Source: Norana najaformis
Taxonomy: Eukaryota > Annelida > Clitellata > Crassiclitellata > Hormogastridae
Assembly (NCBI GenBank): GCA_964023275.1
Contig: OZ029916.1
Location: forward strand, 25,930,953-25,994,952
Direction of reading: 5' to 3'
DNA length: 64,000 nucleotides
The stretch's first letter is position 1. The number at the start of each line of letters is the position of its first letter. The notes under the pieces are model-generated. The model searched no databases, had not been told where the DNA came from, and saw nothing but the letters and a program-made list of their open reading frames with translations. Positions 1 through 64,000 of the stretch are shown here, one piece after another. Both the position numbers and the translations under genes were made by a program.

Positions 1-1234
1 AAATAAAACAGTAAGCGTTTTGCTTACTTTGCTTTATATTTGGAAACAGTTAAAGTATTGTGTGCAGGCAGGGATGTAGTCTGAGTCTTGAAATCTCGAT
101 GTCTCTGTCGCTGTATATAACTGACGTCATTTCTCAGATATGTCCGTCTTGAGGCAGGACATCTTGGGTCTTGTCTCAGTTTTGGGCAGGACGTTTTGGT
201 CTTGCCGGTTGAGGTCTCGTGGACAAGTCTTGAGATTGTGACAAGTTGAAAAAATTGCAAGCCATTGGTACAACCATGTGTAGGACATTATAGCCAGAAA
301 TAAGTTCATTACACTGCTATCATAACGGTAGTTAATTTATGAGTTTTTGAATGCAGTCCACGATTGTGCATTTCAGCTTATAGCATCTCATTCTCAATAC
401 ACTGTAACATCTTCCTGTTTCCTTAACAGTATTCGGCCATCTTAACTTAATGGCTATGCAGTAGCAATCCTCAGCACATTGCCAGCAACACTATCATTCC
501 GAATGACTAGATTTACCTTGTACATTTATCCAAGACCTTGTAGCCCATGTGGACTCTCTATTTTACTAAGCGATATGCAGTTTCACTCTGTACTATGTAT
601 CACCGTGGACTCTTTATGATGTGTTATATATCATCTGTGGAAATAAAAAGTGGGCACTCACGTGAAACTAATATGACACTACTCTGTTGTAATGTGCTTT
701 TAATTGCAACACATATCATTTAAATTTATACTTTTTAAAAGGTTTCATGACTTTTATTTAACTTTTTATTAATTACAAATTTGAGTGTATATTTTTAAAA
801 TTGAAGTCAACAGTTAGGCATATTACAAGGATGCTGAAAATACATGCATGTAGACAGTCCCAAGTGGGCTATATGCTAATGCATAAATGCCGAGAAATTC
901 AATGTATTCCTGTAACAGCAACTGGGCAATCTGCGGTTCTAAAAGCTTGTCTCTCAACATCTGCGTGTTACCAGTCTTTTACTGTATTTAAACTCACTCC
1001 TTATTCCTTGGTTTTATCACTACTGGTTGCCTTTCTTTGATTATATCTAAAACTAGAACTGTTCTTAGTGAACGAGCTTTTTTTGGTTGCTGGATCTAAA
1101 TTTTGGAACGTTCTCCCTGTATCTGTTCACTCTGCTCAGTCGCTTCTGTCATTTGTTCTCAACTGTTATAGTATTAGAGGAAGGTGTTCTAACTCAGCAT
1201 TATATATTAATTTCAGTGTTTTGTTATTTGTTAG
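1..1234 (+). other. Intronic DNA upstream of the first visible cd2bp2 exon
   Basis: No coding exon is visible here. The cd2bp2 reading frame is closed by a TAG at 1232-1234, so the exon must begin after it, and earlier exons lie outside the window. Apart from a LINE remnant near 1060-1175 the stretch is AT-rich and featureless. Confidence 0.6.
1060..1175 (+). repeat. Remnant of a CR1-like LINE reverse transcriptase C-terminus
   Basis: The plus-strand translation contains GSKFWNVLPVSVHSAQSLLSF. It resembles the conserved end of CR1/L2-type proteins (W-N-S-L-P, then a Lys/Leu-rich tail), which recurs at 35814-35999 and 49861-49950 in this window. It is short and decayed, so the family cannot be fixed. 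Confidence 0.5.
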
Positions 1235-1862
1235 AAAGATATTCACGATAACTGGATTGATGAAGTGGACTGGTCCAAAGTGAAAGAAACAGAAAAGCTA
1301 GCTGAGAAACGACGAAATGCCGAGGTGAAAGAAAAAGAGCCAGATGAAATTGTTGATGAAACAGAGGTCTATCGACAGATGCTGGCATTGATGAAGCCTG
1401 GCGAAACAGTGCAAAGTGCAATACGTCGGCTGGGAGGTGGTAGTAAAAAGAATTCCAGTTCAACCAGAAATAAGCTAGGACAAGGCCAGGGATGGAGGCA
1501 GAAGCGAAGCAGAGTTGAAGGAAATTCAGACAGTGCTGAAACAGGCCAGCCATCGCAGCAAAAAAGACGAAAGATCGAGGGAGATTCAAAGGAAGCCAAA
1601 ACAGTAAACATGTCAAGTGATTCTTCGAAAGAAGATATGCTCAAAATGATTGGCTATGCGGATGCAATTGTAAGCAACGGGAATATGACCATATACAGTG
1701 ACACATTTGAAGGGCTCAGCTACAAGGTAAAGGTGAAGGATGAGCAGAGTCAACCTGTAAAGGAAGTTTGCTCTGGCTTTGACATGTTTGGAGATGAGCC
1801 TCTGCCGGTAACAACAACTGTGAATAAAAGCACAACAGAAACAGAATCATCGATCAAGCCCG
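1235..1862 (+). CDS. cd2bp2: cd2bp2 penultimate exon
   Basis: The acceptor is TTATTTGTTAG ending at 1234, and the frame is closed immediately upstream. The exon encodes the conserved D-N-W-I-D-E-V-D-W block and the basic, Ser-rich linker. It ends in phase 1 after CCC G, before GCAAGT. An alternative end at 1937, before GTAAAG, keeps the same phase. Confidence 0.8.
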
Positions 1863-3464
1863 GCAAGTTTATGCTCAGCCTTCTGTTTACACCTTCGTAT
1901 TATAAAAATCTTATGCCCTACTTTACAGTCGCCGTAGGTAAAGAAATGTTCACTATGGAACATGAAATGGTCTTGGTGGACTGTCAAGATGTATACTGGG
2001 TAGTACCAGGTATATGTGGGTGACCACTTGGTATGTGCACATTGTTCATACACTGGTAATGCATTGAAGTTAAGCAGCATCCAGCTTTGTTGTTAATAGT
2101 TGGGTGGGTTAACTTACATGTGATACCATACCACCATGCATTCACTCAGCTCTCTGTCCTTTACTAGTCGATAAATGTGTCCCAAAGCAAGTAGAGAGTT
2201 AGAAATGTTCTGTCATTGGATTTCTATGATCATATTGTGCCTCAGCCAAATGATCTTTTGACCTCAGAATCATGCTTCTGAGGAGTTTCTGTAGAGACAT
2301 GTAACAAGTGTGTTACCTTTATAGTAGTTTAAGGACAATTTTTATAAGCTGTCATGACAAATGTTTTTTCTGTGCAGTGTTCATTCTTTTAGTAGATCAT
2401 GGCACAAGGTACTATTATTATTATTATTTATTTATTTATTAACTTTTTTGCATGTCTGATGACAAGGCATCAACTGATGGCACACCAAAACCAAGCTGCA
2501 GTCAGGTCATTATCACGAAGATCAGTCCACGTCTTCAGACAGGCAGCCTATGATGGAGAAGCAACTTGAAAAAGGTAAGTCTTAATCTGAGAAGGAAATG
2601 ACATAAGCGACTGAGCAAACTGAACAGATACAAAGAGAAAGATCCAAAACTTAGGTCCAGCAACCGAAAAAGCTCATTCGGAACAGGGATTGGAACAATG
2701 TACGGTGTGAAACCAAGCAACATAGTGGAGCAGCCATAACCACAGTAACATTAAATCAGCCATCACTGACAAAAATTAAAAAACAAGGAAAAAAGGCACA
2801 GGAAGTCAACAAAAGGCATGACCTAAAAAGAAAAGAACAGTTCTTCAGTTCATATGTGACTTGTGAAAACAGATAATTAAAAAAGTATGCCAACCATGTT
2901 AGCATGGACCTAAAACCCCAAATTTAAGAGAATAAGGAGGAGCTTGCTGAGCCCATCTAAGCCATGAAGGTCTAAGTCATGAAGCACAGAAAGCACAGGT
3001 CATCCAATGACATGCAAATCAACATGAAGAAGAAATAAATAAAAACTGATCTCAGTACCAAAAAAAGATTAAATTAGCCAAAAAATAAAAATTTTAAGAC
3101 CAAAATTGATAACTTAGCTGTTAAAAATGACAAAATTTATGTAGAACTGCAATAAGAAATTAAAATCAATATACCCTGTAGACTGCATCTTGCACCCATG
3201 GCAGCATTAACTGTAGATTACCATTGTTACATTACATCAGTCTGTTTGGTTTCAGAAGAGAAGTCTGATGATGGCAAGATCATGTGGGAGTACAAATGGA
3301 AAAACAAACCAGACGAAGAAATACATGGACCCTATACAAGCCAGCAGATGTTGGACTGGACCAGCGAGGGTTATTTTGCCAAAGGCGTCTACGTTCGGAA
3401 ACTGAACAACAAAGATTCGCAATTCTACACGTCCAAAAGAATTGACTTTGATCTGTATGTCTAG
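1235..3464 (+). CDS. cd2bp2: CD2 antigen cytoplasmic tail-binding protein 2 homologue (U5-52K), 3' part, two exons
   Basis: Exons 1235-1862 and 3256-3464 join in phase 1 and give 278 residues to a stop at 3462-3464; the N-terminal exons lie upstream of the window. CD2BP2 (yeast Lin1/Snu40) binds the U5 snRNP in the nucleus, and its GYF domain binds proline-rich peptides such as those of SmB and PRPF6. The exon opens with [13 protein letters not shown], like the family's conserved D-S-W-L-D-N-I-D-W block. A helical [15 protein letters not shown] segment follows, then a Lys/Arg/Ser-rich linker. The last exon is the GYF domain (WEYKWKN, HGPYTS, SEGYF) and ends in the family signature KRIDFDLY. 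The joining intron seems to start with GC at 1863-1864. A GT at 1938 is also in phase but would insert about 25 mostly hydrophobic residues. Confidence 0.9.
2455..2730 (-). repeat. Decayed LINE 3' region in the cd2bp2 intron
   Basis: The intron 1863-3255 holds a block beginning near GGCATCAACTGATGG. It is like the tails of the CR1-type elements at 7620, 35720 and 62400 (short words around GGCATCAACTGATGG and AGGCGTCAGTCGATGG). A minus-strand translation then contains [15 protein letters not shown]. The rest of the intron is A-rich with nothing recognisable. Confidence 0.45.
3256..3464 (+). CDS. cd2bp2: cd2bp2 last coding exon (GYF domain)
   Basis: The acceptor is GTTTGGTTTCAG at 3244-3255. 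The first two bases complete a Glu codon with the G at 1862. The exon encodes MWEYKWKN, then GPYTSQQM, W-x-x-x-G-Y-F and the terminal DFDLYV, followed by TAG. Confidence 0.92.
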
Positions 3465-3641
3465 TGCAGACAGCTTCCCTTTCCTCTCTTACAATGCATC
3501 CTCTTGACCCTATTAGAGTTAAAAGCGCTAACTGAATAATGGAGTATTATAGCAGAACTCTGGAAAACTGTACAGTGGTCCAGTCCAGTAAGACATGAGC
3601 AGCTTTGATGCATAGATTATATGCAGTCTGGAATATATTAC

Positions 3642-3647
3642 AATAAA
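3642..3647 (+). terminator. cd2bp2: Candidate poly(A) signal for cd2bp2
   Basis: AATAAA lies 178 bases past the cd2bp2 stop. Between this and the gpatch3 stop (3465-4310) I see only presumptive 3' UTR of the two convergent genes. Confidence 0.4.
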
Positions 3648-4242
3648 AAAATACAGGAAGAACAAATGGCATAAGAAAACAGATACAGAAGAGAAAATAA
3701 TGAAAGCAGTCAACTTTTTTTGTAATTCTATTAGCAGTTTATGTATCTGTGTTCAGCTTGAAAGAACTTGTCAATTACTTCAGGTGGTGCTACAAAAGGA
3801 AGTATAGCATCCTGTACCAAAAACCAAGACTTAATCTGTTCTGGTATTAACATATTTTGGTTCTGTGATTTTTCAAACAGGTTCTGAGATGCAGAAATGC
3901 TTTTGTTTACAAACCATGGATAGCTAGTTACAAGAGCACTTAGGTGGGGTTAACTACAGAACACATTTTACACTAGTGCATACCAAACAAATAAATGTAC
4001 CTGGCAAGAAATCATTAGATGGTATGCAGTGGCTTCCAGTGTAAGGTAATGAGATGAAATACTGCTAAAATTTGTGATCACCTACTGTAGTTACTGCACT
4101 GTTTAGCAACCTACTTTCTATACATGGAGTTAAGTCCCTTACTTCTTTTAGGTGATTAATGTTACCTTTCTACCTTGAAAATTAATGCTTAGCTTGTTTT
4201 TGTAATGTGAACAAAACTGGTTTTGCATCATTATCGACAGAC

Positions 4243-4248
4243 TTTATT
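4243..4248 (-). terminator. gpatch3: Candidate poly(A) signal for gpatch3
   Basis: TTTATT on the plus strand reads AATAAA on the gpatch3 strand, 63 bases beyond its stop codon at 4311-4313. Confidence 0.4.
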
Positions 4249-4310
4249 ACAGACAGTCCCCTAAATATGCAGCTTGCAAATGTTCACTCCCTAAAAACCA
4301 CCAGTCGAAA

Positions 4311-4548
4311 CTATACAGTTGGGGGAAGTGACTTTTGGTCTTTTGGAACTTGTGTCGACTTGATGAATCGAATTCCATCTCGATATTTAAGATTGTATGG
4401 TTCCGGTCGCTGTAACAGTGTTTCCTCTGCATCTTTCGTCTGTGGAGAATCATATACTGATGATAAGTGATACAGACTGTCATCAACTTGTCGTTTGCGT
4501 TTGGCAGGAGGGACTGTAAATCTGTTCATCAGTTTTTCACCACGGTAG
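4311..4548 (-). CDS. gpatch3: gpatch3 coding exon 5 (C-terminus)
   Basis: The acceptor on the minus strand is TTTCTTTGACAG. The exon starts in phase 2, completing Gly-Tyr of RGFGYRGEKL. It encodes a Lys/Arg patch and the conserved SSVYDSPQTKDAEETLLQR block, then ends in TAG-type stop at 4311. Confidence 0.88.
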
Positions 4549-7500
4549 CTGTCAAAGAAAACAAACCATTTTAATAATAAACACCAGACAAGCCAGTTTA
4601 AATCTGATCGTAAATTCTACAGGGTTGGACTGCATTTCTGGCATATGAGTGCAAAGACGGAAATGAAATCTAGATGATCACACTGAAATAGTTACAAGCC
4701 TTTTGGTGGTCGACTACTAATGCATCAGCCTTTCCCCTTTGTCAGATTCAAATCTCTGCATGATGTGATGTGCTGTAGAGCCATGCATCTTACAAGGAAA
4801 GGTTGCTGAGATGCTAAACTGCTGTTGCTACATTTATTGAACTGCATGCAGCTGCACAGAGAAACCTAGAAGTAGCTTTCAGCTTATGGTGATATATATA
4901 AACTGTCATCGTTACCAGTACGTTACATTTTAATTACAGCCGGACAATCAGCCCGAAAACTACAATGAAAAACACTTAACTAGAAAATGTTTAACACAAA
5001 ATATGGGTAACACAAAAAGCAGTCTGTTCCAGTACCAGTGGTTTCAAATGTAAATTAATTCCTGTATCACAAAACTGATAACATGAAAATATTGCTTAAC
5101 ACAAAAAAATGTGTTGGTACCACTGAAGAAAATGCAATACAAAACCTTGTATAACAAGAAATGATTTCTTTTCAACATCTGGCTCCTTTCATCCAACATG
5201 AACAGTTGTATTTTGTTTTGCTTTCAGGTCTAGGCTTGGAGTACGCTGGTGGTGGTTAAGATATGCCATGACATTTTTGGGCTACTTTTATTACATTGCC
5301 AACTCTCAACATCAATGATAACCATCGCATTCATTGAGGATACTTATTATATTGCATAGCATTAGATGTACTAACCTACATAGATAACTACACTAGATAT
5401 TTGCCACTTGTTGTGGCAGATGTCAACGGAATCTGGACTAATATAGTGGCAGAGTGATACATATTAGTAAGAAAGGCTTAAGATTTCATCGTATAATTGC
5501 ACGAAATATGGCTTTGGCTTTCACCTCAGTGACCTGGGTTAGACATGGATTATATTGCTAACCTTGTCACAAGTACTGTGGCCATCATCATAATACATGT
5601 ATGAGCACCTCCTTAATTCCAGTATGGCGTATACAACTCTGGTAGGTTTTGATCAACTTGGGCGATCAGATGTTAACACAAAATTCGGTTAACAAGAATG
5701 TTCACACTAGTCCCCTACATTTTGTGTTAAACGATTTGCACTGTGTGCCTTTGAGGATTTGTAGATGGAGGCACATAATACAAGTTTGATTACCTTACCT
5801 TCCCTGAAAACCACATGCAATGCAAACAGCACAAGAGATAGTAAGTAGCATGTAATGAGAGTTTCAAAAGCAATTTCATTGCACCTGGATGGTGTACTAG
5901 AACATACCCAAATCCTCGCTTGTCATTTGGCTTTTGGCCTTCATTGTCCAGTGCATCTGCCATCCCATGGACACTTGAACCAAGTCCCTGTCCATCCACC
6001 CATCCTTGTCTTCTCATCACTTTTCGTCCAATACCCTGCAAAAAATATAATCATAAAACCAATCTAAATGGCTCAGCCATTGAGAAGTTTAACAAATGTT
6101 TAACAGAAGTTTAATAAATGGCTCAACCTGTAATTACTAGCTTAGACAATGACCAGTCAACATAAGCAAAAGTTAGAATCCAATAAAGGATATAGTGTTT
6201 TGGTAACAAAAATAAAAAACAACATTACAGATAAACCAATTTTGAGCTTGTGATATCTCAGTCAGTTCTTGACCTACAGATGTGATGTTAACATTTTTTA
6301 GCTTTTTATCTCCTCTTCCCAGCAATCAGTTCTCATTTCGAAACAAAAGGTTTGCGGTGCCCAAAGTTGCCCCAAACTGTAGTCCACCCTAATTTTTATA
6401 TGTTTTTATGCTTAAGCCATTATTTAAAAAAATGTCAGTGACAACATAAGTAGTTGGAGCAGAAAAAATCTGCATAAATCAATGCCAGATAAAGACAAAA
6501 CTCAAAAGGAATTTTGAAAATATTTGGAGTAAATGAACGAGATAAAATTTTTTAGTATTTACACTGTAATTTAAAAAATCAACAAAATATAACGCAATGC
6601 ATAAAAAGAAATTTTGAACTTATCTTGGTCAGTTTTTGATGTACAGAAACAAGGTTAACATCATTCTTTAGCATTTTATCCCTTCCTGTAATCTATCCAA
6701 TTTTTGGGGAAAAAAAATAAAATTGGGGTACCAAAGTTGCCCACCCCAACCCAAACACATGCACAGCAAAATGACCACAACTAGAGCTGTTGATTAGTCG
6801 CTGTTAATGTGTGCAATTAACACGTTACAATTTTTGCGATGAAAATTTTTAGTGCAACGATTAATGCGTTAAAAACATTTTTTCTTTCTTGCTTTGAGCG
6901 CTTGTCGACCAAACTTAGTGCAATAAAAATTCATCTAGAAAGTATTCAGTGCTTGCCCAAGTCGACATTCATGATATCTGTGGTTGTATTGTTTTCAGTT
7001 CTTTTGCACGGTTTCGTCCATTGTGTAAATTCGGTTGATATGTTAAGTTCGACTGTTACAAATTAGGTCTTAACTAAAGAATGGAGTCAAACAATATCAG
7101 GCAGACAGTTTAGTTTTAAAACAGATGACACAGTTGTTAATAAGTATTGCAAAAATTGCTGGAAGCAGACACAGCTATTTCCTAAGATTCAGATCCTACC
7201 TTAGTGTGACGTTCAAACTTTCCAATAGTGATGCCTGACAATTCTTCATCATCAGAATCAAGTCCTTGTTCCCACCGCATGTCCCTGCGCATCTGCACAA
7301 AGTCTCGTGCATCTTTATCACCACTTCCCCTTTCGTAATATTCGCTCATGTCAATGTCCCAGTCATCTACGTCTTTCTCTTCTTCATCTGATAACATGTG
7401 AAAAAGTTAGTAAGTTAACATCAGTCAACATCAGGTTTATAGATATTAGCAATCTCCGAGTCAGAAAATCATGACTAAATCACTAGAGCACAATGATGCA

Positions 7501-10097
7501 TGTTGGTAAATCAACTTTATGCAAAGATTTAAGATTGAAAATAAAATATGTCCTCAGGTAAGAGACTTTAATAAAACTAATACTGCATAAGCTCTACTAT
7601 ACACTAATCTAATCTAATGAATTCTATAGCACCATTATCATAATGTCCAAGGCATCAATCAGTGGTCCCCTCAAGTGAAATCGTAATCAAAATCATAATC
7701 CGTTGGAGAAGCCGGGCTGAATTCCAATAGGTATTAACACTTTACTAATTAGTAATAATGTCCTAATATTTTTGCTAATAATACTGAATGGCATTGTTAG
7801 TTAAATCAAGTTCTGGTTCAATTCACACTGCATAAGCTTGAGTTTACAATAATTTTAGTCTAATAATTATTTCTAACAATTTTGCTATTAATATTCACCT
7901 CCCACCCTGGGTGGCTGCCTGGCTCTGTGGCGAGTATGCTGGCAAGCACACTTTAAGTTATGTTGAGACCAGTCAGTAATTAAATAGGTGACAAAATGTG
8001 GAATACCAAGCCATTTTGTGTCCTTTCAACCCTCCATCCTTTAGCATTAAGTAACCAAATAGCACCAGTTGGGAGGTTAAACAAGGCATCCTTCTATTGA
8101 CCTGAACATAGTCATGTTTGCACTCTATCCAAAGGATCCTCTGACCTTGGGACCACATTTTTATGAAAGTTTCAACCAGGCATGTAAACAGGTGTTTCAC
8201 CTTTATTGTTCTCTCTTCATCTTTTCTGTAATGCTATAATACCCCATGTGACCCCAAGAGGAAACATTACAAAAAGGTTCCAGAGTGATTACCTCCATCT
8301 TGCTGATCCCAGAACTGAGCATCAGTGTACCAGACGATTCCAGGTCCTCCCTTTTCCCAGACAATTTCCAGCTCTTCCTCATACAGCCGTTCTTTGTTAC
8401 GTTCCTGATTAGATGGGTCATCGTGCAATGCCTCATATCTCTCCCATTCCTCACAGTCATCTGCATCTACTTCTGTCTGCTCATCATCTTCATGTTCTTT
8501 CTTCTCCCCTCTGGCACTCGGTTCTCTGTTGGGTACCTTTGGTTTTTCTTTGACGGAGCCCTCTGGAAGAATGTCGTGACCCTCTCCACTTCGAATCTCT
8601 GCAAAATCTTTCTGCTTTCCTTCATGTACTTCATCACCATAGTCAAATGCAACATTACCATATCGTCGATTCGAGCGCATCTTTGGAAAAACAAGTCCAA
8701 GCTTCGATATAACTTTTGGAGGAAGTTGGCATCTCTGAATGAGCTGCATAAAGAAGCACGTTGGTGTCCCAACGTTTCCATTTGGCATGATTGCTGGAGG
8801 ATTCATTTCAGGAAGTCTAATGAGGTCATCATGCGTGAAAGTTTCTCTGTCTGGAGGGATTTTCTTCAGTTCTCCACGTGTCTTAAATCCATGTTTTGTG
8901 TCTTTTTTAACAGATAGATCCCAATCAATAAATTATGACTCGTGCAAAATTTAAGTTAAAACTACCATAGAATCAAAGAAACTTTATACAATAAAAATCC
9001 AACATAAACAAACAGGTGTGTGAATGTGCAATTTTAATAAGTAGGCAAATATCTAAAATTAAGTTGTGAATTGGAACCAACCACTTGTTGAAGACAGATG
9101 CAACAAACATAGGCTGAGCAGAGGTCAAGCCAAAGCAAAAGAGGCTAAAGTCAGACCCTGCAAGCAATGTTCCCTCTAATTTTCTTTCGGTGTTTGCAGG
9201 ACTGAGCATAATTACATTCTGGGTTCAGTTTATGGTTAGAAGAAGTTGACTAAGGCAAAATGTATGGAGGAAGTGTATACCAGTATAGGGATGGCCTGAT
9301 TCATTAAGGAAATTTATCTTCCAACCTAGGAAAGGAGTGTGATTTGTAAAGGCATGATAATAAGAGTAATCACAATGCGATTTGAAAAGGGAAGGGTCTA
9401 TAGCGAATCCTCGAAACCCTAACACCCGAAACAGAATTTCCACCAGATCCAGCTATCTATCTATCTATCCAGATATCTATTTTTACGTGAAAACAAAATT
9501 ATTTGCGCAAATCTAATCTATTGGGATATTTTTCTGGTATAATATTCAGGACTTTGACCAAATAGTCCATACTAAATTTCTGGATTTTCACTAATCTCGA
9601 TAGAAAAAATTGTTTTCGGGCATTGGTTTTATTTCGCATTTTCATCACTTTCGGGGGTTCTGGAAGACCCCAAGGGAAAATGGGAACTTTCTCCTCATAT
9701 TGTTAACATTGTTAGAGTGATTCTGTTATTCATGATTACAAAACTTACCTGTTGCTGGAGCTATTTTGATTTTTGAAACGAAACAAAGTGCGGCAATAGG
9801 CTCCCCTTTCTTATCCAACCAGTGTCTACGGTGGTACATTTTCAGTAGCCTTTCCAACCGGTCCAGTTTTAATCTGATGATACAGCAAGTCGTTTGACAT
9901 TTCACAGACGACTCAGGCCCTGTCTTTTCAGGGCGATGGCGAAAGTGAAAACAGTCAAATCCTTTCGATTCGATAAACTGTGAAAAGTAGTTTCTCAAGT
10001 GCGATGAATGATAAAAGGAAGGAATATTTGCCAGCAGGGCATAAACAACATCAGAATCATTCTTCTCCGCCATATTTTTGTTTATGGTAAACCGCAT
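4311..10097 (-). CDS. gpatch3: G-patch domain-containing protein 3, complete, five coding exons
   Basis: The exons in transcript order are 10097-9749, 8901-8293, 7387-7200, 6035-5908 and 4548-4311. They total 1512 nt, or 503 residues (human GPATCH3 is about 525), and all splice phases close. The N-terminal region shows the family's S-S-H-L-R-N-Y-F-S-Q-F and F-H-F-R-H-R-P-E-K blocks. The middle has MPNGNVGTP and SNRRYGNVAFDY, then an acidic stretch with EEWERYEALHDD and IVWYTDAQFWD. DDWDIDMSEYYERGSGDKDARD and FERHTKGIGRK lead into a G-patch near residues 383-428 (glycine pattern GWVDGQGLG and RGFGY). G-patch proteins typically contact DEAH helicases or RNA. Vertebrate GPATCH3 is nuclear and has been reported to dampen RIG-I-like receptor signalling; that role here is only inference. 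Translation may start at 10097 or at the second Met (10073), which fits the human N-terminus better. Confidence 0.95.
4549..5907 (-). other. gpatch3 intron 4
   Basis: The donor is GG|GTATGT and the acceptor TTTGACAG. The intron is AT-rich and holds several scattered TTAACACAAAA-like words (about 4990, 5090, 5670, 5725). No gene is visible. Confidence 0.6.
5908..6035 (-). CDS. gpatch3: gpatch3 coding exon 4 (G-patch)
   Basis: This 128-nt exon runs from TTTTTTGCAG|GGTATTGG to TTTGG|GTATGT. It encodes GIGRKVMRRQGW and GQGLGSSVHG through KRGFG, the core of the G-patch. Confidence 0.93.
6235..6765. repeat. Imperfect tandem duplication inside gpatch3 intron 3
   Basis: Two related segments, about 6240-6400 and 6610-6755, share the order: GGTCAG-like start, TAACAT then TTTTTAGC and TTTTATC, then a GGGTACCAAAGTTGCCC-like end. 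The copies have diverged clearly. The rest of the intron 6036-7199 shows no gene. Confidence 0.5.
7200..7387 (-). CDS. gpatch3: gpatch3 coding exon 3
   Basis: The acceptor is ATGTTATCAG and the donor AAG|GTAGGA. The exon encodes DDWDIDMSEYYERGSGDKD and the conserved FERHTK that joins the G-patch exon in phase 0. Confidence 0.92.
7600..7735 (-). repeat. CR1-like LINE 3' tail fragment
   Basis: TCTAATCTAATGAATTCTAT, then GCACCATTATCATAATG and GGCATCAATCAGTGGTC, match the order seen at 35690-35780 and 62362-62440. Only the terminal 130 bases or so are left. The surrounding intron (7388-8292) is otherwise unremarkable. Confidence 0.6.
8293..8901 (-). CDS. gpatch3: gpatch3 coding exon 2
   Basis: This 609-nt exon runs from acceptor TTAAAAAAG (a poor polypyrimidine tract, chosen because the phase and the H-G-F-K-T-R-G-E-L block fit) to donor GGAG|GTAATC. 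It encodes LPEMNPPAIMPNGNVGTP, the RRYGNV block, the acidic EEHEDDEQ-type stretch and WYTDAQFW. Confidence 0.85.
8902..9748 (-). other. gpatch3 intron 1
   Basis: The donor ACAG|GTAAGT is strong. The intron contains a short CTAT microsatellite near 9450-9470 and no visible gene. Confidence 0.6.
9749..10097 (-). CDS. gpatch3: gpatch3 coding exon 1 (N-terminus)
   Basis: The exon contains the start codon (10097 or 10073) and encodes HSSHLRNYFSQF and FRHRPEKTG, TCCIIRLK and YHRRHWLDKKGE, matching the GPATCH3 N-terminal region. It ends in phase 1 at ACAG|GTAAGT. Confidence 0.9.
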
Positions 10098-10218
10098 GTT
10101 TCCGGTTTAACTAAACACCAACACACAAACTGTGACCGTTCCGAGTATAATCGGTCACAATTCGGCAGTGGAGTCCAGTGGAATGCAGTCGAATTACTTT
10201 GTAAAATGTGTAGTCTCT

Positions 10219-10318
10219 ACATGTTTCTATAACGATCGCACGGCCTCTTCAATGAATTGATCTGGTGAGATCCTTCACTACCGATGCCCTTTTGAATGGG
10301 TGCCACTCCATTTAAACT
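10219..10318 (+). repeat. Short dispersed repeat, copy 1
   Basis: It contains TTCAATGAATTGATC and GTGAGATCCTTCA, then GAATG and CCATTTA. The same order occurs at 12051-12185 and, in part, at 21858-21955. The family is not recognised. Confidence 0.55.
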
Positions 10319-10862
10319 CTCCTTGAACGAACATCTCTACAATAAGGTACGTTTGTGATAGGTCCAACCTCTAAAAAATCTATATATAGAGTAAGAGAAA
10401 GTTGTGTAAAATTAACTGTATATCTGGTTTTAAAATTGAAACGTGGCGACACCTGTGACAGTCGCTCTCGCGCCGTAATGTGGCCACGGTCAGTCGCATT
10501 CATAGAGCTCGTGTTTTCTCCGTTTTTACATATTAGGCCAACGTTGCTAATATTTATTAGTACTTTGTATTATAGTTTTATATTTCTGACGCTCTTTGGA
10601 CTGCAAGGTTCTGGATAATTATTTATTCATCTTATTTCGTACGATATTTTGGCGTGTTTTAAGAAGGTATTAAGGAGATAAGTGCGATTTCAGACGTACA
10701 ATGTAGTCCTATCTCAACCTAACCAACTGCTGAGTCTGCTTTGGTTAGCGCTTTCGCTGACCACCTGTTCTGCGTGCCTATCAACTCATTAATAGCCGCA
10801 TGAGCTAGTGCATCGCTTTGTCTGTCAGGGTTCTGGATCACGCGCAAACACAGCCGCATCGT

Positions 10863-11078
10863 AATCGTAATTCCGAAACTTCTACAGCGCCCAAAGAAAG
10901 CCACGTCGCAGGGACCAGTTTATTCACAGGCGCTCAGTCAAAACAAAATCGATAGGCAAAAGGGTTCGGTTCCAAGTCAAGATCCAAAACTCAGACGGAG
11001 AGACAGCGTGGCAGCTATGGGGGATGGTGTATGGGGTTGGAGAGGAGAGAGAGATAAGAGGAAGAAGGGGTGTCAAGA
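10863..11078 (-). repeat. SINE-like short element, copy 1
   Basis: Sequence from CGTAATCGTAATTCCG to GAAGAAGGGGTG closely follows 63722-63936, including TTATTCACAGGCGCTCAGTC and ATCGATAGGCAAAAGGGTTC. On the minus strand it ends GGGCGCTGTAGAA plus an ATTACGATTACG tail. I saw no clear target-site duplication around this copy. Confidence 0.7.
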
Positions 11079-12050
11079 TAGGATCTGTGAAAGAGGAATG
11101 CCGCATGTCCATCAGCCGTCCAGGCCCGCTGCACTGCGCCACTCATAACGTATGTTCTCTGTCCAATAACCTAGAGACCTTTTAACAGTTTTTGCCACAC
11201 TTGGACATTCCTGCCATGTGCCTGACCGAGACATGGCTCAAAGTCACTTCCCAGCCAGCCAAATTAGTGTACCAAGGGAACATGGTATTAAGTTTTTGTT
11301 GCAGGAAATCATAATCACATTTAAAATAAAATTACGTAGAAAGTGAAATTCTATATAAAGACTTGGGGTTTGGTAGCCAACACGACAAGGAATATAGCCT
11401 AATCCTAGACATGCAAAGAACTCATTTTGACCCTTTTCGCGTCTACTTATCTGCTGAGCGCGTCACTTACAATTAACTTTTTCGATTTTATGAGGGTTTT
11501 CGCAGCTCACACAATTATTTTATATAATATTATCGTATGTGTGAGACGAGAAAGTAAATAAAGGTGTTAACATGACGAAATCTTTTATTAGGCGAAAAAC
11601 GAACAGTTACTGTAATGATCTGTGTAACCTCTCCCCCCATCCAAAGATCACAGTCAATTGCCTTCAGAGGCAAATTTACTCACGATGGACCATCAGGCTT
11701 CACGTGTTTGTCCTATACAGTAATATTATCACGAAATGTAGGCTATGGAAAACGATCAACGTAGCTTCAAAGAGACCTATACAGAGAATGCGATATGCCG
11801 CGAAGGCGGCTGAAATCTCTTTTAATTTAGGCCTGATATATAATTTAATATAGTGTAGACCTTTGATATACAATTACATTACAATACCAACTTACAATAT
11901 ATAGCACCAGGTGTTATTGTACGTCCATTTAGCTAATTAGGTTAAGTGTAATGAAACTAAACAGCAACTTGCATATATATACACACGTGTATATATAATA
12001 TACACATATATGCCTATATATATATCACTAATACAACGTCTGTATTTAAA

Positions 12051-12185
12051 GATAAATGTAAATGTACATGTTTTACTATAGCGACTGTAGGGCGTCGACC
12101 CTGCTCATTTTTCAATGAATCTATCGGGTGAGATCCTTCATCAGCGCTGCATATTTTGAATGCATTCCAGGCCATTTAGAGTCCC
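12051..12185 (+). repeat. Short dispersed repeat, copy 2
   Basis: AAATGTAAATGTACATGTTTT, then CGACCCTGCTCATTTTTCAA and GGGTGAGATCCTTCATC. It shares its first half with 21858-21955 and its second half with 10219-10318. Confidence 0.6.
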
Positions 12186-13915
12186 CATGCTAACCCAAGA
12201 TTAAAAGCTCTGAAATAAGCCCCGATCGTTGATCAAATCAGTATCGACCCACCCACTCACGCACAGAGGCGCCTTGACGTAAGCTTTAACCAATACGGCT
12301 AACCAGACCAGTTAAGCAATTCCGTGTATGTACGTATCTAGACTATTAGGCCTACTAGAAGCTCACTAAAGCGCTGCCTGCGTCAGCCTAAATGATGTTA
12401 AAGTCATTAAGAACAAAAAGTTAATCAAGATGCGAACAGCCGATAATAGGCATCATGTTCTGCAGATGGTGGAAGATGCTGCGTCCGGACATCCCTCAGC
12501 CACCAGCTGCTTTCTGGAGGATGACTTTCTTTAGCAGCCGACCAATTGGTCATAGAGATCTCCGCAGAAGAAGAAGAAGGTGGTGGTGGTGGTGGTGATA
12601 TAGGCCTCTCATCCTTAGTGTATAATTGTGCATAGATACTTCACATTTTAAATACAATTCCAGTACATGCTAACGACTTCCTTTTTATTTTGTTTCAGCA
12701 TTTTCGACGTGATTAAACCCAGCAAATAGGCTATAGGCCTACACAGAAGACCTAATCGCTAACACACGTGTAAATATTACAGATAGCCTTTTAGACGCTA
12801 CTAAGAGCCACTGTAGCTATGCTATTATACAGAATAATATGCTGAGCTGAGTAAGTTTTAAATAGACACAGAAATGTTGATACAAGCTGTTTGAAGTTCG
12901 AACCTCCGACCATATGGGCATAGGTCTGCGTAATGCTAACTTTGAACAAGAAATAGATTCTTAGTCCTAGCACGACGATCAACAGAAGCCTACTGGCCTA
13001 ATATGAAGCCTATACGTTAGGCCCTACTAATGAGCAACTTAACAGGCAAGGGGAAACAAATAGATGGGTTGCGATCAGCAATGTGCAGTGTATGATTTGT
13101 TTTTAATTAGTTGCTTTTGTTTTTCCGAGTATGCGGTTTGTACGGAAAAAGTCCATCTCCCCCTCACTGGTACTTATTTCCGAACAAAAAGCTTCTGCAC
13201 AGAAGTCTTCATTCCATGGCGTCCAACCTCCTGGTTGTTGCGATGGCTAACTGAAGCTCTCCATTCTCCATGTAGCTTAAGGCACAACAGATTCTCTTAA
13301 CAGCGACGGGTCATGAGATTTTCCTGCAGACCTATCATTCTGGAATAGAAAACTAGACTGCGGTTGTACAGAGCACACACTTGCTATTTCCTTCAGCAAA
13401 GTAGCTTTCCACATAAAGAAGATATCGAACTAGAAAATCTGACGAAAAGTTTACTAATAAACGGGAGCTGAATAATTAGACTACTGCCTGCATGTAGTTC
13501 TGTTGCCAATGAAGGAATGCGAAGGCGAGGCGAATCCAGGCTCTAAAAACGGGGGAAATGGTAACGCACGCAGTATGTAACTCTGTGGCAGAAAACGCCC
13601 TAGAGCATATCCTTTCTAATCGAATTTGCGAGAACCTCATGGGCTGTTCCTGGAAAAGGGGAGGCGGTTAAACTTCAACACCCCTGTGCAGCCTCGGCTC
13701 TGCAACCTCTGGATTATTAAGGAGTGTTTTCCATGTCATCGTTCACCATACTGCTGAAAATCGCTTCGAACCAGACCAACGTTTTCATGCCACCTACTCG
13801 TCTTATATTCACATATCCTCGGCCAGCCGAGACTAACTAGTGGTCAAGTCCCATCAAAAGATATCGTAAGAAAAACTAAGCACGACAGTCTGAATTCGTT
13901 TGATTAAATAATACA

Positions 13916-26632
<12,717 letters not shown>

Positions 26633-29039
26633 TCTATGGGGGCTTCAGTAAACGCATACGTTCACCCTTCACCCTACTCCCAAACAAAAGCCCAATATTC
26701 GCCCTTCACAGCGTTTCAAGCACCACTCCAGTCTTCACCATCCGTCCTGCACTCCACGTGACAACGCCCAGTTAGTACAGTGCTGTAGCCTGGTCCAGTC
26801 AGGGAACTTTCCAGAATGTCTAACAGCAACTGCAGCGCTCATCAATGTTGCCACAGCCTTCGGTGCCAGCTGGACGTCTGCCATCGCCAGGCAGCAGCCA
26901 CAAACACTGACCGGAAGTCAAACAGAACTGACAACAAGGCCCCAGAATTCTCCTCCGCTGCATAAATACCCCATACTGAAGTCATTGTAATGCGTGTTTC
27001 AGATGAGGCAAATGCGACAAAAGGTCCTGAGCACAAGGGGCGTTTATGCAAAAAGTGCCCTCTAGGTGTAACATTATTCTTGGTCTTCTGCTCTGCCCAC
27101 CCAGGTGTTCAGTTCCATGGTCATCTAACTGGTCGCGCAGGATACTGCTCAGAGGGGACTTGTTTGGACAAGCCCCTTCCAACAGGTAAGACGATACGAT
27201 TAGCCCGAAGCAGTCTAACAGCCCGATTCAGGTATAGGTCAACAGAGTGCAGCAAACACCGACTTCCCTCGATAAGCGAACGCTAATGCCTTCACAGTCA
27301 TCGACTATAACAGAAACCAGCGACTGAATTAATTACTAGCGCCTGTCCGTTTGATAGTCGTATTGCAAATTAAGCTGCCATAGGATGTCACCTAATGACT
27401 GTTGCGATAATCTCAACTCACTTAACTTTTCTTTATTAATCACATTTCATTAACGAAATCCAAACCACTCAAGACAATGCACTGTGTAGCATCGAAATCA
27501 ATTACTTATAAGCTTGCGGCAGTTAACACAAGCAAGCTTTACTACATATAAGAAAGTATGTAGGCGTACGTATGTATGTATGTAAATTAAAGTAAGCCTA
27601 TCGGGAAGATAGTATGACCTGGCCGTAGCTTATTGCTTATCACCCCAAAATTCACCCGGAAACCCTCTTCCATTATTGATTGAACCAATTTTAAAATGCA
27701 GCCTAATGGTAAAACTTTTTACGCTCACTTAGCCCTATACAAAGTTGCAAAGGGCGTTGCTATGGAATTATAGGATTTCTGTTGAAGAGTAATAGTGGTC
27801 AACAGTCTGTCATCGACTATCGGCTCGAAATAACATCGTAACTCTTCTGACTTATTCAACAGAAACATTCCATCTGGGTAACTAATTTATGACCTACTCC
27901 GTCCTAGTAATTCATTCACCGTTTCATAAATTAACGAAAATGTCATCAGATAATAAATAAACTCCAGAGCTATGAGTCTTTGGCTTGAGTTAATAACGAA
28001 CATGACCTAAAATCATTTCTTGACCTCCACTTATTTTATGACTGTCATATGTTTCATCTTTCTCGTATAAATTCAAAACGTCCTTCAGAATTTCTGAATG
28101 CCATATAAAATATTCACTGCACATACTTGTACACAAACTGACATCCTCTACGCTATATATTAATTAGCAAAGCCGTAAATTTCTGCCGAGTATGACGCAT
28201 GTGGACCTATGTAAATATATCTGTTGGGATACTTAGATAAATATATCCTATGTTATTACTATATCTTATACCAGCGTTTATTGTGGCATTTTAAATAACT
28301 TATCTAAGACAATCTCTTGATAAGCAACGCTATCTTACTGAGATCTTTATAACCTGGATGTCTTCTTATCAATGTTCGGCGTTTTTATCCGATTTTTAAA
28401 CCTCCTCCTTCTCTTCTGTGCCTATAATTATACTCATTTACGTCCAATATTCATCACACTGAGGCCACACAGGGTTCAATCCTCGTCCTAAAACGGTTCT
28501 TTAAAGTCTGTTTAGATCAGATATATAACCATCTGTGCAGTGGTTTGAAGAATTTTCTGCAAGGCGCTATATAAAATGTTGTGATACATTTTCTTAATTC
28601 CTCTGCACACAGATACTTGTACTAATTATACTTCGATTAGTTTGATAACCTATTTGGCTAAAGTTCCCTAGATAACTTTAAACTAATTCGACAGCGTTAC
28701 CACTATAGGCTTAGAAAAGAAGCCGAGGCATTTCGCCTGTCAGTTTGCTCAGAAAAACTTTAACGAATTGGGGTCAATGAACTATTTATTTCGTGGTTGT
28801 GTGTCACTAGCAAACTCTGACCAGAATAGTTTTTGCTAGCAATCAGTTGACACGATAGTCATACAAGGTCGACTGCTGTATTCAGGTATATTAACGCTCG
28901 TCGAGAAAACTCAGAAATCTGAATGTCCTAACAACGCTAAGCTATCCTCACATGACGGGTGACTTCAAGGTTGTAGTATACCCGTAATATGCTTACGGTT
29001 AGGCTAGGTCAGGCTTCAATAGCTACCCTTATAGACTCG

Positions 29040-29115
29040 TCTGTGAATGAGCTGGTTCCCGTGACTTGGCTTTCGCTAGGCGCTGTAGAAATCTCGAGAT
29101 CACTATTGCAAATAT
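29040..29115 (+). repeat. SINE-like short element, 3' end only
   Basis: CTGTGAATGAGCTGGTTCCC and GGCGCTGTAGAAATCTCGAG correspond, on the plus strand, to the minus-strand 3' end of the copies at 10863-11078 and 63722-63936. Confidence 0.6.
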
Positions 29116-29514
29116 GATTACATGCAAAGGTATGCCAATCAAGGCCGTCCGGATTTTAACTGGAGTCGTCGACTTTTGTGCTACGTGCATTGAGCTGTTT
29201 GCCAGCACGTCAACTGCTCGAGACCGGTTTTTTACTAAACATACATGGATAATCCATTAATTGAACCAGTTTCAGGCCGCCCGAAAATCACAGTTACAGC
29301 GGCCTGTATATTTAAGCCCACCGCATCTAAGGACTTTCACGACAGTAGAAGTAAATTTTTTACAGTAGAAGTATATTTTTTATGACCTTTATTATGTGGT
29401 AGCATTGTGAAAATGTAATGTATATAATGTATATAATATTTATAATGTTTATGTAATGTTTATAATGTTGTTTATAATGTTTATAATGTTCATTGTTGAT
29501 AGTTAGTTGATATT

Positions 29515-29640
29515 TAGGTGTATGTACGGCGTCGCACCGGCCGGTGTTGTGTTTTAATGGAGGCCACGAGCCAAAGGATTTCTGCATATGTTTTGTACGA
29601 GAGATTCATGTTGTCTTATTAAATTCTCGTGAAGGAAAAG
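29515..29640 (+). repeat. Dispersed repeat shared with 32490-32605
   Basis: Both have a TGTTG-GTTTT-ATGG start, AGGATTTCTGCA or TGGATTTCTGTA, a TTTGTACGA or TTTCGTACGA word and TGTTGT-TTATTA. The match is imperfect and the family is unknown. Confidence 0.45.
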
Positions 29641-30262
29641 TGGAATAACAATTGATAAGTCAAACAAACAATTGAAGCCACTAAAACTGTCATGCCTCTA
29701 GTGTTTTCGGCTTACACCGTCAAGTGTGAATACTGGGCCAGGTACCGGGCAGGCAGTTGAACTGGGGACAAATCAACTTAGAGGATCAAACTTTACGATA
29801 ATGATGACAATTAATGGACGATCCCTCTTGCCGGCAATAACAGGTCCTAATTAGGCGGCTGATTAAATATGCAAAGTGATAATGAAATCATACATGTAGA
29901 TGCATTGTCGTCAGTTATTCTATACTAGAAGGTCACAGTTTATACCTCAAACTAGCAGTGCACGTTACACCGCAGTTAGGCTAAACCAATGTCATATATA
30001 TATATATTGACTAGACATATATAGTCTAGCATTCACGATTATTCCTTGGTTTTATTATTTTATATATTTTTTATTATTTTATTATTTTATTTGTCGTTAT
30101 TTTATTATTATTTTATATTTATTTTATTATTTGTTTTATTATTTTATTATTTTATTTATTTTATTATTAATTTTTCATTAATTATTATACTACTTATTCC
30201 TTGTTACTCATTGGTTTTTCTCTGCCTCTATTACGTAAGCGCTTGAAAACCATTTTGGTTTT

Positions 30263-30322
30263 CTGTCGTATCTCTTGAAGATGCGCTATATAAATCTTCT
30301 ATCACAATTACAATTATCTACT
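30263..30322 (+). repeat. 60-bp direct repeat, copy 1 (copy 2 at 30530-30589)
   Basis: CTGTCGTATCTCTTGAAGAT through ATTATCTACT is repeated with one mismatch 267 bases downstream. It contains GCGCTATATAAATC, a word typical of LINE 3' ends in this window. Confidence 0.85.
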
Positions 30323-30675
30323 ATACAAATTACTATAGGTATGCCAGTGCAACTGGGGATTTATGGAGCGCCAATGAGGAATCTCTGAAATGTAATCTTT
30401 CTTCCTCCTTTCTGTTAAGTCTGTGGGCTCGCTGAGCATTGGTGTCGATCACTTGTTTGACCACCTGGTATCATCCATCCTATACAATTGTGTCATCCTG
30501 ATCGTTGTCCGTCTACCGCACAGTCAGACCTGTCGTATCTCTTGAAGATGCGCTATATAAATCTTCTATCACAATTACAGTTATCTACTTCGGACCTTCC
30601 ATACCGCGCGACCCCAGAGCTAAGTCAAGGACAAATGGAACGGAAACAATCCGGCCAGGAGAAGAAAAAGATATA

Positions 30676-32430
30676 CAGTGCTGGCCAGAGCATTAGAAAC
30701 GCATGAAAAAAACACTGAAAAGTGTATAAAATTATGCTTTCAATGCTCTGCACTAGTAATATCTTGGTTTTTTGAATTTATTATATTCTTTGGTTATAGG
30801 TGAAGGTTAGTTTTCATTGGAAAAGAATTTTTTTCATGGAAATTTTTAGTCTTTTGTCTAAAATGGGTAAAAGGTCAGAACATTAGAAACACACGAATGA
30901 AACTGTAAAACGTTCATGAAATTATATTATCAATGCTCTGCGCTAGTGATATCTATGTTTTTTGAGTGGATTATGTTCTTTGGTTATGTAGGTGAAGGTC
31001 ATTTGTCATTGAAGTAATTGTTTTTCCAGGAAAGTTTTATTTTTTTATTATCGAAAATGGGTAAAATTAAAGATTTAACACCGCGGAAGGTTTCTGCTGT
31101 GAAAACTTTGATTAAGGAGCAGTGCTACAGTCAGAGGGAGATTGCTAAAAAATGTGACATTTCTGCAGCTTCTGTTAACAGAGTTAAAAGAGAATTAGAT
31201 CTTGGTCAAGATTTCTGTGAAGAAAGAACCAAGAACAGGCAGCGTAGCGGCATGAAATCAAGGTTTTCTACTCGGACCAGACGAATTCTGATCAAACTCT
31301 GTAAATCCAATCGTAGAGCAACAAGTTGTGAGCTCTCTCGTCAGGTATCAGAGTATGGCGTAAAGGTTTCACCCAGAACTGTGAGACGTGAGTTGTGTAA
31401 TGCTGGATTAACTGCTCGGCGTCCTGTTAAGAAAGCCAAACTCGCACCGCCATGATGAAGAAGAGGTTGTTATGGGCAAAACAGTACAAAGATTGGACTG
31501 CCAATGACTGGATGAAGGTGTGCCTCAGTGATGAGAGCAAAATTGATATCCTTCGGGAGTCGTCATTGTTCGTTAGACGACGATGCAAGGAAGATCTTCT
31601 TCCAGAATGTGTTTCCCCAACCGTCAAGCATCCGACTTCCGTTATGGTTTGGGGCGCTATCTCTGCTCAAGGCCCAGGCCGTCTGTATATCGTGAACGGA
31701 ATCATGCGCCAAGACCAATACATTGAAATGTTGCGGGCTAGGCTGCTTCCCCAAATGGCCGCATGGTTTCCTAACGGCGATGGCATTTTCATGCAAGACG
31801 GAGCTCCTTGCCATACCGCGAAACGGGTCACTCAGTTCCTCAGACAGGAGAATATCCCTTTGCTAAGCTGGCCCGGCAATTCACCGGATATGAATCCGAT
31901 AGAGAATTTTTGGCATCTCCTGAAACGCAAGGTTAATGCAATGAAACCCACCACTAAGCGTTCCTTGATCGAATGCATACTGCTAATTTGGCATCATGAT
32001 CAAGACATCCGCGACATGTGTCCACGCCTGATACAGGGGATGCCAAAGCGTGTTGCTCAAGTCATTAGCAGCAAGGGTGGTTACACAAAGTATTGACATT
32101 GACATTGACAACTGGGTCCATTAGCATTTGGTAGTGCATATCCCACTGCATAATGATTAATGACACACTTTGAACTACATGTAGACGTACACATACGTAG
32201 TTTCGTACATGCACATTTCATGTATTTCGGCTGGAAGCTATCTGTAATGTCTAAAAAAAAAATTTGTTGATAACAAATCATTAACTAATAACAGAAAACA
32301 CTGTTTCATCTTATAAGCAACTTTTATTTGTTCTTCAAGTGTGTTCTGGCTAAAGAAAGGCATGCTAATTGCTAATTTCATTGTTTTTTCATGATTTTCA
32401 CAAGTGTTTCTAATGCTCTGGCCAGCACTG
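30676..32430 (+). mobile_element. Tc1-like (DD34E) DNA transposon, nearly full length
   Basis: The element is bounded by TA on both sides (30674-30675, 32431-32432). Its ends are inverted copies, CAGTGCTGGCCAGAGCATTA on the left and the reverse complement on the right. It is 1755 bp long. It carries a transposase with the Asp, Asp, Glu triad spaced as in DD34E, split by one frame change. The 5' untranslated part contains an internal duplication of about 190 bp (30688-30873 and 30876-31066). Confidence 0.93.
31057..32096 (+). pseudogene. Tc1-like transposase, broken by a single frame shift
   Basis: The first frame, 31057-31455, begins MGKIKDLTPRK. It has paired helix-turn-helix segments (SQREIAKKCDISAASVNRVK and VSPRTVRREL) that would bind the terminal repeats. 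The second, 31452-32096, carries the catalytic core: LSDESKID (first Asp), MQDGAPCHTA (second Asp) and NSPDMNPIENFW (Glu, 34 residues after the second Asp). The frames overlap by ATGA and would be continuous with one base added or lost near 31440-31455. Apart from this the protein looks intact, which suggests a fairly recent insertion. Transposases of this family cut and paste at TA sites in the nucleus. Confidence 0.9.
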
Positions 32431-32489
32431 TAAAGAGAGTGTTTTTTATCCAAGGTTTGGGATTAAGAAGCTTTTGTTGACAAGAGTGA

Positions 32490-32605
32490 TGTACGAGCCG
32501 TTGTTGCGTTTTCATGGCCGTCATGTGCCAATGGATTTCTGTACGGTGTTTCGTACGATAGATACCTGTTGTTTTATTATTTTCAAAGACGATCTGGACT
32601 AATGC
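32490..32605 (+). repeat. Dispersed repeat shared with 29515-29640
   Basis: See the copy at 29515. This copy starts 60 bases past the right end of the Tc1 element. 32606-33029 has no further recognisable feature except a short ACGTACGT-rich stretch near 32845-32880. Confidence 0.45.
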
Positions 32606-33029
32606 CCTATTATCCAAACCGTTTCACCAGAAACAAATAAAGAAACAATCTTAGTCTAAGACGCCCCGCGTCGTTTTATTATAAATTTGTTGGACAACTA
32701 TGTTTCAACGACTGCGAGAACTTTAAAAGGCGCTATACAAACATCTATATACAAATTTAAGTGTCCTATGGAACCGCAAGATAACTTCTAGTACAACTCC
32801 CTTTTTCAGTCATATAAAAATATTGAGAAAGCTGCAGCCGTGCGTATGTACGTACGTTGCACGTACGTGTGTATGTACGTTGGGTTGATTTAGATGCCCT
32901 GATATTATTAAAAAGTCATCTTTTTTATTTCTGCATTTATTATCTAATTTACTATCTAACGACTAAGCAGCAATCGATGGCGCTGAGCAACTGTGAATGA
33001 CGGACTTGCCAAGTTCTAGCCATACATTT

Positions 33030-33600
33030 GATTACTCAAAAGCTGCCAAAACAATCGAGAGAGGTCAACGACGAAGCACGTTCACTATTCACATGCTCCG
33101 ATGAGGTCAATTCCAGGTCCAAGGTCACAACTAGATTACGCACACAAATGAAGAAAGAGACACCAGGGAGACAATGCAGCAGATTAGGCAAATCGCTTGT
33201 GGAAATCTTGCTGCGACTACCTAAGCCAGATGGACTGGGCTTTGCCAAGATTCAGCCGGAGGCGGTTGGACGACGTTCAGGCACCAAGTACATACATCCG
33301 GTGTCTGAAGCATCTTTTCCTCTACAACAGCTGGGCCATGGACATATGCCTCAATGTCATCAGCATACCGATGGCCTGCAACCTCTACAGAAGAAGGGAC
33401 TAGGTTTAAATCAGCGATGCAGAACAGAAGCCCTAGGAGGAAATCCTGTGGAAGACCAATTGAGACAATGGACTAGTCAGACCGCGAAGAACCAAAAATC
33501 ACACCCTGAGTTCGCCTAAAGAGGAACAAACACAACCACGCCTGACTTCGACCAACTACATCGAATGACCTTCAAGGGCGCTCCAAAGAATGCCGTGATC
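33030..33600 (-). repeat. LINE reverse-transcriptase fragment (CR1-like)
   Basis: The minus-strand translation shows FLLGLLFCIADL (degenerate G-x-L-L-F block), then HRYADDIEAYVHG with the YADD catalytic motif, then SGLGSRSKISTSDL and VRNLVVTLDLELTSSEHVNS. That is the normal order of a CR1/L2-type RT. It is degenerate with a stop. A 163-residue plus-strand frame over it is an antisense shadow. Confidence 0.75.
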
Positions 33601-33815
33601 AGCAATGTCAAAGTTCGTATTCACGTCAAAAGTGGCAAGGAAAGTTACCTGTTAACCCGATCAACAGCCCCAAAGATGGTGAATGCATACTGTGATATTG
33701 CAATGCACTATTTCAATCATGATACTCTATATATTTAACGGTTATTCTGTTCCAATAAACTGATTGGTTCGTTGACTGATTATTAGTCGCCTGAAAGACA
33801 GAAAGTTTCGCCAAC

Positions 33816-34194
33816 CTGTATTCCTTGTTAAGCTTTGCCCGGACGCTGCGCCGCCTTGACCTCTTTCCACGATGTAGGGAGTGGCTGTTATCAGTGCACG
33901 CCGACGTGGCCAGGAGAGATAGCTCGACCATGGCCAGTGCCTCTCCGACATTTTGCTTAGCCGCATTCAGGGTCTCGACATCCTGGAAGAACTTCCTCCT
34001 GCGGTTCAGCTCATTCGTTGCCCAGGCCGTCTCGCTTGGATCGTCGTGTGAGGAGTGCCTCATCCGGCGCTTCCCCATCGCCAGCCTTCGAATCGCCCGG
34101 TAACAGTCCTCAGCATCGTAGTCGTACTTCACCATCGCAGCTGATGATGAAACTGCTGCTGATGCTGCTGCTGCGTCTGATGTTGATGCTTCTC
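33816..34194 (-). CDS. Candidate coding exon of an unidentified gene
   Basis: The minus strand is open from a plausible acceptor (GACTTTGTAG) to a plausible but weak donor (ACAG|GTTGGC). The translation starts with an Ala/Ser run from a GCAGCAGCA-type repeat. It continues with a well-mixed, charged sequence (MVKYDYDAEDCYRAIRRL, NELNRRRKFFQDVETLN, NVGEALAMVELSLL, GKRSRRRSVRAKLNKEYR) that looks helical and conserved rather than random. I do not recognise a family, and no partner exon was found on either side. It could be part of a gene whose other exons are not visible, a retrocopy, or chance. Confidence 0.4.
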
Positions 34195-34439
34195 CTACAA
34201 AGTCTACTCTGCGACATTCACGATGGCAGACGAAACGAAGAAAGTCAATCGTCGCTCAATGAACCATAAAACAGTTCGTCTCGCCTTCTATATATCTCTG
34301 GCAATTCGATTCGACATCATACAAATATATACACAGAGCAGAATGGTAATTTTCCGACTACCAGTCTGAACCGGCCTAGTATGTATGGTGGGTGATGGTA
34401 ATATCAGTTGGTCCCCTGCGTTCTCCCTCCACTCTGTCC

Positions 34440-34525
34440 CCTTCCCACCTCTCTCTCTTTTTCTTTCTTTCTTTCTCTCTCCCCTCTCCTCCCCCTCGCT
34501 CTGTCTGTCTGTCTCTGTTGCGATA
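34440..34525. repeat. Polypyrimidine tract
   Basis: CTCTCTCTTTTTCTTTCTTT and CCCTCTCCTCCCCC run, low complexity. 34195-34920 otherwise shows no gene. Confidence 0.8.
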
Positions 34526-34929
34526 CTCTTCTCTTCTGTCCGTCCCTGTGCATGAGTATGCATAAGTGTTTTCTTTAAAACGTTTAACTGCGGTTATTAT
34601 GATGTTGAATCCAATTACCGTATTAACGACGTTGATACTAGAAAGCCACCTGTCAGTCAAACCCTAATACGCAATGATTACCTGCAAACAGTGCGAACGG
34701 TGCAAACAGTACAGTCGGCAGTAGAGCAACGAAGTGGCTGGCAAGTGCTTGTCGCAATCGGCCGACAGGCTCAAGAGTTCTCTGGAAGCCAGCGGAGCTA
34801 TTGGCCTTTGTCAGGTCTAGTCAGAAACACTGAAATCTGTTTTGCCTAAAGTATACCCAAATACACTTGAAGGCAGATGACTTGTAGGCGTAGACCCATA
34901 TCCTATCACGTATTGTAACGGAGTATTGT

Positions 34930-35440
34930 ACGCGTGCATGCATGTGTGTGTGTATGTATACATGTATGTATGTACGTATGTATGTATGTATGTGTGTATG
35001 TATGTATGTGTGTATTTATATATGTATGTATATATGTATGTGTGTATGTATGTATGTATGTGTGTAATGTGTGTATGTATGTATGTATGCATGTATGTGT
35101 ATGTATGTATGTGTGTAATGTACGTATGTATGTGTGTAATGTGTGTATGTATGAATGTATGCATGTATGTGTATGTATGTATGTATGTGTGTAATGTATG
35201 TATGTATGTATGTGTGTATGTGTATGTAATGTGTGTATGTATGTATGTGTGTAATGTATGTATGTATGTATGTGTGTATGTGTATGTAATGTGTGTATGT
35301 ATGTATGTATGCATGTATGTGTATGTATGTATGTATGTGTGTAATGTATGTATGTATGTATGTATGTATGTATGTGTGTAATGTGTGTATGCATGTAGGT
35401 ATGTATGTATGTATGTATGTGTCTAATGTGCGTACGTATG
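34930..35440. repeat. TATG tetranucleotide satellite
   Basis: About 500 bases of TGTATGTATG with regular GTGTAATG interruptions, suggesting higher-order units. Long frames on both strands (His/Thr/Tyr or Cys/Met/Val) are artefacts of the repeat. Confidence 0.95.
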
Positions 35441-35459
35441 TATGTTTGTGTTATGTGAT

Positions 35460-35660
35460 TGTGAAGCACGATAGCCGATTGTGGGGCGCGGTAGCCGATT
35501 CTTTGTAAAGCGGAGAGTAAAGGTTTGAGTCCCGTCTGAAGTGATTGCTGTGTAAAGACCTTGAGCAAGTCCTTCACTCACAATTGCTCGACGCCATCGA
35601 TTGACGCTTATTCTTTAGAGAGTGACGCTCAATAAATGTAGAAATAAGAATAATATGTAT
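35460..35660 (+). repeat. tRNA-derived SINE candidate
   Basis: It begins with GGGGCGCGGTAGCCGATTC, has a B-box-like GGTTTGAGTCCCG, and continues with a body containing GTAAAGACCTTGAGCAAGTC, a word common in animal SINE/LINE tails. It ends in AATAAATGTAGAAATAAGAA. It lies between the TATG satellite and a LINE. Confidence 0.6.
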
Positions 35661-35689
35661 GTTATATGTATTTATGTATTTGTGTCTAT

Positions 35690-36960
35690 CTAATCTAATC
35701 TCATCTGAGGACTTCTATAGCGCCATTCTAATAATGCTCAAGGCGTCAGTCGATGGTCGCTTCCAAGCAAACTGGTTATGAAGCCAAATTCCAGAGTGAG
35801 ACCGGTTGAAAAGTTAAGAAGGGAATCCGAGAAGACACAGAAACAGCCACACTGGAAATGAGTCCAGGAGGATTTGAGTTTTTAGTCGGGATCTGAAGGC
35901 TAAAACGGACTTTGCAGAGTGAACATTTGCCGGAAGAGAGTTCCAGAGCCTAGAGCCAGGGACAGAAAAGGCACGCCTGCCGAGACTGTCCTTGTCCACG
36001 GAATAGTCCGATTAAGGCAGTTAGAAAACCTGGTCGAGTAGAGGCAAGTTTCTAGGGAGTCGGCAAAGAATGCAGACAGCGAGGTTGGCTGAAATGTAGA
36101 GTCTTGCATACAATTAGCAGTCTTTAAAATTATACAATATATTATAGGCAGCCAATGCAATGATTTTAGTATCCGTGTTCATATTTTTGAGTTTTAATGA
36201 TAGCTCTTGCCTAGATATTTTGAATTCTTTGAAGCTTAATCGATTTAGCTTTTAAAATGCCAGTAAGTAGTGAGTTGCAGTAGTCAAGACAGATGAGAAC
36301 CAGGGCATTATTCAAACAAACCGGGGCAGAACAGGGAATGTGGCGCTTAATCCTACAAATATCACGCATGCAATAGTGGGCAGACCTACATACAGAATTC
36401 ATTTGTTCACTGAAAGACAGGTTTGAGTCAAACACAACACTCAAATTGCAGGATACCAGCTGCGCTGTATCACAGAAAAGCCTAGATGGATGGACTTCAA
36501 AGAGTTAAATTTGTTCACTTACTGTAAAGTTCCAACAGGAGAAACTCAGTTTTGGGTGGGTTTAAAAGCACTCCATTTTCTCCATCCAAAACTGAATTTG
36601 GTTAAAGACGTCAGATAACAGAGAGAAAGAGCTTGAAGAAGAGGAATTATTGAGGGAAACACGGAGTTAAGTATCATCAGCATAAAGATGGTGTTTCAGA
36701 CCACTTTCACTCAGCAAAAAGCTTAATGGAGTGGTGTACAAGGAGAAAAGTAAGGGTCCAAGAACAGAGCCTTGAGGAACACCGCAGGTGAGTGGTATCC
36801 AGTCCGACATTGTTCCACAGATGAAGACAGATCGAGTACTGGAAGTAAGATATGACTTGAACCTGTTAAGGATCAGACCTGATACACCAAACCAGTGCTC
36901 AAGCCGATGAAGCAAGTTAGTACATTTGCGAAGCGCACATTGCACAACGGCAAAGCGGAA
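35690..36960 (-). mobile_element. 5'-truncated CR1-like LINE
   Basis: On the minus strand the order is SDWIPLTCGVPQGSVLGPLL and LYADDT (catalytic motif), then LICLDYCNSLLTGI, LHWLPI and SRLWNSLPANVHSAKS. This is the standard CR1 RT-to-C-terminus order. It ends at a tail with TCTATAGCGCCATTC and TCTAATCTAATCTCATCTG. Several frame shifts show it is dead. Confidence 0.88.
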
Positions 36961-38085
36961 TATGAAAAGACACAGAGCACATCAAAAACAGAAAATCGAT
37001 ACCGATATGGGCATATTTAGAATAACCGAAACCTAACCAACTTTGAAAATACCGAGAAAAAAACAAAACCGATACGGATTTGAAAACCGATACCAACCCA
37101 GCTCTATGTAGTAGACTTATTATCATTTAAATATTGTAATAAAATCCCAATGATATAGTTTTGTAAAATGGAGTGTATTAATTTTTATTGAAGGAGGACT
37201 GTAACAATTTACTCAATTTTCCTAAGCCCACTCTTGGTTTTACTATGTTTAATTGATATTCATGGATTCATTTGAATAATTTCCGATAGTATATTTTGCA
37301 TTTTTATAGTAAAGCTATGTTTTTACTACTAATTTTTGATGCATTAAGGTTACTTTTACTTATGAACTATTGTGTGATATATTTTAGTGTGGTGTTTGAT
37401 TTTACCATGTTATTTTAACCATATTGAGGCCATATGCAGATCGACTCAATTTCACACACGGAATATTCGTAAAATCAGATCTCTTTTGCCTCAGGCTGTC
37501 TTAATCTTGCTTCCCTGGATTTAATCCCACCGACATCCATGCCGGGCAGGTGTCCTACTGAAGGGATCGCGACAACAATGTGAAGTAGATCAGATTGCAG
37601 TCAGCCTTGTTGAGAGGCTCAAATAGCTTGTGAAGATGTAGAACCGTGAAAAATAATCAATAAGGCGAGGATTATGGCATCAAACCTGGCACGCAACCCT
37701 GTGTTTGGTATCACGCTATTTCTAAGAAGCAGGTAACATTTATTCCAAATTCTATATGCTCTTGGCGCTTTATATCTGAAAATCAATTATTCGTGTCTAG
37801 TACTTTCAATTATTAATGTTTAGTGCTCTCTTTGGCAAATTTCCAAAGCTCACTGTTGCACCAGGTGCTTCGACATAGCGTGGTGCTTTGACATCTTAAT
37901 CGACCCGGTCGAGTTGTTTGTTTGCGGTGCCATGGAGCTTTTGTCTGACCAGTTGAGGAACTGCGATCGAGAAAGGAAAAACTCTGGTCAGACGCTGGCT
38001 TCGGAATAACCCACAACACAAGATTTCTAAACTAGCATGTTTCTTGGCGATTTCTAGTAGATAATACTGTTACTTTGAAACGAAA
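36961..38085. other. Region upstream of the TSR/SRCR protein gene
   Basis: 36985-37095 has repeated ACCGATA-type words (GGTATCGGTTTTCAAATCCG on the minus strand), possibly a decayed DNA-transposon repeat. 37130-38085 has no recognisable feature and would include the promoter of the gene starting at 38086. The start context CGAAAATGA has the favoured A at -3. Confidence 0.4.
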
Positions 38086-38442
38086 ATGAATACCGGAAGC
38101 CTTTTGGTAGCGTTGTCCGTTCTTTGCGTCTGCTTTGTTGTCCTTGCGGTTGGCGTAGAAGCAACAACTGCAGTGGAGTTCCAGTGGGTTGAAACTCCTA
38201 TACAGTATGTCTCCGAAGGACGACAGTTGACCGGACACGTCTTGGCCACCTATAACAACACATACCTTGTGACACAGTGCGCCAGACGATGTCTCACTTC
38301 GGCCAACTGCGCCTCGTACAATTTACTCCATGTTCTGAAGCGATGCGAGATCAACGGCGAGTCTCATCTCAGCTATCCGCAGGATCTCACGTTTTCTGAC
38401 GAGGCTCAGTATTATCTACGCGACGCCTATGCGGTCGACAAG
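38086..38442 (+). CDS. TSR/SRCR gene exon 1 (signal peptide, PAN/apple-like)
   Basis: MNTGSLLVALSVLCVCFVVL is a clear signal peptide. CARRCLTSANCASYNLL is the typical PAN spacing of a helix Cys pair and the next Cys. Donor AAG|GTAACT, phase 0. Confidence 0.9.
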
Positions 38443-41400
38443 GTAACTATCAGATAGTAAGTAAATAAGTAAGTAAATAAGTACTATTTATTAGCGCGAG
38501 ACAAACAAAACATATGAGGACAGACACGTGGAGTGGCTTTTTCACAGATGCAAAATCTTCTCAACCACTTAAAACCCAAGTTTATAAGCAAACATACACA
38601 TAGACAGATGGACAGACAGACGAGAAGGATGAATGAATCCACTGTTGAACGATTTCTAGTCCATTCAATTCGCATCGGGAACGTTCGTCAACCGCCAGCA
38701 TCGCTTCTTAATAGAATCGCCAACTTAACCTCATAACTGCAGCAGATGACGGAAGGTACAGTCATCACTCGCTCTGTGGTGTCATTTATTTCAGCTGGCT
38801 CTCGGTCCCTGCGCTGATCATCCATGTAGCAATGGAGGAACCTGCCTCACGTCAAGTCCCTCGAATGGGGTCCTCTCCTTCTACTGCTTCTGCGCCGACG
38901 GATGGACCGGAAGCACTTGCTCAGACAAAGGTATATCATCGATCCACCGATCCATCGATCCGTTCATCCGTTCATCCGTTCAGTCGTACAGTTTATTATA
39001 GGATATAAAATAGCGAACAAGTAACCTAACGAATGAATTAACCGACGAGCAGATGACCAAGCGAGCAAATGACCAAGCGAGCAAATGACCAAGCGAGCAA
39101 ATGACTAAGCGAGCAAATGGCCAAGCGAGCAACTTTCGCACACCCATTCGTTCATTCGTTCTTTCGTTCATCCATTTATCCATCCATCTACTCAACAACT
39201 TGATTTGTTTCTGAAGCGGACGTGATCGCTTGGTCAGACTGGAGCGGGTGGAGTGCGTGTTCTTCCAGTTGTGGAGATGGAGTTCAGATGCGGACGAGGA
39301 ACTGCGTTGATGTCAACACCGGAGCCAACAGATCGCCACAGTCATGTTATGGAAGGGACCAGGAAGAGCAGCACTGCCGACCTCAGGAGTGCCCATGTTA
39401 GTAGTATCGCCACCACTACCACTACCATCACCACCATCACCACCATCACCACCACCACCACTCCCTCATCACCACTGACAGACTCGCAGACAGAGAGGTA
39501 AGGTAAGGTCGTTGGTCGTTTATTAAACTCCTCTGCCAACGTTAGTCTTCAGATGTGTGGACCTGGGGCTGAAGAATATGTTAGACCTAATACAACAGCG
39601 GTAGTCTAACAACTAGACAACCATCACGGCTAAATAGCGAAAGTGCTGTCATTTTCACGATGCCCCCGGATTTACCCTCAGTCTATCTGTAGACACTCAA
39701 AACACACGCTAACAGACACGCACAGATAGAAAAAGACAAACGCAGATAGGCAGTCAGACAGAGAAAAAGACAGACAACATATATAAACATACATAGACAA
39801 CCACACACATACATACAGCCAGACACATGCAGCAGGGAGACAGACACACAGACAGACATACGCAGACATACACACAGATATATAGACACCAGAGGACTAG
39901 CTTTATATAGGATGACCCTCTGTCTTTTCCCGGGGCGCAGACTGGAGCCTTTGGAGCGATTGGAGCGCATGTCTGACAGCGACTGGCTGTGGACCTGGGA
40001 ATCAGCGCCGTGTGCGGACCTGTACAAACGGAGGAACAGCCGGAGTCGATCGCCTCTGCCTCGGGCCCGTCAACGAAACGAAGCCCTGCAAAGCCACCGC
40101 ATGCGACGGTAAGATCTACGGAAGCCCCGAAAGGACCGTCTATCTGGCGTTTGAGTTTTTCTCGTTACTCTTTAACGGCCACTATATGGACGCTATATGG
40201 TGACTCATGACGGCTTCTGAGTGCTACGACCAAATCCCAATGCCCACCACAGACCCTCCAGGGGAACTTAAAGTGTCAGGGGCCTAGGGCGAACTGACCT
40301 TATCTTTGAGTGATAGCCAAATATTTTTCTACTGGTCTCTCTTCAGTCCAGTCTATGCTATACATCATTCGTTTTACCACTACATCATTCACTAACCATT
40401 AGCTATTACCTTGAGATAAATCCAATGCTATAATTTCTAACGATCACAAGATATTTCTAATTGCAAACACCGGATATAAAAGCATAATTGTATGTTCCCG
40501 TGACTTCAACAGAAGAAAAAATCGCACAGTGTTACAGCTTTAGAATCATGAGTCGAACACGTTAATAATTCTATTCGTCTGCAAGTGAAGATTTTTATAG
40601 CGACATTTTAATTCATAAGCTTGTGTTGTTTCTGAGTCAGCGCCAGTTCGCCTTCAAGGAGGGTCGACCTACGGAGAAGGACGAATTGACGTCTACGATG
40701 ACGTCACTTTGACGTGGCTTTCGGTTTGCGCAGACGATGGCTGGACGAAACAGGATGCAGATGTCGTCTGCGCTCAACTAGGACTACGCTCAGGAGCCCA
40801 GCAGGGTCAGTCAGATTCCTTTCAGTATTTATTATTAATAGCATCATCATCAGCAGCAGCATCAGCATCAGCATCGTCGTCTTCATTATTATTTTTATAT
40901 TTAAGTCATAATCAATGAGATACCAGCAATTAAGGAATGGGTGCCAATCAGGAACCTCTTTCTATCATTCTTGGGATCGATGGTTTCTTTAATCTACTCA
41001 GTAGGGTGAAACGATCCAAGCAATTTAAAGCATAGATTTTGATTGATTTAGGAACAAATATGAAAACAAGAATTCTTCCACTTCAGGAGCAAATTTTCGT
41101 AGTAGAAAATCTAAATTATTGAGGCTCTTTAGCAAATGAGTGAATGATTTTAAAACAATCTTTAACAGTTTAAAATTTTGGTGTTTATTAAAAGCAGATC
41201 TAGACAGTTTTGAGAAAATTAATTCAACAACTTTACTAAAATTATTTGAATTTTTATTTGCAGTTCGAAGCAATCATTAATTAATGCCATGTGCCGTAGG
41301 TTAACAGCAATACAAAAGCCCTCAGTATCATATTGCATAATAAACGGTTTGCTGATGATGACACTATGCGTGACTGAACCAAAATTTGAAGAGTTGATTG

Positions 41401-43236
41401 TAAGTCTGTGGTTAAATAATCTCCGTTGGCGTCCAAGCCCCTGGTCTCCTCTGGAACCTGCGTTATATTCGTCGTTCCTTATTGTACACCACGAATAGTC
41501 AAAGCCATTGTTCTATTGCTTCGCCTTTCCCTTACCATGCTGCTTCTTTCGTTAGTCCCCTTCCTTCGTCTGATGATCATCACGGTTAGTGTAAGCTACA
41601 GCTGTACAATTATGTCTAACTTGCATCTGTTCAGTGGCCAAATATCCAATAAAAGATGGTGTCACAGCCGCTGAATTTGTCGTCATCGGGTTCTCGTGTA
41701 CCGGAAGTGAGAGCAGACTAGCCTCCTGCCCTCTGCAGACCTGGCATGGAACCAGCTGTCCTTCTAGACAATACGCAGGAGTCCAGTGCATAGGTGAAAG
41801 ATTCCTTACTATTTGCTGTTGGAATGTGGCCAGTAAATTCGAAGCATATTTGTCTGCCGATTAGGTTTTAATGAAGTTCGTATGTACAGTACATCATGTT
41901 CAGCGTACATATAAGTGTATGGATTTACAAAATTCTAGTTTTAAGAGACTTGTTTAACCCCTTGAATCGGTCTTTAGCAGCATACTAAATGTAACACAAC
42001 TGTTTAGACGGAGTTATGGCAAATAACAGAAGCGAAGTCTCTGAGGTCAAATAGATAATTCGACTAAAGCACAAACACGACCACTGCAATTCCAGCGCGG
42101 CGGGACACCTTATAAGGCTAAAACATAACACATGGACACCTAACTTTTAAGGCTACAACCAAGCAGAGAAATTTTGTTGGCATTATGCCACCAAATGTTG
42201 CTAAAAATGATAACATTACGAGTGTTGTTTACCTGTGAAAGTATTGCGCACGCCTCCGTATTAGTGTTTCGCACTGCCTTGTCTGCCTCTGAATCTTCTT
42301 GATTCGGAAACAAAGCGACCCAGTAGGCACACGAGCCTAAGGATTTAAAGCCCAGGTAAAAAGCCTGTCAATAAATTCCTTTTCTTCTTTTTGTTATTTA
42401 AGAAATGGAGAATTTATGATGTCGATTACGGTGTCATTATGCATCTGACTAGTAATCATCGGCATTTTTAAGAGGTTCAGGGCTGTCGGAGTGCAAAGTG
42501 CAATTATAACACTACAATTTTAATGCGTCTTTAACATCTTTATTGACCAGATATGTATAACATAACATAATATTTATTGCTCTTTTAATGATATTGCAGC
42601 AGCAATTAAAAGCTTACAGGAACAGTGGAATAGGAGCCAAGTTAAAAGCTACCAGCTCATATAATACTTGTCCCCTATCTGTAGTCAATAGTAACTGATT
42701 ACTTATGTTTCTTAAGTAACATGGCAATGATAATAATAAAATAATAAATTCTGTTAATGTATTATACTACATCACTTCACTTTGCATTACACAATCTATT
42801 GTGTTGATTCGGCTGTCTCAGTTGACGGTCGGTGGAGCTCTTGGAGTGAATGGAGCAGCTGTTCGGTCACGTGTGCATCTGGAATCAGCAAGAGAACCAG
42901 TCAGTGCAACTCACCTCCATCTCTCCGAGGTGGAAAGAACTGCGCGGGAAATGGAACTCAGTCACGGCCATGCACTCAGCCGCCTTGTCCAGGTAAGATC
43001 TCGCGTTATCCCACGCATAACACACTCAACTGCACATGTAACAACCCCTACCCCATTATATATAAAATACTGGACACAGGTAAGTCGTATAAACCTATAT
43101 CCATGCATGTTATATTGACCTACACAGTTTAGATATCATAAATGTACATCATTTATTATTATTTTTATCCCAGGTATATACGATCCCTCAGAATTAAAAA
43201 ATTATCCGGAGAATGAAAAATTACTATTACTGTTAC

Positions 43237-43309
<73 letters not shown>

Positions 43310-46300
43310 TTATTAATAAATAATCAATAATTATTTATTATTTATTTATGAATCTATAATATGAAACTTAGAACAGTATATGCCTTACTTGTAACATGAC
43401 AAAATGTATCTACCCAAATATGTTGTGATCTTCCGTGTAAATTTCGTGTAAATAAATTATTTATTAATTTATTAATAAATAATAAATAATATGATAAATA
43501 TAATAAAATAAATTATAAATTAATAATTGAAGCTAGACTTTTCCAATGCCTTCAACACGCTGCACAGGGGTTCGCTTCTTGAGGCAGTGGCCAGAGACAT
43601 TCCAGAGCTCTACCGGTTTGCTCATGCTGCCTATTCCAGCCGTCCATTGCTGCTGTACTGCTCCAAAACCATACGATCGGAGGAGGGGACCCAGCAAGGT
43701 GATCCTTTGGGCCCTCTAGAGTTCTGTCTCGCACTTCAACCGTTTCTGACAAAGTTGCAGTCCGGTCTCCGACTCGGATTTCTGGATGACCTTACGTTGG
43801 GTGGCAGCAAGGAGACAGTGGCAGCCGATGTCCGACTTATCGTACAAGAGTCCATGAACCTGGGACTGCTACTGAATCGCCACAAATGCGAGATTGCGTG
43901 CCAAGACATCCTGGCATTAGACGAGAACTCGGCTTTCCATGGGTTTAAGAAATGACATTGCTAGGCACGCCATTGATGCCAGACCCAGCGGTCGATAGGG
44001 CAATTGGAATGAAGTCGGAGGATCTTGAGACAGCCATTACAAAAATATCTCTGCTTCACGCGCACGACGCTCTGATTCTGCTGCGGAACAGCTTAAGTGT
44101 TCCAAAACTATCATACACCAGCCGTTTGTGCTGACTCCCCGAGCTTGGTTCGGTTCGACCACTTATTTTAAATGTGGACCTTGACGATGACCATTGGCTA
44201 CAGGCTTCATTGCCGGTGAGACATGGTGGCCTTGGAATTCGCAGTGCATCGACGCTGACACTATCCGCCTTCCTGGCTTCTGCTGCGGGCACTAGCGAAC
44301 TTCAGGTATGCATTTTACCACCAGGGATGGCTGAGATGCCATACGATCTCTCAATCTCAGCACTCACCGCACGGATGGACCTGACAGGTGCAGAGCCACC
44401 AACAGGAGCAGCATCACGCCGCAAAAAGGAGTGGGATACCCGTTGGATGAGCAAGACCTGGACGGGCCTGCTTGAGTCCCTCAGTGGTTCATGCGAACGC
44501 GCTCGCCTCCTAGCCTCATGAGCACCACATTCGCGCAATTGGCTGCTGGCTCCCTCTGTATCCGCTTTGGGACTGCGTCTTTCAGACGAGAAGGTACGGT
44601 TGGCTGTGGGGTGAGACTAGGCGCAACACTTTGCGAACCGCATTTATGCCATCACTGCAGGGGAAAAATCGACGCCAGTGGACTCCATGGCCTGGTTTGA
44701 AGAGGAGGAGGAGGCTAACAACAGCGGCAGAGTATGCTGAACGACGTCTTATGGAGAGCGCTGAGCAGAGCAAAAATCCCCGCGCAGAAAGAGCATCTGG
44801 GTCTCTCAATGGAAGACGGAACACCCGCGGACGGGGTGACGCTCATCCCTTGGTCGCGTGGTCGGTGCCTAGCATGGGATGTTTCAGTACCAGACACCTA
44901 TGCAACGTCTCATTTAGCCCACATATCGATCCCACCAGGTGAAGCCGCTGACAGCACAGCCTCGTTAAAAAGGATGAAGTACGTCACCACCACTCGCAGT
45001 CATACCTTTGTGGCGGTGGCCTTAGAGACCAGCGGTGCCTGGAGTAAGGAAGGTCTTGAATTCATCGCAGAATTGGGTAGCCGGATAATAATAATAATTA
45101 TTATTATTATTCATAGCCTGTGCATATAATGTGTGTATGTGTGCATGTGTGTATGGCATAAAATTGTTGATACTTGATGTATGTTTCTAGAATAACATAG
45201 TATGTGTGCTATTTGTTGCAATTATCATTATTATTATGATGATGATTGTTATTATTATTGTTGTTGTTTTATTATTATTTCTTTTTATCTTGAGGTAGGT
45301 ATGATCACTCAGAATTTTAAAAAAGTCCGGAAAAATGAAAACCATCTGGAACGGCTAGAAGGACCCGCTAGTCCAACGGTTATTATAATATTATTATTGT
45401 TATTACATCCAATGCTGCTGCTACTACGCTAAGGTACTTATGGTGCTACTACTACCTACTACTACCACTACTACCACTCCCACTACTACCACTCCCACTA
45501 CTACCACTCCCACTACTACTACGTGTGAACCGGTGAAACGTAGGCTCGGAAGATCACGACATATTTGGGTAGATACATTTTGTCATGTTACAAGTATGGC
45601 ATATACTGTTCTAAGTTTCATATTATTGGCAAATTTATGTAGCACTATGTTTACGCATCGTCAGGCGCGCTCTAGCTTGGCAAAGTCCTGTTGACAATCG
45701 CTCAACAAGCTCGGTAGGCTCTTAATATAAGTTCAGTGGCGGATCTAGGGGGCCACGCCACCCTGCTGAGTTTAAGGGAGGGGACATAGCCATTGGATGC
45801 CCGCATGGAGTCACCTTTACAGCCTACTCTTTGCTCTTTGCCCTTGCTTTCTGAACCCGAAGGGAGACATGCCAGCGATCTACTCTCTCTTTGGGTCCTT
45901 TGTAGACTATTGGTTTCCTACATAATAGCACAACAACATTCTCCGTGACATGTTTACATGGCGTGATTAGCAACGATATTAGTTGATAAGTAGGCCTAAC
46001 CGAAATTGGCGATGCCCTTCGCCTCCTCGCTCTGACCTTTGACCCAGTCGTAAGTCGGCTCGATTCCAGCATGGATATAATATTATGGTTCCAAGGGGCT
46101 GCTGCTCTGATCGGAGTATGCCTAGTCATGAACCACCCGATACCGATCAGAAACTTAATCGTTCTGTTTGTGACACGCTACACCACCAGACGATACCTGT
46201 GTCCAAGCGGCCGCATTTGACAACCGAAGACTTCAAACGAACTACCGACCATTCATTCATTCATTCATTAATTGACTTATTAATTAAACACACGACTCGG

Positions 46301-49300
46301 TTATTTACTAGTTAAACGACTGATTGATTCAGTAATCTGTTTCTGATTGGTTTTCTTTATTATTTTTAGCTGATTAATATAAAACTATTTTCATATTACG
46401 TTTAAGGAAAGAAAATGCATTTCAAGGTAAAATGCCTCATTGAAAAAACTTGTCAGTAAAAGAATTAGGCCTGTTTTAGGCCAATTCTAATAAATATTCA
46501 GATGACTATTTCCTGTTAGCGTGCTCAAAGGACTTTTAAATTGAATTTAAATTATTAGTTAAATAATAAAACTTAAAACTATTTATTTATGGACTGACTT
46601 ACGCCGCAACACGTGACCGGGAAGCTAATCAAAGAATTTATTTAGTAGGCCTTTCTCTGCAATGCAGCGTAACCTCACCCGAACAAGTCTTAGTTGAACA
46701 TCGAATGAACGAGAACACAGGGTTGATTAATCGACTGACCATTCGATCCGCCATTCAATCCGTCATCGACCAATCGATCGACCGATTGATCTTGCGATTG
46801 ATCGACAGCAAATACAACACGTGTCACCTGTGCAAGAGTCTAATTTGTCGCCCGTAGTTCAGATATTATGTGTCTGAGCTGCTGAACTTTGTTAACTCAA
46901 ACCGAAGCTGTGAACATCACTGATCTATGAATATCATTACTGCGTGATCATGCATGTTAAAATTGTCGCCTGAGAATACTGAAAGGTCTACTGGGTCATC
47001 GTAACCGATTAGGATTGAAGGCCTATTATTTTATAGGCCTTAAATCTTGATTCAAATTCGACCTTTAGCACGATTCTTTAACAGACCTTCAACCTTTATG
47101 TAATAAATACCTATAACAGGATTTTAGTAAACCTTAGATGCTTATAGACCTACGTCCAACTATTAGAGCCTGCCATAGCCAATCGGGGCATATTCGCATT
47201 TGGAAATTGGATGCAAGCTCTGCTTGGCCTCATTTTGCAGGTGTCAAACCCAAACCGTAACATGTTAGCCCCGTCTATCACACCAATAAGATGATGCATC
47301 ACAATCACGTATAGATTAAACGACGATTACATTATTGATTGAACTGCAGGTATGTAAGTATGTATGTATGTATTACTAAATTTGTAAAGCGACTCACGAA
47401 GGCTCTGCAGCACGGCTACCTAACGGTCTCTAAATAGGAACCTCTTGAGACGGGCAGAAAATGTTTCTTGAACTGTTGAACAGGTAAGATATCGGATGTC
47501 TGGTGGAAGAGTGTTCCAGAGAGACGGCCCCACAGTGGAGAAGGCGCGGTCTGCCCGAGCAGACGTACGAGAACGCGGTGCAGTGAGTTGACCATGTGTC
47601 GCCGATCATAGTCTCTGTCGACCAGGTTGATCAGCAACCGGCTTGATGAGCTCATTGATATAATCCGGCGCTGCGCCAATGATCGACGACCTGACTATGA
47701 GGAATATTTTGAACTGTGCCCTCTTCTCAACTGGAAGCCAATGTAAGGTGTCTCGCATGTAGGTAGAAATATGCGATAATCTAGAAGTACCAGCGACTAG
47801 CCGAGCAGCACAGCTGAGGACAGACTGGAGCTGACGGATGCGGAATTTAGGCAGGCCGACCAGAATGGAGTTGCAGTAGTCCAGACGCGTGATGATGAAG
47901 GAATGGACGAGCGTGACAGCCGCGCTATAGGACACATTTCGACGTATAGCCCTTATCTGACGCAGTTCATAGCAGCAGGTCCTGCAGATTGAATTAATAT
48001 GGCCCGCCATCGACAGCTCTTCGTCTAACAAAACACCCAGATCACAAACCATTAGCAGCGAGACCCAGTTTGAAGACCCTGCCAGAATTATATCTCGATC
48101 CGCTTCCCGAAGCTTGTGGCGAGAGGCGAACCAGATGAACTGTGTTTTCGCCGGGTTCAGCCGAAGCCGGTTTGAGGACATCCATTTCTGTATATTGGGT
48201 AACCACCGTCTGGACCCTCGAGATACAGGATGTGGTGTCAGATGGATGGCATGTCGCATATATCTGCACATCATCGACATATTGATGAACCAGTGCATCG
48301 AGAGCTTTGACGACCTGGGTCAGATCGGCAGTATATAGTATGTAGAGGAGTGGCCCGAGAACCGAACCCTTTGGCACACCACAAAGAGCCGGTATCCAGC
48401 TTGATGCATCCGTCCCGACCTCAACCCTCATAGTACTCCCGTCGAGGAAAGAGCGTATCAATTTTCGAGTATCCGTCACGCAAAACCATTCGAAGTTTCG
48501 AGACGAGTCAGAGGAATCTGATGATTCAGTGTCGAATGCTGCGCTTACATCAAGTAGAGCGAGCAGCTTGACCGTCCCTGCGTCGATTGCATCATGGATG
48601 TCAGAGACAAGTCGAAGGGCCATCGTCTCAGTCGAATGGCCCTTCCTAAAATCGGACTGACGCTTTGGTATGAGTTTACTTGAGTCGAGATAGAACACTG
48701 CCTGCTGTGCGACTATTTTCTCGATGATCTTTGAGAGAAATGAGAGATTGGAGACTGAGCGATAGCTATTGACATCTTCAGGATCCAACCCTAGCCTTTT
48801 AAGGTGTGGTTTGACTAAGAGGTAGATGACCCTCGGAAAGCGATGAATTACAGAGCCGGAGTTGGAATGGAAGGAGATCATCGACAAGCTCCTGAAGAAG
48901 AAAGGTTGGAATCGGGTCCAGAGAGCATGTCTTTGTTTGGGAGGACAAAAGGAGTTCAGGAGCGGTTACCATTCTAAAGCTATCGAATTGAAACTGAATC
49001 GTGGTGTACTCCGGAGGAGGGGAACACTCTGTTGCACGTCGAACATCAGTGACCTTATCAGCCAGATAGCGTGCGTAGCCCTCAGCAGTGAAAAGTGGGG
49101 TCATAGAGTCTCCACCACGACCAGGCATGCAAGAGAGGTCGTTCCAGAGTCGACGACTGTCCCCCGTATGCCAGGCAATTACAGCCCCTCAATAGCTCTG
49201 TTCTTTGCCTTTAAAAATGTGTTATTCCCGTAACTGTCTAATCCATTCAGAGCCTTCACTGGTCTGACCAGTCCGCCTGTAGAGTCGTTCAGCCCGCCTG

Positions 49301-52300
49301 ACCTTTCTGCGCATGGTTCTACACTCCAAATCGAACCATGGAGTGTCGGACTACGCCGCATACGGGCCGAACGTAGTGGAAGGAGGTCGTGGATGTTTAG
49401 ACGAAGAGTGGATTAATAAAGATCAAACAACTCTTTGGAAGAAAGGTCTTCTTCAAGGGTCGATTGACAGAGTGGACTCTCTGCCAGGCGCCGTCGTAGA
49501 ACATCTCGATCAAACGTTTTCTATGTAGCAATGAGTCCCGAAGTGCCGCATTAGGTTAGGCCTGTAAGACCATTCAATAAGACCTTAAATGAGCCTATCC
49601 AGGCCTTTTCGATCCATATCCCGATATCATATCTTAAATATTTCACTTTTCACGTGAGATTCACGAACACAGAGGTTTGGCGATTATTACAGATTATTTG
49701 GCGAAAATATGTAATCTTTGTTTATGGGTTCAAACTAAGCTCTATAATGGTCGACGATTTAATAGGCCTATTTAGGCATATGCATTTAAACGGACATATA
49801 TATAGCGCTACTATATGAAAACTGTTTACCAGCGCTTCCAGTTCTAGAATACGTTCTCGGTTGCTTTGGAATTCGCTGCCAAGTTCTATTGGTTCTGTCA
49901 ATTCTATGATGCTCAGGTACAAACTTAAGACTCATCTGTTCGACTTGCTTACCCACCGTAGTCTGGCTTCTCGTTTCTCTGACCTATCCGAATTCGACCC
50001 AGCATCTCCAATGGATTATGATTTTGGATTGCGATTTGACTTGAAGCAACCATCGACTGATGCCTTGGGCATTATGATAACGGCGCTAGAGAAGTCTTTA
50101 GATTATGTTAGAATGCGAACCCTTAGTTAGGCAAGATGGTCTTCATTCCTTGATAGATTACATAATATTATGGAAATAGGATAAAGGAAAGCCCAAAAGT
50201 TCTTAAGTTACTCGGTAATTAATTCCAAAGCGACTGACACAGACAGCTCTCCTTAGCACGGTATAAGTGTATACACAATCAAAGTCATAATCGACGAAGC
50301 TTATCAAGCTCTTTTTATTACAAACACGCATCAAGCGTTTATACATAACAGGTAGATATAGATAATTTATACGATGGACAAGAAGCCAATCGTCCTGTTT
50401 GGCAGACTAGAATGAGCCAAACCGAGACAGAAGTTGACGAACGATATATTAAAATGCCAGTCTGAGAAGTTCAGGTATGACGCAGGCTGTCATTGCACAC
50501 TTCAAATAGATCTTAGCCAAGCCCTACATAAATCATCTATTTATAGATGACTCATGTACATATTTTAATAAATCTTTTACCACTATGCTAGTGTTTTTGT
50601 TTTGGTATTTATTAGCGGTCGATGCACCCAGTATTCATGTACACCTTTGGTCTCATTTCGTCATCCTGTATGATTGTAAGATGACAGGCTCCTTCTTCGT
50701 CCTGCTGGTCGTAAATTCGCTGCGTCCTTTGCGTCATCTTTCTCTCATCGTTCGTTGCCTTCTCGAATGTTTTCGTCATCAACTGTAATTTAAGTAGACA
50801 AAAACAAACACAGGCGATGGATTAATTGGCTTATTTACGACACGAACCTTAAGAACGAACTTCGTGCTGCATATTCCTCTGTTTGTCTCTCTCTCTCGTA
50901 AACTCTACTTCTCTCTCTGTCTCTCTCTCTGCCTTTCTGTCCCTCTCTCTCCCCTTTCCCTGTAAGTAATTAAGTAAGCAAGTAATGCATTTGTCAACAC
51001 GCCATATGTTCTTCGGCAGAGCGAGGAATCGTAGGCGTAACCCTGTGTTGTTCATATTGTTTTATGCATGTTTGTATATCCCGTTTCTCTGTCTCCCTCT
51101 TTCCACTTCAAGGTCTCTGTACTTTGCTCTTCGTCTCCGTCTGCCTGTCTGTGTCCCTGCCCCTGCCCCTGCCCCTGCCCCTGCCCCTGCCCCTGCCCCT
51201 GCCCCTTCCCCTGCCCCTGCCCCTGTCCCTCTCCCTGTCCCTCTTCCTGTCCATTTCCCTTTCCCTCTTCCTCTCCCTCTCCCTCTCCCTCTCCATCTCA
51301 CTCTTCGTCGCCCTTTCTCTCTCCGTCGCCCTTTCTCTCTCTTCGCTCACATCTCTCTCACCCTCCTCGATCTCGTTCTTTGCTTCTTTCATTTCCTTTC
51401 TTAAGTACTGCCTGTCTAAATGTGTTGTCTGTGTGCATGCACGTGCTTGTATGTCTCTTTGTCAGCCTTTTCGTCGCCCTAATTTATGGGCACCAATGCA
51501 GGGCATAACACAGCACGGATTAGTACGGCATTTGGTCTATTGTTGTTTTTAATAAAGTCATCAATAGAGAGCTTTAGAAGTCGTGTGCGAGTGGCCACTG
51601 CCTCTAACGATTAAAACAAGGGAGCCTCGTTCTCTTGCAACCCGGCCAGAGTGCAGTACAGCGTAATCTTCACTTGATAACTATAGGGGACTCAGCGAAA
51701 GCGACAAACATGGCATGATCGCTCTTATTTGGGCATCTTTAATGTTAGTTTTTGTAACTGCTCACTGAGTCTCCCACTGTGCATAAATAACATACTGCCT
51801 AGTCCCTGAATTGTGATTCAGTCAGAGGACGACGGTACTTGAAGGTGTTCTACTCGTCAGCCACCTCATGTGCTTCATTGTGCTTAAATCGAGACTTAGA
51901 CATTGCCATAAAGTTTCTTGTGCAGTTGGAAGTCATCTTGCATGTGCAGCTAACAACTGTCATCTAGCTGTCTCTTCAGTCACTGCTATCTTTATCATTA
52001 CTGTCCGGGATTTGAGTTCTTGTGGATCACGCGGAACTGGATGATATTCTGCAGCTGACCACAAAACCAATAAGAAAAAGTCTGATTGTTAAGTTGCTGT
52101 TGTACGTCGAAACCGCGCTTCAGTCAAATTATTTTCTTCCAATTATCTTCTTATCCTAGAATGACTTACCAAAGTCACCATACCTTACTTTGCTTGAGAA
52201 TGTGAGGAATCATTGTTGATAACCCGTTAGCTGCTCAACTGACTTAATTACACCAGGGCTTTGCTTCTTTGGATCCTGTCAGAAATAACTTTCTGCACAA

Positions 52301-55300
52301 CGTATACATCCATGGCACTCATAAAAGCAAGGACTGTTACTAGCAGGAAGAAGACTCGACTAATTACTGTCTGGCTGCAGACCTTTATTTCCGCAGACAA
52401 TAGTATCTACGACTGTTCTGAATACAGTTGTGTTTGTTATTTACAGATATTATTTTAAAGAATGCAAGCTTTCAGCCTTTCAGATAGTTTATCCGTAATC
52501 TAATTCTTATGGGTACAGAGTTGTCAATCAACTCTCTTGCACATGAAATATCGAAACAATTTTTCAAAAGTCAAGACATAATATAACAGGTGTGCAGTCG
52601 TTTTGCGACACTTTCCCACTTTTTCACTGGGCTTTCTCACAAATCCAATAAGCCGTAATCATGGAGAACATGAAATAAGCACCCTACCCTGCAGTCCTCC
52701 ATATTTGGAGTTAAAGCCTGGTGATGGGGTAGGCCATAATGCATAACGAGCTTTGTGGTTCTTGTAATGTAATGTAAGAGACCAGCTGGACTGCTGTTGA
52801 GCGTTAAATTAATCTCAGAACCAAGCCAAGAGCTAAGGCCTGCATCATTAATAGGTGCGTATAACAATGAATGAGTAGTTTATACCTGGTGGTGTGCGGT
52901 GATGTGGCCTATTCGGTCAGCGCATCATTATAAGGTTATAAGGCATTATTATAGGTCTATAATCGAAAGATTGCGGTTACGTGCCTGCTGAGTGGATTCC
53001 GTGTAACGACACAAGGCAAACGGCACGCTGTTTGCACGCATGTGCCTCTGTCACCATTGCAAGCAGCTAGAATTCCTACCGTCCAAAGTTGGGAAGTATA
53101 TGCTAAACGGCAAGTCTTGAGATGTACTGACTCATGGCCAGGACTTTAAGATTCGTCCATTTCCGGTTCAGTGGCCGAAGAGCGGAAAATGAGTGCCTCC
53201 CCTACTTTCCACTGGGGATAAAGAGCTTTACTTGCTAATATCCTGTGATATTACCTTAATTAACATCGTATGACAATACACAGCCGACTCCGATTCAAAG
53301 CGCGCGCCCATCTTGTGACTTGCAGTGGACTCCTACTGGGATAGCTGGCAAGAGTGGAACCGTTGTTCCAAGTCTTGTGGTAACGGAACGCAGAGTAGGA
53401 CACGCGATTGCATTCCTGGAAAGTATGGCGGAAGCAATTGTACAGGAAACAACCTGGAAACTCAGAAATGTAACACTCAGCCGTGTCCAGGTACAGTTTC
53501 TGTTGAATCTGTTCTAAGACCAAACAAAAGGCTTCTTGGCCTAGTTTTATTCTTCATAAAATGCTTACAACAACGATTACAAATTTCTGTTGCATTATTA
53601 AGTTTCGTACTACAGGTACGACATTTTCCGTCCTCTATGTATCAATAGGTCAGTTTCTGTATACCGTTCTTAATACGTCATTTCCTGTACGCTATTTATA
53701 GTATTACGTAATTTCTCTACGCTGTTTAGTATGTCATTTCCGGCATGGTGGTCTGATCGAGTCTGACTGCATTTCCGGTTTTATTTGTCGTCCGTTACCA
53801 ATTCCATAGCTACTGTAGAGTGAATTTCGTGATCCTTCTACCACGCAACGCCCCTTTATTGGCAGCACGATCTGCTTGAAACTGCCTTCCGCTTCAACCG
53901 CCCATTTTGATTTTCATTTATGCCACTCATATTCGTAGCTTGCAGGTATATGTTGTGAATGACCGCCATATAAATCATGTATTTCGTTGCTAATCTAATA
54001 ACTTACCTAGTTTTCCCTGCATCAGAAATCTTACTTTCAGCTTGAACATTGACTGGTCGTGTTCTATGTAGAGAAATAACTTCCCTTACTTTACTACACC
54101 TCAATACTCTTACTTTACCTTAAGCCTAAACATTGACTGGTCATGCTGTGTAGTGGACGGCGTATATAGCGATTGGCCGTCCTGGTCATCGTGTAGCGCC
54201 ACATGCGGCAGTGGGTTTCAGCACCGCAACCGGACATGTCAGCCGCCTCTGTTCGGGGGCAGGGACTGCGTCGGTGAGGCCAATCAAACCCAGCCCTGCT
54301 TTGACAGGAACTGTCCAGGTAAATCGGCAGTTCGACCTTCTAGTCCGGGCCACGTGGTCAGGCACTCTTCTTACGAAGCACGTCTGCTCAGTTTGACACG
54401 ACGTCTGGTGTTCGCCACACTCTTAACATTTATGTCTACAACAGGCAGACTCTATATAAGGCTTATAGACAGTCACAAACTGTCTGGTGTCAGACATATT
54501 TAAGGCCATCAGTGGCCAACCTCGTGAAGCAAATTTTCTTTTCCAGCGCCGTTCTATGTCTAGCAATACAGTGCTGTTGCAGTCAAAAGCACTTTCCCGG
54601 ATCCTGAAAACGATGCCTCATTGAATAGACATTTCCTTTTGTGGTTCGCGATAGTCTAGTGGTTACCGAAAGGTCGGGGTTTTAAATCCTCACCAGGGCA
54701 GCAATTTATTTCGAGATTTTAGCTCCAACTGCTTCCCTAACGAACTCAGCTATAATTAGTACACTGTCCGTAAGTGGGAAGATCAGGCGACAAGGGAGGG
54801 GACTGGCCAACCACCATCATGTGCCAAGAATAAGAAATATTAAGTCGCTAACACTTTATACCTATGGCTGCTTATCAACAAGCTTAAGGGAATGTTCTTC
54901 CTGTTCTTCTTTTCTTTCTTTTTCTTCCTCCTCTTCTTTATTTCTTTCTTCTCTTCTTCTATTCCTTCTACTTCTCCTCCTTGTCCTTCTCCTCCTCCTC
55001 CTTCTTCTTCTCCTTCTCCTCCTCTCCTTCTTCTTCGCATTTGCTCCTAGTTTAATTTCGCCAAATCCCAAGGGATCATTCGTACCTTGAATAGTAGACT
55101 ATTGATGATGATATTTCATGAGAAAATTTACTAGCACTGAACATTTGAATATTAGTCTACTGGTTAGCATACTTGACTGTCAGTCAAACTCCTCGCCAAG
55201 ACAGAAATTTATGTCGAGATTTCGGCTGCACTTGCGCCCCTAGCGAACTCAGCTATAATGCGTCGTACACTGACTGTACCATGACAGTGGGAAGATCAGA

Positions 55301-58300
55301 CGGCAAGGAAGAAGATGACCACCCGCCTTATATGCCAAAGCCAAGAACAATGAAGTCGATAACATTTTATTCCCATGACTGCCTCTCGGAGCTATCTTAA
55401 GATATTGCTCTTCTTACACTCTTTCTTGGTTCAGAATGACGGAAGAACGCCGTGCTGATCGAAACAATCTTTCAAAGCGTTATCCACATCTATCTCGCTT
55501 CTTTCTTCTCAAAGGAAATCACTTTAAAGAGAATCAGCCAAGTTAATTAATCTGAGAGTCTAAGAGTTCAGGCTCTTTTGTGTAAGCTGTACAAGAAAAA
55601 TAATTATGTAGGCCTACTTCATTACATAGGCTATGCACATATACGTACATATCTGTGATAAATATGGACGAACGAACGTACAGATAAGGGAAGACACATG
55701 CCAAACTTATTTTTTAAAAATCCACCTTTGTCAGACATTGTATTAAATTGAAAATTTATTACCAAACCATACAATCTGTAAGGAAATTCTGATCTGTTGG
55801 TCAAGGTCTGTTACGACAACAGACCTTGAACAACAACAACATACCTTGCCCACTTTTACCACACATTTTCTTATGTCATCTAACCTTACCTTATATAACA
55901 GTGTCTTAACATGACCGACTTAATCTGACCTGACCTAGTTTTTCTCTACCCCGTATCGAGTACGTCATATTGGATTGTTTTATTTGCTTGCTGTTAACTG
56001 CTTGCTGTTGTCCTAGACTCCTATTCATAATTTCACAATTCTTGAGATGCCGTCGTCTGTGTGTGTCAGTCTGTCTACAACTGTACGTCTGTCTAAATGT
56101 CTGTCTGTCTGTGCTTGCAGTGGATGGTTTCTGGGGCATCTGGTCCGAATGGAGCCAGTGTAATGCCAGCTGTGGAGGCGGAAGTTCCTCTCGTGCTCGC
56201 ACCTGCACTCCTCCACAGTATGGTGGCGCCACCTGCAACGGGTCCTCCACTGAGGTCCAGAGCTGCAACACAAAGTCATGTGCAGGTAAAGATCCCCTCA
56301 CATAGAGTTTAAAGGGCCTGAAATTGTCGATCTATTATTATGTAGGCCCCTATGTATGTATATGCTACTTATGTAGCTCATTCGTGAGGAGAATTAAAAG
56401 GCGCCACATAGATTGCCATATATCTATAATCTTTGTTCCTTTCTTTATATCCTACCTGAAGAAAGATTTCAACATATCCCACTGCATGTACGAGTACGAA
56501 CGGATCATTTTTAAAGGTGCCCCTAGTTGGATTGTTGCGGTCAAGTTTGCGCCTCAGTCGAAAGATTCTTCAACCCCGGGGCCACGTTTCTGAGGACTTC
56601 ACATGAATTGTGTAAGAACTTCACATGAATTGTGTAAATTAGCCTGCTACTTTTTGCCTTTTCACCTCTAATGCCTCAGTATGGATCAAAGATTTATATC
56701 TTTCCTTGATGTTGCTCCTACCCTGAAAACGGTCTGCCGGGAATTGGATGATCATTCGACTAAAGCACATACAACAACGATATTTCCATGTATTCCGTTT
56801 ACACTTCATTTCCATTTACAGTTAGTTTTCATTAGCACTTTAATTCCATTTACACTTTAGATCCATTTACACTTTATATCCAATCAGGCTTACACTTTCC
56901 ATCTGTAAGGATGATACGAAGATTTGAATCCAAGACGCAGTAGCGCTAGAGAAATGTTCAGATCTGTCTACGAACAACGTCTCATTTAAGAGGTATTAGT
57001 CGACGTGCGTTTCTTTCCATTTCCAGTGGATGGCGTATGGAGAGAGTGGGGATCGTGGAGCAGCTGCAACGCCACCTGTGGATCTGGAACAAAGATCCGT
57101 TTGCGTGATTGTTCTGGACCTTTCTACGGAGGCAAGCCCTGTCCGGGATCCTCGCAGGATCAAGATTTCTGCAACGACGACCCGTGTCCAGGTAACGAGC
57201 ACCTGCTGTCGGGTGGTGGTGGTTCAGTAGCTTCAGTGGCAATGGCTTCTTACAGCCATTGGTCCCAGACCGCCGTTAGTTGAGCTTCTTTTATCAGTTG
57301 CACCTTTCACGAAACTGAACTTAAATAGTTTAGTGCACCCAAATATTTTCACTTCTACGTCAAATGCAGGCATTAATGCGAAGGGACAAATGAAAACTCT
57401 AAAGAGACCAAAGTTCCCGCTTACAGAGACGCTTCATTTCTATATTCTGCATTTATTAATTTTACAGATGACGACATTATCAATGTATTTATGACTGTGC
57501 CGGGTGCCTTCAGCTTTAGCAGTTCGAACGCAACGAGTAGCACGATTAAAAATTTGCGAACTACATAGGCCTAAGCGATCCACTTGATTTATAATACGAG
57601 CGAAAGTCTTATTCTGGTTTAAAACTGTCGCAGCAGAGTGCATAACTTATTTAGATCAGTAGGTTAGGCGATTAAGCATCGTTTGTTTCTGCAATTTTAA
57701 TGGAGAAGTAGCAATAAAGAGTCAAACAACTTGTCTGCCCATAACACTAGCCTATCTCGCCTCATCTCACCTCACTCAGGTATTGGCAAAATCTTAGTGC
57801 GAGATGCTGTTTCTTTCTGCTTTCTCGGACAATTAATCAATTTTGGTCAGGATAAATTATTGCTGTTAGACGATGATTGTTTTCAACTTATCCCAGGAGG
57901 AGTCTCTTTAGATCTGTTCGATAGCCATGTTTCAGGGCCTTTGCGAGGTTTATTAAAAAGGCGCTATATGAATACCAAAATGTGTATACCTCACATCAGT
58001 TCGCATCACATCACGGTAGATCGCAGAACATCAGCCTACATGAAACTACATCGTATCGCATGGCATTATAATTGCACAGTTTGTATGCCTCACTATGTCG
58101 TGTATTGGGTCTGTGTTTAAGTGGATGGCGAGTGGAGTGCCTGGAGCAGATGGTCTTCCTGTTCCGTCTCGTGTTCCACGGGAAGCCAGACCAGCTACCG
58201 ACTCTGCAGCTCCGTCCAGAACGGGGGAAAGTTGTGTCCTGGGAACCCCAACCGAAACCAACCATGCGACGCCGGACCATGTCCAGGCAATGACTTCCTT

Positions 58301-58332
58301 CCAACTCCTCATCCATATGCAAATCATTCAAC

Positions 58333-58405
<73 letters not shown>

Positions 58406-61400
58406 ACAAAATAATAATAATAATAATAATAAGAAGAAGAAGAATAGTAATAATAAGGATAATCATGGTAATCATGATAATCATCCATCATCATAATGAC
58501 AATGACAACGAACGACAACGATGATGATTATGATGATGATGTGTTCAGTTGTCTTCATGTAGTTGACTGTGTCTGGATGGAATGGAGTGCCTGGTCATCT
58601 TGTAATGTGACTTGTGGTGGAGGCCTGAGCTGGCGCACTCGTTCATCCAATCCAGAGCTCTACGGAGGAAGTCCATGCAACGGATCCGCCGAAGACTCAG
58701 CCATCTGCAACACAAACCGATGCCCAAGTATGCAAATAATAACTCAAACCCAATCCCCTACTAAGCTAATGCCGTGTCTAACACGCAGTCACTCACTCAG
58801 CCCATCATGTTGCTAAGACCCAGTGCTCAGTAAGCTAACACCCCTTGGTTAAAAGTTTAAACATTCTTAAGTCAACTAAGACCTTATAGCTGGAACCGAT
58901 TGCTAAAGTAAACCAACGTTCGAGTAAATCAATGTCCAAGTTGTTCGATGCTGCAGTCGATGGCACTTCCAGCAAACAACCCACAAACAAAGAAAACCCA
59001 CAACTGCAATGAGCCACCATCTGAATAAAGTCACCCAATTAAGCGTAGTAAACAAATTCACAATAAGCTCTTAATATATTAAGCACTCAACATGTTGCCC
59101 AATTAATAATGTCGAAATAAGCAAACCCGCAAAGCATTCCAACGCACCTGTGAGGTGCATAGGTCTTAGGCCACATGCATGAGCTGATCCAGGATTTTAG
59201 CACGGAGGTGGCCACATGGCGAGCTCGGAAAGCTAAACTATACCGAAGTCTGGGGTTAATACCCCACTGGGGTCCAGAAGCTAAGCCCCCGGTGCGGATT
59301 AGAGGGGCGAAGTCCTCTGAAGCTGAGACTTTTTTACAAATTGCATCATTTTGGGCTATTTTCGTTGCATTATTTTTACGCATCTCTTTCAACTTGCCTA
59401 GCCACTGTAACCTGGCTTCTGGTTTCTCTGACCTATTGGAATTCGACCCGGCTTATCCAACAGATTATGATTTTGACTACGATTTTGACCATCGACTGAT
59501 GCCCTGGACATTATGATAAATGCGCTATACTCGATCGTTTCCAAAAATACCGGTATTCACAGTTTAACAACTGTGCAGTGATGTTACTGTTTAACGTTGC
59601 TGTGTCAAAACGAAGATGATTAGCATTGCCCTCCTCTTTCATCCAAGCTTGGGACTGGCACCACCAGAACACGGCAGTAGCGGAGTTTGTGCAGTGTTGT
59701 CAAATTCTGATAGTCTACTTATATACAGGGCCGCACACATCTGTGGACATCTGATATGTCTACGTGGAAGAAAACAGGCTAACTCGGGAGTCAATCATGA
59801 CTCATCACTCCAATTTAAGTAGTTACAGCCCATATGCATTTCCTCTCTTTCCAATCTACTGCGGCCTCTAAGGTTGAGGGTTCAGAGGTCAACGGAAATT
59901 AGCCTAATGATCTACTACAAAGATGGAAGTAAGAAAAGAATGTACATTAGAGTGTGTATATATATGGCAGGGCTTAATATTAGGAGAAATAGCGTAATCT
60001 TCACATACATAGGGGCCTACATGTCTGCACTAGGGAAAATATAATATTGAGACGGCGTCTAGGCGTCTACAACAGCACAACAATCATTTGTAAAAATGAA
60101 TAAAATCGCAATTTCGTCATTTGTGGTAATTTCTTTGCATTGTTTTAAGATTTTCGCTTTACACTCTAACCCCAGTTCCATCCCTACACTGCAGACGACG
60201 GGGCCATGGACCCACGTCCAGACCCGCTCTTAGCTATATAACAGTCTCCGACCATTCTAAGTTTGGGTTCTTCTTTTCTTAACAGTTCCTGGCGAATGGG
60301 TCACGTGGTCCGCATGGTCCAGCTGCAGTGTCACGTGTGGTCTAGGCGGACAGCGCATGCGCAATAGAACCTGCAACATGACGACCTATGGATCGCTAAC
60401 GCTGCCTTGTCTACCAGTGGGCGGAGAATACGAAGCAATAAGATGCCACGATTTCAGTTGCTTTCCAGTTGGTTAGTAGACCATATGGCCGCAATTTGAT
60501 TCAGGATAAACAAAGACGCTCTTCTAACCGTTATTTCGTCTCAATTTAACAGCTCTCTATTTCTGTTAACTTCTGCATGAATTTGTACTACAGATGATTT
60601 AAAGAATAGTATATACTGTACATTAACATAATAATATATGATCATTAATACAACAGGCACGTGTTTATCTGTTATTTTAATATTAATATCATTCTATTTA
60701 TATGCATATCATTAATATATTATTACTAATTACTAACTGTTATTAAACTTGTATAATGACATGATGACGACGACGAAGACGATGATGAAGATGAGGATTA
60801 CATTATAAGCGAATTGGTCGTTGTGTAGGAAAGAATTGTATGGAGTACTACGGCCGAGGCCTCGAGGACAATCTGACCTTCGTGTATATCGATCCGGATC
60901 AGGAAACAGGGATGAATGCTCCATTCCAAGTGCTCTGCCAACGGAATGACACAGGAGTCATCACTATGACCATCCGTAAGTGTGCAGATACGGGGTTACA
61001 TTACCATCTGCAGCACAGCAGCAATGCCAATGCATTGCGCATATAGCGTATCTACTAAACAGCTAGAGAAGAAAGGCCTTCCACGGCATTATTCTGCGAC
61101 ACCTAAGTAGGTCCGTTACATGTAGGCCTATGTATGTATGTACCCTATATATGTATGCATATGCAGCCTATGTATGCGTATATGTATGTATGTTTTAAGA
61201 CAATTAATATGGCGCCTCTCAAGTGCGCTGCTTCTGCCTGTAATTATTAGGCTTATAATTAATGTTCACAGCCTATAACTGAGTTGACACTGAATAACCC
61301 ATCTGATACTTACGACTAATATCTTTGTTTAACCACCAAGAATAGAAAAATGAACAAATTCTTAACATCTTTTATCTGTTCCATAAACATGTGTGCCAGT

Positions 61401-61581
61401 GTAACAATAATTTCATTTGGGGAGACAACAGGGACCAGGCACTCAGTTGGGGAGCATTGTCCCTCTGGCCTCTTTGTACAGCCCCCACTGATTACAAGTG
61501 TTATTGTCGCTTTCACTTGCTCATGCATTTGTGCAAGAGTATTAAGATACAAGCTCTACGTTGGTCGTCTACTACTACTAC

Positions 61582-61668
<87 letters not shown>

Positions 61669-62280
61669 TAGTAGTACTACTACTACTACTAATAATAATC
61701 ATCATCATCATAATCATAATATTAATAACACCACCACACAATACCAATAATACGGTAATACGGAGAGTGATGTTTAATTTTTTGTCGATGCTCTTCTTCC
61801 TCCTTCTTCTCTTTCCTGCCTCAGACAATCGTTTCGAGAACGGGACGACCGTTCAGGGCTCTTTGACGTCGAGTCTGCGAGAGTTCAAGGTCCAGTACAT
61901 CGATCGATCTGGAATGAATATCAGCGTCGACCAGCTGATCCCGATGGTCGACGGCGCTGCCTCTTGCCACCAGTACATCTCCTGGAGATGCTACACGGCT
62001 CCCATGAACTCCTATTCGTCCACGATGACCGTCCAGCGTCTCGTCTACTGGAAGAACCGCTACTACGAGGGCATGGGTTTCTGGGGCGACACGACGACCA
62101 CGGACTACGTCGTCAGGGCCAACAGCGGAATGACCTGTTCCTGCGGAGAGAAGAAGTCCTGTGGAAAGCCGGACCTCAAGTGCGCCTGCGACCTTAACAC
62201 TGCTACCTGGAGAAACGACAGCGGATACCTGACGCAGAAAATCCACCTGCCCGTCACAACCTACTGCGTCACTGATACAG
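38086..62280 (+). CDS. Secreted or surface multidomain protein: PAN, EGF, 10 TSP type-1 repeats, SRCR, CNTNAP-like fibrinogen module (3' incomplete)
   Basis: Sixteen exons give 1038 residues plus one base; the gene continues past the window. Domains: signal peptide (1-26, very hydrophobic), PAN/apple-like (about 30-119, Cys at CARRC, NC, RC), EGF (120-165), TSR1 and TSR2 (166-281), SRCR with six Cys in two exons, as in group A (282-389), TSR3 to TSR10 (390-838), then a fibrinogen-like module of the CNTNAP/neurexin IV type (839-1038: RNDTGVITMTIHN, ISWRCYTAP, YYEGMGFWGD, KCACDLNTATWRNDSGYLT, IHLPVTTY). The TSRs carry W-x-x-W and C-S-V-T-C-type sites for C-mannosylation and O-fucosylation. All introns after the first are phase 1, so modules can be gained or lost without breaking the frame. 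A likely role is adhesion, matrix or pattern recognition; I do not know a named orthologue. The C-terminus (membrane or secreted) is not visible. Confidence 0.9.
38795..38930 (+). CDS. TSR/SRCR gene exon 2 (EGF-like)
   Basis: ATTTATTTCAG acceptor. CADHPCSNGGTCL and FYCFCADGWTGSTC give six cysteines in EGF order. Donor AAAG|GTATAT, phase 1. Confidence 0.93.
39055..39140 (+). repeat. 16-bp tandem repeat
   Basis: GCGAGCAAATGACCAA repeats about five times in the intron between exons 2 and 3, next to GATCCGTTCATCC-type repeats. Confidence 0.85.
39217..39396 (+). CDS. TSR/SRCR gene exon 3 (TSR1)
   Basis: IAWSDWSGWSACSSSCGDGV with six cysteines, ending CRPQECP. Donor CCAT|GTTAGT, chosen for phase 1; a GT at 39401 would shift the frame. 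Confidence 0.9.
39941..40108 (+). CDS. TSR/SRCR gene exon 4 (TSR2)
   Basis: WSLWSDWSACLTATGCGPG has one extra residue between the first two cysteines compared with the other TSRs; it ends CKATACD. Acceptor CGGGGCGCAG, donor ACG|GTAAGA. Confidence 0.9.
40641..40805 (+). CDS. TSR/SRCR gene exon 5 (SRCR first half)
   Basis: VRLQGGSTYGEGRIDVYDD, SVCADDGW and VVCAQLGLRSGA are the SRCR signature. Donor CAG|G|GTCAGT, phase 1. Confidence 0.92.
41635..41793 (+). CDS. TSR/SRCR gene exon 6 (SRCR second half)
   Basis: FVVIGFSCTGSESRLASCPL, then GTSCPSRQYAGVQC completes the domain. Acceptor CTGTTCAG, donor TAG|GTGAAA. Confidence 0.92.
41794..42821 (+). other. Intron between the SRCR and TSR3 exons
   Basis: AT-rich, no further exon or named repeat recognised. 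Confidence 0.6.
42822..42992 (+). CDS. TSR/SRCR gene exon 7 (TSR3)
   Basis: GRWSSWSEWSSCSVTCASG, then QCNSPP and PCTQPPCP; 57 residues. Donor CAG|GTAAGA. Confidence 0.93.
43150..43220 (+). repeat. Direct repeat flanking a non-LTR element, left copy
   Basis: TTTTTATCCCAGGTATATAC, CTCAGAATT and ATCCGGAGAATGAAAA match 45271-45340 (GAGGTAGGTATGATCACTC, CAGAATTTT, GTCCGGAAAAATGAAAA) with changes. Confidence 0.65.
43218..43330. repeat. (AAT)n microsatellite
   Basis: About 30 AATAAT units, with AAATTTATTAATAAATAATC at the end. Confidence 0.95.
43356..43435 (+). repeat. 80-bp inverted repeat, left arm (right arm 45547-45626)
   Basis: ATAATATGAAACTTAGAACA through GTGATCTTCCG is the reverse complement of 45547-45626 with about two mismatches. 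Confidence 0.9.
43527..45108 (+). mobile_element. Degenerate non-LTR retrotransposon, RT and C-terminal part
   Basis: Frames at 43527-43955, 43952-44134, 44174-44521 and 44734-45088 carry LDFSNAFNTLHR (catalytic Asp), EGTQQGDPLGPLEFC and LGFLDDLTLGG (catalytic Asp pair), then DHWLQASLPVRHGGLGIRSA and LIPWSRGRCLAWDVSV. The G-T-Q-Q-G-D-P-L-G-P form differs from the G-V-P-Q-G-S-V-L-G-P of the CR1 pieces, so it is another clade. It ends in an ATA/ATT tail and is broken by frame shifts. Confidence 0.88.
45271..45340 (+). repeat. Direct repeat flanking a non-LTR element, right copy
   Basis: Partner of 43150-43220, followed by a TATTATAATATTATTATTG tract and a CTACTACCACTCC repeat (45445-45525). 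Confidence 0.6.
45547..45626 (-). repeat. 80-bp inverted repeat, right arm
   Basis: See the left arm at 43356-43435. Confidence 0.9.
47350..49500 (-). mobile_element. CR1-like LINE, degenerate
   Basis: Minus-strand pieces in order are ATECSPPPEY and SLDPIPTFLLQELVDDLLP, DVNSYRSVSNLSFLSKIIEK, FRKGHSTETMALRL, LALLDVSAAFDT (first catalytic Asp), ALCGVPKGSVLGPLLYI, HQYVDDVQIY (catalytic Asp pair), RLDYCNSILVGLP, LHWLPVEKRAQFKI and the C-terminal SLWNTLPP-type block. At least three frame shifts. The 3' end is GCGACTTTA-like with an ATACATAC tail near 47350-47370. Confidence 0.92.
49830..50130 (+). repeat. CR1-like LINE 3' end
   Basis: Plus-strand LLWNSLPSSIGSVNSMML then LKTHLFDLL, followed by a tail with TCCAATGGATTATGATT and CATCGACTGATGCCTTGGGC. 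It is the same family as 7600-7735 and 62362-63960, in the other orientation. Confidence 0.8.
51150..51300. repeat. CCCCTG / CCCTCT tandem repeat
   Basis: CCCCTG hexamers, about 14 in a row, grade into CCCTCTCC. Pro/Ala- and Arg/Gly-rich frames here are artefacts. Confidence 0.9.
52880..53180 (+). repeat. Possible tRNA-derived SINE
   Basis: GTGGCCTATTCGGTCAGCGC resembles an A-box region and GAAAGATTGCGGTTACGTGC a B-box region. It is degenerate, so this is tentative. Confidence 0.35.
53326..53490 (+). CDS. TSR/SRCR gene exon 8 (TSR4)
   Basis: SYWDSWQEWNRCSKSCGNGT, RTRDC and CNTQPCP; 165 nt. Donor CAG|GTACAG. Confidence 0.93.
54154..54318 (+). CDS. TSR/SRCR gene exon 9 (TSR5)
   Basis: VYSDWPSWSSCSATCGSGF, then GGRDCVGEANQTQPCFDRNC; 165 nt. 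Donor CAG|GTAAAT. The first Trp of the W-x-x-W pair is Tyr here. Confidence 0.93.
54640..54880 (+). repeat. tRNA-derived SINE, copy 1
   Basis: ATAGTCTAGTGGTTACCG is A-box-like and GGGTTTTAAATCCTC B-box-like. The body has CCTAACGAACTCAGCTATAA, GTGGGAAGATCAGGCG and TATACCTATGGCTGC. The order is repeated at 55155-55395. Confidence 0.7.
54895..55040. repeat. Polypyrimidine tract (CTT/CTC)
   Basis: TTCTTCCTCC-type run between the two SINE copies; frames across it are artefacts. Confidence 0.9.
55155..55395 (+). repeat. tRNA-derived SINE, copy 2
   Basis: TTAGTCTACTGGTTAGCATA, CAAACTCCTCG, CCTAGCGAACTCAGCTATAA, GTGGGAAGATCAGACGGC and TATTCCCATGACTGCC follow the same order as copy 1. Confidence 0.7.
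56121..56285 (+). CDS. TSR/SRCR gene exon 10 (TSR6)
   Basis: GFWGIWSEWSQCNASCGGGS, then YGGATCNGS and CNTKSCA; 165 nt. Donor CAG|GTAAAG. Confidence 0.93.
57027..57191 (+). CDS. TSR/SRCR gene exon 11 (TSR7)
   Basis: VWREWGSWSSCNATCGSGT, RLRDC, GGKPCPG and DDPCP; 165 nt. Donor CAG|GTAACG. Confidence 0.93.
57192..58121 (+). other. Intron between TSR7 and TSR8
   Basis: The only feature is a LINE 3'-end-like stretch near 57885-57985 (TTTAGATCTGTTCGATAGCC, then AAAAAGGCGCTATATGAATA). Confidence 0.5.
58122..58286 (+). CDS. TSR/SRCR gene exon 12 (TSR8), GC donor
   Basis: EWSAWSRWSSCSVSCSTGS, RLCSSVQNGGKLCPG and DAGPCP; 165 nt. At the point where the sister exons have CAG|GT this one has CAG|GCAATG. 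Confidence 0.9.
58334..58406. repeat. (GAT)n microsatellite
   Basis: About 24 GAT units starting 48 bases past the GC donor, then AATAAT and AAGAAG runs. Confidence 0.95.
58563..58727 (+). CDS. TSR/SRCR gene exon 13 (TSR9, altered cysteine pattern)
   Basis: VDCVWMEWSAWSSCNVTCGG then RTRSSNPELYGGSPCNG and CNTNRCP; 165 nt. The usual third Cys is Ser and there is a new Cys before the Trp ladder. Acceptor CTTCATGTAG, donor CCAA|GTATGC. Confidence 0.92.
58728..60285 (+). other. Intron between TSR9 and TSR10
   Basis: It contains a LINE 3' end on the plus strand (about 59385-59530: GACCTATTGGAATTCGACCC, then ATCGACTGATGCCCTGGACA). The rest, including a GC-richer patch near 59160-59320, is not recognised. 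Confidence 0.6.
60286..60471 (+). CDS. TSR/SRCR gene exon 14 (TSR10)
   Basis: GEWVTWSAWSSCSVTCGLGG, RNRTCNMTTYG and CHDFSCFPV; 186 nt, longer than its sisters. Donor GTTG|GTTAGT in phase 1. Confidence 0.88.
60829..60975 (+). CDS. TSR/SRCR gene exon 15 (fibrinogen-like module, first part)
   Basis: GKNCMEYYGRGLEDNLTFVY, IDPDQETGMNAPFQVLC and TGVITMTI. A C-x-E-Y start, I-D-P-D and P-F-x-V-x-C are the marks of this module. Acceptor CGTTGTGTAG, donor ATCC|GTAAGT. Confidence 0.88.
61568..61700. repeat. Self-complementary ACT/AGT/ACT microsatellite
   Basis: Four ACT units, then about 34 AGT units with one GTGGTAG break, then five ACT units, then AAT. The ends can pair with the middle. Confidence 0.93.
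61825..62280 (+). CDS. TSR/SRCR gene exon 16 (fibrinogen-like module, CNTNAP type)
   Basis: NRFENGTTVQGS, DGAASCHQYISWRCY, VYWKNRYYEGMGFWGD, GMTCSCGEKKSC, KCACDLNTATWRNDSG and KIHLPVTTYCVTDTG follow the CNTNAP/neurexin IV pattern (C-x-C-G, C-x-C-D, W-x-x-D-x-G, L-P-V-T). Acceptor CCTGCCTCAG, donor ACAG|GTGCGA, phase 1, so a further exon lies downstream. Confidence 0.92.
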
Positions 62281-62361
62281 GTGCGACGACTGTGCGGTCA
62301 CGCTTCGGTTGTTTTACAGGGATCATTTTGCGATTTGGTCACGGTGTTCTGATTCATTGGA

Positions 62362-64000
62362 TCTAATCCAATCTAATCTAACGACTTTCAAAAGCGCCGT
62401 GACCATAATGCCCGAGGCATCAACTGATAGTCGCTTCATGTGAAATCATGAACAAATCATAATCCATTGGAGAAGCCAGACTGATAGGTCAGATAGGTCA
62501 GATAGGTCAGAGAAAACAAAAATTAGGCTAAAAATGGTGGGTAAGCAAGTTGAAAGAGACAAATCTTAAGTTTAGACGCCACTTAGAGATAGGCCTAAAC
62601 TATTCAGAGGCGCTCCCTGTCGGTCAACCCAGAGCCACTGGGGAACAGAATGGTCTTCAAGCGCTTGCGGCGGCGGGAGAGAAGAAAGAGAGGGAGGAAG
62701 ACAGGGAAGCTCATGCCGTAGGTCACCAGGCAAAGAAGTAGGGTCTGACGAAAGAACAGAACTGGGTAGCGAATTCTAGGTCTTTGGACCAACTACCCAG
62801 AACGCTCGAGAACTCAAAACCATGCTGGTAACGAGGAGCAAGAAGAGTGACAGTAACCATTGATTGGGGCAATATTTATTGGTACGACGGGTGAGCATGG
62901 ACCAGAGACAGGTCGGCTGATTTAAATATAGTACTTTTTGAACTATGAGACAGATTTTAAACCGGATTCTTTGCTCAGTGGGCAACCAGTGAAACGAGTG
63001 CAATACTGGCGCAATATGCTGATGTATTTAGGTATCTTCGTTATGGCTCTGGCGAGAGAGTTTAGAACCATCTGTAGTTTATGCAGATCTCCCTTAGTGA
63101 TGCCAATGGGAAGTGAGTAACAGTAGTCAAGTCTACTAGAAATCAACGCATTTGTTTGTGAGATTAAGACAGTTCGAGGCATATGCGATCTGAATCTACA
63201 AATATCCAGCATGAAAAACTAAGCCGATTTGCATGGTTAGAAAATGATACGATGGAGTCAAATACAAAGCCAAAACTGAGTGAGCATTCAGTCCGGTTTA
63301 CACGCGAGCCACCAAACTGCACAGAAGTAGGCCTAGCCAATCAGATGTGCGGAGTTATTGGCCTGTGCTTAGGTGAAGGCATTTGGTTTTTGAAGGATTC
63401 AGAAGAATTTTATTACTAGCCATCCAAGACTGCACATCGCTAAAAACAGAAACAAGTAGATAGAGAGCAAGATTAGGATTAGACATGGAACTGTCAAATG
63501 AAACGAATAGCTGGGTAGTCAAGAGAGTTATCATTAAGTAGTGAACCGAGTGGAATCGTACATAATGTGAATAGGAGCAGGCCCAGCACAGAACCTTGTG
63601 GAACGCCACAATTCAAGACAGCAAGACATAGGTCTGTTGTCTTGCTTACTGACCGAGTAAGAGGGTGCAGACAAGATGCGAACCAACTGAAAGCGGGACC
63701 AGAAAGACCCAACAGTGTTCGTAATCGTAATTGTAATTCCGAGATTTCTACAGCGCCCAACGAAAATCACGCCGCGGGTGCCAGCTTATTCACAGGCGCT
63801 CAGTCAAAATAAAATCGATAGGCAAAAAGGGTTCGGTTCCAGAACAAGATCCGAAAGTCAAGCCGAGAGACAGCGTGGCAGCTATGGGTGGTGGTGTTTG
63901 GGGTTGGAGAGGAGAGAGAGACAAGAGGAAGAAGGGGTGTTCGAAGCAGTGAAGGAGTGTACCATGATTGACAGTATCAAAAGCGGCAGATGGGTCAAGA
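62362..64000 (-). mobile_element. CR1-like LINE, degenerate, running off the window
   Basis: The minus strand from 64000 starts with LDPSAAFDTVNHGTLL (RT catalytic Asp). It is interrupted by a 215-bp insert, then continues LLGLSGPAFSWFASCLHPLT, CGVPQGSVLGLLLFT, SRLDYCYSLPIGITKGDL and FHWLPTEQRIRFKICLI. The 3' tail near 62362-62440 has TCTAATCCAATCTAATC and GGCATCAACTGATAGTCGC. Frame shifts throughout. Confidence 0.9.
63722..63936 (-). mobile_element. SINE-like short element nested in a CR1 reverse transcriptase
   Basis: It is bounded by identical 7-bp GTGTTCG words at 63715-63721 and 63937-63943, which fits a target-site duplication. Its minus-strand 3' end is GGGCGCTGTAGAAATCTCGG, followed by an ATTACAATTACGATTAC tail. 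Related copies are at 10863-11078 and 29040-29115. I see no tRNA-like head. Confidence 0.82.

Follow-up and report, generated by a model that had tools for sequence, protein, structure and literature searches.

Does the plus-strand run of exons at positions 38086–62280 of a 64,000-nucleotide stretch of Norana najaformis DNA (the window) encode one protein and, if so, of what kind? The original prediction had ten TSRs interrupted by one group-A SRCR domain, preceded by PAN and EGF domains and followed by a CNTNAP-like fibrinogen module, could name no described protein with this order, and proposed a lineage-specific receptor or matrix protein. We propose that the locus is best explained as a single 17-exon gene for a secreted, multivalent matrix or adhesion glycoprotein; judged from the sequence, this reading as a whole has a probability of roughly one in two.

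The gene model within the window comprises 16 exons, which all join in frame and encode 1049 residues without an internal stop. All 15 introns between these exons end with AG, and 14 start with GT, the exception being the intron after exon 12, which starts with GC, a point against the model. Intron 1 is a phase-0 intron, and all later introns are phase-1 introns. The last position of the model, 62280, is the exon 16 donor.

The model matches eight Pfam families in total, and the profiles fall along the protein in the order PAN_1, EGF, TSP_1 (two), SRCR, and TSP_1 (eight), precisely as predicted. In particular, exon 1 (38086–38442) carries the start codon, a hydrophobic, signal-peptide-like N-terminus (the six 19-residue windows of highest hydropathy begin at residues 3–8), a PAN/Apple domain (E 8.3e-6 in the whole protein and 7.6e-7 alone; 26.0 and 29.3 bits versus a curated cut-off of 21.4), and a phase-0 donor. 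Exon 2 (38795–38930), which is entered in phase 0 and left in phase 1, carries an EGF-like domain (PF00008; E 2.1e-6 in the whole protein and 3e-9 alone; 28.3 and 37.4 bits versus a curated cut-off of 21.5). The SRCR domain (PF00530; E 1.5e-18 in the whole protein and 9.4e-21 alone) sits between TSR 2 and TSR 3 and is split over exon 5 (40641–40805, first half) and exon 6 (41635–41793, second half). A letter count finds six cysteines in this domain, which, together with its coding by two exons, fits the rule for group A.

The TSP_1 profile matches ten stretches of the protein (E 2.9e-105), corresponding to TSR 1 (exon 3, 39217–39396), TSR 2 (exon 4, 39941–40108), TSR 3 (exon 7, 42822–42992), TSR 4 (exon 8, 53326–53490), TSR 5 (exon 9, 54154–54318), TSR 6 (exon 10, 56121–56285), TSR 7 (exon 11, 57027–57191), TSR 8 (exon 12, 58122–58286, with the GC donor), TSR 9 (exon 13, 58563–58727), and TSR 10 (exon 14, 60286–60471). 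A genome-wide TSP_1 search gave, among the matches listed, ten TSRs at the locus, all within the model. Each of the ten contains six cysteines and a WxxW motif; in TSR 9, the third cysteine is lost and an N-terminal cysteine is gained. The O-fucose consensus C-x-x-S/T-C-x-x-G is present in nine of the ten, TSR 2 being the exception. The 1049-residue model contains 90 cysteines and 21 N-glycosylation sequons.

Intron 7 (42993–53325; 10,333 bases) is far longer than any other intron of the model, a point in favor of two genes that split here, one encoding PAN, EGF, two TSRs, SRCR, and a TSR, and the other encoding seven TSRs and the C-terminal module. Part of this length is accounted for by reverse-transcriptase fragments on both strands (48042–48965, minus, RVT_1 5.6e-19; 43527–43952, plus, RVT_1 2.6e-10). 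A scan of the intron for first exons returned two signal-peptide-like candidates with a phase-1 donor, as a second gene might have, but both fall inside the range of the control (30 pieces scaled to equal length; mean 0.65, maximum 3.1). Because the scan requires a phase-1 donor, it also misses exon 1 of the gene itself, which has a phase-0 donor. Exon 7 shares its phase with exons 8–13, which argues against a split. TSR 3 is 40–51% identical to TSRs 4–9, with a common phase and a common 'VD' start, and 35%, 30%, and 38% identical to TSRs 1, 2, and 10, respectively. However, a TSR from another gene matches TSR 3 just as well (51%), and 'VDG' starts are frequent in other TSR clusters as well, so similarity among the TSRs argues only weakly for joining, and the lack of any closer relationship within the locus counts for two genes. 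Joining of the exons across intron 7 is probable, and a division into two genes is unlikely.

The frame is still open at the end of exon 16, beyond which the part of intron 16 inside the window occupies 62281–64000, and the original prediction described the C-terminus as missing; this holds for the window itself, but the frame probably closes just outside it. The search for a last exon used a motif of human CNTNAP2. The probable exon 17, G-NSTYKGSFEVGPLLCYN-stop, lies on the plus strand between 304 and 360 bases beyond the window (positions 2305–2360 of the sequence piece L009) and is identified by the motif and a phase-1 acceptor. An AATAAA follows 178 bases beyond its stop (L009:2538–2543). 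The acceptor, the short frame, the stop, and this AATAAA all lie within 2.3 kb of the end of exon 16. The first, looser form of the motif has seven matches in 80 kb, three of these no more than 2.1 kb from exon 16. A VGPLxC-type motif after a phase-1 acceptor occurs five times in 470,548 strand-bases of the sequence examined, exon 17 included, corresponding to ~0.02 expected in 2 kb, a value that is not a clean probability because the stricter motif was defined after the match had been seen.

After residue 40, no 19-residue window of the model has a mean hydropathy above 1.0, and the model thus lacks a membrane span downstream of its signal peptide. Given this and the probable exon 17 stop, the product is most likely a secreted protein of ~1067 residues and not the receptor that had been entertained. 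A membrane-anchored receptor would imply that the exon 17 reading arose by chance and that further exons carry a transmembrane segment, and it gains from the use of a motif to locate the last exon and from the nearby matches of the looser form. Against it stand the coincidence of motif, phase, stop, and AATAAA within so short an interval and the absence, among the 150 of 217 candidates scored, of any laminin-G match on contig 4 between 23.91 and 27.30 Mb, an interval that reaches ~1.3 Mb downstream of the gene, and we regard it as very unlikely. That the locus encodes one secreted protein with the order PAN, EGF, two TSRs, SRCR, eight TSRs, and C-terminal module is, by contrast with a receptor, a reading in which we have reasonable confidence.

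The C-terminal module is encoded by exon 15 (60796–60975, first part) and exon 16 (61825–62280, main part), both open frames. The original prediction called for a domain search of the joined protein, which recovered PAN, EGF, TSR, and SRCR but not a CNTNAP or fibrinogen module: exons 15 and 16 have no usable match in Pfam, NCBIfam, or PDB. Three candidates were rejected as unusable, namely Ornatin (E 2.7), a further match to the module at 12 bits versus a cut-off of 146, and antibody chains (E 0.22). An AlphaFold2 model of exon 16 alone has a mean pLDDT of 33.4, which is too low for use. In its cysteine spacing and last motif, the module may resemble the fibrinogen-like segment of CNTNAP proteins; with no usable profile or PDB match, the CNTNAP/fibrinogen label rests on these motifs and is putative.

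The genome surveyed comprises 608 Mb on 17 contigs. One of its COX1 pseudogenes carries AAA at the position of the Asn of the TDRN motif, a hint, from a single codon, at the echinoderm/flatworm mitochondrial code. Searches for copies of the C-terminal module returned only the module itself (2 and 1 candidates scored). Two other TSR clusters, on contigs 8 and 12 (36 kb, L024–L027), align to the model through TSR matches, one alignment extending to residue 930 at 26% identity; a scan for two C-terminal motifs found them at the gene's own locus and not in these clusters. Among the matches listed, no PAN domain other than that of this gene lies within 50 kb of a TSR. The SRCR and PAN families are expanded in the genome, with many matches and with tandem SRCR arrays elsewhere; the SRCR matches listed omit even the SRCR halves of this gene. 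The expanded repertoire that had been suggested holds for these families, but no close copy of this gene was found (one or two module candidates scored; PAN and TSR among the matches listed).

A secreted matrix or adhesion glycoprotein is our preferred reading, although the role itself, which we infer from the families, is tentative. The 17 exons would yield a signal peptide, PAN, EGF, two TSRs, SRCR, eight TSRs, and a cysteine-rich C-terminal module. The ten TSRs would form an extended rod, presumably modified at WxxW and C-x-x-S/T-C-x-x-G, that may bind glycosaminoglycans and cell-surface partners. PAN, EGF, and SRCR, close to one end of the protein, may bind ligands different from those of the C-terminal module at the opposite end, and the protein would thus bridge cells, matrix, or particles.

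The main rival is a soluble, opsonin-like recognition protein that would use SRCR and the C-terminal module to bind glycans of microbes or polyanions and its TSR rod to recruit phagocytes or complement, which would make it a functional counterpart of properdin. Consistent with this, TSRs 3–6 have their best matches in properdin and thrombospondin-1 chains, the SRCR domain matches CD163 and CD5L chains, and SRCR and PAN matches abound in the genome. However, the properdin similarity is that of the TSR fold in general, the SRCR domain also matches chains of LOXL2, a matrix enzyme, and the gene has no close copy within the scope just given. We consider an opsonin-like role possible without being likely. 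Rather doubtful is a new kind of secreted bridging protein, with a properdin-like TSR rod, a PAN/EGF/SRCR head, and a free-standing CNTNAP-type fibrinogen-like head, that would join microbe or polyanion binding to cell or complement binding and that has no close copies beside the SRCR and PAN expansions.

If transcripts confirm the gene model, the locus would provide a clean case of exon shuffling, since phase-1 introns flank the exons of every module after EGF and an SRCR domain interrupts the TSRs. The animal matrisome would gain one more architecture, and with it a testable candidate for a protein in which scavenger-type binding is coupled to a TSR rod. The gene alone does not change a field.

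A literature search on the architecture found no protein with this domain order, in agreement with the original prediction. The protein has the array of the TSR superfamily, an SRCR domain of group A, a PAN/Apple domain, and an EGF-like domain. In contrast to thrombospondins proper, its eight matched Pfam families include neither type-3 repeats nor the thrombospondin C-terminal domain; in contrast to ADAMTS and ADAMTS-like proteins, they include neither a metalloprotease nor an ADAMTS spacer, the TSP1_ADAMTS repeat model being the only ADAMTS feature to match; and in contrast to CNTNAP/neurexin IV, the model has no F5/8 or laminin-G Pfam match and no transmembrane segment. We know of no PAN, EGF, or SRCR domain in Rhamnospondin of Hydractinia, and its C-terminal lectin domain is of a different kind from the C-terminal module here. 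Rhamnospondin has eight TSRs and a proposed role in microbe binding (PMC5446238), and our protein resembles properdin and such TSR-rich cnidarian proteins, as far as they are described there, in its long TSR array, its WxxW and O-fucose motifs, and its lack of a membrane span (PMC5446238). It differs from properdin-like, TSR-only proteins in also having PAN, EGF, SRCR, and the C-terminal module. Mixing of TSR and SRCR is by itself not new, to judge from figure legends that name TSP1 for SRCR proteins of the ctenophore Mnemiopsis (PMC11797021) and TSP for receptors of the sponge Halichondria (PMC8242945), legends that do not give the order or full composition of the proteins. The gene appears to combine known modules into a new mosaic and does not seem to represent a new kind of system.

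Joining 16 plus-strand exons (38086–62280), in a model derived from genomic sequence, yields 1049 stop-free codons. Intron 1 is in phase 0, while the remaining 14 inter-exon introns and the exon 16 donor are in phase 1; all acceptors are AG, and all donors are GT with the sole exception of a GC donor after exon 12, the TSR 8 exon (58286/58287). A Pfam search of the joined protein identifies PAN_1, EGF, ten TSP_1 (TSR) stretches, and SRCR, in the order that the original prediction had read from the exons: PAN, EGF, two TSRs, SRCR, and eight TSRs. The E-values (2.9e-105 for the ten TSR stretches jointly and 1.5e-18 for SRCR) indicate that these matches are not due to chance. The SRCR domain spans exons 5 and 6 and contains six cysteines (counted by eye), which corresponds to the group-A layout, as had been proposed. 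A whole-genome TSP_1 search places ten TSRs at the locus among the matches listed (150 of 234 candidates scored), all within the model. WxxW is present in all ten TSRs and the O-fucose consensus in nine. In TSR 9 (58563–58727), the third cysteine is gone ('RTRSSN' versus 'RLRDCS' in TSR 7) and an extra cysteine is present near the start ('VDCVW'), keeping the total at six; this is a group 2 layout, as against group 1, within a single array. The exons and modules are well supported, and their order is uncommon.

The joining of the exons into one gene is less certain than the domain matches. Three features indicate that the locus is most likely one gene: exon 7 shares its phase and 'VD' start with exons 8–13; TSR 3 is 40–51% identical to TSRs 4–9, as compared to 35% for TSR 1, 30% for TSR 2, and 38% for TSR 10; and the 10.3-kb intron 7, between the TSR 3 and TSR 4 exons, holds reverse-transcriptase fragments on both strands. 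The same features make a division into two genes within intron 7 unlikely, although one TSR from a different gene matches TSR 3 just as closely (51%), 'VDG' starts are also present in other TSR clusters of the genome, and intron 7 contains two signal-peptide-like first-exon candidates (30 control pieces: mean 0.65, maximum 3.1).

Besides the window, the analysis used 80 kb of sequence starting at window position 62001 and 20 kb from the window's upstream flank. A phase-1 acceptor lies about 2.0 kb beyond exon 16; after it the frame reads G-NSTYKGSFEVGPLLCYN and ends in a stop, and AATAAA comes 178 bases further on. This candidate last exon was sought with a motif modelled on human CNTNAP2, in which a VGPLxC stretch comes after the fibrinogen-like segment. 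A first, looser motif matched at seven places across the 80 kb, three of which fall within the initial 2.1 kb; of the seven, only the candidate exon shows VGPLxC in full and then a stop. For a stricter motif, 470,548 strand-bases contain five matches, including the candidate exon, or ~0.02 per 2 kb, a figure that is no clean probability since the motif was composed after the match was seen. With this exon the product would have 1067 residues, and a hydropathy scan shows nothing hydrophobic beyond the signal peptide. The product is thus predicted, most likely, to be secreted, and the receptor initially considered is supported neither by the probable stop nor by the hydropathy profile.

The weakest part of the finding is the label 'CNTNAP-like fibrinogen' for the C-terminal module. 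Searches with exons 15–16 or 15–17 gave no useful match in Pfam (best Ornatin, E 2.7), none in NCBIfam, and, among PDB chains, either nothing or antibody chains at E 0.22; AlphaFold2 gave a pLDDT of 33.4 for exon 16 alone; and a genome search with the module returned only itself among the 2 and 1 candidates scored. No laminin-G is present among the matches listed for contig 4, 23.91–27.30 Mb (150 of 217 candidates scored), which disfavours a CNTNAP-like continuation. We retain the label as a lead because the cysteine spacing and last motif look CNTNAP-like.

The window is part of contig 4 of a 608-Mb genome in 17 contigs, with at least 131 TSP_1 matches (E 0.001), 146 PAN_1 matches (E 1), and 153 SRCR matches (E 0.001). 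Among the 146 PAN matches and the TSRs listed, only the gene under study has PAN within 50 kb of a TSR; two more PAN matches lie within 100 kb of one (contig 1), and several within 150 kb (contigs 1 and 12). No SRCR match listed, a list from which the gene's own SRCR halves are absent, lies within 100 kb of a listed TSR, and three lie within 150 kb (contig 3). Two other TSR clusters (36 kb read) gave TSR matches only, with one alignment extending beyond its TSR at 26% identity. The SRCR matches fall mostly in two stretches of contig 2 (36.35–36.80 and 37.81–39.01 Mb), where several recur at regular ~1.38-kb and ~1.59-kb steps, as in tandem duplication, and a number cross in-frame stops, as expected if they extend into introns.

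The window also contains a plus-strand GYF-domain exon (E 2.5e-16) preceded by an open frame without Pfam match (1235–3461), CD2BP2-like; a minus-strand G-patch exon (5793–6050, E 1.7e-8); probable minus-strand polo-like kinase pieces (14499–15095 and 20484–20795), with POLO_box (2.3e-4) and kinase-domain-end (1e-5) matches both below the curated cut-off; a plus-strand Tc1/mariner-type transposase, apparently broken, whose HTH_Tnp_Tc3_2 and DDE_3 matches occupy two frames that overlap (31018–32093); a short-unit simple repeat of several hundred bases, judged by translations (about 34850–35450); and GAT and GTA triplet runs (58335–58404 and 61578–61663). Elsewhere in the genome, COX1 pseudogene fragments lie on contig 15 (412069–412726 and 570464–571281); one AAA codon stands at the Asn place of the TDRN motif, a hint of the echinoderm/flatworm mitochondrial code.

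Arrays of TSRs have an extended shape, and glycosaminoglycans are frequent ligands. Group-A SRCR domains recognize polyanions, lipoproteins, or microbes, or form part of matrix enzymes, and PAN and EGF domains make protein contacts. A secreted TSR rod with different heads at its two ends could act as a bridge. By analogy with these families, we tentatively favour a matrix or adhesion role (probability about 0.45) over soluble recognition, a less likely second choice; the absence of close copies, as far as searched, leans toward the former.

The domain order may be new, judged from a literature search that covered article text, with few subscription papers and no figures, supplementary files, or annotated animal proteomes. 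Passages of cnidarian and sea-slug surveys report numerous TSR and SRCR proteins as well as novel combinations, without this order among them (PMC5446238, PMC5119243, PMC7663992). Related pairings appear in figure legends: TSP1 is named in that of an SRCR-protein figure for a ctenophore (PMC11797021), and TSP in that of a receptor figure for a sponge (PMC8242945). In amphioxus, SRCR is described as being joined to more diverse partners than in other animals (PMC2575513).
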